From Cladophialophora immunda (lineage: Eukaryota > Ascomycota > Eurotiomycetes > Chaetothyriales > Herpotrichiellaceae), in contig NW_015622542.1 of assembly GCF_000835495.1 (NCBI RefSeq), positions 6,408,485 to 6,472,484 on the forward strand: a stretch of DNA of 64,000 nt. Direction: 5' to 3'. Made by a program: the position numbers and the translations under genes. Positions 1 to 64,000 of this stretch are shown here, one piece after another (the stretch's first letter is position 1; each line of letters opens with the position of its first letter). The notes under the pieces were generated by a model. It had not been told where the DNA came from. It saw only the letters and a program-made list of their open reading frames with translations, and searched no databases.

Positions 1-741
1 TCACATCGCAGGCGGTGCGAAAGGATAATCGGGCGGGAAAATTAAAGTACCCTGACTCTCCATTAATATCCACCACATTTGAATTGAGCGGAACCGCCTT
101 CTTTCGATAGGTCCGCAGAGATGAGATAACTCACATGGTATTGTCCTCCTTCTGTTGTTGGCAAAGAGAGCGTTAGCAATCCCATCTCGTTCAATCTGGG
201 GACGTTAGAACCTACCATATGGTGTGTTCGGAGCCCCAGTCAGAATATAATGCCATTCTAGTATGTTGCTTTCGCTTGGGTGCGCCTGTATGAATGGAGG
301 TGGAGAACGCTGAATTGCCTCGTACTCCCGAACAAGTCGTTTATGCGCGGCTTTGGTTGCCATGTTCGCGGGCGAGCAATCGTAGAGAAAGTGGGTCTCG
401 AGGGAAAGGAATAAATGAACGGTCTCAAATCAACCTGAGAAAATGCCACAACACATGACGAAAGGAGTTTCGACCGCCTTGTGTGGATAAAACTGCGAGA
501 CTGCGAGAATGAGAGTGAACGATAGTGACACGCGAGCATGCGCAGTCAGAAGGCGGTTGAGCGGCCTCGCTACCTCATCTTCGCCTCAGCAGGGCAAGTC
601 TGCCGAGAGCGATCGCCAACCGCAGCATGTGGGTCTACCAAAGGTACATTTTCGCAGCATAGCTCCCGCGTTTACGGAGCACCTCTCCCCGGCGATTTTC
701 ATTACCAGTCGCAACTGAAGCCTGCCAGGTGACTGAGCTCA
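1..741. other. Upstream region without a supported gene
   Basis: This stretch precedes the SAM50 gene. Short open frames occur on both strands (for example 258-539 on the minus strand) but show no recognisable domain or good start context. It probably holds the SAM50 promoter and 5' leader and the end of the neighbouring gene's flank. Confidence 0.4.
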
Positions 742-2342
742 ATGGCAACCCCGGCTTCCAATGAGTCGGAGGAAAGCATCTTTCAGCTGTTGAAAAAGGC
801 CGACACAAAAGAGTTGGAAACTCGAGAGAAGGCGATCAATGAGCGGTTGCATCGCACATTTCAGCTCGGGCAACAGAGACTTGCGGAGCTCATTGACCAG
901 AATTCAACTCTGCCTACCACTGTATCATCAGTGACGGTCCTCGGGACCCAAAATACAAGACATGGCTTCCTTGGAGCAGTGGTGAACCCGCTATTAAGCG
1001 CCAACCGCGACCGACCATATACTCAATCTGAACTCATACACGAAGTCGCAAGAACCGCTGAGAAACTCAGGAAATTTGGTACTGCAATACCCTTGGACCT
1101 GGGAAAGCATTGACTCATTGTGATGCAGGCATCTATCACGACCCAATTTCCGTCTACCTCGACAAACCCTCCAAGACCGACCCTACAACTACCCCAACCG
1201 ATATTGCCATTTACTACTCAGTGAAAGAGAAAAGCCGGATTTTTGCAAAGACTGGAACAGACCTTGGTAATGCAGAAGGGTCAGCTTACGCCAATGTGCA
1301 ATGGAGGAATCTTTTGGGCGGTGCAGAAACCCTTGACGTAAATGCGTCCATTGGTACGCGCACACGCTCATCGTACCAAGCTACCATCGATACCCCTGTC
1401 CTGAGCAATCCCGATCTGCGGTTTCAGGTTGGCGGATTGCAGAGCGCGACGCAGAAAATCTTTGCCAGCCATGAAGAAGTGCTGAAAGGAGGCTGGACCA
1501 AGTTGCGGTGGCTGAGTTCGGCAGGGTCATTTCACGAAATAGGATACAATGGTTTCTGGCGACAAGTGACTGGTCTCGCACCAAACGCTTCACAAACGGT
1601 CCGGAACGATGCAGGGGATTCTTTCAAGAGCAGCATTTCTCACACATGGATGGCCGATCGAAGAGACAACTCCATGCTACCCACCAGAGGTTATTATGCC
1701 AAAACATCCGCCGAACTAGCAGGGTGGGGGCCCCTGCAAGGTGATGCGGCATTCCTCAAAAGTGAAGTCGAGACTCAGTCAGCATTGTCGATACCGGTCC
1801 CTGGCATAAAGGGGGACAGTGGTGTGAGCTTCACTACCGGATTCCGTGCCGGTCTTCTATACCCTTTAACTCTAGGATCGAAGCAGAACCCAGAAATGTC
1901 ACGGATAAATGACCGATTTCAGCTGGGTGGTCCTACGGATGTTCGGGGCTTCAGGCTTTCGGGCTTGGGCCCTCACGATGGCCCAGATGCAGTGGGCGGT
2001 GACATTTACGCAGCTGGAAGCGCAAATATTCTTCTCCCTCTCCCCAAAGTCGGAAAAGATAAGCCTCTACGATTGCAAGCTTTCATCAATGGTGGACGGT
2101 TATTGGCAATAAGAAATGAAGAAAAGGAGGGTGCAATGACAAGCCAGCAAGTCAAACAAAGTGTTGCAGACGCTTTCTCAGAGCTGGGGAACGGGCTACC
2201 AACAATGTCGGCTGGCGTAGGGCTGGTTTATGCCCATCCTGTGGCACGCTTTGAGCTCAACTTTTCATTGCCTTTAGTCGTCCGGAAGCAGGAAGAGGCC
2301 AGAAAGGGTGTGTCTTTCGGCATCGGCATCAATTTCCTGTAG
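742..2342 (+). CDS. SAM50: SAM50/TOB55, mitochondrial outer-membrane beta-barrel assembly protein
   Basis: Two exons, 742-1078 and 1129-2342, joined by a 50-bp intron (1079-1128, GTACTG...GCAG). The junction gives K-F-G-I-Y-H-D-P-I-S-V-Y-L-D, the typical end of the N-terminal POTRA-like region before the barrel. The product is about 516 aa, normal for fungal Sam50. Residues from about 150 to the end form the Omp85/bacterial-surface-antigen barrel, with the signature F-Q-L-G-G-P-T-D-V-R-G-F near residue 400 and a C-terminal beta-signal ending in G-I-N-F-L. Sam50 is the core of the SAM complex, which inserts beta-barrel proteins such as porin and Tom40 into the mitochondrial outer membrane. The ATG at 742 is the first start in frame that keeps the conserved N-terminus. 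The fold assignment is solid; the intron is inferred from frame continuity. Confidence 0.93.
1079..1128 (+). other. Predicted intron in SAM50
   Basis: Short GT...AG intron. Removing it restores the conserved K-F-G-I-Y-H-D-P stretch across the two reading frames. A TTGAC branch-like motif lies about 18 bp before the acceptor. Confidence 0.85.
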
Positions 2343-2748
2343 GATGTAACAGCATTAGACAATATTGTACATAGTAACGGCATGGCCAGTAACGACTCGT
2401 GGGGAAGTGCTACGAAAGACTAAACGAGGCTGAGGGAAAGGCCATCTGGCAAAAGAGGCTCGGTGGGCACCAGCCAGTCAGAATGCCTCCGCAGCGGAGT
2501 TTGGTTCTTGAGGCACTCCGAACACATTTGCACACTTATACGTAAATGAAGGCATCTCAAATAATCTTACCCTCTCTAGCATTCTACGGTTCATACATCT
2601 CGCCTTACAAGACGTTGACGAATTGCGTGCCGGTTGCAGCCCTCACTTGCAACCGTTCCTCATCCCGATCTGAGCGCAAAGACCCCCTAAAAATCTCCAG
2701 AGACCTGCACCACAACCTACCCGACGGCCTCAGTGGCCCAAGTACAGC
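2343..2748. other. Intergenic SAM50-YIP1
   Basis: About 400 bp between two same-strand genes, containing the SAM50 3' end and the YIP1 promoter and leader. I see no further coding signal or repeat. Confidence 0.5.
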
Positions 2749-3754
2749 ATGTCCTACTACAACCAACCCTACGGCCCCGGTGCTGCGGGAGGTGGCGCCG
2801 CATCAAACCTCCAATTCTATCCTTCGTCCTACTCAAACGTCTCCGGCCACACGACGCCCTCACAGGCCTCTTATGGCGGATATGGTGGCACCAGTAACAG
2901 CGCAAGCGCATATCCAGGGTATGGTGCAGGCTCCTCGGCAGGCTTTGGTGGTGGACCTGGAATGCAGAGTGTTAGTGGCCGCATGGGAGATTCCGGCGGG
3001 TTGAGAACAGGCTGGCTCGCGGCGTTTGGGACGGAGGGATATGAAGGAGAGCCGGGATTGATGGAGGAGCTGGGAGTAAACTTTGGACATATCAAGACAA
3101 AGGTAAGGGTGTCCTCGCCATATATGCTGCCCGGGGAAAGACATGAGCTGATCGTGGCGTACACAGACACTCACAGTCTTAAACCCGTTGACGCGTCCTT
3201 CACCCCACATCATGGACGACAGTGATCTCTATGGCGGTCTGCTATTCTTGATTCTTTATGGGACGTTCCTCGCCCTCTCAGGCAAATTCTTCTACGGCTA
3301 TATCTACGGCATTGCGCTCTTTGGATCGATGGCGCTGCACTGGATGTTCGCCCTCATGACACCGCCCATCGACCCCAATGACTCGGATCAAATGGGGCAG
3401 GCCCAACGAGATCATGGTCAAGGGCCCGATGGGCGCGGCCATGGAGGCCACTTCTCAAGCACACTCACGTACTCGCGAAGTGCAAGTGTTTTGGGGTATT
3501 GTTTTCTTCCTCTCGTCTTCACCTCCCTGTTTGGGGTGCTCCTGCCCATGGACACGGCCATGGGGTACGTCATGACGGCGATGGCGGTGGGATGGTGCAC
3601 GTTTAGCAGTTCTGGGATGTTTGTCAGCGTGGGAAGGATGAAGGGAATGAGAGGATTGGTGGCGTATCCCCTTGCACTGTTTTATTCGGGGTTCGGCATT
3701 ATGGGTATCTTTTCGAGCCGGGGGAGTGGCATGCTGGAAGGGAAAGTGCTTTGA
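2749..3754 (+). CDS. YIP1: Yip1-family ER-Golgi membrane protein
   Basis: Two exons, 2749-3102 and 3167-3754, with an intron at 3103-3166. The junction reads H-I-K-T-K / T-L-T-V-L-N-P-L, matching the conserved H-I-x-x-K-x-L-x-V-L-N-P of Yip1. The product is about 313 aa. Residues 1-85 are Gly/Tyr/Ser-rich and disordered, as usual for Yip1 cytosolic tails. The conserved E-L-G-V-N-F-G-H-I segment follows, then a D-D-S-D-L-Y-G-G motif and about five hydrophobic segments from residue 135 to the end. Yip1 binds Rab/Ypt GTPases and works in vesicle biogenesis between ER and Golgi. Single genes of this size and layout are standard in Pezizomycotina; nothing is broken. Confidence 0.92.
3103..3166 (+). 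other. Predicted intron in YIP1
   Basis: GTAAGG...ACAG intron of 64 bp in phase 0. Splicing joins two frames that together give the conserved Yip1 core. Confidence 0.85.
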
Positions 3755-4358
3755 CGACACCGGATTGGTTTTGTGGAAAAAGTAATGATGTTTGAATCTA
3801 AAGAGCTGGATTGTCCCAGATGAGATACAGGCCTTCGTCAACCAGGACCACCGTCGTACCTTCGACTCACCGCTATTCTGGGCAGCAACGGGGAGGCAGT
3901 CATGATCAAAGCTGCAGCAAACACATCCCTCGATGATTGAATGGGCTTCCAATTGGCATGACGACCGCTTGAGGGAATCCTAGCCTTTGGGCCGCACCGC
4001 GAGCTAGGCGCCGAATGCGAAGTCATAGGGCAGCTATCACTCTGGGCAGCTCGCGTGAGACAATGAACTGCTCACCAAACGAAGGAGTATGGGATTCAGA
4101 ATCCCATATGGCAGGATTTATAGAGCTTGTGCTGTTGATTTTTGAGGCCAGGGCAAGCACAAAAGTGGCCAATATACCTTGTAGTCGATGCGGAGAGTAA
4201 CATGAATAATGACGGACATCACCGCGACAACGAATATTTTGTTCCTTCCATAAAACTTAGCCGGCTTGTTTCCTTGTTCGTGGCTGAGGAGGGAAGATTG
4301 ACAGACCCCCGACATTTCGCTGGTCCCAGACCAGCTGAATGTATCGTATTCAACAACC
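3755..4358. other. Intergenic YIP1-HRI1
   Basis: About 600 bp with only short overlapping open frames (for example around 4015-4200) and no family resemblance. Probably the YIP1 3' UTR plus the HRI1 promoter. Confidence 0.5.
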
Positions 4359-5443
4359 ATGGAGATCTACGGCATGCTGGGTGAGAAACTGGGGACGATA
4401 GGCAAGCCTGAGAAGAAGGCAGAGGACGGGGCTGCAGAGGCTAGACTCCCCCAATGGAAAAAGGATCTCTTGCAGAAACCCTCCATTTCGGTGCGGAAAG
4501 GCATTGCGTGGGTAAGTCTCCGTTGATGCTCTGAGGGTAGACACACGGGCTTTGATGCTTTGAAGCTCATGACTCTCATGCAACACTTGGCATTGTGGTT
4601 ACGAAGGAGCTGCCTTCTTTCTGACCTCCGTGACATGGGCTTGGACAGGGATATACTCCTCCCTACGAAGACACTGATACGCTTGTCCTGACATCCCCTC
4701 AATCGTCCTTCGTCGACATCAGGTTCCCCGTCAAGCAACAGTTGTCGAAGCCAATAGCATCGGACCCTTCTTTCTGGGCGTTTGCTGGAACGTCCCATAT
4801 GACATTTGCGCCCTTCGCGGGTGATACGATTACGATGCCTTACTCGGCACACTGCGTGTGGAAGCACGATATCGACTCCAAGGGCCCGGGCATCACTGAC
4901 GAGGGGGATTTGTTCTTGCTCCCTAACGGCGACTGCATGGAGGTGGGGATGATGCAGAACCCACAGACAGGTAAGGTCGAGATGTACAAGGAATATTGGA
5001 CAGGTCCACCCACCGGTGTGACTCCAACAATCAGGACGCCTTGCGTGGTTGCGAAGACGCAAGCTCCGTCGGACGGTCAGAAAGCGCAGGACGCTCTCAG
5101 AGACGAGTCTGGAGTCATCGTCAGGGTAGGCAACTACTGTCAAGGCATCATGCGTCAGCGCACAGCGGAACAAGGTCGGCCTGAAGGAGCAGATGCGATC
5201 CTGGTTGAGAGGTGGACTCGAAGTCTCGTCGAGACCGAGCAAAGATCAACTGCCGCTGGTACTTCGGACGGGCCCAGCGATGCAGCGGGTTGGGTGCAGG
5301 ACTGGCGCAGCAACACGCCTTGTGACAACGGCGTGTTCATGCCATGTATGTGGACTTGCGACGGAAATAGGCAGCTCGGAGATGAAATCGTCGTTAAGGG
5401 CGTCACCTGGAGAGTCGTGGAATTGGTGACCGAGGAGGCCTGA
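4359..5443 (+). CDS. HRI1: HRI1-family protein
   Basis: Two exons, 4359-4511 and 4649-5443, with an intron at 4512-4648 (GTAAGT...ACAG, 137 bp). The product is about 315 aa, somewhat longer than yeast Hri1. The first exon encodes M-E-I-Y-G-M-L-G and a lysine-rich stretch. The second begins G-Y-T-P-P-Y-E-D and carries the Hri1 lipocalin-like core: W-A-F-A-G-T near residue 90, G-D-C-M-E-V-G near 145, V-E-M-Y-K-E-Y-W near 160, and a second repeat with V-R-V-G-N-Y-C-Q-G near 200. Yeast Hri1 interacts with the kinase Hrr25 and with Sec72; its biochemical role is unknown. Family membership rests on the motif pattern and length; function is by analogy only. Confidence 0.8.
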
Positions 5444-6632
5444 CCACTGGACGCAGACCGGAGAGACACACGGGGGACATGGCAAACAATGGAAAGGCTC
5501 AGAACGTATTGCTTTGGCGTCAGGAAGGTGCTTCGATTGTTACAACACCTAACAGATACCCTGAGATACCTCGTAACCATTGACCGGTGTCCAGCACCTT
5601 CATAAGAAAAGCGGAAACGGAACCAGAAATATGCACATGGAGGCGGGTATCTTTCCTTTTTCTTTCCCGGGAGTCGGGGCGTCCCACCACCATGGGACTG
5701 TTGTTTTTTGGCCTTGTGAAAGATCGACGATACCGCGGCAAATGACAGCGAACGATAGCTCGGGGGTCAAAGTGGGAGACTAGGATCATTCATGGGGTCG
5801 GCAACAATCGTCACCAAGAAACCTGATACGTGGAAGATTTGCGTTCCGAGCGAGCATCCATGCCAAGCCTGGAGCCGAAGCTCGCTAGCGTGCCGAAGAT
5901 GAGCCGGATCACCAATCACAGCCGCGGTGTGGATTCTGCCTAAATGGATCTCTTTACCTCAAGTCTCTTGTCTATCCCTTCCACCCTCTTCCTGGTCTCT
6001 CCCTAGAATTGACTTTGGGCCTTGCTCGGCCGATACTCCGCGACTTATCCCTGGTAGAGGTACCTATACGGCAATCCGAGGCGCCCTTGTACGGTGGCTG
6101 GAGGCCTCGCTCCGGGACAAACGTGGAGGATGGGATGGTGCCTCTGCCTTCCCAATGCGGCGGTCGTCGTATCCTCGCCCCATCAAATCCAGCTGCTCCA
6201 AGGCTATGGAGACCTCATATCGCTGCATGTGGGACACGGTTGTCCTGGGTCAAATATGCTCCCGCCTAACGCTCGGGTTCCCACCGCTGTATCTGCCGAC
6301 GCAACAGACCAGGTGAGCAGGTGAGCAGGTGAGCAGCAGAGCAGGTGGATGCTGGGCCTCACCTACTTCACATGGTCTCCGCCGTTTGCTCCTGACACTC
6401 TCACGTCCTGCGTCTCACCTGTTTCCTTCCCTGACTATCCGAAGTTCTGCCATTGGTTCTCCAGTACCTCTTTGTCGAATCACCGATGCCCTTTGTCACT
6501 GTCTGGATCCCAAACATTTCTTTAAATATCTGACGTCTGCCGCATCTATACAGTTCTTGTATCTTGTCTGCCCTTTCGTCTTGTCAATTTCCAGCTTTCT
6601 GCTCTTCGGTCGTAGCTTAGCACATCGCCACA
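5444..6632. promoter_or_regulatory. Intergenic region and probable GH3 promoter/leader
   Basis: Nearly 1.2 kb between HRI1 and the beta-glucosidase. The last 280 bp are pyrimidine-rich with an AT-rich T-T-T-A-A-A-T-A-T-C element near 6521, as in many fungal promoters and leaders. A direct repeat lies at 6310-6336. Open frames here (for example 5927-6316) have unusual composition and no family match. Confidence 0.45.
6310..6336 (+). repeat. Short tandem repeat, 8-bp unit CAGGTGAG x3
   Basis: Three consecutive copies of CAGGTGAG followed by degenerate CAG-containing copies, about 300 bp before the beta-glucosidase start. Each unit also resembles a 5' splice site. It may be a simple microsatellite or an upstream element; the sequence does not say which. 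Confidence 0.7.
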
Positions 6633-9247
6633 ATGGGGTCCTTGCCTGTGCAGACGAGCTTCGACGTTGAAGACGTTCTTTCGCGGCTGAACACGGCAGA
6701 GAAAGTTGCCCTGTTATCCGGGATTGACTTCTGGCACACCGCTCCCGTACATCGTCTGGGTGTCCCGTCTATACGAGTATCCGACGGCCCCAACGGCGTT
6801 CGCGGCACTCGCTTCTTCAACGGCGTCCCCGCTGCCTGTCTTCCTTGTGGTAAGCTATACCATACCACCAAGAAGCGATCTAGATGTCATTGACACGGTA
6901 CAGGGACCGGTCTTGCTGCAACATGGGACACCAAACTTGTCGGGAAAGGTGGAGCATTGCAGGGTGCTGAGGCCATCGCCAAAGGGGCATCCGTTATTCT
7001 AGGTCCGACCACAAACATGCAAAGATCACCACTGGGCGGTCGTGGGTTCGAGAGCTTCAGCGAAGACCCATACCTCGCCGGTGCCATGAGTGCAGCAACC
7101 ATCAACGGTATACAATCGACTGGTGTTGCTGCAACAATCAAGCACTATGTTTGCAACGACCAAGAGGACCAAAGACAAGCCGTCGACAGCATTCTGACAG
7201 AACGAGCGCTACGAGAGATTTACCTAATGCCCTTCATGATCGCGCAGAGAGACTCGAAGCCGGACTGTTACATGACTGCTTACAACAAGGTCAACGGTAC
7301 ACATGCGAGTGAGAACCCACGATTGATCAAGGATGTTCTTCGCGGTGAATGGGGCTTTGACGGGCTAACAATGAGCGACTGGTAAGCGCCGGCTTTGTGA
7401 GAGTCGAACCCCCTCTTGCTGACTGTTTCAGGTTCGGGACGTACTCAACCACCGAAGCAATCAAAGCAGGTCTCGACCTTGAAATGCCCGGTCCTACCTA
7501 TATCCGTGGACACCTAGTCAATCAAGCCCTCGGCTGTGGCAAGCTTACATTGCATGACCTCGATGAAAGAGTTCGTGAAATCCTCAAACTGATCAAGAAG
7601 GTCCAACCTCTGGGTATTCCGGAAAACGCACCAGAGACCACGGTGGACTCTCCTGAGACTTCTGCTCTTCTTCGTTCGCTATCATCCAATGGCATCGTCC
7701 TGATGAAAAATGACAACAACATCCTGCCGTTCGAGAAACAGAAAACTACTGCCATCATTGGTCCCAATGCGGCTTATGCAGCCTACTGTGGTGGTGGCTC
7801 AGCTTCATTGTTGCCATACTATGCTATCAGCCCCCTTGACGCCATCCGGAAACAGGTGCCTGACGCGAAATATGCTCTCGGCGCACCGGGCTGGAAAGCG
7901 CTTCCACTAATGACGCGGTTGACCAAGACCAAGCAGAATGAAAATGGTCTGACGATGAGAGTCTTCTTGGAACCCGCCTCGGTGACAAATCGCAAGGCAA
8001 TTGATGAGGTCTTTGTGAACAAGTCGGACATTCTTCTGGTCGATTATAAGCACCCTCTGATCAAGTCATCTCTCTATTGGCTCGAATTGGATGGCATTTT
8101 CACTCCCGAGGAGACGACCGAGTATGACTTCAGTCTGTGCTGCGCGGGAACAGGCAAAGTCTTTGTGAACGGAACGTGCGTCGTCGACAACGAGACCCAC
8201 CAACGACCTGGTAACTCATTTTTCGGCGCTGGCACTGCAGAGGAGATCGGAAGCATGAAACTAGAAAAGGGAGAGACGTACGACATCAAAGTCACCTTCG
8301 GTACACTTCCAACCATGACGTTCAGCAGCCACGGCACCACCGGCTTCGGGGCAGGAGGGCTGAGAGTCGGACTCGAGCGCAGAGCCGAGATTACGACAGA
8401 AATTGAAAAGGCTGTTCAGCTTGCGAAAAGGGCCGACCAAGTTATTCTGTGCGCAGGGCTGAACAGCGAGTGGGAATCAGAGGGCTATGACCGGGAGCAC
8501 ATGGACCTACCACCAGGCAGTGACGATCTCATCAAGGCCGTCCTCGCCGCCAACCCCAATACGGCTATCGTAATCCAATCCGGAACACCCGTTACAATGC
8601 CATGGCTGAAGGATGCTCCGGCTGTCCTTCAAGCTTGGTACGGTGGTAACGAGACCGGCAATGCTATCGCAGATGTCGTCTTCGCCAACACCAATCCCAG
8701 CGGCAAGTTGCCCCTGAGCTTCCCTATCAAGAACGAAGACAACCCGGCTTTTCTGAATTACAAATCTGAGCGCAACCGGGCCATTTATGGTGAAGATGTC
8801 TATGTCGGATACCGGTTCTACGAAAAGACCAAGAAAGAAGTCGCCTTCCCTTTCGGCCATGGCCTCAGTTACACGACCTTTGAGATCAAGGACGTATCCG
8901 TCAGCGACGACGATGTCGAAATCGTGGTGTCTGCTACGGTCTCCAACACGGGCAAGTTGGACGGCGCGCAGGTTGTCCAAGTTTACGTCTCGCAACACAA
9001 CCCAAGCATCAATCGACCTCCAAAGGAACTGAAAGGTTTCGCCAAAGTCTTTGTGAAGGCGGGTGAGAGCGAGAAGACCGAGATTGTGATTTCCAAGAAG
9101 TACGCCACGAGTTTCTGGGACGAAGAAAGGGATTCGTGGGTGATGGAGAAAGATGCTTTTGATGTATTGGTGGGCGACTCCAGTGCCAATACGCCGCTCA
9201 AGGCCAAGATTCACGTGAAGCAGACAGCCTGGTGGAGGGGTTTGTAG
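6633..9247 (+). CDS. Glycoside hydrolase family 3 beta-glucosidase with PA14 domain
   Basis: Three exons: 6633-6849, 6904-7381 and 7432-9247 (introns of 54 and 50 bp), giving about 836 aa. The order is GH3 N-terminal TIM barrel (about 1-290), GH3 C-terminal domain (from about 330) interrupted by a PA14 lectin-like insert (about 395-540), and a C-terminal fibronectin-III-like domain (about 750-820). The conserved [18 protein letters not shown] and T-M-S-D-W motifs are present; the Asp of S-D-W is the family nucleophile. No signal peptide is visible: the N-terminus starts [10 protein letters not shown]. This points to an intracellular enzyme like Aspergillus BglH/BglI/BglJ, cleaving terminal beta-D-glucosyl residues. 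It lies just left of the catabolic cluster and might release glycosylated substrates, but its orientation does not follow the cluster's pairing. Confidence 0.93.
6850..6903 (+). other. Predicted intron 1 of the beta-glucosidase
   Basis: GTAAGC...ACAG, phase 1. Splicing restores [10 protein letters not shown], a conserved GH3 stretch. Confidence 0.85.
7382..7431 (+). other. Predicted intron 2 of the beta-glucosidase
   Basis: GTAAGC...TTTCAG with a GCTGAC branch motif, phase 2. It splits the Trp codon of the catalytic S-D-W motif; splicing yields S-D-W-F-G-T-Y-S-T. Confidence 0.88.
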
Positions 9248-9887
9248 AAGGACGGTGTTGTTGATACCTTCAAGGAGTGCATTACCTACATCCTCTAGGT
9301 GTCCCTGTTGTTGGCTTGCCTGCTTTTGAGGACAACCACGCCTTGACTCTGTCTAGTACGGAGCATAGGATCTGCTTGGGGCGGCCGACTTTGACGAGGC
9401 TCCTGGGTGGCGGAACGGCGCTTCTGTATGTTGTAATATCTTTATGACTCATGATTATATAGAAGAATACGTAAGACGCACATCCAAAGAGGTTGAATAT
9501 GAATATGAGTTCGATTTCGAACATCCCGAGATATTTAGAATATCAGGTGTCCTGTGTCCTGATACGCTATCCTTTATCTACTATAGTGCCTAATAATCGG
9601 CCAAGACTCGCGTGATTACCCTTTGCGTCGAGTTGTGTTGTATATTTACTCGCCTGGGAGATAGTGGAATGGTCATTTACCTACGCGATGGAGGGTATAC
9701 AGCAGTATCGCTCAAGACAAGAGCAAGTGTTGCGGAATCAAGTTCTAGCAGTTGGGTATTCAGTGCGCAGAACAAGCTAGCGAGTAATTTGGAATGCACT
9801 GGATAACACAATTTAATAATAGTGTGCACAGATTAACACAGGCCTCCCTCCAAGTTCGTCTATCTCCTCGAGGAAAGCCGACCCCAT
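9248..9887. other. Convergent intergenic region, GH3 to monooxygenase
   Basis: AT-richer spacer between the 3' ends of two convergent genes. No coding potential recognised; presumably 3' UTRs and terminators on both strands. Confidence 0.5.
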
Positions 9888-11573
9888 TCACGCCGAAAGC
9901 CGGGCCGAAATACTCGACCTTGCACTCCGAAGCAGTTGAACTACTGACGACTGCAGCCCTCCCCTGGTCCAGGACACGGAGGCGACTAGACGCCAAACCA
10001 TCCACGACACCAAGACGGCGAGCCCAAGACTCTTGACGGCGGTCCGCGCCCAGCGCCCAAGTCGTTTCAGGATCCAATAACGAGAGCCTCCTCGGAAGAC
10101 GTAGTCGGCGAAGTCGCGCTGCCAGAATTCCCACAGCAAGTCCATGCCGGTCCCGGGGTAGGAGGCGGTGTTGCGCCCGACGCTGTTCAGGTTCCAGTTG
10201 CTGCACCCGCCCGACCAGACCATCTGCTGGAGCTTGTACTGCGTCTTGGTGGCCCAGTAGCCCTCGGCCTCCGCCTTGACCTCGACGCTCGTGGCCTGCC
10301 CGTCCAGGATGGGCCGGAAGATGTGGCGCACGGTGTAGTCGGCCGCGAGCTCCAGGATGAAGATGGCCGAGTTGTGGGCGAGGAACGTGTTGGGCCCGAA
10401 CAGGATGGAGAAGTTGGGGAAGCCCGCCACGGTCATGCCCTTGTACGCGACCGCGCCGCCCGTCTCCTTCCACTTCTCGTTCAATTGCACGCCGTCGCGG
10501 CCGATGACCCGCATCGGCGTCAGGAACTCGGTGACCCGGAACCCCGTGGCGTAGCAGATGGCGTCGAACTCGGTGCGGTCGCCGTCCTCGGTCTCGATGA
10601 CGGAGCCGTCGATCTGTTTGATCTTGGACGCCGTGACGTCCAGGTTGGGGCTAGAGAGCGAGTCGAGGTAGTCCGGGTCGAAGACCCGCCGCTTGCAGCC
10701 CAGCGGGAAGTCCGGGATGATGAACCCGTGGTATTTCTGGGGCGTCTTGCCGAGCGTGTACCGTTTGGAGGCGCCTTCGAGTTTCCGTCTCTCGCGCGCG
10801 GCCTTCTCGCCCGCCCCGTACGCCAGCGTCATAAACTCGAAACTGGCAAACAGTCGGAGCCGGAGATACCTCTGGTAGAGGGGCACGTAGCGGCAGAGCG
10901 CCTTGGACAGGGGGCTGGTGAGATGGTTGGGTCTTTCGTGGTACCACTGCGCGGACCGCGAGTACTGCTTGACAAACGACGCCTTCTGGACGAGTTTGGG
11001 CACAATCTGCGAGGCACTGCAGCCGTTTCCGATGACGGCAAGCCTTTTGCCGGTGTAGTCGTACGAATGGTCCCAGCGGGCCGAGTGCCAGCTTCTGCCC
11101 GTGAACGTTTCCTTGCCCGGAAGGTCGATTTCCTTGGGAGCGCTGATGCCCCCGACCGCCGAGACAAAGATGTTGGCCTTCCGCCTGAACTCGATCCCCG
11201 TCACGACATTCTTCAGGCTGACTTCCCAGAGCTGTTCCTCCTCGTTCCAGACCGCGCCCAAGCACTCGATCTGCAGTTCGAAAAACCCGCGCAACTCGAA
11301 CCGGTCGACCACGTCGTTGAGGTAGGCGAGGATCTCGGGCTGCTCGCACAGCGCCTTGGACCAGTCCGGGTTGAGGGCGAAGGAGAAACTGTAGAGATGG
11401 CTGGGCACGTCGCAGCCACAGCCCGGATAGGTGTTTGCGAACCACGTGCCGCCGATGCCCGACATTTTGTCGTAGATGACAAAGTCGCGGAATCCCATCC
11501 TCGTCAGCTTGTACGCCATTGCAATGCCAGAGGCTCCGGCGCCGATGATGATGGCGTTTGGGTAGTCCCTCAT
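9888..11573 (-). CDS. FAD/NADPH flavin monooxygenase, Baeyer-Villiger type
   Basis: Single exon of 561 aa. The N-terminal FAD Rossmann motif is I-I-I-G-A-G-A-S-G (about residues 8-16). The Baeyer-Villiger fingerprint F-T-G-R-S-W-H-S-A-R-W-D lies near 155, the NADPH Rossmann motif V-I-G-N-G-C-S-A near 180 and the class-B A-T-G-F motif near 345. Such enzymes insert oxygen next to a ketone to give an ester or lactone; N- or S-oxygenation cannot be excluded from sequence. The C-terminal 60 residues contain a hydrophobic helix (L-G-L-A-V-L-V-S-W-M-V-W-R-L-V) flanked by Arg/Lys, suggesting a membrane anchor. The gene is divergent from an SDR across about 530 bp, and it marks the left edge of the catabolic cluster. 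Confidence 0.9.
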   Translation of the reverse strand: MRDYPNAIIIGAGASGIAMAYKLTRMGFRDFVIYDKMSGIGGTWFANTYPGCGCDVPSHLYSFSFALNPDWSKALCEQPEILAYLNDVVDRFELRGFFELQIECLGAVWNEEEQLWEVSLKNVVTGIEFRRKANIFVSAVGGISAPKEIDLPGKETFTGRSWHSARWDHSYDYTGKRLAVIGNGCSASQIVPKLVQKASFVKQYSRSAQWYHERPNHLTSPLSKALCRYVPLYQRYLRLRLFASFEFMTLAYGAGEKAARERRKLEGASKRYTLGKTPQKYHGFIIPDFPLGCKRRVFDPDYLDSLSSPNLDVTASKIKQIDGSVIETEDGDRTEFDAICYATGFRVTEFLTPMRVIGRDGVQLNEKWKETGGAVAYKGMTVAGFPNFSILFGPNTFLAHNSAIFILELAADYTVRHIFRPILDGQATSVEVKAEAEGYWATKTQYKLQQMVWSGGCSNWNLNSVGRNTASYPGTGMDLLWEFWQRDFADYVFRGGSRYWILKRLGRWARTAVKSLGLAVLVSWMVWRLVASVSWTRGGLQSSVVQLLRSARSSISARLSA

Positions 11574-12101
11574 CGTGTCTGGATGTTTGGGACACTGTTC
11601 GGAGCAAATACTTGGGAGGCGATCAGATAGGAAGGCTGATGCTCAGGGATAGCACGCCTTTACTACGCTGTCGTTGCCAACATCTCATTTGCCCTCCATA
11701 CACATGTTATGAGAGCTCGAGTCCCCACAATAAGAAACACCGCGGTTCCGGATTGGGCTAGACCCTGTGTAACTCTGGGTCCACTCCTGTCTACCTAGTG
11801 CCTACCTACCTGCCTCGGTCAAATTCAACGTCCCAATCTCTATGCCGCATGTCCCTGATAGTGCTCGGCTCTAATTTATCGAGGTATGGCAATATGCAGG
11901 TCTCCCACCCAGCAGTCCAGGACGCCGTCAGCACCAACGAGGTCGAACGAAGAACTGCTGCGCCGAGGCAACGAAGGTCTGGTATAAGTAGACTATGCAA
12001 GATTTGGCATTGTGCTCCCCCGACACCACGCGTCCATTGAAATCCGGAAGATTATAGTTTTTGCGAAAGCTACTGTGGAACGAACGTTCCCAGTCACAAA
12101 T
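11574..12101. promoter_or_regulatory. Divergent promoter, monooxygenase / SDR
   Basis: A 528-bp spacer between two start codons pointing away from each other. It contains CTCGG/CCGAG-type triplets (for example G-T-G-C-T-C-G-G near 11862) as elsewhere in the cluster. No gene is visible inside. Co-regulation of the pair is inferred from geometry. Confidence 0.5.
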
Positions 12102-12941
12102 ATGGCACCTACTCCGCCACCAAGCAGTGCTCAAGGGAAGCCTAGCTGGATCCTCACACCCGATCACAGCACGACCGTCTCGCGAATTCAGTCCGTCGCG
12201 GGCAAAGTCGCCGTGGTCACGGGCGGCGGTCGCGGAATCGCTGCACAGATCGCTTGTGGTCTCGCAGAGGCCGGCGCCCTGGTCGCTGTCCTCGATATTC
12301 TTCCTGCCCCGGTCATAGAAGACTTCGATCCTATCCTTCAGGCATGTCCACAAGCCAAATTCTACCGCGCCGACGTGACATCCTCCGAGTCACTTGCACA
12401 AGCCTTCCGTTCTGTGCTGCAAGACTTTGGGAAGATCGACATCTGCGTCGCCGGGGCAGGCGTTCTCGGCGAAACCCAGCTGATCGACGTCCCGGAGTCG
12501 GAACTCCTCCGTCAAGTCAACATCAACCAGCTGGGTGTCTTCTTCACGGTCCAACAGGCGGCACGGCAGATGGTGGCTCAAGGCCACGGGGGAGCGATTC
12601 TTGTTATTGCATCCATTGCCGCCCACGGATCGTTGAGGGGCCAGCTGTCGTCCGTCTACGTGATGACCAAATGGGCGATAAGAGGGCTTGTGCGGCATGC
12701 TGCACTCGAGCTGGGACAACACCAAATCCGGATCAACTCTCTCTCCCCCGGATACGTCCAAACTGGGCTTTCCATCCCCTTTATCACCGAAGAGAGGTTG
12801 AAAGTCTGGAACTCCACCGTGGCCTTGGGCCGCATGGAAAGACCCGACGAGCTCAAGGCGCCTGCGGTGTTTTTGTGCAGCGACGCGGCGAGCTACATAA
12901 CGGGCACAGATTTGCTGGCTGACGGTGGTGCTTTGTGCTAA
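12102..12941 (+). CDS. Short-chain dehydrogenase/reductase
   Basis: Single exon of 279 aa from the ATG at 12102; an upstream in-frame ATG at 12012 would add 30 residues lacking SDR features. The NAD(P)-binding motif V-V-T-G-G-G-R-G-I-A sits near residue 34. The usual N-A-G motif is replaced by V-A-G-A-G near 118. The catalytic Y-x-x-x-K (V-Y-V-M-T-K) is near 185 and the C-terminus has the classical Y-I-T-G-T-D-L-L-A-D-G-G. A classical SDR of this type interconverts a secondary alcohol and a ketone. Next to a Baeyer-Villiger-type enzyme, it is well placed to make the ketone substrate. That role is inferred from context. Confidence 0.88.
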   Translation: MAPTPPPSSAQGKPSWILTPDHSTTVSRIQSVAGKVAVVTGGGRGIAAQIACGLAEAGALVAVLDILPAPVIEDFDPILQACPQAKFYRADVTSSESLAQAFRSVLQDFGKIDICVAGAGVLGETQLIDVPESELLRQVNINQLGVFFTVQQAARQMVAQGHGGAILVIASIAAHGSLRGQLSSVYVMTKWAIRGLVRHAALELGQHQIRINSLSPGYVQTGLSIPFITEERLKVWNSTVALGRMERPDELKAPAVFLCSDAASYITGTDLLADGGALC

Positions 12942-13093
12942 GACGGATGAACTTTTTATACTTGGGTTTGCAATCTCCTCCCACAATCCGACTAGAACTT
13001 AGGAGCCAGGCATGATGCCCTGTCGAGAGCAGGGTGTATGGGGATGAATAGACCGATAACCTTCACTGACCCACAAGACAAAAGCCAGCTTCA

Positions 13094-14187
13094 TCAGAAC
13101 ATGGCAATGGCGTTGGACGGTGACCCAATCCCACTAGCTATGTTCAGGGGGGCGCTGGCGAGGTAAAATGACCACCGTTCTCGACTGCGGCACACCTCTG
13201 ACAATTTCTCCAGATCCCAGAGCTTTCCAACGGGCATCCCCCACATGGCCAGGAAATGCTCGTGGAGCACAATGTCCCCCGGCGGCCAGGCCTCGTATGT
13301 GATGTTGTCCGCCACAACGGCAGAGAAGTGATGATTCCAATGCCTTGGCCGTTCATCAGCTCGAGATAGCGTCAGTAGCTGGGACGGCTGGGGGAGGCTC
13401 ACCATCTGCATGAGGCCATCGAGGCTTCAAGCCCCAAATACTCGCCGTTCTCTACTATCCCTTGCCTATTCTCGTCATCGGTCGCCGAGTTACTCCACGC
13501 AATGAAACCTGTGCGAACAAAAAGAATGTCCCCCGGTTTTAAGACCGTCTTTTGCCATTTCACGACCTGCTCGAGCTGGGAGATTGTGATCTCCCCTCGC
13601 CTGGCGGGATGGTACTCATGGCCATTCTCGGTCGCCCAAGCAGCCCAATCCAGCAGGACGCCCCTGCCACAGATGCCGCCTCGAGCACTCCACAACCTGG
13701 TTCCCGGATGAAGACCATTGTCCGCGTGGAATTCCGCGTGGTCGAGGTCGTTGTAGTATTTCCTGCTCCTGATAAGGGTCAATGGAAGACCGTATCTGCG
13801 CGTCCCCCATCTCTCCTGGCCTTACCTCTGATGTGCATAGTGTAATGGCGTATCCCAGTGGGATCCATGCTGCGGACAGAAGGCGATTTCCTCATCGTTG
13901 GCGTAGAATCCCTTGGAACTCAGATCTACAATCCGATGTTGTACCGTCCTTCGCGCGAAACCACTGTAGCGTGGCTTCTCCATGTCCCAGTTCAGGGACA
14001 CCGTCTGGCCACATAGGATCTCCCCTCTGGCCGCGTCCAGAACTCTTTGCTGTGTTAGCAGGTTCAGCGTACCAAGCTGGTCGGTCTGCCCATTGCGATC
14101 AAACAAGGTCCAGGCACATCCTCTGAGGCTACCATCTGGAGAAGATGGGAGCGCGTCGAAATCTGGCAACGCTACAGAATCCCCCAT
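13094..14187 (-). CDS. Cyclase-family metal-dependent hydrolase (kynurenine-formamidase-like), copy 1
   Basis: Three exons read on the minus strand: 14187-13826, 13768-13403 and 13343-13094 (introns of 57 and 59 bp), about 325 aa. The start is the first real ATG, M-G-D-S-V-A-L-P. Conserved pieces are D-Q-L-G-T-L-N-L-L-T near residue 40, the metal-site motif H-G-S-H-W-D-T-P-L-H near 110, G-R-G-V-L-L-D-W near 160, L-K-P-G-D-I-L-F-V-R-T-G-F near 205 and a C-terminal G-S-P-S-N-A-I-A-M-F. The family (Pfam Cyclase, PF04199) includes kynurenine formamidase and isatin hydrolase, which open C-N or lactam bonds with a divalent metal. In this setting it may hydrolyse a lactone or cyclic dione. A second copy lies at 30012-31378 with a different metal site. 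Confidence 0.88.
13344..13402 (-). other. Predicted intron 2 of cyclase copy 1
   Basis: Donor GTGAGC, acceptor CCAAG (AAG rather than CAG/TAG). Splicing gives C-R-W-H-W-N-H-H-F-S-A-V, matching the same region of copy 2 (N-Y-F-S-A-V). Confidence 0.75.
13769..13825 (-). other. Predicted intron 1 of cyclase copy 1
   Basis: Donor GTAAGG, acceptor ATCAG, phase 2. It links H-Y-A-H-Q-R to S-R-K-Y-Y-N-D. An acceptor six bases further on would also keep frame. Confidence 0.7.
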
Positions 14188-14708
14188 TTCCTTTGTGTCA
14201 AGCACCTTTTGCGGATGGAAATGCGGCGGCTTTTCTGTTCTTGAGTGGTAAAACTTCTGTGTCCGCTCTTTGAGAGGACATTTTTAGGGAGGACAAGGAG
14301 CGGCCACACCTGAGAGTCGTACCCAAGGCTTCTAGCCCCCGGTTCCATGCAGAAGAGACTCGGCCTCTTGGTACACAGGCAGCGTTTCCCTGGTGTCCGG
14401 ACCCACCGTCCCTAGTCATGGTGTGCCGAGGCCTTGATACGCCTCGTTTCTGGCCGAGAAACTTGGGAAGAGGCCCCTTTTCCTTGAGTCGGTGAGGCAT
14501 CCCTCCACCCTCAGACCACCTAGGTTGGCATTCTGAGTGAACGCGTTCTCCAGTCTGTCGGGGCCTACAGGGACCCAACACCCCAAGGGGATCTCTCCCT
14601 ACCACCTGGGGATACTTGAATCCTGGAGCACCCCAGCGAGGGCCAGTTACATCGCCCTGCTCCACCCATTGCATTTTACGAGCATTCGGGACATATTCCA
14701 CCGTACCC
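14188..14708. promoter_or_regulatory. Divergent promoter, cyclase copy 1 / MFS transporter
   Basis: A 521-bp spacer between divergent start codons. It contains G-A-C-T-C-G-G at about 14348-14358 and C-C-G-A-G-G near 14424, related to elements in other cluster promoters. No supported gene inside. Confidence 0.45.
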
Positions 14709-16235
14709 ATGGGCAGGTTTCAACGCGGATTCTTACCCGTCAAGGGTCTGGCCCTGCAAGGCGGCGTGACCATCTGTTCCGCCATGACGTTTCTGCTGTT
14801 TGGTTACGATCAAGGGGTATTCGGCGGTCTCATCGCCATCCCATCGGTGCTGGAAGACTTGAAAATCGCGCCGACGGACGCCAATCTCCAGGGGACCGTC
14901 ATTGCTCTCTTTGACATCGGTTGCTTGGTCGGGTGCCTAATCTGTGCATTCGCGGGCGAGACCCTAGGTCGACGCACATTCATCTTCATCGGCGGCCTCT
15001 TGATCATCCTGGGAGCCGGATTGCAAGCTGGCTCCCCGGATTGGCACATGATGATCGGGGGAAGAGTGGTGGCCGGCGTGGGCGTGGGCATGGAGACGTC
15101 CTTCATCCCGATCTGGGTGTCGGAATGCGCTCGAGCCGCTCACCGCGGCGCGCTGGTGGCGGTCCAGATGTCTCTCGTCCTCATGGGCCTGGTGGTCTCG
15201 TACTGGTTCGACTATGGCACCGTCCGCAACCTGACGGGAGGGGTGGTGTGGCGCCTCCCGCTGGCGTTCCAGGCCGTCTTTGTCTGCATCACCCTGGCCA
15301 CCATCTGGACCCTGCCCGAGTCCCCGCGTTGGCTCTACAAAAAGGGGCATATCGCCGACGCCGACGACGTCATTGCGCGCATCTACAACGTCCCCGTGGA
15401 CGACGTCTACGTCGAGAAGCATCGCGAGGAGGTCCTCCAGGCCTTGGAGGCGGAGAAGGAGGTGGTCTTCCGGCTCCAGGACATCTTCTGTGACCAGTCC
15501 AAGGTCAACACGTCCTGGCGGATCTGGGTCTGCGTCATCATCCAGTTCCTGCAGCAGCTCGGCGGCATCAACTTCATCGCCTACTACGCCGCCTACCTCT
15601 TCATCAACAACCTGGGCATGAGCCAGCACCAGGCCACCTTGACGGCAGGGGGGCTCAGCCTCGTCTTCTGGGGCGGCTCCCTGACCGCCATCTACACCGT
15701 GGAGCGATTCGGCCGCCGGCCCGTGCTCCTCTGGGGCGCGGTCGCCTGCTCCGTCTGCATGATCTGCTACACCGTCGGCCTCGCCGTCTTCAGCCAGGCT
15801 AGCCTGACCATGGCCGTCGTCTTCATCTTCCTGTTCGACTTCTCGTTCGGCGCGTCCTGGTGCATCGTTCCCTGGATGTACTCCCCGGAGGTCACGCCGC
15901 TGCATGTGCGGCACGTCGGCACGTCGCTTGCGGTCGGCACCGAGTGGCTGATGACCTTTGTGGTGGTCAAGGTCGGGCCGATCGGGATCCAGCACGTCGG
16001 GTGGCGGTTCTACCTCCTCTTCTGCGTCTTCAACGTCGTCCAGGTCGTCTTCGTCTACTTCGCGGTCCGCGAGACCAAGGGCCTCACCCTGGAAGAGATC
16101 GACTGCGTGTGGGCCAAGCCCGAGTACAAGGCCGAGTTGGAGGCGAGGCTGCACAGCGTCGAGCACGAGGCCCGAATCGGGGAAAAGGGCGAGTCCTCGC
16201 TCCACGTGGAGGCACACCCGGTCCCCCAGGCGTGA
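14709..16235 (+). CDS. MFS transporter, sugar-porter family, copy 1
   Basis: Single exon of 508 aa starting M-G-R-F-Q-R-G; an in-frame ATG 93 bases upstream adds residues unlike the family. Twelve hydrophobic segments are visible. Sugar-porter signatures are F-G-Y-D-Q-G-V-F-G-G near residue 33, G-E-T-L-G-R-R near 82, P-E-S-P-R-W-L near 210, Q-Q-L-G-G-I-N near 280, E-R-F-G-R-R-P near 335 and E-T-K-G-L-T-L-E-E-I near 458. Fungal members carry hexoses, quinate, lactose or other small polar molecules with protons. Sequence alone does not fix the substrate. Within this cluster it probably imports the pathway's growth substrate or a glycoside. Codons are strongly GC-biased at third positions. Confidence 0.92.
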   Translation: MGRFQRGFLPVKGLALQGGVTICSAMTFLLFGYDQGVFGGLIAIPSVLEDLKIAPTDANLQGTVIALFDIGCLVGCLICAFAGETLGRRTFIFIGGLLIILGAGLQAGSPDWHMMIGGRVVAGVGVGMETSFIPIWVSECARAAHRGALVAVQMSLVLMGLVVSYWFDYGTVRNLTGGVVWRLPLAFQAVFVCITLATIWTLPESPRWLYKKGHIADADDVIARIYNVPVDDVYVEKHREEVLQALEAEKEVVFRLQDIFCDQSKVNTSWRIWVCVIIQFLQQLGGINFIAYYAAYLFINNLGMSQHQATLTAGGLSLVFWGGSLTAIYTVERFGRRPVLLWGAVACSVCMICYTVGLAVFSQASLTMAVVFIFLFDFSFGASWCIVPWMYSPEVTPLHVRHVGTSLAVGTEWLMTFVVVKVGPIGIQHVGWRFYLLFCVFNVVQVVFVYFAVRETKGLTLEEIDCVWAKPEYKAELEARLHSVEHEARIGEKGESSLHVEAHPVPQA

Positions 16236-16589
16236 GGTGGTCTCGGAAACTGAACGCATTAAGAGTCAACAGGGTCGAAGTCGACGGAAAGGAACGGCAG
16301 TGCAGAGGGAGGTTGGAAAATGCTGTGTGCCCGGGTTGTCTTGGCGAAATATAGCTCTATCGTTAAAATCAATTCTTTTTTATAACTTCTGAGGGATAGG
16401 TTGGCTCTACAGTCGAACTACTTCGTCCGTATTAGATTTAGTCGCATGAACTCTATCTCTTCGTCTTTATCCAAGTATATTTCTCACCAGGAGCCACTCT
16501 TTCTTTCTTGACTCAGAAGCATTCACTGTGTAGACACTCTAACGCGCAAATTGATTTCACCGTCCCAAAGTTCTCGCTGAGCCACCCCT
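16236..16589. other. Convergent spacer, MFS copy 1 / acyl-CoA synthetase
   Basis: About 350 bp of AT-rich sequence between two 3' ends, including T-rich and A-rich tracts suited to 3'-end formation. No gene seen. Confidence 0.5.
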
Positions 16590-18534
16590 TCAGAGTCTCG
16601 GACGTGGCGACTCTAGATCTACCGTCGTCATGTCCGTCTCCCTGACGACATCCTCCGCACCTGCCGGCGCTCGTTCCTCACGCAGTGCCCGCTTCAGGAT
16701 CTTCCCGGTCGGGCTTTTGGGGATACTCGGCACGAAGCGGATCTCTGCAAGCCACTTGTGGCGAGCCCTCTTCTGCTGCACCAGCCGCAGCAGTTCCACG
16801 CCGGTCGCCTTCTTGTCCGCTTCGGACGGGCCCAAACTGCGGAGGGCGACGAACGCGACCGGTCTTTCCCCGGCGAAAGGGTCCGGGGTGCCCAGGACGG
16901 CACAGCTCTCGACGTTCGGGTGCGTGAGGAGGAGATCTTCCAGCTCCGCCGGGGCCACGCCGATGCCTTTGACCTTGATGAGGTCCTTGATGCGGTCGCT
17001 GACGACGAGAAATCCATCCCGGTTCATGCGGCCCACGTCGCCCGTGTGCAGCCAGTTGTCTGTGTCGAACGTGGACGCCGTCGCCCGGGGATCGTCGAGA
17101 TAGCCCGCGGTAATCTGAGGACCCCGGGCGAGGATCTCGCCGGTTTCGTCCACGCCCAGCTCCCGCCCGTCATCGACGGACCGGATCATGATTTCGGTGT
17201 TTGCCACCAGGGTTCCCGCGAACCCGGCATTCTCGTAGCCGAGCTTGCCCGGAGGGTGGAGGGTGATTGCGCTGCACGATTCGGTGAGGCCGTAGCCTTG
17301 CTTGAAGCCTGTCTGAGGGAATCGCCGGTGCAGGACCTCTAGGATGCCGTCTGACAGTGGCGCGGCGCCCGAAAAGAATCTCCGGACGCAGCTCAAGTCA
17401 TATTTTATGACGACCGGGCTCTTCGCCAGTAAGACGATGATCGGGGGCACCAGGCAGAGTTCTCGGATTTCGTACTTGGACACCACGCCCAACATCACAT
17501 CCAGGGAGAACTTGCGCATGAGATAGACTTCGGCGTTTAGGACGATCGGTACGTGGAGAATGTGGACGAGGCCCTGGACTAGACAGCGGACGTCGTCAGC
17601 GCACGTATCTTTAGGTGGCATCTTGGATCCTTACTGTGGAAGACTGGGAGCGCCCCTAGAACCCGACGGTGGTCGGCAGGGGTGATTTGGGCCACCTGCA
17701 GGCATTGAGCAATGACATTGTGATGTGAGATGATTACCTGGACGGGTCAGTGTGACGGCCTGGTCATGAGCTGGGACTTGAAGGGCACTCACTGCCTTGG
17801 GAAGGCCCGTCGTGCCACTGCTGAAGTTCAAAAAGGCGCAGATGTCTCTGTTCGTCTGGCCGGCCGGTATCGAGAAGGCGACCACTTGGCCCTCTTTCCC
17901 ACGACTCTTTCCCAGTTTTGCCAGCCCTCTCAGTGATCTTCTTGTCGCCATCTCATCACGCTGGTCCTCGAGGAGCAATATTTTGCAGTCCCTGGTCCCC
18001 GATTCCCGGACCGCAGCCACGGCGACGCTCTCAAGTTCAGGGATCGTCCACAGAACTTTGGCACTGATCTTTTGCAGGGCGTAAGAGAGCTCGTCCTTCC
18101 CATAGCTAGGTGACACCCCTGAAACTCTGGCTCCTACAACCCTCGGCCTGGTTAGCCTTGTATCAAGATATCACAGCGCGGTGGAACCAACCTAGCCGTA
18201 AGGCGCCGAAGATGGCGACGGGGTACCATATCGAATTGGGACTGAAAATTGCGACCGAATCCCCTGCACGAATACCATACTCTGTGGTCAATGCAGTCGA
18301 CAAGTGTGTCGCATACCCTTTAAGCTGTAAATACGTGACCCGGTTCTGCGTGTCCACATCTGTATAGCCTGATGTCGTGCGTGTCGTCAGTCGGTCGATA
18401 GAATGCTCGAGCAGCCAGTCCCAGATGGTCGTGTCCGTAGGAACTGTCTGATAGTCAGTGACATTTCTTTTTCGCTCAGTGGTAAATACTTGATACTTGC
18501 CGTTAATACGGGGGTGGGAAGAGTGGAAGACCAT
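16590..18534 (-). CDS. Acyl-CoA synthetase, 4-coumarate-CoA ligase-like
   Basis: Four exons on the minus strand: 18534-18192, 18118-17793, 17737-17635 and 17578-16590, about 586 aa. The start M-V-F-H-S-S-H-P is typical of fungal 4CL-like enzymes. ANL-superfamily motifs are the P-loop N-F-S-S-G-T-T-G-L-P-K near residue 215, P-V-F-H-I-Q-G-L-V-H near 255, Y-G-L-T-E-S near 350, L-H-T-G-D-V-G near 445, D-R-I-K-D-L-I-K-V-K-G near 465 and the catalytic-lysine motif P-T-G-K-I-L-K-R near 555. The reaction is ATP-dependent adenylation of a carboxylic acid, then transfer to CoA. The C-terminus ends R-P-R-L, a weak peroxisomal PTS1-like tripeptide (P-R-L). It is divergent from the AtuA homologue and probably activates an acid produced by the ALDH or the hydrolases. 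Confidence 0.9.
17579..17634 (-). other. Predicted intron 3 of the acyl-CoA synthetase
   Basis: GTAAGG...CTAG, phase 1. Splicing restores P-V-F-H-I-Q-G-L-V-H-I-L-H. Confidence 0.85.
17738..17792 (-). other. Predicted intron 2 of the acyl-CoA synthetase
   Basis: GTGAGT...CCAG, phase 0, directly after the P-loop. It joins G-L-P-K-A to V-I-I-S-H-H-N. Confidence 0.85.
18119..18191 (-). other. Predicted intron 1 of the acyl-CoA synthetase
   Basis: GTTGGT...TTTCAG, phase 1. It joins A-L-R-L-G to V-S-P-S-Y-G. The donor is weaker than usual, so the exact site is less certain. Confidence 0.6.
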
Positions 18535-20185
18535 CGTTCTATCCCCGTGGCGCTTACGGTCGTGTTTGCTCTCCAAGGACTATGCTGCTGCTGCGAGCTT
18601 TTCTTTGGCTTCCGGTGGTCCAAAGGCTTGGTGGCAGGAGAAGGAGCCGCCCGAAGACGCTTCGATCGAATCCGGAGGGGCAGCATTTGAGAGGTCCCGA
18701 GGCCAGGCAAGCTTCACTATGTAAACATAGCTCAGCCTCGGTTTGTCAGAGGACATTCGGCCTGGGACCAGCGCTTCCTCTGGACCCGAAGGAGTCTCGA
18801 AGCAGCTCTTGCGTGTGGGAAAGCCTTCTCGTGCTATTTCTCGCTACTGGAGACCGATGAATTTGTCCGCCGAGAAATTAGGGAGACCCTACTGAGGAGA
18901 CATGTGGTCGAGTCACATCGGGACGCATTACGATAAGCCTGAAATTCTTCTCGAACCCATCACAGAGGCTAGATTCGACCCAGTATAGAGCCCCGATCAA
19001 CTGGAGGGAGCGTTTCTGCACCATGTTTGATATCGAATGCTGGACAACGGCGACAGGAGGACCATCCCACCCCTCTGGAGATTGTGAGTTTGTCTCCCAA
19101 CCCACGACATCAATGCTTGGCCACTTGGGTTTCCATCCTTATGATTCAATTGCGCCTGTCCCCTAGGTGTATCAACACTACTGAGTAAAGTCTTGGCACT
19201 GCTTTATATTTGTAACTGAACTTTTCAGAATGATATGCGTTAATAGATGTTATACCTAGAGCCTTAAGCATCTTGTAGAGAATTTTTAGAGCGCGAGAAA
19301 GAGAGGGTAGTGTTAAAAATAGTAATATAGAGGCGAGAGGCGGTTCAGGTGGTCTCTCGGATGGGTCACTTTGGGCAGACTTCTCTCCCCTTGCACGATC
19401 TTTATTACTTCTTTTTGAAAGAACTAGTAATAGAATAGAGTATTACTTTTGAATCTCTCTAGCAACTAATTTTTTGAACCTTTGCTCCTTGTGGAGCGGT
19501 GCTCAAGAGGTCATAAATCTTCGACGCTAAGACTTTAGCAATGTTGGCCACGCAGGGAATAGTCTGGATTCCAGCCAAGAGGGACCTTTCGAATCAGTCC
19601 AGTGTCGCACCCTTCTTGGATATGCATCGCATCAGACCGAGGAGTAACCTGCGGGGAACCGATAACAAGGAAACTATAGCATCCATTTTGGAGTGTCTGC
19701 ATGTAATAATGCGGGGATAGAACTCCTTCCAGCATCCCTCCTTCGCTTCCCCAGCAGGTGGAATACTAGGTACTCGGCGTCGCCCGTCTCATCGGACAAC
19801 GGAAGCCGAACCTCGATGACTGGGAGCGTGGCCTCGGCAAGTTGCGATAGTCATAGTTCAACCTCCACCTCCACCTCTGCGACCATAGCATTGACGCGAC
19901 CTCGGCCTAATCCAATCGATTGACTTTGGCTGTCTCCAACTGATGCCTCGAGACTCGGAGCTTTGGCCAAGAGGCGACTCGGGCTGGTGGCTTTGTTCAG
20001 TGGCTTCCTTCGGACTGTTCGCACTATACTGTTGCATCGTGGCCATTGACTGCGACTGCTAGCTGGCTCCCAAGAGACTTGGGAACTTTTACTCTAAGTT
20101 CCATGCTCGAAGGCTTTTGTTCCCTTTTCACGTCGCGGACCAGAAATCAGGACACTTCTGGAGGTTATACTCGAGTGCCAGCGCC
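18535..20185. promoter_or_regulatory. Long divergent intergenic region, acyl-CoA synthetase / AtuA-like gene
   Basis: A 1.65-kb spacer, the longest in the cluster. Its middle (about 19140-19500) is AT-rich and unlike the flanks and may hold a transposon remnant. The part next to the AtuA-like gene has repeated C-C-T-C-G-G / C-T-C-G-G-A-G elements (near 19832, 19890 and 19950). No coding region is supported. Confidence 0.5.
19311..19464. mobile_element. Possible solo-LTR-like or degenerate transposon remnant
   Basis: An AT-rich segment that starts T-G-T-T-A-A-A and ends C-T-A-G-C-A, as long terminal repeats do. It carries a hairpin at 19426-19447 with AGTAAT and ATTACT arms. I find no target-site duplication at its edges and no coding remnant, so this is a weak call. 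Alternative: ordinary AT-rich promoter sequence. Confidence 0.25.
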
Positions 20186-22015
20186 ATGAGACGCCCGATC
20201 CGCTTGGCTGCTGTCGCCGGCTGGCATGGGGACCGAAAGGAGGCCATGCTGGCGCAGGCCCAGGCTGATCCTCCCGCGGATGTCCTGGTGGGCGACTGGC
20301 TTGCTGAACTCACCATCGGGTGGGCGGCGCGAGAGCGGTTCGTGGACCGCCAGGCCGACCCAAACCACAGCCGCGACGGCTACTACATGAAGACGGTCGT
20401 GGAGCTGTTTGACCGTGCCGTCGACACCATCGTGGCCCGCAAGCAGAAGCTCATCACCAACGCCGGAGGGTTGAGCCCCAAAGGGTGTGCGCAGACCCTG
20501 GAGCAGGTGGTCCAGAAGCACGGCCACGAACTGAAGATTGCCTACGTTACTGGGGACGATCTGCTGGACCGGTTCGACGAGCTCGATCAGACGGCCCCCC
20601 TGAAGCATTTCGACAACGGCCAGGAATTGCGCGCCCTGCACAAGGGCGTCTGGATCGGCGCCAACGCCTACATTGGCGCGTGGGGGGTGGTCGAGGCCCT
20701 GCGCGGCGGCGCCGACATTGTGGTGACCGGCAGGACGACGGACGCCTCTGCCATTGTCGCGGCGGCGGCGTGGTGGCACGGGTGGCAGCCAGACCAGTAC
20801 GATCACCTGGCACAGGCCGTGGTGTGCGGCCACATTATGGAATGCTCCATGTACGCCACGGGGGGCAACTTCTCGGGATACAAGGCGCTGTTCGACAAGC
20901 CTCACGACACGGCCTTCCCCATCGCCGAAGTCGACGCCGACGGCCAGTTCGTCATCACCAAGACGGCACACATGAACGGGATGGTGACTCCTCAGACCAT
21001 CACGGCGCAGATCCTCTACGAGATCCAGGGTAACATCTACCTGAACCCCGACGTGCAAGTTGACCTTCACGGCGTCCAGGTGGAGGGCGTAGGCCCCGAC
21101 CGCGTCCGCGTCTCTGGCGCCAAAGGCTTCGCACCGCCAGAGACAGCTAAGTGTGCTGTGTTTGCCGTGGGCGGGTACCAGGCCGAGGCATTTGCCTTTG
21201 CCACGGGGCTCGAGACGACGATCAAGTTCAAGATGTTCGAGAAGCTGTGCCGCTACTGGCTGAGCACCCAGCCGCAGTACAAATTCACCAAGCTGGTCTT
21301 CCAGCACATCGGCATCGCGGCGCCGGACCCCAAGAACGAGCTCGAGGCCACGCAGACCCTGCGCATCTTCGCCCAGGCCGACCGGGCCGAAGACTTTCCC
21401 CCGAACGGGCTGCAGGCCATGGTCGAGGGCTTGAGCATGGGCACGTTCCCAGGCTTCCACCGCGCGCTGGACATGCGGAACACCCTCCCGAAGCTCTACA
21501 TCGACTTCTGGCCCTCGCTCATCCCGGAGCGCCAGTTGCGGCTGGCCCTCTCCTTCCTCCACGGCGACACCAAGCCGCTCCCGAACCATCGAAACACGAT
21601 TCCCGCCATGACGTCGGCGTCGTACGACGCGCGGTCCGCCTACGACGAAGACAAATGGGGGCCGACCGTGCGGGAGCCGCTCGGCAGCATTGTCATGGGT
21701 CGCTCGGGCGACAAGGGCGGCAATGCCAACATCGGCCTCTACGTCCGGCACGCCGACGAGTACGAGTGGCTGCGGACGTTCCTCGACATGAAGCGGTTCG
21801 AATACCTCCTCGGGGACGAGATGAAGGTGGTCAAAAAGCTGGAACGGGTCGAGTTCGAAGGTTTACTGGCCGTCCACTTCCTCTGTCGAGGACTACTGGG
21901 CGAGGGTGTGTCCAACACCGACCGGCTCGACGGCCTGGCCAAGTCCATGATTGAGTTCGTTCGAGCTCGCGTCGTCGACCTGCCCATTCGGTTTGTAAAC
22001 CGTGGTCGGATATAG
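20186..22015 (+). CDS. AtuA-like protein (acyclic terpene utilisation family, DUF1446)
   Basis: Single exon of 609 aa from the ATG of M-R-R-P-I-R-L-A-A-V-A-G-W-H-G-D. Residues 1 to about 460 match the AtuA domain: G-W-H-G-D-R, D-V-L-V-G-D-W-L-A-E, I-T-N-A-G-G-L-S-P-K-G-C, A-N-A-Y-I-G-A-W-G and D-I-V-V-T-G-R-T-T-D-A-S. The C-terminal 110 residues are the smaller AtuA-associated domain, beginning M-G-R-S-G-D-K-G-G-N-A-N-I-G. In Pseudomonas atuA heads the geranyl/citronellyl catabolic operon, but the biochemical role of AtuA is unknown. Here it is divergent from an acyl-CoA synthetase and ends 34 bp from the convergent regulator gene. No geranyl-CoA carboxylase subunit is in the window. Third positions are very GC-rich, producing large spurious antisense frames. 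Confidence 0.9.
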   Translation: MRRPIRLAAVAGWHGDRKEAMLAQAQADPPADVLVGDWLAELTIGWAARERFVDRQADPNHSRDGYYMKTVVELFDRAVDTIVARKQKLITNAGGLSPKGCAQTLEQVVQKHGHELKIAYVTGDDLLDRFDELDQTAPLKHFDNGQELRALHKGVWIGANAYIGAWGVVEALRGGADIVVTGRTTDASAIVAAAAWWHGWQPDQYDHLAQAVVCGHIMECSMYATGGNFSGYKALFDKPHDTAFPIAEVDADGQFVITKTAHMNGMVTPQTITAQILYEIQGNIYLNPDVQVDLHGVQVEGVGPDRVRVSGAKGFAPPETAKCAVFAVGGYQAEAFAFATGLETTIKFKMFEKLCRYWLSTQPQYKFTKLVFQHIGIAAPDPKNELEATQTLRIFAQADRAEDFPPNGLQAMVEGLSMGTFPGFHRALDMRNTLPKLYIDFWPSLIPERQLRLALSFLHGDTKPLPNHRNTIPAMTSASYDARSAYDEDKWGPTVREPLGSIVMGRSGDKGGNANIGLYVRHADEYEWLRTFLDMKRFEYLLGDEMKVVKKLERVEFEGLLAVHFLCRGLLGEGVSNTDRLDGLAKSMIEFVRARVVDLPIRFVNRGRI

Positions 22016-22049
22016 CGAAAGCCTATATCACCAAAGCTCCCAACCGCTA

Positions 22050-24646
22050 TCATGAATATTGTACAACGATACTGATGACGATGTGCCGCTTCTTTTGTGT
22101 CAGCCACCACTCTCCCACGATTGACTTGACTGCTTCCCAGTCGTGATCGCCCTCCATGTCAATCTCCACCTCGCCGTCCTTGCGCTCCTCCCCGGAGTTC
22201 GAGATGGTCGCGTGGCAGTCCTTGAGCGTAGCCACCCTGCCTCCCCTCGCCGCAAATTTCTTCGCCGCAGCCGTGGTCTTGGTCAGCATGTCGGTGTAGG
22301 TAAAATGCGTAGACGCCGTGTACATCGCCGCGCTTTGCAAGACCTTCATTCCATTGTAGACGGCCACATATTTTATCAAGGCCCGTGGTGCCTCCGTGCT
22401 AGCCCCATCTACGACATCCGAGACAGGCTTCGTGACAGGTTCGGTCGCCTCAGCAGCCCTTTCGACCACGCTATTAATACTCTGGGGAGACTCGGAGTTT
22501 CTAACTTTGACAATCTGGCCCCCGTTAGCCTTCCTGTACCAAGAGGCACGGGGAATAAGAGTAACATTAACAACACAATGAATACATACCTTGTCATTCA
22601 CGTCGTTTGCCAGTCCAGAGTCGATATTTCTCACGACACGGGCCAAGAAGATGGCTTCGGCCCTGGCAGACGAGGGTCGAGCCGGCATTTTAGCCCCAGA
22701 AGCAATCGACAGAGGGCCTTTCCCTCGACGCGACGGGCCCGTGTCGGGAAGCTGTGAGCTTTGCGTCTGTTCCGATAAATGCTCCTGGAGACACTCATTT
22801 ATAAGGATGCAGGCAAACTCGGCGCCTTGGCAGCGTGATATCATGGACTTTAGAAGCGCAGGCAATACGTGCCTTTCGGTCCCCGTCAGCAGTAGAGTCG
22901 GACTGTCCAGGTTGACATGGTTCAAGGTGCAGTATACAGCGGTGGGCAGAGTGATCCATGATGTTCTAAAGCGCACAGTGAGCATCGAGTTCCAACAAGG
23001 TGCCGGGAGTCGGAAAGGGGACATCTGTCGCGACTCACATGAAAGCAGGGACGGTCTCGAGAGGAGCGGTGGAAGTGGTGATCAGCTGGCGAACACTGGA
23101 CACGACTTGTTGGGTGCCTTCTTTCAACTTGCGTAGTGACAATTCCCACAAATTTTTCGCTTCAAAGGGGGCAGATGACCACCATTGCAAGTAAGGTTGA
23201 TAGAGAATTAGGAGCAAGCCGCTGTGCTTGTTAGCAAAGGTGAATTGGCGAAAAATGTTGGCGTGAAGGAGCACATACTTTGAGATGAGGCGAATCAGGC
23301 ACACAGTGCTGGCGTATGTGTTGTCACCAACATGGGTGCCAACCATGCGACATTCTTCCTCGAATACACGCTTCCACTCCTTCAGTCGAGTTTCAAACTT
23401 GGCAACCGTGGGCATTTCTTCGGTCTCGCTGATGCCAGGGGTCGTTGCTATCTCCCACTGCCGCGAAAAGCGAAACCGGCTTTGGTACTCGGCGATGTCG
23501 GCCTGGATCTCGCTCAGTCTGCAGAATGCCAGAAAGACGGCTATCATTCGCTTCTTGGCCTCGCGCGAGGAATAGCTGGGAAGCAATGCCTCGAGCCCAA
23601 AATCTTCCTCCTTTAGCATGCCCCTTACATTTTGCACTTGATGGAGCCGATGCGGCCTTCGCATTCCTGTTGCCAACATCCGATCACGGATGAGACAACA
23701 CCACCAGATGATTGCCCGTCGGTCACCGGGGCTTCCAGCACTGGTCTGAATGTTCCAAATCGCCGCTTCGCGTGCGTGACGGTATGCGCGGTCTAGCCAG
23801 AAGCTGTTGACTTGGAGCTCGGTGTCGCAAGGGCTCCAGAAGGTCAGTAGAATTGTGACTTGTGCCAGGACATATGGTTTGGTGCAAACTTGGAAGCGGT
23901 AAAGTGCCTATGGGCAAATGGTTAGGGTCTAGTTCGCGGTGGAGACAGGGACGTAGTTACTCGGGTGAAATTGAAATGGGCCTTTTGGGCGTCATGAATC
24001 GAGCTGTACGGAGTCCGGTCTAGTTGATCTTGACTGACATGCTTCCTCGAGATCAGCCACACAATTCAATCGGCTGAGGCTAGACTTACCGCTAGGGCGG
24101 TGAACAGCATTGCCTGAAGCAAAGGCAGTTCAATGTACGAGAGTAACTCCCCGTCGGTCTTCGCAAGCCCATACAACGTAGTGAAACTATACTCGTCCAC
24201 GACCGGACATACAGGATGAACGTGATGGAAATATAGCCTGATGAGGTCGTCTCGGATCCGTGCCAACGGCGCCATGCACGCATCAATCAACAAATCGATC
24301 GTGTCCTGTTGCGGGCCCCAGTGGTTTTGTGAGATGGTGTCCTGGTTGAACGGGAAGGTCGAGGTCTCCAAACTGGTGTCGCTCATCGTCCCTCCTTCAC
24401 CATCGAGTTCGGGGGGCAACAACGAGAGCGCCGTGGTCATGTCGATCCCTGGCAGTCGCATCAGAGATACAGTGTCACAAGTAACCACTAGGGAGCTCTA
24501 TGCCTAGGGGCCTGCTTACCGGACTCTTCGAACAGGGCATCAAGCTTCCGTTTCCGGGGCGGACTGCTCGTCGCCATGCGCGAGGTGGTGCAGTCTTTGA
24601 GATGGACATAGGATAAGCTGGGGGAGTCCCGGTTAGTGGTTGACAT
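22050..24646 (-). CDS. Fungal-specific transcription factor (fungal_trans domain), no zinc cluster found
   Basis: Five exons on the minus strand: 24646-24520, 24448-24090, 24041-23961, 23907-23039 and 22965-22050, about 783 aa. A sixth intron (22589-22515, in frame, GTATGT...CCAG) may remove 25 residues. The fungal_trans domain begins R-L-Y-F-H-H-V-H-P-V-C-P-V-V-D near residue 95. It continues through D-R-T-P-Y-S-S-I, A-Y-R-H-A-R-E-A-A and R-R-A-I-I-W-W-C-C-L-I-R-D-R-M, as in cutinase-factor/AmdR-type regulators. Only about 42 residues with a basic P-P-R-K-R-K-L stretch precede it, and I could not find an intact Zn2Cys6 cluster upstream. Its position inside the cluster makes it the likely pathway regulator. 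The final exon is the least certain part. Confidence 0.8.
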
Positions 24647-25597
24647 TGCAGAGCTTCTGGAAATGTGATAGGAATGGCAAGTCCAGAAAAGCGACAGAAG
24701 CAAAACGGGCGACAGAGGCGAGGCTGGGACGCTTCTGGTTTTGGGGGGCCCAGAGAGGGATTCAGGATTGGCTGCGATACCGGGAACGGTAATAGACGTA
24801 TCATACGGTGTGGCGCGGGGTACTTTCGACTGGAGCTAGGCCCTCCGGGGACAGGTGGGAGCGGGGAGGGACCCGGTCACGGCTGGGCTCATTAGGTAGA
24901 GCCTCGTGACCAGGATGCTCTGTGCAATCGAGCAGAGATACGAGTATACGAGATAGATGGTACTAAGGTGCTTCCAAACATCTCGGGCATATGCAACGAG
25001 ACTCGTCTCCGCCGTTGACCTGTTTCTCCTCGCCTTTGCCAGATCAAGACATTACCTACGCTCCCTTGATGCAACGGCGAACGCCGATCTGGTCCATGAG
25101 CACACTGTCTAGCTACATAGAGATGTGAACCAGGAAAGGGCCCACCTGCTAATGCACAGCACAAGACCCCTGAGAAGGTCTGTCCACCTGTCAAGTGTGG
25201 AAGTGGTTCAGGGTCGCTAACGCATAGTGTCTTTATCGCGCTTCACCACGACACGTTCGACGGAGGGGAAATGAAGCCAAGCTAATGCGTCGCGTATCTC
25301 GGTTCCCTCGGCACCCACGTTTTCACTGGCACCAGACCGCCGAGGGATCCAAATCATGGTGTATTGAAATCGACCGAGGTGGCGAGGTGGTATGGACCCT
25401 GGTCATTCTCGCACCACATTCCAAGGTCTGGCCGCCCCCTGGGGTACCTCCACGGGGAGGATCTCGAGACCGGACCAACAAATGCCATTGCTGGACGGAG
25501 ATGCGGTATAAGTATTCATGGACGAACGAGGGTTGTAAGCACTCTCGGCCGCTTCCCCAGTATCCAACGGTCTTTTTGTGCCACTTCCGCAGCCGCC
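24647..25597. promoter_or_regulatory. Divergent promoter, regulator / MFS copy 2
   Basis: About 950 bp. It is pyrimidine-rich near the regulator start. C-T-C-G-G elements occur as a close pair at about 25293-25311, with another C-C-G-A-G-G near 25340. A C-x-C-P-R-C-L-E peptide frame on the minus strand near 24980-25000 resembles half of a zinc cluster but could not be joined to an intact exon. Confidence 0.45.
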
Positions 25598-27467
25598 ATG
25601 ACCACCCTCAACTGGGGCAACTTCGCCATTTGCTTCGCGGTCTCGCTGGGCCAGCTTTGCTTTGCCTATCCTTCCTCCATCATCAGCACCACTCTCGGAC
25701 AGCCAGCTTTCTTGGAGTATTTCAAACTCCTCGACAGCGAGGGGAAGATTAGCTCCGAGGGCAACTCGCTCATTGGCGCTTTCAATGGCGTGTTCCAGGT
25801 ACGATTGGTCCCCTTCCCCCAACCCAGACCGAGTCTCACCAATATCCTCCCAGGCTGGATCTGTCTTCGGCGTTGTCATTGGCGGATATGCCATGGCCAA
25901 ATGGGGGCGCAAGCGTGCCATGCAGGGTCTTTCCGTCGTATCTGCTATCAGTGGTGCATTGCTAGCTGCCAGCCAAAACTCGGCCATGTTTACCGTCTTC
26001 CGGTTCTTTAGTGGCCTTGGAAGCTGGGCTTTTCTCGTCATCAGTAAGTTGTTCCAAGTCGGTTCAGCCCCCCAGAAATGGAGGTTGACCTTTATGGTAG
26101 CGCCCGTCTACTGCTCGGAGTTGGCCCAGCCACAGTACCGTGGGCTCATGGTTGGGATGAATGGCGTCATGATCGGCCTGGGCTATTCAATCGCATCCTA
26201 CATCGGCCTTGCATTCTTCTATTCGCACAATAGGACGGCACAATGGCGAGCACCGCTGGGCCTGGCACCCTTCTTCCCAATCCTCATGGCTATCGTCCTT
26301 TGCTTCATTCCGGAGTCCCCTCGCTACTTGCTCATGCATGGCGAGGTCGACAAAGCAAGGGAGGTCGTGTCGAAGCTACATGCCACCAAGGACGATCCTC
26401 AGCAAGAATTCGCCCGATCAGAGTTCTACCAGATGCAGAAACAGGCCGAGGCCGATTGCGAGATGGAAACTTCGTGGACAGGAATCTTCCGCAAGCCCTC
26501 GTACCGCAAGCGCATGCTTGTGGGGATGGGCTTTGCTTTCTTCGGCCAGAGCACCGGCGCCTTTGTGGTGAACAACTATGTGAGATGCCCTTTCCTTCCC
26601 ACATCTCGACTTCCTTGCTGACCGTGCGGAGGCAACCGTGATTTATAGTTCCATGGGATTTGGTTCCCGAGACCAGCTGATCCTGGCTTGTGGTTGGATC
26701 TCAGGTATGTGCCCCACCCACCCCAATCATTGTGTGGACCCTTTGTGGTATGTTCTGGCCAATGACAACGTCTAATTTGTCGCAGTCAGTATCTTTGGGA
26801 ACTTGGGTGGAGCTCTCGTTGTGGACCGCTTCGGCCGCAAACCTCTGATGCTGTGGGCATTTATCGGTTGCTGTTTCTGTCTGACGCTGGAGGCGGCAAT
26901 GGTGGCCAGGTACGCCGCCGCCGGCACGAACAAGGTCGGCTTGGGCTTTGCCCTCTTCGCCAGCTACGCCTTCTCGGTCTTCTACACCCCGGGCATCGAC
27001 TGCAACAATGCCATCTTCCTGGGAGAGCTGTTTCCTAACCACATCCGGGCCAAGGCCGTGACCCTTTGCCTGGTCGTCTACGCTCTTACCGATCTCGTCT
27101 ATCTCCAAGTGGCCCCGACGGCCTTTGAGCATGTAGGCTGGAAGTTTTATCTGGTAAGAGAACACAGCCAGTTTGTCCTTTTGGACTTTTTTTTTATTAA
27201 CTGCTCTAGCTGTTTATCATCTTGTCAGCCCTGGGGGCGGTCTGGGCTTGGATCTTCGTGCCCGAGACGAAAGGGGTTCCACTGGAGGAAATGGCGGCGA
27301 TCTTTGGGGATCCGGAGGATGTGGTCATCTACCTGCGAGAAGTTCACCTGGATCATGCCAACAACAAGTTGGTCATCGACCATCACGAGGTGGCGGAGAA
27401 GATCCCGACAACGAGTGTCGAGGTGCAAACAGAAGAACATCTGGGCCAGAAGACAGCTGAACCATAG
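25598..27467 (+). CDS. MFS transporter, sugar-porter family, copy 2
   Basis: Six exons: 25598-25798, 25854-26043, 26101-26579, 26632-26704, 26786-27153 and 27210-27467, about 522 aa. Sugar-porter motifs in order are A-K-W-G-R-K-R near residue 85, P-V-Y-C-S-E-L-A-Q-P-Q-Y-R-G near 130, P-E-S-P-R-Y-L-L-M-H-G near 205, G-Q-S-T-G-A-F-V-V-N-N-Y near 280, V-D-R-F-G-R-K-P near 325, G-E-L-F-P-N-H-I-R-A-K near 395 and P-E-T-K-G-V-P-L-E-E near 455. It differs strongly in exon number from the intronless copy 1, so the two are not a recent duplication. Substrate unknown; shared promoter with the regulator suggests inducible uptake of the pathway substrate. Confidence 0.9.
26580..26631 (+). other. Predicted intron 3 of MFS copy 2, GAG acceptor
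   Basis: GTGAGA...GCGGAG with a TGCTGAC branch motif, phase 0. It gives N-N-Y-A-T-V-I-Y-S-S-M-G-F. The TAG 17 bp further on would break the frame, so the GAG acceptor is preferred. Confidence 0.7.
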
Positions 27468-27783
27468 CTGCCTCGGCGTGTAAGCATGGTTCTGCCACGA
27501 GGGCCGAGCTCGACGTTGACGCGGAGGGAGAGAAGCAGTATCAGCCTGATTCTAGATAAGAGAAGCAATACCCAAGTATTATTGGTGCACAGAACATCCT
27601 TCAAGCAAAGAATCCATAGCGAAAAAGAAAATGCACAAGAAACAGATGTACCCACTGGAGCATACTCGAAAACGGGTCGGGCAAGATTCTGAACAGTGAA
27701 CGATAGCAATCGAAGGCCCCGCAACTCAAAAGACAAATTGTACTTTGACGATCTGCGACTCATGTTGTCTGTATATGTAGCTA
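27468..27783. other. Convergent spacer, MFS copy 2 / CoA-transferase
   Basis: About 316 bp between two 3' ends, with no coding signal. Confidence 0.5.
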
Positions 27784-29598
27784 TCACAGCACGACTTGAG
27801 ACGTCAAATCCTCGGGGAATCTGGCTGCGTCGACGCCGTTGGGTCTGGTGCCAATATGATACCCAGGCCTCACTTTGCCGGCGTCGAACTTGATCACGGG
27901 CGCCATGGCCCGGATCTTCTTGCCCGGACCAAGTGCCACCTCGGCCTCGCGATCCTCGAAGAACTCGTCTTTGAACAATCTCCCGGCGGCCGGACCTGCC
28001 CTGAGGCTGCGGAGCATTCGGGGAAAGGTGTGCCCCATGGTGTGCCAGTGCCGGAAGGGCTCGTGTCCGGTCTCGTCGCGCAGACGCCGAAAGACGGGAT
28101 CTGGATACGTCCCTACGGAACGTACGAGCCACTGGTTGTAGTAGTTGAGTGCCACGTCCACGCCGTAGCTACCACCTTGCTTCCCCCGCCGCAGGAGCGC
28201 GATCAAAGTGCCACATATCCCCGCGAGACCAGTGCAGTAATCGCTATTGGGGAAGATGGGCGTCACCGGCTCGTCGAGCCCCAGCGCCTGACCATAGCTG
28301 TGGGCGCAGCCAGTCACCGCGTCACTGATTTGTTGCCAACCACTGCGATCCTGCCACGGGCCGTACCAGCCGTAGCAATTCTCTCGCACGTAGATGATGC
28401 CTCGCTCTCTGCCAGCACACAATTTCAGCACATCCTCTCGGCCAAAGCCAAACTTGTCGAAGGCTCCCGGCCGGTAGCCATTGATGACCACATCGGCATC
28501 CAGAATAAGTTCCCGGAATTGGGCCCGATCGCTCTCGGTTCGTAGATCGAGGTAGCAGTTCCATTTACCCCAGTTCGTGTCTGGGTGCAGGATACCATAT
28601 TCTGGGAGATGAGGGCCCATAACACGCATCACCGACGCCCCCAACTCTGCTAAACCTCGCCCGATGGAGGGCCCGGCGAGTATCCGAGTCAAGTCCACCA
28701 CCTTCAGTCCTGCAAGCGGGCGCAGTGGCGAAGTCTGAGGGGCATTCGGCCACCAGCACGGCGGTTGTTTGCTACCAGACTCTAAAAAGTCGTGGATCTC
28801 GAAAAGGTCAACGTGCTCGTTGGCTTTCCCGTGTTCGCTCGCCCAGTATTCCTCTGATGTAAGAGACACCTGTCCTGATTGATGATATATGTCGCTGACT
28901 CGACGTTGGAGCTCGGCCGAGGTGATCCTTGATGCGGCGGTCTGGTAATTCCGGACTGCTTCCTCATATGTCGAGACATCCAGGTCGAGCGGAAGGCCGA
29001 GAGCCTTGAGAGTCGAGTCGGGATTCAAATCTCCATGGCTCTGGAAAAACTTTCCATCCGAACATCGAAGCCAGTTGGAAGCGACTGCACGATGCAAGGA
29101 TGCGTATAGTCTGTGCTTGTCACAAGGTGGGAAGTACTTTTCTATGCCAGCGTTGCCGGGGCTCAAATTGCCGTTCACCGAGACGTTCTCCCCCTGAGGA
29201 TCGAGGGTCCACACGAGACAGGACATGATGAACAAAGTCGCATGGTCGGTGTCGATGGTCACCGCTTGGATTGGGAGGTTGTACTTCCGATGCACCAAGA
29301 CGTTGATCAGCATTGCCTCCAACATTTTCAGCGCCGACACCGACTCGGCCTGCCGCCAATTGATCGGTACGCTAGGAACATCTGAACCCTTGAGAGTCAC
29401 TGGAAATGCGGCGTTGAAGCACTCCTCGGGGAGGAATCTCCTTATTCGGGGGTTGTTGAGGATTTCCGTTTCAAATACCTTGAGTGTCTCCTCCTGGACG
29501 TTGTAGCGGCCGTCAGCCTTGCCGTCGCAGGTGCCGTTGCCAACGACATGCCCATTGCCATTCTTTCTGGACTCGTCGGAGACGTCGGAAGTAGACAT
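27784..29598 (-). CDS. Class III CoA-transferase (CaiB/BaiF, formyl-CoA-transferase/racemase superfamily)
   Basis: Single exon of 604 aa starting M-S-T-S-D-V-S-D; the frame stays open 24 codons upstream but without an ATG. The second half shows the family core: L-A-G-L-K-V-V-D-L-T-R-I-L-A-G-P near residue 300, D-L-R-T near 350, D-V-V-I-N-G-Y-R-P-G-A near 370 and F-P-N-S-D-Y-C-T-G-L-A-G near 455. The Asp in the last motif is at the position of the catalytic Asp of formyl-CoA transferase. The first half is a degenerate related domain, as in other roughly 600-aa fungal members. Such enzymes move CoA between carboxylates or epimerise 2-methylacyl-CoA. Racemisation would suit a branched terpenoid-derived acyl-CoA. 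Divergent from cyclase copy 2. Confidence 0.87.
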   Translation of the reverse strand: MSTSDVSDESRKNGNGHVVGNGTCDGKADGRYNVQEETLKVFETEILNNPRIRRFLPEECFNAAFPVTLKGSDVPSVPINWRQAESVSALKMLEAMLINVLVHRKYNLPIQAVTIDTDHATLFIMSCLVWTLDPQGENVSVNGNLSPGNAGIEKYFPPCDKHRLYASLHRAVASNWLRCSDGKFFQSHGDLNPDSTLKALGLPLDLDVSTYEEAVRNYQTAASRITSAELQRRVSDIYHQSGQVSLTSEEYWASEHGKANEHVDLFEIHDFLESGSKQPPCWWPNAPQTSPLRPLAGLKVVDLTRILAGPSIGRGLAELGASVMRVMGPHLPEYGILHPDTNWGKWNCYLDLRTESDRAQFRELILDADVVINGYRPGAFDKFGFGREDVLKLCAGRERGIIYVRENCYGWYGPWQDRSGWQQISDAVTGCAHSYGQALGLDEPVTPIFPNSDYCTGLAGICGTLIALLRRGKQGGSYGVDVALNYYNQWLVRSVGTYPDPVFRRLRDETGHEPFRHWHTMGHTFPRMLRSLRAGPAAGRLFKDEFFEDREAEVALGPGKKIRAMAPVIKFDAGKVRPGYHIGTRPNGVDAARFPEDLTSQVVL

Positions 29599-30011
29599 GA
29601 TCGCAACGTCGTGTGATAAATGTTTGGGGTTGATAGACGTCGTGTAGAATCTGCCAATGCTGGAAAGCAAGACCCTGCCAGGAACTGTTGAAACTCTCGG
29701 CGGCCGCTATACTTCGTACTTCGTATTCGAGTTGTCGGTGGATCTTCAGCATGCATCTTGGCGTTGATCGACCATGCCCTCCGCCTTCTGAATGCTCCGA
29801 GGCTCTAGCACAGCGAACCGCGGCTTTTCACACCACCGCGGTCGTGGCTGGCGTACTAGGAAGCTTGTGACAGCCTCGGCGAGTTCTAATGACTATAGAA
29901 GATAGACAGACTCCACGGACTCCAGACTCTTCATTGCACCTTGTATTTGTGACCATTAAGCGTTGCCCAGCCCCTAGAGCTTATTTCCACCACCTTGTCG
30001 CTGGGCACATC
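29599..30011. promoter_or_regulatory. Divergent promoter, CoA-transferase / cyclase copy 2
   Basis: A 413-bp spacer between divergent ATGs. Positions 29795-29807 hold the 13-mer CTCCGAGGCTCTA, also found exactly in the ADH/ALDH divergent promoter. C-G-G-C-G-G-C-C-G lies near 29699. These could be regulator sites. Confidence 0.5.
29795..29807 (+). promoter_or_regulatory. Shared 13-bp promoter motif, copy A
   Basis: CTCCGAGGCTCTA, identical to 33541-33553 in another divergent promoter of the same cluster. Candidate transcription-factor site; unproven. Confidence 0.4.
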
Positions 30012-31378
30012 ATGCGGTTTGACGCTTCCTCCAAGGCGTTGCCTAAACGGTCGGAGCTTCCTTCCATCGAGGGAGCTCCAGACGGGGCTGCGTGGTTCTG
30101 GGGAGACAATGATGAGGTACCCAATCTCTAAGCTTCCTGTCAAGCCAGAAATCTTATCATGGTCAGCTCGGGCGCCTCAATCTCCTGACACCAGAGCGCG
30201 TCGCGTCGGCCACCAAGTTGATCCGCGACGGCAAGATAGTCAGTCTTAAGTGAGTGGCGAAACATCATCTCGCAAACGACGAAACCTAACCACCACGTCC
30301 AAGTTGGCGTGCAGACTATCCCAACCCGCCAGCCTTTGGCAGACAGGGTTTCCAACACACTATTGCCCCGATAGGAGAATCCGGATATGACGACTTGTAC
30401 AACATGAACACACAGAGTGGATCACAGGTTCGCAGTCCTTGAAAATGGCGTTGTCCGTATCCTAGAATGACCGATTCGCGTACAGTGGGATGGGTTTCGG
30501 CATGTAAGACTGCAACTTTCGTTCTCAAAAGGAGTAAACTCTTATTCCCCTGAAAGGTCGGCCTCAAGCACAAAGACAGCGTTGTTTTCTACAACGGAGT
30601 ACGTATCATCTATCCCGTCGTTACACAAATGTGTGCTAAAAGGAAACGTGTAGCTTACCAGGGAGGATGTCACAAACACAAAGGCGCATTCTGGCGGGAT
30701 GCAGGCGTGGTCCGAGCATGGAATAGGTAAAGTCCACCCCCTCTCGATCGAGCGACGGGATGAGAGCTCTTATGAAATGTCTCGATAAAGGGGGCCGCGG
30801 CGTTCTCATCGACTACTGGGACTTTGTGGGAAAGAACTATGACCCGACGACAACACATCGGATCGCCCTGAGCGACATTCGCGCCTGTGCAAGGAAGCAG
30901 GGGGTCGAGTTTCAATACGGAGACGTGCTCATCATCCGTTCCGGCTTTGTCGAAACCTACAACAACCTGGACGACAAGGCGCGGGCGCACCTGGGCACGC
31001 TGAAAATCCCGGAGCATACCTTCGTCGGCGTCGAGCAGACCGAAGAGATGCTCGACTTCCTCCACGACAACTACTTCAGCGCCGTAGCGGGGGATGCCCC
31101 GGCGTTTGAGGCCTGGCCCCGGCAATCCATCAACCTCCACCAGTACCTAATACCCCGTTGGGGCGTGCCGATCGGCGAAATGTGGGACCTGGAGCAGTTG
31201 GCCGAGACGTGTAAACGCAAGAACCAATATGCCTTCTTCTTCGCGAGCGCCCCCGCGAATGTGCCCGGTGAGTGGACGTCGACAGCGAGACTTCGCAATC
31301 CGGGAACGTGATCTGCTGACGAAGGGAAACCGTACAGGCGGTGTGGGGAGTCATCCCAACGCCATCGCCATCTTCTAA
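30012..31378 (+). CDS. Cyclase-family metal-dependent hydrolase (kynurenine-formamidase-like), copy 2
   Basis: Eight exons: 30012-30116, 30167-30249, 30304-30427, 30486-30503, 30557-30598, 30666-30726, 30791-31267 and 31338-31378, about 316 aa. Exon 4 is only 18 nt (W-D-G-F-R-H). Landmarks are D-N-D-E-L-G-R-L-N-L-L-T near residue 32, S-L-N-W-R-A-D-Y-P near 61, G-S-Q-W-D-G-F-R-H near 103, H-G-I-G-G-R-G-V-L-I-D-Y-W near 143, Y-G-D-V-L-I-I-R-S-G-F near 185 and a C-terminal G-S-H-P-N-A-I-A-I-F. The metal-site segment has Q instead of the H seen in copy 1 and lacks its T-P-L, so substrate or metal use may differ. It probably opens a lactone or related ring in the pathway. Eight exons versus three in copy 1 argue for old divergence. 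Confidence 0.85.
30486..30503 (+). other. 18-nt micro-exon of cyclase copy 2
   Basis: Flanked by ACAG and GTAAGA. It encodes W-D-G-F-R-H, which completes the conserved S-Q-W-D-G-x-R-H motif. Without it the metal-site Asp and His would be lost. Confidence 0.75.
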
Positions 31379-32213
31379 AGTGGCCTAGAAATTTTCAGCT
31401 AAATGTGTGAGACAAGGGCACGAGCTGGTCCTTTGAGATGCGTGTAAAGGTCAACAGTGCTGTGCTTGACCTAGCCCGAGGCTGAGTAACTAATCGTTAG
31501 GAGCCATGATCGAAAGTAAATGAAATTGACGTTGTCGTGTCATCTATTATAAGATCCCACTTGGTGAGGCTGGAGCTTGATACGTCCATAAGTCTGACTT
31601 TGCGAAGACGGGGCACTACGAACAAAATTCCTCTGTCGTTCAACAAACAGCCCTTGAGCAAGATCGTGAAATGGTCAAGATGTCGCTTTCGCAGGAAGAT
31701 GTCTTTCGCTCGGGACCGTGATAGTGCAATAGGGTCTAGCGGCCGGTCTGTAGTATTATTACGGCAAGACCTATACCGAGTATGTAGCCAGCAGTAGTCG
31801 AGGAAGCTAAGTCAGCCGAAGAGCTAGCTCGATCCATATGATAAGATATAGGGCCTAGCTTACTCAAGGAGATAGATCAGGCTGGACACGAGGCTTGGTT
31901 ATGTAATATTCGTAAATCTATTAGTTATCTAGTGATCTATTTCACAGATACTTGGTAGCATAGATGATGACGAATTCCCTTTCTATATGGATGGTTGACT
32001 TGATCGAGCGACATCGAGATGTCTTATTCAGCCCGTGAAGAGACAGCCTCAACAGCACGGCTGGCCTACACCGTCGCCGACGTTAACTGCGGCGTCGGAA
32101 GCCTGGGGATGAGACACAAGGTGGAACTGTAGCCTTCCATCAACTTGTTCATGGAATGGCTAGTGGGGACATCAAGCCTTCCTGGAAGAGGTGAAGAAGA
32201 GCAGCCCGTTTCT
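31379..32213. other. Convergent intergenic region, cyclase copy 2 / ADH
   Basis: About 835 bp, AT-richer than neighbours in its second half (31750-32000), with a palindrome G-A-G-C-T-A-G-C-T-C near 31825. No gene or transposon domain recognised. Confidence 0.45.
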
Positions 32214-33266
32214 CTATGACCACAGATCAACTACGGCTCTACCCACGATGCTTCCGTCCTTCAACAGCCGGATTGCATGCGGCAACTGCTCGAGAGGGAA
32301 TCTCCTGGTGACGGGAGTGACGAGGCCTTGCGCACAGAGATCCAACACCTCCGCCGTGTCCCCCAGCGTGCCGACCATGGCGGCCTTGATGGTGACATTC
32401 TTGGCGATCAGGTCATTCGGGTCGCCGCCGATGTTTGCCGTGCCGGTGGGGGGCATGGCGACGCAGACCACGGTGCCTCCGAGGCGCAGAAACCCCGGGG
32501 CAGACGCGTAGCTGGACGGATGGGCCGACGCCACGATCACCGCGTGGGCGCCCGTGCCGGTGAGCGCCATCGTGGTCCGGACCGGGTCGGCGCCCGACGC
32601 GATATCGACGAACTCGACAGCTCCCAGCGACAGGCAGAGGTCGCGTTTGGCGGGCCCGCCGTCGACGGCGATCACCCGCGCGCCCATCGCCTTCGCGATC
32701 TGGATGGCGAAATGGCCCAGCCCGCCCCCGGCACCCAGGATCACGGCCCACTCTCCGGCGCGGAGGCCGCTCTTTTGCAGCGCGGCGTAGGACGTCGTGC
32801 CCGAGCACATGAGCGGCGCGGCGTCAAACAGGTCCACGGCGGCGGGGATCCGGGTCGCGTAGATGGCGGGGACCGCAATGTATTGCTGATACGTGCCCTC
32901 CATTGTGATCCCCGTGAACCGGGCCTGCGGGCAATACTGCTCGCGGCCCTTGATGCAGCTCTCGCAGGTGTGGCACACCCAGGAAATCGGCTTGACCCCA
33001 GCTCGGTCTCCAACCTGCCATCCGGTGGTGTCGCTGCCGACGGCTTCGACGATTCCGGCGCCTTCGTGGCCCACCGTCTGCATCTGCGTCTGGAAGGCGG
33101 TCCATTCTCTCGACATCAAGGAGAGGTCCGAGTGGCATAACCCGGTCGCGTGGAGGCGGACGAGGATCTCCCCTTTGCCGGGCTGAGGTTTGGGCTTGTC
33201 AACGATGTCGATTGTGAAGTCCTTGCCCGGGTTTCGGACGACCGCTGCACGCATCGTAGACGCCAT
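32214..33266 (-). CDS. Zinc-dependent alcohol dehydrogenase (MDR family)
   Basis: Single exon of 350 aa starting M-A-S-T-M-R-A-A-V-V. Catalytic zinc ligands sit in G-L-C-H-S-D near residue 47 and G-H-E-G-A-G near 70. The four structural-zinc cysteines lie in C-H-T-C-E-S-C and G-R-E-Q-Y-C (about 99-113). The NAD-binding motif is G-A-G-G-G-L-G near 182, followed by the acidic A-V-D-G-G, which favours NAD over NADP. The architecture is that of yeast-ADH-like enzymes oxidising primary or secondary alcohols. It shares a divergent promoter with an aldehyde dehydrogenase, a standard alcohol-to-aldehyde-to-acid pair. Here it could oxidise the hydroxy acid formed after lactone opening. Confidence 0.92.
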   Translation of the reverse strand: MASTMRAAVVRNPGKDFTIDIVDKPKPQPGKGEILVRLHATGLCHSDLSLMSREWTAFQTQMQTVGHEGAGIVEAVGSDTTGWQVGDRAGVKPISWVCHTCESCIKGREQYCPQARFTGITMEGTYQQYIAVPAIYATRIPAAVDLFDAAPLMCSGTTSYAALQKSGLRAGEWAVILGAGGGLGHFAIQIAKAMGARVIAVDGGPAKRDLCLSLGAVEFVDIASGADPVRTTMALTGTGAHAVIVASAHPSSYASAPGFLRLGGTVVCVAMPPTGTANIGGDPNDLIAKNVTIKAAMVGTLGDTAEVLDLCAQGLVTPVTRRFPLEQLPHAIRLLKDGSIVGRAVVDLWS

Positions 33267-33813
33267 GATAGTGCTTGGTGTCGTTGTATCAGAGGGGAGG
33301 AAACCAGGTGTCTGCGCGACGAAGGACACCAGATAATTCTACAGCAGTCCACGTCGAAGCAGTAGTGCTCTAGTTTCCATCCGGGGTTTGAAGTATTCTA
33401 AACTAGCACAACTTGCAAATACATGTTGCGGCCATCCCAGCATTCGCTGAATCCCTCCCTCGATGCTAGCTCGCGTCCATGATGGAGGAGTGGGGTCGCC
33501 AATTGGTCCAATACTACTGCAACCGCGGCTCCAGCGATCACTCCGAGGCTCTACGAGGTACAGATCTATGGGTCCAGTACGCAGCTCCTAACCCCGACTG
33601 CTGGTTTCGAGATTAAACCTAGGCACCCAGTAAAGCCCAAACGACGTATGGATGCTCCCTGACACATCCGGACAGATGGCGAACACAAGACCTGGAGTCC
33701 TTTATCTAAATGCCAACGTGACGAAACCGCCGAAATGATCGGAAGCCAGCAACCGCCATCAGGGCAGGATCTTCCATTCAGGAATCCACATTCCAGGATC
33801 TGAGACCGTCAAC
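33267..33813. promoter_or_regulatory. Divergent promoter, ADH / ALDH
   Basis: A 547-bp spacer between divergent start codons. It contains the shared 13-mer at 33541-33553. No gene inside. Confidence 0.5.
33541..33553 (+). promoter_or_regulatory. Shared 13-bp promoter motif, copy B
   Basis: CTCCGAGGCTCTA, exact match to 29795-29807 and in the same orientation. Located near the middle of the ADH/ALDH divergent promoter. Confidence 0.4.
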
Positions 33814-35277
33814 ATGGCGAACGGTGTCCTCGACGGCCCTAATATCGAAACGCGGTGCTTCATCAACAACGAATTCGTGGAGGCCAAAGAGACCTTTGCC
33901 CTCTACAACCCGTCGACCGGCAAGCTCACAGCGAATGTTTGTCAGGGAGGGGCCGATCTGGTCGACGCAGCCGTGGATGCGGCCGAAGCTGCGTTTCCGT
34001 CTTGGGCGGCGCTGGATGCGGCGGCGCGAGCGAAATGTCTGATCCGGCTGGCAGACCTCTTGGTCGAGCACGCGCCGCAACTGGCCCAGCTGGAGGCTGT
34101 CAGCATGGGCAAAGTGGCGGCTTTCTATCCCCCGGAGGTCCAGTGGACTGCCGATATCTTGAAATACTTTGCCGGCCTGGCGAGGGAGGTGCACGGGGAG
34201 ACGAGTCTGACGACCGCGGGGCTGATCAACATGACCTTTGTCCAGCCGTACGGTGTCTGCGGCGCCATCATCCCCTGGAACGGGCCCTTGGTCGCCATGT
34301 CGTTGAAGGTCGGGCCTGCCCTGGCGGCCGGGAACACTCTCGTCCTCAAGCCCTCGGAGAAGTCCCCCTTGACGGCGCTGTACATGGGCAAACTCATCAT
34401 CCAAGCCGGGTTTCCACCCGGGGTACTGAACATCCTGCCCGGCCACGGTCGCGTCACTGGAGCCGCCATCGCCAGCCACATGCGGATTAGAAAGCTGGCC
34501 TTCACCGGCAGCACGCGGACGGGGCGGATCATCAAGAAGCTCGCGGCCGAGTCGAATCTCAAGGACGTCACCTTGGAGCTGGGCGGCAAATCCCCTCTGA
34601 TCGTGTTTCCCGACGCGGATCTGGACGAGACTGTGGCCGCGGCGGCATTCTCCATTGCCCAAAACTCGGGCCAGATCTGCATGGCGAGCTCGCGCGTCTA
34701 CGTGCACGAGTCGATCGCCGATGACTTCGTGCACGCCTATGTCGCCGAGTTCAAGAAGATCATGGGCCAGGCAGGAGATGCTTTGGACGCAAAAACCACG
34801 CATGCACCGCAGGCGGACGCCCAACAGTTCGAAACGATCATGAACTACTTCGAGACCGCCAAACGCGAGGGCGCGACCCCCATCACCGGCGGTCGACGGA
34901 TCGGCGAACAAGGCTATTTCGTCGAGCCGACGGTGTACCTCAATCCAGGCCACTCGGCCACGATCAACCGCGAAGAAATCTTCGGCCCGGTCGCCGTGGT
35001 GAACACCTTCGCCTCGGAAGAGGAGGTGCTGAAACTGGCCAACGACACCGAATACGGCCTGTATGCGTCAGTCTTCACCAAGGACCTCTCCCGAGCGTTG
35101 CGGTTTGCCAGGCGGCTCGAGTCGGGAATGGTCGGGGTTAATTGCACGTCGCCGACGATGGCGTTTGATCTGTCGTTCGGGGGTACCAAGCAGAGTGGAG
35201 AGGGCCGGGAATCGTCTTTGAAGTCGCTGCTCGCGTGGACCGAAATCAAGACCGTTATGATCAAGGCCTCAGCCTGA
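33814..35277 (+). CDS. NAD(P)-dependent aldehyde dehydrogenase
   Basis: Single exon of 487 aa from the ATG of M-A-N-G-V-L-D-G-P. ALDH-superfamily motifs are P-W-N-G-P-L near residue 152, the Rossmann-associated F-T-G-S-T-R-T-G near 230, the general-base motif L-E-L-G-G-K-S-P near 253 and the nucleophile region N-S-G-Q-I-C-M-A-S-S-R near 286. E-I-F-G-P-V near 390 and a C-terminal G-G-x-K-Q-S-G-E-G-R-E complete the family pattern. The enzyme turns an aldehyde into a carboxylic acid. It is the right-hand end of the alternating catabolic cluster and is paired with the ADH. Its acid product could feed the acyl-CoA synthetase or CoA-transferase. Confidence 0.95.
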   Translation: MANGVLDGPNIETRCFINNEFVEAKETFALYNPSTGKLTANVCQGGADLVDAAVDAAEAAFPSWAALDAAARAKCLIRLADLLVEHAPQLAQLEAVSMGKVAAFYPPEVQWTADILKYFAGLAREVHGETSLTTAGLINMTFVQPYGVCGAIIPWNGPLVAMSLKVGPALAAGNTLVLKPSEKSPLTALYMGKLIIQAGFPPGVLNILPGHGRVTGAAIASHMRIRKLAFTGSTRTGRIIKKLAAESNLKDVTLELGGKSPLIVFPDADLDETVAAAAFSIAQNSGQICMASSRVYVHESIADDFVHAYVAEFKKIMGQAGDALDAKTTHAPQADAQQFETIMNYFETAKREGATPITGGRRIGEQGYFVEPTVYLNPGHSATINREEIFGPVAVVNTFASEEEVLKLANDTEYGLYASVFTKDLSRALRFARRLESGMVGVNCTSPTMAFDLSFGGTKQSGEGRESSLKSLLAWTEIKTVMIKASA

Positions 35278-35986
35278 CGAAGGTGTGGTAGTCAACGGGG
35301 GATTCTCTTTACAGACGAGTCACGTCGAACGAGAAGTCTTCTCGAGACTTATTCGATGCGTTATGAATCACTCCACACGATTTGGCGTGTTCACGGCATC
35401 GCAGGGTCTGGTGACTATTTGTAGAATAGATGATAGAGGTAGAGGCAACAGGGCAGAGCGTGTCAAGCGCACCGATTGAAAGCGAAACCAATCACAAGCC
35501 TCCCAAGGTAAACACAGGGGCACGATTGAGATCGAAGGTGATTGTTCAGCTGATCCTGGATCTTCACTGGCGTTGGAGTCGCTGGGATAGTTCTGGGAGG
35601 AATGGTGAGTGCCACGGTGAGAGGGAGGCTGACTGGGTTATAAAGGCGGCACGGCCAAGGTGAGCCGCATATAGATAGACTCGGTCGATGCTCGACTCCA
35701 AATCGCGTCTTTACTCGTCCTTTGGTTGCCCAACGCCAAGACTGTGACACCGCATCATCCTCCTCTAAACCTCTCGACCCGTTTTCCAACATTCTAGGGA
35801 TGTCATCCTTCAGAAATCCAGCAATATTTTCCACGTACGGCAAAAAGTGATCTGGCTGTCTTTCCTAATGTGCCTTTACACGAGTCAGACTGTCTGGCAT
35901 CCCTGAAATGTAAAACGTCGATGAGTGAGTCGTGAGAATTTCCCCATGAGTACGCCCCCTTGCGAACAAATCTAGCTGGGAGATAG
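35278..35986. other. Intergenic ALDH to RCC1-like gene
   Basis: About 700 bp with no supported coding region. It marks the switch from the catabolic cluster to housekeeping genes. Confidence 0.5.
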
Positions 35987-37258
35987 ATGGCGGACCCGCA
36001 CTCACTCGCCTCGGCGTCGATGCCGGTCGTGTATGCGTTTGGCTCCAACGGGTCCGGGCAGTTAGGGATCGGCCACGCGGAAGACGTGTCGCAGCCCGAG
36101 AGGTGCCTGTTCCACACTCGCACTCGCGCGAGGTCAGATGTGTCCAACGGCGGTCGAAACCCCGACAGCAGCAGTCGCTCGGCTCGACAAAGCACTCCGG
36201 GACAAGGGTGTGATGTCAAGAAGATTGTCGCCGGAGGGAACCATACCCTCCTCCTCACGACGGATGGACGTCTCTTCGTTGCCGGAAAGACCGGCATGGC
36301 CTACGACGACCTGGCTGGAGAGATCGAGTCTAAATCCAGTGTGGTGTTTGAAGAGATCACCCATCGTGTTTCCACGGTGGCGATCTCGGAAAGGAACATC
36401 GGAGTGGACAGGGTCGTAACCGACATTGCGGCGTCATGGGAAGCTTCCTTCGCGGTCGTAGATTCTAAGATCATCGTCGGATGGGGAATCGGTATCAAAG
36501 GCGAACTCGGCCTAGGGCCTAATATCACTTCTACGGGTGGGCAAGTCAAGAAGATATTTGAGGTTGACTCAGCTTCCAGTAGTGGCGAAATTGTCGAGAT
36601 CGTTGACATTGTGGGCTCTATGGCGCATGTTGTTGTCTTTCTCTCGGATGGAAGGGTCTACGGGTGGGGAACTTGTCGCAAAGGCCAGCTTGGAGAACAG
36701 CTCAAGACGGAGAAAATCCTGTGGTGTCCCAGAAACATTGGTTCAGGGGTCGACGGAGAGGAGTTACTGCCTTGGGTACCGGAGAGAGCGGTGCTCGGTA
36801 GAGAGTATACCGTCTTCGTCAAGACGGGGTGGAAGCCAGCCATCTGGGGAGATGCAAGGTTTTTCGACAAGAACGACTTTCAGTTGATCGTGGAAGAAGA
36901 CGACGTGGTCGCTTCTGGTTGGAGTTCGATTCACATCCTGTCGCGAACACGGTCTGAACAGTCGTTGCAGGGTGCAGGCAGAAATGACCACGGCCAGCTT
37001 CCTCCAGCTAGCCTCCCACCTGTGAGAACTGTGGCGGCGGGGAGTGAACACTGTGTCGCCCTGACCAGGGACAACCAAGTCATTGCTTGGGGCTGGGGCG
37101 AACATGGCAACTGCGGTGAGACGCTGGATCAGAGAGGAAATGTGGTCGACCGATACAACCTGATTTCTTTGCCAACACTTGGTCAGGAAATTGTTACGAA
37201 GAACGTGGCGGCTGGTTGTGCCACGAGTTTCGTAGTTTGCGGGATGAAAGGCGGGTGA
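35987..37258 (+). CDS. RCC1-repeat protein, ATS1-like
   Basis: Single exon of 423 aa; M-P-V-V-Y at 36020 is an alternative start. Several degenerate RCC1 beta-propeller blades are visible: V-Y-A-F-G-S-N-G-S-G-Q-L-G-I-G near residue 14, I-V-A-G-G-N-H-T-L-L-L near 80, I-V-G-W-G-I-G near 163, V-Y-G-W-G-T-C-R-K-G-Q-L-G near 224, V-A-A-G-S-E-H-C-V-A-L near 349 and V-I-A-W-G-W-G-E-H-G-N-C-G near 365. The architecture and length match the fungal ATS1/alpha-tubulin-suppressor-like family, which in yeast is linked to tRNA wobble modification and microtubules. The gene ends 20 bp from the convergent RAD9 stop. Exact orthology is inferred. Confidence 0.8.
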   Translation: MADPHSLASASMPVVYAFGSNGSGQLGIGHAEDVSQPERCLFHTRTRARSDVSNGGRNPDSSSRSARQSTPGQGCDVKKIVAGGNHTLLLTTDGRLFVAGKTGMAYDDLAGEIESKSSVVFEEITHRVSTVAISERNIGVDRVVTDIAASWEASFAVVDSKIIVGWGIGIKGELGLGPNITSTGGQVKKIFEVDSASSSGEIVEIVDIVGSMAHVVVFLSDGRVYGWGTCRKGQLGEQLKTEKILWCPRNIGSGVDGEELLPWVPERAVLGREYTVFVKTGWKPAIWGDARFFDKNDFQLIVEEDDVVASGWSSIHILSRTRSEQSLQGAGRNDHGQLPPASLPPVRTVAAGSEHCVALTRDNQVIAWGWGEHGNCGETLDQRGNVVDRYNLISLPTLGQEIVTKNVAAGCATSFVVCGMKGG

Positions 37259-37278
37259 GTCTCAACAGGCGCTTTCGG

Positions 37279-38864
37279 TCAGTCGAAAATCCCCTTCACC
37301 TGCGACAGTCGCTGCGTCGGAGCAATCTCAACTGGAAACCGTGACCTTGTCAGATTCGACGTCCGATCGTGCTGCTCTTGCTCCGTTATCGAGGCGAAAG
37401 AATGGAATTCGGAATCACGAATCCGCCGCGTCGAGTTCGATGCCGACGCCGCGTTGTCCGCGGATTCATCCCACTTCACAATGTCGGGCTCTTCATCAAA
37501 GTTGGGTTCGTCCCATTGGTGGTCGTCGTCATCGGCGGGAATGAAGAGGCTGTGTGGATCGATGCTTATGGAAGGCGTTGGTGCTGCAGCGTGCGAGGGA
37601 GCAGGATTTTCCGAATCTGCTTGAGCAGATGTTGACTGTGTAGGCTGATCTCGACTGGGTAAGGAACTGCGCGCTGGAGGCGGCATACTGGCATTTGCGC
37701 TTCGCGGGGGTCGAGCATTCAGAGCCGAGGTTTGTGAGGCTGGGTTTGCTGCTTCAGGAGGGCGCGATGAAGGGCGCGATGAAGGGCGCATGGAGAGATC
37801 CCGAGCTGGCGTTGCTGCGGTCGATGTACTAGTTGGGACATTTGCAGAACCTCTCGTCATGAGTGTGAACTCTGCTTGGAGTCCATTCTCTCCGTAACTG
37901 AACTGCAAGGGCCGATTGCCTCGCGAATATCTTGCGGTCACTTGAGAATGCATGGTCTCGGCATGGGCTACGATCGCTCGGAAGTCTTTGACCACAGTGC
38001 CGATATGTAACCCTTCTTGGACATTGAAGTCGCTGAAATCTTTTCGCTCGAGGGCCACAGAGGTGTGCATGGGCTGCTTGAGGATTTCTGTGGGAATGTC
38101 AATGGGAAGCGACGACAGCGAAATGGAACATACCTCTTCCAGCTTGAATCTTCTCTGTGTAGCTGGTGAAAGTCACTTTTCCATTCTGAAAATACCAATC
38201 CAGCTGGTCCGTTTTGGGACCGAAGTATTCGACTATATCCCGCAGTGTCCGCGATGATATGGACCAGTAATTAGGAGAACCAATCTTGTCGAACGCCGCA
38301 TGGAGGATTTCGCCGGACTCGTAGAACAGGCGATACGTCTTGACAACGCCCTGCCGGCAATTTAAACGGAACACCAGCCGGCATTCTGCTTGGTCCGGGT
38401 TATCCTGGAGCTCGCAGTCGCAAGTCTCAAGGGCAGTGTCCTTGTCCCGCTGGTCGCCCAGGCGGCGCTTGAAAATGGACAGGAGAGCCTGGACTGTTAT
38501 GAGTTTCGTCCGATGAGGACCAGACCAAATGGCTTACCCGAATTTGAAGCTTGCAGGACCATTGCTTCGGCAGCGCAGGGCCCGATTCAGTCGGCGGACC
38601 CGGAGAAAAATGGTATTTGTCGAAGAAGGCCGAGCTGAGGGTAAATGCAGCATGAGCTGTTTTGGAGATATTCAGACTGGAAAATCGAAGCTTCACGGAC
38701 TTGCGTTAGTGGTTGACCTGATTTTATCCTGCTCCCGAGTCTGGACGTACAAACTGAGGTGTCGCCTCGAGGGAAACATCCTCGTCGAACTTTGCCAGGC
38801 AGGTGAGAAGATCGTGAAAGTATGCAGCCCCAGAAGGAGCCACAGTGAACAAGAGAGTCGGCAT
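37279..38864 (-). CDS. rad9: RAD9, 9-1-1 DNA damage checkpoint clamp subunit
   Basis: Four exons on the minus strand: 38864-38751, 38699-38538, 38488-38134 and 38087-37279, about 479 aa. The N-terminus M-P-T-L-L-F-T-V-A-P, then L-L-T-C-L-A-K-F-D-E-D-V-S-L-E-A and L-N-I-S-K-T-A-H-A-A-F, are typical of the PCNA-like Rad9 domain (about 1-275). Later blocks include A-L-L-S-I-F-K-R-R, L-K-Q-P-M-H-T-S-V-A-L-E and a phosphorylatable Ser/Thr/Pro-rich tail. The C-terminus P-T-Q-R-L-S-Q-V-K-G-I-F-D is the conserved end motif. Rad9 forms a ring with Rad1 and Hus1 that is loaded at damaged DNA and activates the ATR-type kinase. Intron 1 uses an AAG acceptor. Confidence 0.9.
38700..38750 (-). other. Predicted intron 1 of rad9, AAG acceptor
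   Basis: GTACGT...CGCAAG, phase 0. It links A-T-P-Q-F to S-V-K-L-R-F-S-S-L. Confidence 0.75.
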
Positions 38865-39188
38865 ATGGTTTGTCGACGCAGGTGGTGAGTGTGAAGAGTG
38901 ACAAGTGGTGAAGCAGGAAGACGCGGGTCGACGCGTACATGGGGTGATGTCATTTCAAACCTCGACTCTCTGCGACTCTCGGACGAGTCTCCAATGCCAG
39001 CTTTTCGCGTATCAGTTGTTCGATTGACATCGCGTCTTCTCTATCGAAGTTAAGTTTTATCCCAAGCCGTAACTAGCCCAGTATCTTCTCTCCGACTCAA
39101 ATCGCTTCCATCATCTTGATCAAACGCTTGCTTCTTAGATTCCGCTATCGCTGGCACTGTTGCCCGTGCGTGCTTCGAGGACTGCACG
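38865..39188. promoter_or_regulatory. Divergent promoter, rad9 / F-box-LRR gene
   Basis: 324 bp between divergent start codons; no other feature seen. Confidence 0.5.
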
Positions 39189-40912
39189 ATGTCTGTCTAT
39201 CAGGGCGCCAGCCTTCCGGATGAAATTCTGTCCTTGATATGTGAGGAGCTGGGAAGCGAGAGGGAATTTGGCTCGCTCTACACATGCGCTCTGAGTTCCA
39301 AGTCTTTCGCAGACCCCGCGCTTCGGACTATGTATCAGTAAGTTCGACAATTCCTTTCGCCCTCCTACCATGATCTTGGCGATTGACGTGCCGCAGACTA
39401 CACCAGCACTCTCCAGCGTTCGAGCAGAGAGATGACCTAGAAGTCCGGCAACGGCCGACCGACTTCGCGACCAAGGCCGCTGAACAGGCGCAGTTCTACC
39501 GGAAATGGACGGTATTATGGCGCTCGATCATTCTCTCGAGCGTCGACGATCACGCTACTTACAAGCCCTACTGTCGCTACATCAAAACCTTGGATTTCCG
39601 GAACTTGTCGTTGATGTTGGAAGACCTTAAGTTCACAGGCCCTGTCCGGAAGCAGTTCTTTGCCGGGAAACTCCAGGCGTTCCATTTCCCCAAGGTTGAA
39701 TACAAGAGGCAGGTGGTGGACGTCGTTGCCACAGTTAATGCCATTGGAGATGCGGTGACCACCAAGACGACGCTGCTGGAGGAGATTGACGGCCACATGG
39801 GCCCGGGATTCTTGTCAAGGTGGATATCTCGATCGCCAAAGCTGCAGACCATGGTGCTTTGGAAAGGCGACGCCCTGGTCAACGGCGCTGGGGCTGCACT
39901 TGCTGAGCATTGCGATAATTTCCACAGCTTGACTTTACATGAGTGGGAGTCTCCAGATGCGGATGAGGCATTTGCCACTTTCCTGAACGAGCTCAAACCC
40001 GATACGCTGAGGTACTTTGAAATGATCAGCAACAATGATCTTGGCCAGCGATCCTTTCAAGCGCTCGGCCGGCACAAGACACTACAACAACTGGATCTGG
40101 GGAGTCTGAATCAAGATGCGGTGCGAAACCTGAACGCCCTCAAGGACTGCACTGAGATCCAGACACTGAAACTCGACGACAGATATGGAAATATCCAGCT
40201 GGAGCTTCGAAACAACGATGTATTCCTGGAAGTCGTCGAATGGCTAAGCTCTTGCAAAACCCTCTGCGATCTCAGCCTGAAGCAATTCTTTGATGGGCCC
40301 GCTCTACTCTCCAGAGTATTATGTTCCCCCAGTGTGAGGTTGACAAGGTTATCCCTCGAAGGCTATACCGTACGCCACACCAATTCTCAGTTGTTCCACA
40401 CTGCGTTGGCTGAGCAGAGAACCCTCGAGTCGGTGTGGCTCAAAGGAAATGGTGAAGATACGATGCCGGATGACCTACAATTCATGGTTGAAGGGTTGTG
40501 TAACTTGACAAATCTGAGGGAACTTGTCTTGAAGGATGTCTCGGATGAGTTCTCGGAAGAGCACATCATTTCTCTCGCTGTCAGCCTACCACTTCTTGAA
40601 GACTTTTGGACAAGTGGAGGCGAAGTATCGGCCGACATCCTCCAACCCCTTGCGAACCTCAAATACCTGAAGAACCTTACGTTGTACGCCATGACTCGGT
40701 TCACCTCGGGGGCCATCATGGAGTTCTTGATGAGTCTTGATCCTGAGAAGCAGAAGGGGTTCAACCTGTCGCTGATGGCCGTTGATCCTGATTATGATTT
40801 GACCGAGGATTCGCAGGAGATGATTCGCGAGTATATGCGAGCAAACCTCGATGGCAAATTTGACTTTGTCCTATGGCGTGAGGCTGACCCAAGCGATAGC
40901 GAGGACGATTGA
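39189..40912 (+). CDS. F-box/leucine-rich-repeat-like protein
   Basis: Two exons, 39189-39337 and 39397-40912 (59-bp intron, phase 2), about 554 aa. Residues 8-50 (L-P-D-E-I-L-S-L-I-C-E-E-L and following) resemble a fungal F-box, the part that binds Skp1 in SCF ubiquitin ligases. From about residue 180 to 490 there are irregular leucine-rich repeats (for example L-Q-Q-L-D-L-G-S-L and L-R-E-L-V-L-K-D-V), a common substrate-recognition fold. The tail is acidic (S-D-S-E-D-D). Target unknown. Such genes are numerous and fast-evolving in Pezizomycotina, so no orthologue is proposed. Confidence 0.75.
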
Positions 40913-41179
40913 TCGAACTTGGGTGCTATGAGTCAGCCGCTCTGCGTAGACACCAATGCACTTCCGGGAAAGCACGACTCTCAACATCTTGGTTGACAAA
41001 TATCGTGCGACTTGTGTGCTTAAACCTATGGGGTCGTTGGTACGACATAGGCCAATGAAAGCTGCCCTGGAGCTCTAGCCTCAAGACTTTGTTGGCTGAG
41101 CATGACACTGAGGTGCATGATAGGCCTGGTCACATCAAAAAGCGCTTCAGCTGGACTGTGGCGATGATGGCTCTCCGCT
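40913..41179. other. Convergent spacer, F-box gene / kynureninase
   Basis: 267 bp between two 3' ends; nothing recognised. Confidence 0.4.
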
Positions 41180-42750
41180 TCAGAGACTTGCCAATCCTTC
41201 TGACGCTGGGCTTGGTCTTGCAGTGGACAACTTTTCCTGGCCCAGAGCGTCGTCCAGTACCTGACAGAAGTGGAAGACATCGGCAAAGGAGTTGTACAAG
41301 GGTGCGGGAGCAACTCGAATGACATCAGGTTTCCTCTCGTCCACAATGACGCCTTCATGTTCGAGATGATTCAGGACTCCGTCAAGTAAGCCAGGTGCAA
41401 GTCGGATGCTTAGCTGTGCGCCTCTTTCTTCCGGGTTTCTGGCAGTGATGATGTTGAATTTCCCCGGTCTCTTCAACGCCATGGCATCCAAGAGTTGCTC
41501 TAGGTAGTTGGTTAAGCGCAGAGATTTCTCCCTCAGCTCCTTCATTGACGTTTCGTTGAATATCTGTAACGAGGCAACCACGGCCGCAAGATCGAGCGCG
41601 CTTGGATTGGACAACTGGTAACCTGCGGCACCAGGTCTGGGGACGAATCCTTCACAGACCAAATCAGCCGAGGAATATGAATCAAGGCTGTTGAAACTTA
41701 CTATTCGTCATTTGGAACCTGCTCGATTTATCATCTCCCCACCAGCCAGTCAATCGCGGCCAGAACTTGTGGGTTGGACTTTCCATATCAACTTTGCCAA
41801 ACTTCTCATTGATAAAGATGCCGGCCATTGCGCCCGGCCCAGAGTTGAGATACTTGTAGGTGCACCAAGCGGCAAAGTCAACGTTCCAATCGTGCAGCTT
41901 GAGGTCAATATTACCAGCGGCATGAGCGAGGTCCCAGCCAATCATGATGCCGTGCGAGTGAGCATGGGCTGTGATACGAGGGATGTCGAAGTATTGACCA
42001 GTATAGAATTGGATACCTGGTAGGAGAATCAAGGCAAGCTCCGAGGCGTGGCGGTCGATTGTTTGAAGGATTTGGTCAGTGGGTAAGGTGGGAAACTTAG
42101 GATCGATCGGTTCCAACAAGATCATTGCTTCTGCCGGGTCCAGACCGTGATGGATAATTTGCGATTCAACCGCATACTGACACTGTGGTCAACCGCACTT
42201 GTCTGAACTCCCAGGACACGGTCCTACTCACATGATCGCTGGGAAAAGCTTTGCCCTCGAGCAGAATCTTCCACCTCCCTTGGCTCTTTTGGCTGGGGCG
42301 GTAGAAACTCGACATGAGGAGATGCAGATTCGCCGTCAAGGAACCCATGACGGCCACTTCCGACTCAACAGCACCCACGATTGGAGCCATAAGTTTCGCG
42401 GCATGGTCATCGATGTGCAAAAACGGTTGGAGGGGACAGTCTGAATGCTCGACGAAATGTCCCAATACTCCTTTCGTGCGCCATTGTGTAAGGAAGGAGT
42501 TGACCAGATTTGCAGTCCTGACGGGCTGAAGACCAAGAGAGTTGCCGCACAAGTATGTGCAAGGCTGAGAGGGCGCTTCTTCGGGAGACTTGGCCAGCGT
42601 TGGCCTTTTCAGATCTGCCAGAGTCGGGATGTGAAATTCCGCGCGAAAATGAGACAGCGGATCTGCGGCATCGAGCGAGAGGGCGTAGTCTCGCGAAAAT
42701 AGATCGATGGAGTGCTCAGTAGATGGCAGGGCCCTAGTTGCTGCGGACAT
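41180..42750 (-). CDS. BNA5: Kynureninase
   Basis: Three exons on the minus strand: 42750-42232, 42176-41702 and 41649-41180, about 487 aa. PLP fold-type-I enzyme with [12 protein letters not shown] near residue 67, the cofactor region G-S-L-T-A-N-L-H near 136, [11 protein letters not shown] near 253 and the Schiff-base lysine in [12 protein letters not shown] near 277. The C-terminal block [16 protein letters not shown] is also conserved. It cleaves kynurenine and 3-hydroxykynurenine to anthranilate or 3-hydroxyanthranilate plus alanine in tryptophan breakdown and NAD synthesis. Intron 2 uses an AAG acceptor. The gene is divergent from ISA2. Although the cluster holds formamidase-like hydrolases, this gene lies 6 kb outside it and is a housekeeping gene. 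Confidence 0.94.
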
Positions 42751-43294
42751 GGTGGTCGGGAAAATGCACACTCTTCCGCAGTCCACAGAAGTGTTCGGCT
42801 CTAGAAATGATAGATGATTGCCCTGGGTGTAGGATTGTGTTCTTTTCTTCCCAAAAAAAGCCACAAGACCCTCACCGCTTGCAGGAGGTGTATCTACCTT
42901 AGTGTGTTAGAGCTGGCCGGTGGCGTCGACATCAGCGGATGGGCCACGATACCTGCGTACCTTTGGGAAGTGGTGACTCCTTTCCTTGCCTGGAGGTTGC
43001 GGACTCTAGGTCTATCGGATCAGCAGCCACTTGATCGTTCGGTGTCTGAGAACCCTGATGTGTTGTTAGGTGAAGGTTCTTTCTGCTGCGTCTTTTCTTT
43101 TTGTGGTCGTAGACTGCGCTGCCACGGCGTCGTTGAACCAGTCACAGTGGAACCAACGCAATTGTCAGCAACGGCCGCCGCCGAGGTTGTTCCGCCCGCC
43201 GCATCTCCATCGTCGTCATTTTTCGCCGACAGAGACCACGGGCTGCCCTGCACTCTACACGCCTGCAACGCACACAGAGATCGTCTCAGCACAA
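42751..43294. promoter_or_regulatory. Divergent promoter, kynureninase / ISA2
   Basis: 544 bp. The ISA2 frame stays open upstream to 43070, with a possible but less likely earlier start. Confidence 0.45.
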
Positions 43295-43978
43295 ATGACA
43301 ATGTCGCAAACCCCAATGAGACTCGCATTCCGAGCCGCACGTCCTCTACGGAGGCCACAGGACCCGACGACCTACCTGCGAGCATGTCGAGGCATCTCCA
43401 ATGCCTCGCCGCACCCGATGACAAACCCCAGACGACAAGCTCCCTCCCGTCCCATGCTATCGCTAGAAAGGCAGAGCCTGACGGACAGAAGACCCCTCTC
43501 CTCTACGCCCGTTAGTCAGGCGACGGTGGTCGTGCGGAACCCGCGCGTCGACGACGACGGGCACGAGATGACCATCACCATCTCCGAGCGAGCTGCCAAA
43601 CGCCTGAAGCAGATCACAAGCGCGCCGGCGCAGAAGAACACCCTCGTCTCTTCCACATCCTCACAGTCGTCGCCGCAAGACTCCCACCTCCGCGTCACGG
43701 TTACCTCGGGCGGCTGTCACGGCTTCCAGTACCTGATGTCCCTGGAGGACTCGTCCAAGATCGACACGGAAGAAGACACCATATTCGCAAACGACGACAA
43801 GACGGCGCCCGCAGGGCCCGGCAAAGCCGAGGTGGTCATGGACTCTGCGAGCCTGGAGTTGTTGAAGGGCAGCACCATTGATTTCACCCAGGAATTGATC
43901 GGGAGCCAGTTCAAGGTGGTGGGGAATCCGCGGGCGACGAGTAGTTGTGGATGTGGCACGAGTTTTGATATTGAATGA
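43295..43978 (+). CDS. ISA2: ISA2-like mitochondrial iron-sulfur assembly protein
   Basis: Single exon of 227 aa from M-T-M-S-Q-T-P-M-R-L-A-F-R-A-A-R. The Arg-rich, acid-poor first 70 residues look like a mitochondrial presequence; an in-frame ATG at 43070 would bury it. The A-type (HesB/IscA) domain spans about 90-227 with the three conserved cysteines: S-G-G-C-H-G-F-Q-Y and S-S-C-G-C-G-T-S-F. The C-H-G-F-Q-Y form and the inserted acidic linker fit Isa2 rather than Isa1. It helps make [4Fe-4S] clusters for mitochondrial enzymes such as aconitase and lipoate synthase. Confidence 0.9.
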   Translation: MTMSQTPMRLAFRAARPLRRPQDPTTYLRACRGISNASPHPMTNPRRQAPSRPMLSLERQSLTDRRPLSSTPVSQATVVVRNPRVDDDGHEMTITISERAAKRLKQITSAPAQKNTLVSSTSSQSSPQDSHLRVTVTSGGCHGFQYLMSLEDSSKIDTEEDTIFANDDKTAPAGPGKAEVVMDSASLELLKGSTIDFTQELIGSQFKVVGNPRATSSCGCGTSFDIE

Positions 43979-44581
43979 GGAAGACAAGACAGAACAACAG
44001 GGGAGATGGGGAGGATTGTGACTTGGCTGGATGGATGGCGCTGTGAGAAATTTGTGCGTCGGTTCTGGTCACTGGGGCAAGATTCACTGCTCAACAGAGA
44101 CATTGGACACGTATGCCCTCTCGCAGCAGCGACGGCGGGTGCCTTCTAAGAGAGGATCTAGGCAGCTTGAGATATTATTCACATGAAGCGTTCAGCCAGC
44201 CTATACTATGAAAATTCTTTCCCCCTAAGCTTACAAGACCTTTGATGAGGAGGATAGTTACTGGGTTAGATATCTTGTATTGAAGGATTTGGAATGACAT
44301 ATGATGCCCGCGCATTTGCTCGGGTTGGGGAGAGGAGAGATGTCTAGAAGTGACAAGCCCAAAGAATGTCGGTCACAGTCAAGCTCGTTGGAAACCTGCG
44401 AAGCTCATTGGGTTCTTCCAGGCTCGCCCAGTTCTGTCCAGCTCGATGAGATCTGTCCACCACGTTGAGAAGCGCCATGTTCGTTGTAAAATCTGCCATA
44501 CTCAAAACTCCTCGAAACCTGGGACTTCCCAGTCTGACTCGCAAAGTGCTGACCAGAGGTCCCACGAGTGAAGATTCAACA
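43979..44581. other. Convergent intergenic region, ISA2 / coiled-coil hypothetical
   Basis: About 600 bp between two 3' ends, moderately AT-rich near 44200-44280. No supported gene. Confidence 0.45.
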
Positions 44582-45548
44582 TCATTTCCTTCTATCACAA
44601 GGGACCCTAGCATCCTGACCGTCGATAGAATCGAGTATTTCTATGGGTATGGACCCCGGCGTCTTAGGTTGTGATGCCGGTGTCGGCTTGATTGGGTGAT
44701 TGTTGGCCTTTCGACTTGCAGCGTTCGCCTCTGAATGGCTTTCATCAATGCCACTGATTTTCTTCCACTTCTGAGCCAGAGCAGTAACAGTCTTGAGGTC
44801 ATCTATTGCCTTGTCTGCCTGCTCACGCTCGCGAGCGATTGCCTCGTCCTCCACAACGACTACCTTGGAGTCATTCAACGTGAGGCGCGGGGCTTGCCAG
44901 GCCTTTGATGACTGAAAGGATTTCGAGATCTCCGCAATCTCTTTTGTGACGCGTTCCAAATCCTTCTTGAGCTTCTCAATCGTTTTGTATCGCTCGTCTC
45001 TCAGATTGCGGTATTGTAGCAGACTTCGTGCACCATCGATGATCGTGCTGATAACCGTATCACTGTGCCCTAGAATTGTAAGCGAAGACTTGATCCGATC
45101 GACCTGTATCGGCATTGGGAGTGTGAGCGGTTTGCTTTCATCGGCAGTGCTATCAGCAGTGGTAATTGCTGCTTCCATCGTGTTGTATGCGAGGAGAAAG
45201 GCTGCTTTCATGACATCGGAGTTGAGCTGGGACTATAAAAACAGTCAGCGACCGTACGACGATAGAATAGGGAGAACTTGCGATGGTTCGAGCTTCAGTC
45301 GCCGTTTGTCCGCCTTTCGTCTTGCTCACTTTAGACGGCCGGGATTCTGTTGCGTTCACCACATCGAGGAGACCACTCTTGAGCACGTCCGCATCTTTTG
45401 GGTCAAGCCAGAATTGCGAGAGCTGCGCAAAGTTGGAAAATGTCCCGAGAACAGAGCCAGGAGTGCCGCCACTTGCTCTAGTCATCGCCTTTCCTGCCTG
45501 CTGGCGTGCTTTGCAGCGCCGTTTCACTTGCTCGGCGTTGGGGACCAT
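44582..45548 (-). CDS. Hypothetical coiled-coil protein
   Basis: Two exons on the minus strand, 45548-45330 and 45232-44582 (97-bp intron, GTGAGC...ATAG with a GCTGAC branch motif), about 289 aa. The start M-V-P-N-A-E-Q-V-K-R-R-C-K-A-R is basic. Residues 75-150 are helical and include D-E-R-Y-K-T-I-E-K-L-K-K-D-L-E-R-V-T, a likely coiled coil; a second short helix (A-I-A-R-E-R-E-Q-A-D-K-A) follows. The end is Pro/Lys-rich and disordered. I do not recognise the family. It shows sequence features of a fungal-specific structural or scaffold protein, but no function can be proposed. An ATG 42 bases upstream is also in frame. Confidence 0.55.
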
Positions 45549-45769
45549 AGTGAGTGATCTGGCGAAAGCAGACAGACAGGAGAGCTGCAAATGAGGCGGG
45601 GGTATCCAAGGGCGTAGGGCTAGAAACCAACGCTAATAGAAAAGGTCAAGTCAGATGTTGGTCAATTTAATGCCAGCAGAGGAAAAGATCGGTGACCTGG
45701 CGTTTTGGGAAAGTTGGCACCAAAACGGGAGAAGGGATACCACAGAAGTACACACCTGCGTCAAGAGCC

Positions 45770-48169
45770 TTATGAAGTCCTTCCAGCTCGGCTCATCGGA
45801 CCCCAATTCTCCCTCGGATTCATCTGGTACCTTACTAACTTGCCGCGAGACTTCTCCTTCCCCAGCTTCTCGTCGAACGTAATTTCCAGCTTGCTCAGTG
45901 GTAGAGGTGGGGGACTTCTGGATCGTGTGCGATTGCGGTTTGGTGATCTCTCCTTTTGGGCTGTCGCTTCTCCATTACCACCTTTCGGCTCAGATGATTC
46001 GCCACTCTTTGTCTCAAACATCGACTGCTCGTTCTCCAGTCGATATAAAATCCCTTGCAGCACAGTTTTCAGGTCGTCCTTAGTCTCGCACCTCCGAAGC
46101 TGGTCCCTTGTGGTGTCCTTCAATTCAGACACAACAGCTCGCTCCGACCCTCTAGCCCTCGCAAGGATCTGGAATCCTGCTGTGCCCCTCCTCACGGCCC
46201 CAACTTTGATAGGTGCCTTTGTCCGCATGAATTCTCGTATCACTTCCCACAATACGGGCCATGGGGCGTCCGTTTTGATACTGCCGGGCTTGCAATGAGA
46301 TCTGGAGACTTTGTAGCCGAGACCAAGCAGGGCACCTCTCATCGCATCTTCCGAAGGTGTGGCGCAATGGATTATCTTTGCCAAATAAGTAGGCATGACA
46401 AAGAATGGGGCAACGTCTGGCTTGTTGGTCGCAAGTCGCGGTATTAACCTCGAGTCAGGCGTAGCTCTGTTCTTTGACTCTGAGACCGCTGCAGCATCTA
46501 GGCCCGAGTTACTGGGCATGAGATCCTCCTCTAGGGCCAAAGTAAGCATTCCCTCAATCCGATCGACAGTGGCATATGTGTCCTTGTCCAGGGTTCGGGC
46601 CTTCTCGAGCATCTTCTCAACAAAGTGCGGATTATGCAGGGGACCTGACCACATCGGACCACACAGGTGCATCGTTGAACCACAATGCTCACAGTTCCGG
46701 TTTGTGGACGGTGCTTGGGCGAATGAGAATTTGTAGAATGTGTCGCCTGATTTAGACGTCTGTGGCTGATTCCGAAGCAGAGGCTGTGTGACCCAGGCTC
46801 CACAGCCATGACCGCAGTTATAGACGGTCATGGAAGTACCAGCTAACAGTTTCACTTCCTGCTGCTTTCGGTGGACCCGAATGAAGATTCGAGCATAGTA
46901 GTCGATGTAAAGTGACAGAAGGGGCTCGATTGCAAGGCCATACTTTGCGGCAGACATCGCAACTCCATTGAGGATCAGCCTCAAACCGCCTTCGTGCGAA
47001 TGTGGCCCTTTGATAGGAATTCCACCATACAGAGCGAATGTCTTTTCAGGATAGCCTGTCGAAGCAAAAACACCAGCATCCGTGCAGGTAATACAAAGCA
47101 GCCCACCATCCTGGATTGCCTGAAGACTGCAGTCGAAGAAAGGAGCTGCTGTCCCATACGGGTCAATGTCGATCACATCATAGCGATGTACATATCCTTC
47201 CGCAGGTCTCAACTGCTCGTTGCCAACTTTGCTATACATGAAAGACCGAGCGTCACCAAGGTTGGACCGGACTTTCTCTCTGACTTCGTTATGTTTAATG
47301 TTGAGTTCAATGCTCTCGACCGATGCCGGAGAGAGATCATTTGCGACAATGGTGGTTGCAAACGGTATTTCTTTGGCATACCTCAATGCTCGAAGGCCTG
47401 TTGCAGACAGGGCATCCAAAATAGAAAAGGGAAGTTGTTTCCTTGAGACTGCAGGAGGGCTGCCTCCAGATTCGGCAGCCCCTGAATGCCCATTAGTCTT
47501 TGGTTGCTGCCCTTCTCCTCCAGTCGCGTTACCCGCAGGATCAGCACTTATCTCAGCAACAAGCGGTTCTTCGTCATCTTCGTCGTGTCCGTTAGCTTTG
47601 GCCTTCTTTACAGACTCTTCCGGCTTATCATCGCCCACTAGATCTTCCAAGTGATCAGCCTTGCGCTTTCGAGTATTAGGCTGCTCCGATTCCTTGTTGG
47701 CGTCATCATCGACTTGAGTGGCTGGTGGGACATTGAGTTTTTTGGCGGCCTTCTTTCTTTTCGCATGCTGGTTCTTTTGAGTAACTCTTGCCTGCTTCTC
47801 CACCAGAGCACCTTCGCCATAGACTTTGATTGCAAGGACGGTCAAGTCTCGGTTGAACTGTTGGATGGGATTGTAGAAGACGGCCTGGCTACCCTCATCG
47901 TTGTTTTTGGAGTGTTTGGCTGACGAGGGCAATTCCTCTGCATAGGGAGCAAGTACTGAAGCTAGGCCTTCGCGGACGTGCCTGTATTTCTTGCCATCAA
48001 TCATGATGGTCTCTGGAGTAGCCGAAGACGCCATGTTGGAGCGTGATGAGGTTGCGAAGATCCTCCTCTGCAAGATTGTGAAGTGTCCTTGGCCGTGACT
48101 CGCGAGCTTAGGCACAGCGTCGCGGATGAGATCGATCCGGATGAAAGCGAAACAACGTCCAATCCTCAT
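45770..48169 (-). CDS. TRM1: TRM1, tRNA (guanine-26) N2,N2-dimethyltransferase
   Basis: Single exon of 799 aa from the first ATG (48169). A second in-frame ATG at 48034 (M-A-S-S-A-T-P-E-T) would give 754 aa without the Arg-rich N-terminus (R-R-I-F-A-T-S-S-R). The SAM-binding motifs are L-D-A-L-S-A-T-G-L-R-A-L-R-Y, A-N-D-L-S-P-A-S-V and V-I-D-I-D-P-Y-G-T-A-A-P-F. The C-terminal half has the zinc-ribbon cysteines N-C-E-H-C-G-S-T-M-H-L-C-G-P-M-W. A basic/acidic linker (about 130-220) separates the N-terminal N-P-x-Q-x-F-N-R-D-L block from the core, as in fungal Trm1. It methylates G26 of tRNAs in nucleus/cytosol and mitochondria. Confidence 0.94.
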   Translation of the reverse strand: MRIGRCFAFIRIDLIRDAVPKLASHGQGHFTILQRRIFATSSRSNMASSATPETIMIDGKKYRHVREGLASVLAPYAEELPSSAKHSKNNDEGSQAVFYNPIQQFNRDLTVLAIKVYGEGALVEKQARVTQKNQHAKRKKAAKKLNVPPATQVDDDANKESEQPNTRKRKADHLEDLVGDDKPEESVKKAKANGHDEDDEEPLVAEISADPAGNATGGEGQQPKTNGHSGAAESGGSPPAVSRKQLPFSILDALSATGLRALRYAKEIPFATTIVANDLSPASVESIELNIKHNEVREKVRSNLGDARSFMYSKVGNEQLRPAEGYVHRYDVIDIDPYGTAAPFFDCSLQAIQDGGLLCITCTDAGVFASTGYPEKTFALYGGIPIKGPHSHEGGLRLILNGVAMSAAKYGLAIEPLLSLYIDYYARIFIRVHRKQQEVKLLAGTSMTVYNCGHGCGAWVTQPLLRNQPQTSKSGDTFYKFSFAQAPSTNRNCEHCGSTMHLCGPMWSGPLHNPHFVEKMLEKARTLDKDTYATVDRIEGMLTLALEEDLMPSNSGLDAAAVSESKNRATPDSRLIPRLATNKPDVAPFFVMPTYLAKIIHCATPSEDAMRGALLGLGYKVSRSHCKPGSIKTDAPWPVLWEVIREFMRTKAPIKVGAVRRGTAGFQILARARGSERAVVSELKDTTRDQLRRCETKDDLKTVLQGILYRLENEQSMFETKSGESSEPKGGNGEATAQKERSPNRNRTRSRSPPPLPLSKLEITFDEKLGKEKSRGKLVRYQMNPRENWGPMSRAGRTS

Positions 48170-48190
48170 CACCCAGCCCCTTTCCACCAC

Positions 48191-48976
48191 TTAAGCGCAG
48201 TAGATTGTAGAGACTCCAGACGCCAATTTATGGACGTATCATAGTAGTAGCATTCGGAAGGGAGGCACCGGCATGGAGTATGCAAAGCCCGCGTCGAATA
48301 CTTTTTTCTCCGAGAATCTGCCAAGATGAGATACTACAAAGAGTTAGTGGCAGCCTTGTGGGCTATCAAGCTAGTACATTTACGGCGAGCTCACTCAGCC
48401 TTGTTCAGCATCTCTACTCCTTACACGAGTCATCCTTCCTTCACACAGAAAAGCACGAGAGCCTGCTACCTAAGGAGGGGCAATGGACTCACTCTCTGAC
48501 CTCCCCCCAGAGCTAACCAAAGGTAGCCGTGTTGAATGCCAAGAAGGAAAAGCGCCCTCCCCCTTCAGCCTCAGCTTTGTCTGAGAGTTTTGAAACCGCT
48601 TTAGTCTCAGATCCTTTTCGTCAAACACCACTCCTCAAATTCTCAAACCGGATCACCTGTCGAGCCGGCTATCGTGGTCCCAAACCTGTCAAGTACGGGA
48701 GATTGCGATCTCAATCATGGCCGATGTGCACAGTTTCACGGACCTGAGTGGCGCGACCACACGCGGTTCAACCTTCAGGAGACTATACCATCCTGTTTCG
48801 AAAGTTAGGTGTCGGTGAGCATGCCATCCATGGCTCAAATACAAAACCGTCGAGCTCCCTTTGTGCGTTCTCTTCCTGTTCACCGCTTCTCTGAGCCTCA
48901 TTGACGGATACGTTTCTCGTTGCACCTCTGGCATCTCCAACCAAATCCAACATTGTGACTAGTCACCACCAACACC
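48191..48976. other. Divergent intergenic region, TRM1 / GPI-type protein
   Basis: About 790 bp. CT-rich tracts occur before the secreted-protein start. Open frames near 48280-48747 lack family resemblance. Confidence 0.45.
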
Positions 48977-49435
48977 ATGTCAAGAACACGCTTCTCTACC
49001 ATCACCTGCCTCCTCTTGGCCCTCATCACAATGGCAACCGCTGTTCCTTCGCCACTCAGCCTACTCAGCCCCCGCCAACAACAAAGCAATCAGCCCATCT
49101 GCAGCGAGTACTCCACCATCGCAAACCTGTCCATTGTTGGTTCCAATTCTACATACCGAGCCGCATACCTCAAAGCTTCACCTCAGGGCTACGATCCAGC
49201 CAGCGCACCCCTCGACTCCGCAATTCCTAAGCTGCCCAGCTTTCAATTTAACGCCACTATCAATGCCGAGTGTGGGAATTTGACTCAGGTGGCAATCACG
49301 GGCGCTGCGACAAACTTTACGCAAGGCCAAGTATTGCAGTTCAACGTCAATTCCGCCGTGCAGATAAGGGCACGTTCACTGGGGATGGCGGTGATTATGG
49401 CTATAGTTGTTGCTACGGTTGTCGATATATTATAG
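48977..49435 (+). CDS. Small secreted, probably GPI-anchored protein
   Basis: Single exon of 152 aa. Residues 1-22 form a signal peptide (basic R-T-R, then C-L-L-L-A-L-I-T-M-A-T-A, cleavage near A-T-A-V-P). The mature part is Ser/Asn-rich with about six N-x-S/T sites (N-L-S, N-S-T, N-A-T, N-L-T, N-F-T) and two cysteines (I-C-S-E-Y and E-C-G-N). The last 15 residues are hydrophobic (M-A-V-I-M-A-I-V-V-A-T-V-V), preceded by a small-residue zone, which suits a GPI attachment signal. I do not recognise a domain. A role in the cell wall or as an effector-like surface protein is possible but unproven. Confidence 0.7.
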   Translation: MSRTRFSTITCLLLALITMATAVPSPLSLLSPRQQQSNQPICSEYSTIANLSIVGSNSTYRAAYLKASPQGYDPASAPLDSAIPKLPSFQFNATINAECGNLTQVAITGAATNFTQGQVLQFNVNSAVQIRARSLGMAVIMAIVVATVVDIL

Positions 49436-50387
49436 TGGAAGACCATGATGGACTATTTCTTCTGTATCATAACTCCCCAGAGATTTTAAATTAGACGACC
49501 GATCAATATGAGGCGTTTTTGGGAACAGCAAATATGAATTGTCAAGCGCTGTCACTGGGCGAATCGACCGTCGCCATCTTGCTTCCTCAGTGCTCCGTAG
49601 AGCTGCCCATACGTCCTTCGCATCGAAGATTGCTCTAAAGTGAGGGCATCAGGTGCCAGCTTTGGCAGGAAAGTTCCAAACCAAGGCACATTGTTGCCCG
49701 CCTGAGTCGAAGTTGACAAGTGGTGGAACGTGGCATGCACTGCTAAAGCTGCAGCATGAGCTGGTCATCATTATGCAGCCCTGCGAAGAGCCTGCCTCGT
49801 GGGCTACTCGGCTTTCATAGCAAAAGAAAGACTTGACAACGTGGCCGCCCGGTACATCAGCAAAACAAGGAGACAATTTGGTGTGCACATTGGCGGTGTC
49901 TCTCTGAAAAGTCGACGTCGAAGGAAGATGCCATTGGCATAGATTGAGGCTTTTGCATGAGATCGACCATTTGCAAATGGTCGGTATGCGAGCGAGAGCA
50001 GGGAGCGAGTGAGGCCTCTGATACCGTTCCAGGTGCTAGGCAGGGACTGGAAGCTTTCTTCGCGCATGTCGAGTTTTCAAGGCGCAGTTCAATATCGCAC
50101 CAGCCAGCCACACAGGTCCGCCTTTTGAGACCATGGGTTCTCCTGCCATCCATCTGCAGACCTGGTGTGGATACCACACCGGTAGGCCCAGGGCGAAACC
50201 TGCAGTTGTTTTATTGGTCGTCCCAGACTTGCGGCCATCATCTTAAAAGCCTGCCATGCAGGTACAAGACTGCGCAAGGTCAGAACAGATTGCGAGCATT
50301 GCTTTTCAGAAACGCCGATGCGGGATCGGACAGATGCATAGTTTGTGGATCGTAGATGCCGGTGATCGTTCGAGGAAAATGGTGGCT
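49436..50387. other. Convergent intergenic region
   Basis: About 950 bp between the 3' ends of the secreted-protein and zinc-finger genes. Several overlapping open frames occur but none has recognisable features. Confidence 0.4.
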
Positions 50388-50961
50388 TCAAGAGCCGGCA
50401 GAAACATGGCCTTTGCAGCCGGGCATGCATCCCGTCGGTCTTCGAGGGTCGTAGTAATCCTCATCTTCTGTGAGATCACTGTCGTCCATATCGGCATCAC
50501 GCTTCTCGACCATGGGAGTGTCCGCATCCTCTCTCTTCTCGGGCTCGGCTTTTGGCCCCTCGTCCGCAGGAGCAAATGCATTCTTGAATCCCCCTTTCTT
50601 GAAGCCGCCGCCGCCGGCTGCTGTGGTTTTAGGACCACCTCCGAGTTTGATCTGCATCAGCGGTCCTTTCTCTTCCTTCTTGGGTTGCACTTGTCGTTGC
50701 ATTTCCTTCATCTCCTTCAACCTCTTCTTGTGTTGGTGATCATAGGAGGATTCATGGGCTTCGAATTCGTTCATGCGACTGTAACCTTTTTGACATAGCG
50801 AGCAGAAGAATGCACTCCTCGCTTGTTTCGCGGACTGTGTGCTGGCGGGAGGGAGCGTGAATCCTCTCTAGAGGGAGTGACCAGTCAATAATGCCACAGA
50901 AACAGCGAAAGCTGGTCGGCGAGACATGGCAAGCATAACGAGCGCAACTTACCGGGGGCAT
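50388..50961 (-). CDS. Short C2H2 zinc-finger protein
   Basis: Two exons on the minus strand: a 9-nt first exon 50961-50953 (M-P-P) and 50867-50388, about 162 aa, with an 85-bp intron (GTAAGT...TCTAG). One C2H2-type finger is visible at about residues 22-44: F-F-C-S-L-C-Q-K-G-Y-S-R-M-N-E-F, then H-E-S-S-Y-D-H-Q-H. It is followed by K-K-R-L-K-E-M-K. This finger-plus-basic-helix pattern resembles the matrin-type fingers of GPATCH8/ZNF804-like RNA-associated proteins. The rest is low-complexity Lys/Gly/Glu/Asp-rich. A role in RNA processing is a guess from resemblance. Confidence 0.65.
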
Positions 50962-51468
50962 GATGGAGAGGACGAACAGTCAGACGCAGGAGAAGGGTCT
51001 AAGATGTAGTGACTGCTTGATGAAGTCGCAATATTCCCGCAGGAGACATGGAGAACGAAAACTGTTGCGGTGGGTTGTTCTCACACATTCGGCCGCCTTT
51101 CGGACCGAGCCCCTCGAGTCTCGAATCACCAGCCAACACATCTTTCAGCCGCACCAGGAACAACCACACATCACCCCGGGGCTCCCGTATCACTTTCGAC
51201 TCTCAATTCACCGTCTTTACTTCGTCTACGCCCACATGCTGTAGACCTTGTTATCGCCCATTGGGTCCAGCGAACAGGTGAATTTCGGCAAAGGCGGATG
51301 GTGCAACAATTGATGCGGACTATCGTGAAGCCAATGCATGAACTCGAGTCGACGCTGCTCAATCCTTCTACAGGCCGTCGATAAAGCTGGAGATATTTGT
51401 CAACAGGAAAGGCTTCCAGCACCACGGATCAAGGCTCATGACTTCCCCAGATCGCCGCGATCGCCGCC
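50962..51468. promoter_or_regulatory. Divergent promoter, zinc-finger / HET-domain gene
   Basis: About 507 bp between divergent starts; no supported gene. Confidence 0.45.
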
Positions 51469-53367
51469 ATGCGCCTGATAAATGTCCGGACGATTCAATT
51501 GGAGGAAGTCCACAGCAGCAAGGCTCCCCCATATGCTATTCTCTCGCATCGATGGGAAAATGAAGAAGTCACTTTGCAGGAAATGAGCTCTCCCAAGACC
51601 TTTGGCAAGAAAGGCTTCTCCAAGATTCAGTCGGCTTGCTGGCTTGCCCGTAATAAGGGACTTTCCTACCTTTGGGTCGACACCTGTTGCATCGACAAGA
51701 CCAGCTCCGCCGAGTTGACGGAGGCCATCAACTCAATGTATCGATGGTACCAGGATGCCGAAATCTGCTTTGCCTACCTTACGGATATTGAGATCCACAA
51801 GCACGACATCAAGGACAGTGTATGGTTCACAAGAGGCTGGACACTGCAGGAATTGATTGCTCCAAAGCATGTCGGCTTCTACGATCGAAATTGGGTGTTT
51901 CTGGGAACCAAAGACAACCTTGCAGCGAAGCTCTCGACAATCACTGGCATCGACAGGGAAGTCCTAATTGGTCAAAGAAGACACTCGAGCTGTTCGATAG
52001 CACAGCGCATGTCGTGGGCATCAAAGCGGTCAACGGAACGGACTGAGGACCGAGCGTACAGTCTCCTCGGTATCTTCGACGTTAGCATGCCCATGTTGTA
52101 CGGCGAAGGAGAAAAATCATTTGCCAGGCTGCAAGAAGAGATCATCAAGCGCTCCGACGACCAATCCATATTTGCGTGGGATCGTGGATTGGATGGCTAT
52201 TTCGGCGGCCACAGCGGCCTTTTGGCAAGCTCTCCCTCTCACTTTGGGTTTTGCCAGAACGTCGTTGTCCCTGCCTCCTACGGCTTACAAGTCACCAGCG
52301 GCTTCGCGTTGACCAACGTCGGGATATCGATTTCTTTGATGACCCTTCCGTGGGCAATGGAGACGTACCTCTGCATTCTCAACTGCAGCCTCAAGGATCG
52401 CCCCCAATACCGACTGGGGATCTTTCTCGAACGACTCTCTTCGTCCCAGAATGCAGAGCAATATGCCCGGGTGCAAGTCGACGGTGCCACGGTGCTGCCG
52501 ATACCGCTTCGTACAATTTTGGACGACTCTCACGGTCGTGTTCGCGTCGTCCACGTCCGGCCGAATATCATCGACGCGCCGCTCCGACGCTGGCATGGCT
52601 TCCGGCTCCATAACTTCACTCTACCGGCATACACGCTCGACGAGATCTATCAAGCAAGGTTCCATTTTCGCAAACCCTTGGAGTCAATCAGCCGGTACAG
52701 CGCCGAAGAAATAGGAGCAGCGAAGCAGTACCACCCCAATGGACTTCAAGGACTGCCTCCTCGACCGCTCTACTTCAGTATGCCACGTGTTAGAGGGAGC
52801 GTCATGAGCATCAGGGGCACCGCCGCTGTCATTTACGTCCCACCGTCGAGGAAGGACAAGAACGGCGAGCGCATCTGCTGGATGAAGTTCGGGTTCGACG
52901 AAGACTTCCGGCCCGTGTGTATCTTTGGCAGACGGAAGTCACTCTGGGGCGGCAATGCAGCGCACCTCGCTGTCGACGAGGACTCGTATTACGACGCCGA
53001 GGAAGAGCCCGGCGCCCAGGCCCTGCTTTTCCGCCACGACTGGATCAACCGGTACGTGTGCGAGAACGACCAGGAAATCGCGGCGTTGTGGCAGAAGCGC
53101 GACTTTTGCGTCCTGACGGGCGTCAAGGACTGGGGGCTGGACCGCCAGATCCCGTTCCTGCGACTGCGGATCTCGGTGCGCCTGGAGAGCATCCCGTCCA
53201 ACTTCGCGTCCGACGGCCGACCGGACTCCCCGGCGCCGGGGATGAACGTGTGGACGATCAACGTGAGTTCCTGGCGGGACTCGGGCGAGAACGGGGGCAT
53301 GAAGACGGCCATGGGGACCGGCGAGTTCGTGCTGCGCTCGCTGGACGACATTTTCGCAGCGGTGTGA
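51469..53367 (+). CDS. HET-domain (heterokaryon incompatibility) protein
   Basis: Single exon of 632 aa from M-R-L-I-N-V-R-T. The HET domain covers about residues 20-150 with its three blocks: Y-A-I-L-S-H-R-W near 22, Y-L-W-V-D-T-C-C-I-D near 67 and W-F-T-R-G-W-T-L-Q-E-L near 122. The conserved follow-on A-Y-S-L-L-G-I-F-D-V-S-M-P-M-L-Y-G-E-G appears near 200. No NACHT, WD40 or ankyrin repeats follow; the C-terminal 400 residues are of unknown fold. HET proteins trigger cell death when genetically different hyphae fuse; related domains act as TIR-like NADases. Partner gene and specificity are unknown. Codons become much more GC-rich after about 52900. Confidence 0.88.
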   Translation: MRLINVRTIQLEEVHSSKAPPYAILSHRWENEEVTLQEMSSPKTFGKKGFSKIQSACWLARNKGLSYLWVDTCCIDKTSSAELTEAINSMYRWYQDAEICFAYLTDIEIHKHDIKDSVWFTRGWTLQELIAPKHVGFYDRNWVFLGTKDNLAAKLSTITGIDREVLIGQRRHSSCSIAQRMSWASKRSTERTEDRAYSLLGIFDVSMPMLYGEGEKSFARLQEEIIKRSDDQSIFAWDRGLDGYFGGHSGLLASSPSHFGFCQNVVVPASYGLQVTSGFALTNVGISISLMTLPWAMETYLCILNCSLKDRPQYRLGIFLERLSSSQNAEQYARVQVDGATVLPIPLRTILDDSHGRVRVVHVRPNIIDAPLRRWHGFRLHNFTLPAYTLDEIYQARFHFRKPLESISRYSAEEIGAAKQYHPNGLQGLPPRPLYFSMPRVRGSVMSIRGTAAVIYVPPSRKDKNGERICWMKFGFDEDFRPVCIFGRRKSLWGGNAAHLAVDEDSYYDAEEEPGAQALLFRHDWINRYVCENDQEIAALWQKRDFCVLTGVKDWGLDRQIPFLRLRISVRLESIPSNFASDGRPDSPAPGMNVWTINVSSWRDSGENGGMKTAMGTGEFVLRSLDDIFAAV

Positions 53368-54525
53368 ATCCGGACTATGACCTTTCAACGACATGGACGA
53401 ACGACGTGATGATCACGAATGCGGGCTCGATCATCTCATCCTGCAACCCTCTTCTGCACCGAAGACACGAAGGCAGAAAAAGCCACCACACTCCCCCGCC
53501 TTTATTCCCAGCAGGAAAGTTTTTTCAGCAGATTTTTGTTTGGATGGATTTCCCCTTGGGAAGGAAAAGTGAAATGGAATGCAAATCTCAAATGATAAAC
53601 GAGAACCCACGAACCGGGAGACCCGGGTAATTCATATAATAACGACGAGACGAACGCGGTAGTTTTTGACGTTCGAAAAGGAACAGAAAATCTTGAACGA
53701 TAGATATCATGATTATCATTGCTGGAACGAATCAATCAATCAATCAAGGAATCAATCTGAATGAGACATGAAAAGGAGTTGAGTTATGAGGTATCAATGC
53801 AATATATCCGATCCCTATCTAAGGTAGCTTTTCCCACATGGCGTGCCGCCATCGCAACCACTATCCAAAACCCCGCCCTTGGGTATCATTCCTGGTCGTC
53901 ATCAGCCATCCCATTCTTTTGTCTCCGGTTGTTTTCGTTACCACCCAGGGGTGTCCTGTGTGTCGTTGCTCGGGTCGTAAAATCGTCGTGTGGTATCTTG
54001 CGCCTAAAAAAAAAAAGTAAAAACCACCCGAAAAGGAGGGACCCCCCCCCCCCAACAAAGAAGTAGGAACGACTTGTCGCCTGCGAAGCCCAAAGACCTC
54101 CTTGGACAAAAACCATCCCATCAGACAATCGCTTTTGGGGTATCCTTACCAAATATATATATAAAAGGAACGTGTCACAACCACCCTTGTGGACCATGTC
54201 CATACGCGAATATATGTACGCTCATGTAGAGCTCCATCAGCGGCGCCATTCATCCCTGGGTCGCCTCACCCACGACCATGAAGGCGAGTTGAACATGAAA
54301 AGAAGGGAAATTCCCGTAACGCCAGTTGTGTGCGGTCCGTGCTCGCATTGCTGTTCGTATGATGACTCGGATGTTGAGTTGTTGTTACATTTTGAAAAGA
54401 GATGTCGGCCACATATCAATATAGGTCGATTACCCGGAGTCAAGGGAGGCCCCCGAGTCTTTTGGAAGGAAGGGTTCTCTCAGGCGCGGTCTGCGGCTTA
54501 CCACACCATGTCCCGGGTCCGCATG
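53368..54525. other. Convergent intergenic region with homopolymer tracts
   Basis: About 1.16 kb between two 3' ends. It contains an 11-A run at 54006-54016 and a 12-C run at 54042-54053, and a T-A-T-A repeat near 54155. No gene is supported. Confidence 0.5.
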
Positions 54526-57184
54526 TCATATGCGGCGCTCATAGTGGCAAGAATGAGATTGGTAATAGTCCACCCGGTCCCGATGCGCAGGTTGTGGGAC
54601 AGCGACAGGGGTCTCAGGGGTAGGAGCCATTGCGGTATCATCAGCAACTGCAGGTGGTGGCGCGAGCGGTCCGCCAGACAGCGGAGTCGGCGGAGCCTGG
54701 GCAAAGCTGTTGATAGTCTGTGGTGTGAAGTAAGGTAGGGAAGGGGCACAATTGTTGACACGGCCAGCAGTTTCCGGCAATCTGCTTGACTGCGGAGGGG
54801 ACATAGTTGCTGGGAATTGGTCTTGATAACTCCGCTGACGTATAAGGCTGGAGAAGACTTTGTTCGGATGAATATCTATGTCGTCCAGGCTTGGTAGAGG
54901 GCCGCTGGCTCTGGCGTCGCTGTGCACCATGGGTCGAAGTGTAACGTTGGAAACACTGACTCCTGGAGGACTGAGCTGGTCGTTCGGCTCCCTAATCCGC
55001 TCTGCGTCCCAATGTCGTTGTGTGGCTCCCTCATGAGAAGAGAATTCTCCCTTCAAAGATCCTCTCTTATGGCCGCAGGCGTCGCTCTTTAGCTGGAGTG
55101 CTTCCACATCTGCCTTGGCCTGCTGCGCCTCTCTGCATTCTGCCTCTCTCTGGTTCCACTCCTCGCCCAGGCCGCTAGCGTACCCTTCGCCCTCCATATG
55201 AACTTGATGCAATTGCGGATTCAAAGCGTACTGTTCTGCCTTATGTTGCGCCGCTTCTCCTTGTCGACGCTCCTCTGCTAGTTCTGAAGTACGCTGATCG
55301 GACGTCTCTTGCGCCGCTCCTCTTTGTCGACGTTCTTCTGCCAGCGCAGTGTCGAGTTTATTAACCTGTTCGCGCTTTGCTTCCGCCTCCCTTGCGTTCG
55401 CTGCTGCGTCGGCCAATGCCTGATCAACTTGTCCGCGCAGTGCCTCCACTTCCTTTTCTCGCTGCGCCAGTGCGGCGTTGGCTTGATCGACTTGTCCGCG
55501 CAGTGCCTCCACTTCCTTTTCTCGCTGCTGCNNNNNNNNNNNNNNNNNNNNNNNNNNNNNNNNNNNNNNNNNNNNNNNNNNNNNNNNNNNNNNNNNNNNN
55601 NNNNNNNNNNNNNNNNNNNNNNNNNNNNNNNTTTTCTCGCTGCTGCGCCAGTGCGGCGTTGGCTTGATCAACTTGTCCGCGCAGTGCCTCCACTTCCTTT
55701 TCTCGCTGCTGCGCCAGTGCGGCGTTGGCTTGATCAACTTGTCCGCGCAGTGCCTCCACTTCCTTTTCTCGCTGTGCCAGTGCGGCGTTGGCTTGATCGG
55801 CCTGTTCGCGCTGTGCCTCCAGCTCCATCCGCGTCTCCTGGAGAGTGTCAGCCGCCTGCTGAGCATTGCGCTCGGCGTTGTCCGCGCGAGCCCGTTCCTG
55901 GTTCAACATTTCTGCTTGCGCTTCCAACGTAGCGCGGAGGTGGATCTCCCTTGTGTTCAATCTTATATGATCGTAGGACCGTTGTCTTACGCGCCGTCGC
56001 AACACGTTGAACCGAATTTGCCCCTGCTTGCTATCGTCACTGAGGCTAAAGTTCTCCAACAGAGTCGTCTGCAACTCGCCTGCCGTGCCTCGATAGGTCT
56101 CTTCCAAGCTGGCAAGAAGTTCTCGGAGATCATCACGCTCTTTGTCCGAGTTGGCAAGAGCTACTTCGGTGGACTGGCTCTCCTCCAACAGCTTCGCATG
56201 GTCCGCCGACAGTTGTGCGAAACTGTCGTCCTTGGCACGCAATGTTTCATTCTGGTCGAAGACTTGTCTCGACAGGGCCTCGGTCTTCTGCCTTTCGGCA
56301 TCTAGCTGAGACCTCAACTCTGCGCATTCCGCGCGGCCGAGGGAGAAACCATCTCGCTCTTGAGCGAAATTCTCCCTCTCGCGCGCATGATCGTCTATAA
56401 CCTTCACAAGGGTCTCATTTACCTTCACGGCGTCGGCCCTCTCCTTCGAAAGTAAATCTCGAGCGTGTTCCTCCGCCCTTACGGCAGCATCTCTGGCCAT
56501 TTTGGATTCGCATGCGTTCTTTTCAAGCGTTTCGTTAACCTTCACGAGGTCTTTGCAGGCTCTGGACTCACTGTCATAGTCCTCTTCTAGCTGCGTGATA
56601 CGCGTTTTGAGGCCCGTGTTATCACACAAGAGCTCGTCATGAGCCTTTTTGAGGTTGGCCAGATCAGTAGTGAGGATGTCTATTTGGGCGCGCAGGTTGT
56701 GGAATCGCTTCTCAACAAGCCGGCCAAAGTCTTGCGGATCCTCCATGTTTCCTAGCACGGACAACGGATCTGCACCATCTTCCAACCACGCCGTGTGTTT
56801 AATGGTACTCATTCTGATCTCGTTGAGGTACGCCCAGTCTTCCTCCATGCTTTTTCGATCACGGAGCAAGAGTTCCGTTTCTTGCTGCAGCTGATGGTCA
56901 AATTCGTCAACGACATGGTGCAGCCTTTGCGCGTGAGAAAACGTTTCCTTCACATATCTCTTAGCCGATTTCCGACTGTAACGGTCCCCCCGCATAACAT
57001 GGTAGGCATTACGTAGGGAGGCTGTGGTGTTATTGAGATGTCTCTTCAATGTCTCGGTGGCGGTGGCGGTTGATTGCAAGCTGGAGTTGGCGTCTCCGCC
57101 ACGAGGCTGCGTATCCTCCCCGCCGTCGACAAGTTCGGCGCTAGGCCTCACATCCTCGCCAACATGGTCTGTTGTCTCTTCCAT
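54526..57184 (-). CDS. Long coiled-coil protein with tandem repeat, interrupted by an assembly gap
   Basis: Read on the minus strand from the ATG at 57184 (M-E-E-T-T-D-H-V) to a stop at 54526. A run of exactly 100 N at 55532-55631 breaks the frame, so the frame change across it is an assembly effect. About 540 residues precede the gap and 330 follow. The first part is almost entirely heptad-like coiled coil rich in E, K, Q, A and L. Around the gap are tandem 21/22-residue repeats beginning E-K-E-V-E-A-L-R-G-Q-V-D-Q-A. The C-terminal 150 residues are Pro/Ser-rich and disordered. I do not recognise the family; structural or septum/transport scaffold roles are possible. Confidence 0.7.
55421..55810 (-). 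repeat. Tandem 63/66-bp coding repeats around a gap
   Basis: At least five copies of a 63- or 66-bp unit flank the N run; the longer form carries an extra CTG/CAG codon giving A-Q-Q-R instead of A-Q-R. Copies are nearly identical at the DNA level. True copy number is unknown because of the gap. Confidence 0.85.
55532..55631. other. 100-N assembly gap
   Basis: Exactly 100 undetermined bases inside the tandem repeat, the usual placeholder for a gap of unknown size. Confidence 0.98.
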
Positions 57185-58102
57185 GGATCCAAACACTTCT
57201 GCCTCAATCACAGACAACCAGTGACGCGGCCCGACGATTCAAGGACACGGAAGACGTGCTGCTAAAAGTGGACTCCTGCGCATTCACAAAGCTCGATGAA
57301 ACCCCCGCGTCAGGCTGCAGGGCGACCAGGTCCACAAAGGGCACCGGCTTGGAAACACATGTTCTGTAGCAGGGAGTAACGGGAGTAGCTGCCAGAGAAT
57401 AGAAGTCGATTGATGATCCGCCAAAGAGATGGGAGAAGGATGAGTCGTGATGGGACGATGGATCTGAGTTGTGAAGGAGGAATTGGTAGGAAAAGAGGAG
57501 CAACGTCTGTCTGGGTGAGGCAGTTTTTGACTTCGGGCTGAGGCGGGTGCTTGGGGCGGGGAGGAGGCATCGAAGACGACCAGAGGCACCCAGGAGGGGC
57601 TGGTCGGGCGCGGGGGTCTACTTGTAGGAAGAAAGTGAATATCAGTGACCCGTCGACGCCTGAGACCCCACCAACCACCGCCCGGCCCCTGGGTCAAGTG
57701 GCCACCGACTCGCCTACCTGGCCGGCTCCCCAACCAATGGCGGTTCCATCTCCCGCGGCTGGTTGAACGCCCAGCGACCCCGCCAATTTACAAGTACTTG
57801 TACAAGTACATCATCCCTGACCGCCCAATTGTCTCGCTTCCTATTGGGTCGCCTCGAGACTGTCGACACTTTTCTGGAGCTGAGTTGCTGCTCCTGGAGG
57901 CATCAATTCACCTCGCGATCCTCGTGAAAACCTCTCCAACACTCAACGCCCATGATCGTTCTCCCCAGAATTGATGATGTTACGGTAGCCTTCTTGCTGC
58001 TTGTCGATTGACGTTCCCAACGACCAGCCGCAGGCGCCGGTCCCTCCTCCTCAGTCCGCACGCAAGAAAGACAACCGCCCAATTATCCACAACCCTTTCT
58101 CC
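57185..58102. promoter_or_regulatory. Divergent promoter, coiled-coil gene / MCP1
   Basis: About 900 bp. The MCP1 frame stays open upstream of its ATG, and a small first exon starting at 57952 (M-I-V-L-P-R) spliced to 58025 is possible. No other gene. Confidence 0.4.
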
Positions 58103-59068
58103 ATGGCCGACCTCCCTCCCCTCTCGACCCAGAACACACGTGGCTCCGTCTCGTCCGTACCAATGCACGAGGTCGACCCCTCGCCCGTCGACGATGACGG
58201 TCCAGAAGGGCCCGAGTACGGCACCAACCCGGCCGATATCGACGCCTCCAAGCTGCCCGCTTCGTCTCACACCACAACCAACTGGCTGGGCCTGACACCT
58301 GCTCGAACGCTGCACATATTGTCAGCCGTGCAGAAGTACTCGGTCGTCCCCTTCTCAGCCTACCTGACGATGCACTACACCAACACCGCCCTGGTCCCCC
58401 TCTTCACCCGCTCTGCGCGCGAGGCAGACAAATACCTCCTCCTCACCCGTCCCTATTACCAGTCTTTCCCGCTCGAACCCCTCCTGATCTTCGTCCCCGT
58501 CGTCACCCACGTCGCGTCCGGTATTGCCCTGCGGCTCTACCGTCGGCGCATCACAGCCAGGAGGCATGGAGCAGAGACGCTCTCCCAGCGCAGGAAGATG
58601 AGGAGCAAGATCCCCTGGCCAAAGTTCTCGTGGACCAGCGCCGCCGGGTACGCTCTGTATCCAATGTTCGTGGCCCACGTGTTATCCATGCGTATCATCC
58701 CCAAGAAGATTGACGGGAGCTCCGCGTCCGTGGGACTTCGCTACTTTGCCCACGGCATAGCACAAGATCCTTACGTCGGAATGGCAGGCTACACACTGTT
58801 CGTGTGCGTCGCAAGTTATCACGTGGTGAGTGGTGCCGCGAAATTCCTCAGGCTGAGTGCAGAGTATATCATCGGGGGCGGGGACGAGGGTCAAAGACGG
58901 AGAAAATGGAGAGGCAGGATTGTCAACGGGGTTGCCGCAGCCCTGGCAAGCGCGTGGATAGCTGGTGGGTTGGGCGTTGTGGGAACCTCAGGGCGAGGCA
59001 CTGGGTGGGAGGCAAGCCACTGGGATAAGATATATAGGGCCATGCCGGTGATCGGTAGGTTGTTCTGA
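58103..59068 (+). CDS. MCP1: MCP1-like mitochondrial membrane protein
   Basis: Single exon of 321 aa from M-A-D-L-P-P-L-S. The N-terminal 85 residues are soluble and contain the M-H-E-V-D-P-S-P-V block seen at the start of fungal homologues. Four to five hydrophobic helices follow: S-V-V-P-F-S-A-Y-L-T-M-H near residue 108, L-L-I-F-V-P-V-V-T-H-V near 130, A-A-G-Y-A-L-Y-P-M-F-V-A-H near 180, G-Y-T-L-F-V-C-V-A-S-Y-H-V-V near 230, and V-A-A-A-L-A-S-A-W-I-A-G near 277. This matches the Mcp1 transmembrane family, which in yeast sits in the mitochondrial outer membrane, acts with Vps13 and compensates for loss of ERMES contacts. Family assignment from pattern and length. Confidence 0.8.
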   Translation: MADLPPLSTQNTRGSVSSVPMHEVDPSPVDDDGPEGPEYGTNPADIDASKLPASSHTTTNWLGLTPARTLHILSAVQKYSVVPFSAYLTMHYTNTALVPLFTRSAREADKYLLLTRPYYQSFPLEPLLIFVPVVTHVASGIALRLYRRRITARRHGAETLSQRRKMRSKIPWPKFSWTSAAGYALYPMFVAHVLSMRIIPKKIDGSSASVGLRYFAHGIAQDPYVGMAGYTLFVCVASYHVVSGAAKFLRLSAEYIIGGGDEGQRRRKWRGRIVNGVAAALASAWIAGGLGVVGTSGRGTGWEASHWDKIYRAMPVIGRLF

Positions 59069-59767
59069 AACTCGGTACCAGGGTTCCGCAGGGGAGTTTT
59101 CCAGTGCCCTAGATACAAACAAGACAGGGGTGTCTTAAATCTGTACGCAGTATAGGGATATCCATATAGTGGATTTTGTAAAGATAGTTCAACAACGCCG
59201 CCCACGACTGGTGGTCGAAGAGTTCGTTTCTCATATCGAGCCACCGCGTCCCCGTCATCAGCGAAGTTTCATCCCACATGGTCGCCAACGCCGGCTTGTG
59301 AACGCAAAGTATCCAAGCGGTGACTAGGCTATGTGTTCGTCTGCCCCTTGAGGCCGAGCACAAGCACGACGTGCTCCTCTTTCCTCTCCCGTGTTGTCGT
59401 TGCTTTAATTAACACCCACACAATAAGCCTGCCACACTGAGGATTCTTCGTCTTCTCGATCAGATTCGAGATGAGAAATGGGAAGAAAGCCAGGAAAAGA
59501 ACAAAAGAAGTGGGTGCAATGTAGCAAGCCAACTGCACCGCCAATATCCTGTGTTGGAATGATCCCGTAGAAAAGATGGCAACCACTGGCCGGTGCCATC
59601 AGGCGAAGTAAGGAGTCTCTGCATCCGTGAGGAAATATCTTCGCCCGGTCAACGCGGACTACCTGGGCGGCAGAGGCTGCCAGATGGCCCAAGAGATCTT
59701 GAAAGGGGATTGAATGTCCCTATATAGTCCAGGTCAGCATTTGCGTTGTCCGACAATAAACGAATGC
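59069..59767. other. Convergent intergenic region, MCP1 / F-box-like gene
   Basis: About 700 bp between two 3' ends; no supported coding region. Confidence 0.45.
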
Positions 59768-61065
59768 CTACGCTGCTAGATTCTGAATTGGCAGGGAGAA
59801 GCCGAGGTGGCTCGATTTGCCCTGTTCCGCAGTTGACGACTCGATCACTTCGTTGATGACGTTGAATTTGATTCGGCGCAAGTATCGCAGTCGATATTGC
59901 ATGAGCACAAGTCGATCAACAATGGCTTTGGCTTGTTCCGTCGATTCTATTGCAAACTCCAGCCTCTGGATCGAGCTCGAGATGAAGTCTACCAGGGTGA
60001 TTTCCATGTTTGGCCAAGTCAGGCTCAGCTCCTGCATCTTTGGCGTGCCTAGTAGGAGGGCTGAGAGGAATTCAACGAAAGTCGAAGCAGGAGTCGTGCT
60101 AGAGGAAATCTTGAGGACTTCAAGGCTTTCCCGGTGGACATCATACAGCGCTTTCATTGTCTTCAAGTCCAGGAAAATGCTCTTGTCCGTTTTTGGATCC
60201 GTGATTTGAGTCAAGGTCACACACTTCAATGGCCTTATCCGCTCAAACAGTTGATGAGTGGCAGACTGAGCTATCCTGGTCTGGTATCCGTGTCTCTGTC
60301 GCATGAGGAGGCCACGAGGCGGCCCGATGACCGAAAGACTTTCGAGACTTGTCAGCTTGCTGAGCACTTCTGCGGTCCTCGTCGAGCTGGTCTCTGAGAA
60401 CCCACTAAATTGGAGTGATTGAAGCTCTTCAAAAGTCCCCAGACAGCCAATGTGGCATTGCTCAATGTCGAGCTTCAGCACATGGAGTTGGGGATAGTGC
60501 TCTGCTATCCAGTTGAGGACTTGGGTCATGACGATACTCGAGGGTGTATTCCTGCCAGACTCCAAAGGCCGGAGCAGTGACAGATGCGTCACGCTAGGCA
60601 GTTTTCCTAACGCAGACGTTATGCGATGGATCTCCTGAAGATATGGATGCTGGGCAGCTTGACCATTTATCCAAGGCGCCACAGCATGGGGTTCGACCTC
60701 TTCTAGTCTCAGCTTTAGATTTGTTATGCTTTGCTGCACCCTCTCCGGCCAGTTGTTCGTGAAGTAGGCAAGCTCACTCTGACACTTGCATTCAAGTGGT
60801 CTGCGAAAGAAAGAGCCTCTAGCTTCACCATATACCTGCTTGTTCACACACAGCAAGTTCAAGTGGTCTTGACACTTGAAAGCAAGCATTAGGTCGTAGA
60901 CGTATTGGCGCACTTCAAGGGGGATCCGTAGAAGACAACTCGTCGTGGTTGTGTCTGTCTCGCCGGTCTGTTTTGTAGCCACCTATCAATTGTAAGCCCG
61001 GGTCTCGACGAGTGAGTCGTGTTGCTTACCTGCTTTCTCTCTGTCAACAGACTACCTTGCTGCAT
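59768..61065 (-). CDS. F-box-like/LRR protein of fungi
   Basis: Two exons on the minus strand: 61065-61030 (M-Q-Q-G-S-L-L-T-E-R-K-Q) and 60982-59768, with a 47-bp intron (GTAAGC...ATAG), about 416 aa. The second exon has no ATG at its start, which supports the small first exon. Residues 30-60 (L-L-R-I-P-L-E-V-R-Q-Y-V-Y-D-L-M and L-N-L-L-C-V-N-K-Q-V-Y-G-E-A) are the typical fungal F-box-like opening. Later Leu-rich stretches (L-H-V-L-K-L-D-I, L-Q-S-L-Q-F-S-G-F, L-E-S-L-S-V-I-G) look like LRRs. Function unknown; such genes form large lineage-specific families. Confidence 0.7.
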
Positions 61066-64000
61066 CTTCAGCGAAGGACAACTTTCGCTGTATTTGCGTT
61101 AATTACTATCAAGAGGCCGGGAGCCGCTGTCAATTTTTTTGCAGTACCTCCGATTCAGGTAGCTCGCTGCATTGGTTTGAATACGCGCAGGAAATATGAA
61201 TGGGACATAAGTCTGATCGGATATGTGAGGTTGTCTCCGGTGAAAAATAGAAGACGGCTTGCAGTCGCTAGGCTGATGGTACTTGATTCGAGCATTTTCG
61301 ATCTATCGCAGAATTGTGCTGGCCACACGAAGACTGGAAAAAGGTGAACGCTTCAAAATTCGGCAACATTCTGCTAACTTAACGGCATTTTCAGCCCACG
61401 AGGCACATTAACATTTCAAAGGGTATCTGCGAGAGGCAGCACACCTGTTATCGGAATGTAAGTGTTTCAACGAGAAGTGGTGTAGTGGTGGAACTTGGAA
61501 TAGGTTCAGCAAACCATGCGCAGAGAGCATACTGCAGCGGTGAGGGTCAAATCAACATCGGCAATGTGGATAAACACGAATATCGGAGACAGTTGAGGCT
61601 ACAGCTGGCGGGGGCCCCGAAATATCAGAAAATGTGGCTGCCACATGGCCTCCCAGATGGTCCGCAAATCGACGGCTGGAAATGAATTGTGAGAAGACAC
61701 CGTACCGGACTAAACGCCACCAGAGCAGGAGGCGAAGGTGGCAACCAAATCAAAGCAGGCCAGGAGAGCGAGGCGATAGAAAACACTAGAAGAGGCTCTC
61801 CTTACCGACCCCTTTGATTGAGGAGCTGGAGCACAGGCATAGAGAAACTCACCACAAGTGCCCTGTACTTTTGACAGAGGCAATGTCGACATCTGACCCA
61901 AAGTCCTTTGGTCTGCATTTCTCCGAGATCAATCCAGTTTGTGCACTTTCCAACTCCATGCAGCTGTATTGACAAATTCACGAACCCCCGTCGAGCCTTC
62001 AATGGTGACTGGGGACGGTGAATAGGTTGTCTGGAGCAATGTAGCTTGCAGAAGTGTGATCCACGTGAACCAGAGGAACGGCGTTAGATTCGGCGAAATT
62101 CCCCAGTATCAGGCTTGCTCATGACTTCTCGACATCGTATCGGAATTGGCCAGGGAGTTCGCATCAAGCTATCCGTTGTGTTCGGTTGGTGATTGGGCCA
62201 CTCACCGGTGCAAATGAACGCTGGACCAGCGACCTGGGATGTCAAAATAGCTTGTCCGCATCAGTAGTGCCTGCAGAGTTTGTTATGGTGCTGATACAGC
62301 ATGACAGGGCTAGTGTACCGGTGTTAGGAAGAGAAGAATTTTAGGCATTCCCAACCATGCGGTGGTTCTGGCAGATGTGGGTGGATCTGGGATGGACGGG
62401 GGAGGGATGCAGGACGCATGATCGCATTCGACAGGGGATCACCACGAGGTCGCCAATCTCGAGAAAAGGCAGGAGAATGGTGGATGAGAGAAGCAGAGAC
62501 CAATCACTCCTTCAGATGGTGCCCTCTACCTGAGTCAGAGCACCGAGCCTGAGCAGGGAGCTTCTTGTTCTGGATCCTGAAATGTGGTCAGAGCCTTTGC
62601 TCAAGCAAGGCAAGGCCAGGCAGGGAGGCGAGGAGCAGACAGTCTTTCATTGCATTTTCCCCCCTTAACCCCCTCTCTCTCCAATAGCAATGCTGGCGTG
62701 AGGAACCCGCTGAGAAGGCGCAATATGCAGCAAGCCCAAAGGGGGCGGGTGCGAGGGTTCAGACGTATCACTGATCAATTGGGGGCTTGACGACCCGGCA
62801 AAGGGCAAACGGCTCGGGCCTATTGTTCGATCAAATGGGGTAATTCTGAGCGCGTTAGATGCATGGAAAAGGAAGCAAAGACTCGACAAGTCGTTGTGAG
62901 GAACCTAAGGTATTCGGGACGTGCGTACGAGGTGGTTGGCTTTGGTGGCGTGGTGGAGTGCAAGTGAGAAACACGAACGTGAGGAGGATGTGAGGAGGTT
63001 GAATCGCCTGCGGTCCAGACTCTAATGTTGGACCAAAAACAGCCCATCCACTCTCTCGGGCACAGCAACAACCTCGTTAACATCCAAAAGAGATATCAGA
63101 CCACCTTTCCTGGGCTCTGAATGAAATGTCACTTTGCATCCAGGCCGCATCGACATCTCAACTCGCCATGTGGCCGCCACATCTCTTTAGCGACATGGTA
63201 CAGACACCCAAGCACGAGGACCCAAGCAGTCAGAGTCATGCTGTCCAGTTCACGGAGCCCGGACGAGGAGTTCCTACCACCACCGTCACTGCTGAAACGC
63301 ATGTCACATATCCATTCCGGGCACAAGTGGCTCGATAATGGACCGGACCGGACCAGACTGGACTTTTGTCACTTGGTTCACCTGTCCAAATGTGCCTCAA
63401 TCGGTGGCTTAGCCGATGTGTCAAATCCACTTTGACCCAAAAGGAGGAGGAGCAGGTTCAAGACCGGCAGCAGGACAAGCACTTCAGGGTCATACTGCAG
63501 GCGCTTGTCATTCATCGCCTAAGCAAGATCGCTGGGGGACAGGAAGATGAGCCTGGATCGTGCGCGCTCCCGATCCCAATTTGGCGGAACAGCTCATCCA
63601 GAAGGGGCCAACAATGCGCTCGGTGACCACGAGGCACATCCCAGATTCTAAGACGGCCCGGTAGATGGTGTCAAAGGACCAACTATCCAACGAGACCCAG
63701 GCACGGCGAAACGCTGTTGTGCTTGAACAACGCCTGAAGTCTACAAGCTGGCAGCTCGCGAACCATGGAGATGCCGTGTCAAACAATGGCCATTATTTTC
63801 GCCGACTCATAAACTATGTGAAGCTGAACCTTTACAATCCCTCGTGGCCATGTCGCAGCCACCCGATGCACCATGGGACCCGGATTCCACTGGATGCAGC
63901 CCCCGTTTCCACCTGACACGAACAAGACGCTGGCGCTAATACATATATTCAGAAATGCTTTTAGACTTGAAAACAGTCCCCCCACTCCAGTCCGAATCAC
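61066..64000. other. Gene-poor 3-kb tail of the window
   Basis: No open frame above about 110 codons resembles a protein, and no RNA gene is recognised. Pyrimidine-rich patches (for example 62655-62690) and moderate GC suggest a long promoter or 5' leader of a gene starting beyond 64000, or non-coding RNA. This is only an interpretation. Confidence 0.4.

Follow-up and report, generated by a model that had tools for sequence, protein, structure and literature searches.

The bacterial chnABCDE genes for cyclohexanol and cyclohexanone encode a short-chain dehydrogenase/reductase (SDR), a type I Baeyer-Villiger monooxygenase (BVMO), a zinc alcohol dehydrogenase (ADH) and an aldehyde dehydrogenase (ALDH), together with ChnC, a lactonase of the alpha/beta-hydrolase type. 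Among fungi, a BVMO, an aryl-CoA ligase and an SDR are found in the Aspergillus terreus 3-hydroxyanthranilate region, according to the accessible part of PMC7842363. Some Chaetothyriales black yeasts are tied to hydrocarbon-polluted habitats and Cladophialophora immunda reportedly mineralises toluene; in strain CBS 110551, cyclase and acyclic-terpene-utilization (AtuA) families are reported to be over-represented and, in the accessible part of that report, are given no pathway (PMC5595782).

Here we describe a gene cluster of this fungus located in a window of 64,000 nucleotides (the whole stretch of DNA analysed; contig NW_015622542.1, positions 6,408,485 to 6,472,484). The host of the cluster is a hydrocarbon-associated black fungus, and parts of the gene set recur elsewhere in its genome.

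Twelve intact genes in six divergent pairs

Gene models that allow for splicing, completed manually on the sequence, gave 12 complete genes at 9888–35277 (CLAIMM_11308–11319), each with one terminal stop. Their order and strands are BVMO/flavin monooxygenase (FMO, -), SDR (+), cyclase CYC1 (-), transporter MFS1 (+), acyl-CoA synthetase (ACS, -), AtuA (+), regulator (-), MFS2 (+), CoA-transferase family III-like protein (CoAT, -), cyclase CYC2 (+), ADH (-) and ALDH (+). The six divergent pairs of the original prediction were recovered with the same order, strands, first base and last base, and every family assignment is backed by Pfam. Intergenic gaps are 413–1651 bp in divergent and 34–770 bp in convergent orientation.

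As also predicted, the strands alternate without exception from FMO to ALDH (11 of 11 neighbour pairs opposite), and a GH3 glycosidase upstream (7017–9247, +) prolongs the alternation by one gene. For comparison, 20 ten-kb pieces drawn from this genome were used (18 spaced and 2 flanking the window; 2 carried no gene over the score limit); of the 29 pairs of neighbouring predicted genes in them, 14 had their members on opposite strands. A run of 11/11 then has P ~3e-4, which amounts to 2–3 expected runs per 13,000 genes. The alternation is genuine, yet unremarkable at genome scale; since 2–3 such runs are expected per genome, it was dropped as weak evidence for a cluster. The gene content of the run is far from chance. 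No description of the cluster was found in a search of the open-licence PMC literature.

Recurrence of family pairs and partial clusters

Two pairs among the cluster families were enriched as neighbours genome-wide, and enrichment was observed for the AtuA-cyclase pairing. At 10 kb, no enrichment was seen for AtuA-FMO (2/23; 328/2000), CoAT-FMO (2/22; 272/2000) or cyclase-CoAT (0/29). A paralogous cluster at C2:5449 kb includes a BVMO-like FMO, ADHs, a regulator and a cyclase; AtuA and CoAT are absent within 14 kb and its FMO departs from the BVMO fingerprint. Another, at C5:3852 kb, is composed of FMO-ACS-CoAT-AtuA, cyclase being absent within 16 kb. At C1:7553 kb, AtuA, cyclase, BVMO and CoAT are found together within 20 kb. 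Among the clusters of this kind found in the genome, the twelve-gene cluster is the fullest. Together with its relatives, it gives the over-represented cyclase and AtuA families a common context and candidate partners: BVMO and AtuA for the cyclases, CoA enzymes for AtuA.

Linkage of cluster relatives is also implied in other assemblies, by identical lengths of the contigs that carry them. In Exophiala viscosa, described as non-pathogenic and genetically tractable (PMC12507995), FMO and AtuA are apparently linked, and no close CoAT orthologue was present among the 120 of 1298 matches listed (best 49%, on another contig). The linkage across genomes that had been anticipated is supported in small part by these assemblies, less so by the E. 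viscosa CoAT. Physical linkage recurs beyond chance, which is a criterion for a fungal catabolic gene cluster. Recurrent family pairing, partial paralogous clusters and the linkage implied elsewhere make a co-selected catabolic cluster well supported.

Such a locus could nevertheless consist of two or more small clusters side by side with different substrates: a BVMO-cyclase-SDR-ADH-ALDH unit and an ACS-CoAT-AtuA unit that share no pathway. Both modules do occur apart in the same genome, at C2:5449 kb and C5:3852 kb, and the E. viscosa matches listed point the same way. However, the genes of both modules are interleaved across the same alternating run, which has just one regulator, C1:7553 kb unites members of both, and AtuA-cyclase pairing is enriched genome-wide. 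We therefore regard separate clusters as possible, though unlikely. We lean, if only slightly, towards a co-inherited catabolic cluster that acts on a single ring compound, alicyclic or branched, and in which two modules known separately in the genome would be joined.

The original prediction had placed the set on one route. By analogy with the chn logic, an order from alcohol to ketone, lactone, hydroxy acid, diacid and CoA ester would fit the families. The co-selected cluster and, as a proposal, that order are retained, while the cyclase, CoA-transferase and regulator links are weaker than assumed.

The putative upper module: from ring alcohol to acid

In a catabolic cluster for one ring compound, the SDR and/or the zinc ADH would turn a ring alcohol into a ketone. 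The SDR (12102–12941, +; 279 aa) matches PF13561 (4e-52) and carries TGGGRGI and YxxxK motifs. The ADH (32149–33266, -; 350 aa, 2 exons; MDR type, PF08240/PF00107) retains CHSD, GHE and the structural four-Cys motif, and among solved chains it is closest to ADHs (best 5yat, E 1.5e-72).

The next step, oxygen insertion to give a lactone or ester, would fall to the type I BVMO-like enzyme (9888–11573, -; 561 aa, single exon; Pfam Pyr_redox_3, FMO-like). The type I BVMO fingerprint is FxGxxxHxxxW(P/D); it is present here as FTGRSWHSARWD at residue 157, between the two Rossmann motifs GAGASG (at 11) and GNGCSA (at 182). In the PDB, the enzyme is most similar to cyclohexanone monooxygenases (E 5.7e-54). 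Its predicted reaction is oxygenation of a ketone, with an ester or lactone as product.

BVMO, SDR, MFS and Fungal_trans genes are frequent in secondary-metabolite clusters. As all four are present, the BVMO and cyclases might be tailoring enzymes of a biosynthetic cluster, and the FMO does match the model of the pentalenolactone BVMO PtlE, albeit with 135 bits, far under the 1100-bit cut-off. Domains of a polyketide synthase, peptide synthetase, terpene cyclase or prenyltransferase did not turn up in the 12 genes and 8 flanking reading frames, and AtuA, ALDH and the CoA enzymes point to breakdown. A biosynthetic role is thus highly improbable.

For the catabolic cluster, opening of the lactone or ester is assigned to one or both PF04199 proteins, CYC1 (13094–14187, -; 323 aa, 3 exons; Pfam 7.9e-12) and CYC2 (30012–31378, +; 320 aa, 8 exons; Pfam 1.1e-9; PDB 5ibz, 7.6e-32). 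Family membership, with 46.0 and 39.1 bits respectively against a curated cut-off of 23.1, agrees with the two cyclase-family hydrolases originally proposed. Both nevertheless depart from the canonical metal-hydrolase motif HxGTHxDxPxH, which is absent from either protein. CYC1 reads Q-H-G-S-H-W-D-x3-H, where Gln replaces the first His, and the spliced model of CYC2 reads QSGSQWDGFRH (Q-S-G-S-Q-W-D-x3-H). In a motif scan of 11 other loci, 9 matched: both sites are Gln in 8 of them and His in L001. The two loci without a match were L004 and L006. Since canonical metal His ligands are missing in CYC1 and CYC2, lactone hydrolysis is only a prediction.

The freed alcohol would be converted to an acid via ADH and ALDH. 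The ALDH (33814–35277, +; 487 aa) matches PF00171 (2.5e-159) and reached the cut-off of none among the 25 NCBIfam models listed. Substrate uptake may occur via the two sugar-type MFS carriers, MFS1 (14709–16235, +; 508 aa; PF00083 1.1e-99) and MFS2 (25598–27467, +; 507 aa, 6 exons; PF00083 1.7e-78).

The putative lower module: CoA enzymes and AtuA

A CoA ester would then be formed by the 4-coumarate-CoA-ligase-like ACS (16590–18534, -; 572 aa, 5 exons, the first intron being GC-AG; PF00501 3.8e-70; PDB 4CL match E 3.2e-79). CoAT (27784–29598, -; 604 aa; CLAIMM_11316) may bind or redistribute the acyl-CoA. It matches the Pfam model of class III CoA-transferases and has their predicted fold in its C-terminal half, in line with the class first assigned. 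The nucleophilic aspartate is missing, however: Gln422 aligns with the Asp of RAGYD in SUGCT, which we take to be the catalytic nucleophile, consistent with titles that name D169/D175 mutants. Gln is invariant at this position in 65/65 aligned sequences. CoA transfer may therefore not be the reaction of CoAT. The names CoA-transferase III and cyclase thus imply residues that the fungal relatives examined, the His-bearing L001 excepted, do not have.

AtuA (20186–22015, +; 609 aa; CLAIMM_11313) combines PF07287 (482 bits against 22.8) and PF23544 (43.7 bits, cut-off 27). The closest solved relative of its predicted fold is citramalate lyase CmlA/CmlB (PDB 9erq, 9evf), whose activity is taken from the PDB titles (citramalate lyase, ADP, pyruvate); no paper on this structure was found in open-licence PMC. 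Fold and conserved residues are common to AtuA and CmlA. The fungal AtuA, named for terpene use, is now tied to a solved citramalate lyase. As kin of an enzyme solved with ADP, it would cleave a branched hydroxy-acid skeleton, probably spending ATP; ATP use by a C-C lyase of this type is argued by analogy.

In bacterial AtuA loci, relatives of the cluster CoA synthetase are nearby in 20/80, a BVMO in 1/80 and a cyclase relative in 1/80, and a biotin-dependent acyl-CoA carboxylase and an enoyl-CoA hydratase often adjoin (for example L059). The CoA-pathway neighbours are given as raw counts, and a terpenoid substrate was not accepted from AtuA alone. Of the cyclic terpenoid or other alicyclic substrate first proposed, the terpenoid part rests mainly on the AtuA name; likeness of the modelled fold to citramalate lyase suggests branched hydroxy acids and is no proof of terpenoids.

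One tentative and rather unlikely reading is that three families work unlike their names, as a Gln-type PF04199 protein, a Gln two-part CoAT and a fused AtuA lyase, and have spread as many mosaic clusters in black yeasts, which would have built a eukaryotic chemistry of ring degradation from them. PF04199-BVMO pairing would then mean lactone opening or another rearrangement without the canonical His-metal site, and the fused AtuA would be an ATP-dependent C-C lyase with branched hydroxy acids as substrate.

Regulator and divergent promoters

The regulator (22050–24646, -; 739 aa, 7 exons) has Fungal_trans (PF04082, 6.8e-13) as its sole Pfam match, which supports its naming as such. The six-cysteine zinc-cluster (Zn2Cys6) pattern is absent from the 739-aa model, and no C-x2-C-x5-9-C half pattern was found in the three minus-strand frames of 24500–25598. 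The set might be co-regulated via this Fungal_trans-only protein and the six shared promoters.

These promoters were searched by word counts, spaced Zn2Cys6-type CGG pairs and a one-site-per-promoter search. Spaced CGG pairs were not significant (best of 125 patterns, p 0.013 in 300 shuffles). Three exact 7-mers occurred in 5/6 promoters against 0.22 in shuffles (60 shuffles, maximum 2). The score of the best 11-mer over the six promoters was matched by 2/20 shuffles, and that of the best 13-mer, TAGAGNCTCGGAG, by 0/20 first-order and 1/160 second-order (Markov) shuffles. Candidate sites lie at 11830 in FMO/SDR (11574–12101; TAGAGATTGGGAC, the instance furthest from the consensus), 14353 in CYC1/MFS1 (14188–14708), 19948 in ACS/AtuA (18535–20185), 24897 in regulator/MFS2 (24647–25597), 29795 in CoAT/CYC2 (29599–30011; TAGAGCCTCGGAG) and 33541 in ADH/ALDH (33267–33813; TAGAGCCTCGGAG).

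Exact CCGAGGCTCTA has 20 sites genome-wide, two of them inside the cluster, against 35 for the reversed pattern. One, at C1:7560530, precedes the presumed cyclase start of a paralogous cluster by some 0.6 kb and scored best over 26 pieces of genome; the C5 and C2 paralogous clusters have no site over 14.5 bits. The 13-mer TAGAGNCTCGGAG shows no excess over real noncoding DNA, which equals it in 16/200 sets, and the motif was set aside as firm evidence. A motif shared by the six promoters is suggestive only.

Comparison with known systems

Ring opening could also serve detoxification of plant or microbial lactones, lactams or quinone-like xenobiotics, with little or no carbon gain. We take the Fusarium verticillioides range FVEG_12625–12642 to be FDB2. 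In the accessible part of PMC10512309, this range is induced and includes a CoA-transferase family III, an AMP-binding enzyme, a salicylate hydroxylase and a Fungal_trans factor, and induction of a 'putative cyclase' is described for another range; 'AtuA' had no match in that part. Against FDB-like detoxification, metallo-beta-lactamase, amidase and N-acetyltransferase domains are absent from all twelve genes, and the ADH/ALDH/CoA end suggests complete catabolism. We consider detoxification doubtful and keep to catabolism of one ring compound. As far as the accessible descriptions go, the locus is like the Fusarium FDB-type clusters and the A. terreus 3-hydroxyanthranilate region in mixing a flavin monooxygenase, a CoA ligase, an SDR, a CoA-transferase III and Fungal_trans, while the core enzymes differ. 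The toluene genes and clusters named for C. immunda CBS 110551 in the accessible part of PMC5595782 are other loci, and CLAIMM_113 locus tags had no match in its main text to that extent.

As in bacterial atu operons, AtuA carries PF07287 and PF23544; the acyl-CoA carboxylase and the enoyl-CoA hydratase that often accompany it there are encoded by none of the twelve genes. AtuA and CmlA/CmlB share 15% identity, one fused chain facing two, with AtuA known here from sequence and predicted fold. Like chnABCDE, the locus holds an SDR, a type I BVMO, a zinc ADH and an ALDH in one cluster, and a route from alcohol through ketone, lactone and hydroxy acid to diacid can be written. Unlike chnABCDE, it is without a ChnC-type alpha/beta-hydrolase lactonase, a role that the PF04199 proteins could fill, and it adds a CoA synthetase, a CoA-transferase-like protein, AtuA, two sugar-type carriers and a fungal regulator in a eukaryotic host.

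Gene models and layout of the cluster

The original prediction described twelve genes on strictly alternating strands (window 9888-35277), encoding a flavin monooxygenase of Baeyer-Villiger type (FMO/BVMO), an SDR, two cyclase-family hydrolases (PF04199; CYC1 and CYC2), two MFS transporters, an acyl-CoA synthetase (ACS), an AtuA homologue (PF07287), a regulator, a class III CoA-transferase (CoAT, PF02515), an ADH and an ALDH. First models came from ab initio prediction with 87 kb of long open frames as the training set, and spliced genes were completed by hand, giving seven exons for the regulator and eight for CYC2. This gene set was confirmed. All twelve models are complete with a single terminal stop each, and the strand alternates at 11 of 11 adjacent steps. 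The first intron of the ACS model (window 18444-18500, minus strand) has a GC donor, and the 4CL-like N-terminus of the model depends on it. No Rfam match or tRNA was found in the whole window.

CoAT, across 82% of its length, matches isoform 2 of C. immunda CLAIMM_11316 at 100% identity, and AtuA matches isoform 1 of CLAIMM_11313 equally, across 68%; both annotated genes lie on a 163,268-bp contig of this Chaetothyriales species. As AtuA and CoAT are separated by three gene steps in our models, the same spacing as CLAIMM_11313 to CLAIMM_11316, the twelve genes are probably CLAIMM_11308-11319, a range extrapolated from these two anchors.

A glycoside hydrolase family 3 gene (PA14, Fn3-like; modelled part 7017-9247, plus strand), revealed by domain scan directly upstream, prolongs the alternation. 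Domain scans of flanking frames also gave HRI1 (4634-5440, plus), an Omp85-superfamily protein (1062-2339, plus) and a kynureninase C-terminal domain (41183-41707, minus), which look unrelated to the cluster.

Gene content rather than layout

In 20 ten-kb pieces of the genome (42.2 Mb in 39 contigs), 14 of 29 neighbouring predicted gene pairs were on opposite strands. The complete alternation has P about 3e-4, so that a set of 13,000 genes should contain 2-3 such runs; gene totals of 12,879 or 15,228 for the species, depending on the strain, appear in the text of PMC5595782. What stands out is therefore the gene content and not the layout.

Association between families was assessed genome-wide at a distance of 10 kb, excluding window loci and rotating one locus set 2000 times against the other. 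Lists comprised 31 PF04199 loci (31 rows), 24 PF07287 loci (hand-merged from 40 rows), 23 PF02515 loci (33 rows) and 62 FMO relatives (66 rows, less three second exons and a small contig). They are lower bounds because only the best candidates were scored (78 of 308 for FMO, 90 of 470 for P450); FMOs adjoining two of the cyclases (L007 at C5:72 kb, L033 at C1:7559 kb) are missing from the FMO list.

Among the loci listed, 7 of 29 cyclases had a neighbouring FMO, vs 0.87 and 0.83 expected in two runs (0/2000 rotations in both). Three of these cases belong to a single array at C7:1475-1491 kb, so that the seven represent five places. AtuA-cyclase pairs were also in excess (4/23 vs 0.32 and 0.31; 1/2000 and 0/2000 rotations), two of the four AtuA loci being weak matches (48 and 32 bits). 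AtuA-CoAT pairs gave 2/23 vs 0.24 (65/2000 and 52/2000). No clear association was obtained among these loci for AtuA-FMO (2/23 vs 0.68; 328/2000), CoAT-FMO (2/22 vs 0.67; 272/2000) or cyclase-CoAT (0/29 vs 0.33). The control pair cyclase-P450 gave 0/29 vs 1.19 expected (88 P450 loci kept from 94 rows).

Three cyclases and three FMO/BVMO-like matches occupy ~36 kb at C7:1475120-1511396, the densest such place among the matches listed.

Partial paralogous clusters and promoters

Three other places in the genome carry parts of the set. At C5:3852-3868 kb, FMO (29% identity, BVMO fingerprint present), ACS, CoAT (49%) and AtuA follow each other on one strand, and this CoAT has Gln at the nucleophile site, as does the window CoAT. 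At C2:5449-5463 kb, an FMO (48%, fingerprint pattern unmatched) is accompanied by two genes of the ADH family (Pfam confirming one of them), a Fungal_trans regulator and a cyclase. C1:7553-7573 kb, examined after a motif site was noticed there and already among the pair-test results, contains AtuA (38%), SDR, alpha/beta hydrolase, cyclase (46% to CYC1 across the C-terminal part), BVMO (fingerprint present), transporter-like, P450-like, SDR and CoA-transferase genes, the transporter-like and P450-like genes being identified by eye from models. Gene content, rather than a tree, suggests that the window cluster arose by fusion of cyclase-type and CoA-type modules.

With six divergent promoters, the genes may be co-regulated. 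A 13-mer is present in 6/6 of these promoters as a candidate shared motif, but its statistical support is no more than suggestive. The cluster regulator has a Fungal_trans domain; Pfam scan and cysteine pattern found no zinc cluster in it. One of 20 genome-wide CCGAGGCTCTA sites (C3:5634259) lies ~2 kb from an FMO gene of 48% identity.

Relatives in fungi and bacteria

Conserved co-occurrence in relatives, the support that the original prediction looked for, is implied in part. In Exophiala viscosa, relatives of FMO (P0123, 85%) and AtuA (P0241, 88%) are both listed with a contig of 2,240,945 bp. In a second pair of homologues, AtuA (P0245, 80%) and CoAT (P0003, 70%) are both listed with a contig of 22,725 bp. 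The same-sized contigs in the homologue tables imply linkage within each pair, in the sense of a shared contig, distance and order aside. However, the best E. viscosa CoAT among the matches listed (49%) is on a separate contig from FMO/AtuA, which counts against full conservation. Searches with FMO, CoAT and AtuA listed few homologues above 60% identity, and the spread of these three genes is patchy.

The chn pathway, the BVMO fingerprint, the PF04199 motif and the function of Asp in class III CoA-transferases formed the general background. Fungal family III proteins of ~590 aa, the group of the cluster CoAT (window 27784-29598), have an N-terminal half of ~290 residues, and Gln at the nucleophile site is invariant among the aligned sequences. 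Several relatives carry the database names 'alpha-methylacyl-CoA racemase' or 'L-carnitine dehydratase'.

Around the best 80 bacterial AtuA loci by similarity, of at least 585 confirmed, we found relatives of ACS (20), SDR (9), CoAT (9), ADH (4), ALDH (3), BVMO (1) and cyclase (1). With only one BVMO and one cyclase, the BVMO-cyclase-AtuA grouping appears rare in bacteria within this sample. Next to AtuA in 37 of these loci, 109 ORFs, called crudely as longest open frames, included 17 enoyl-CoA hydratases, 10 biotin carboxylases, 8 carboxyltransferases, 5 acyl-CoA dehydrogenases, 3 AMP-binding and 2 CoA_transf_3 proteins. The sole cyclase match, in Actinomadura roseirufa (L045), is accompanied by acyl-CoA dehydrogenase, amidase, thiolase and a CoA-transferase match. 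The sole FMO/BVMO match (3.6e-66), in Rhodococcus sp. Leaf278 (L059), stands in a locus whose remainder resembles an atu-type operon (carboxylase, hydratases, AMP-binding enzymes, SDR).

Comparison with known systems

According to the text of PMC5595782, cyclase and acyclic-terpene-utilization families are enriched in C. immunda and its toluene genes lie at loci other than this cluster; the string CLAIMM_113 has no match in the main text of that paper. The proposal of one ring-breakdown catabolic cluster is partly supported. It is favoured by the cyclase-FMO and AtuA-cyclase pairing, by the partial paralogous clusters and by the implied linkage in other assemblies; the expected catalytic residues missing in two families speak against it. 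Taken together, this is probably a fungal catabolic cluster of a known kind with new features: two of its annotated families lack the expected catalytic residues, and the closest solved relative of its AtuA is a citramalate lyase.
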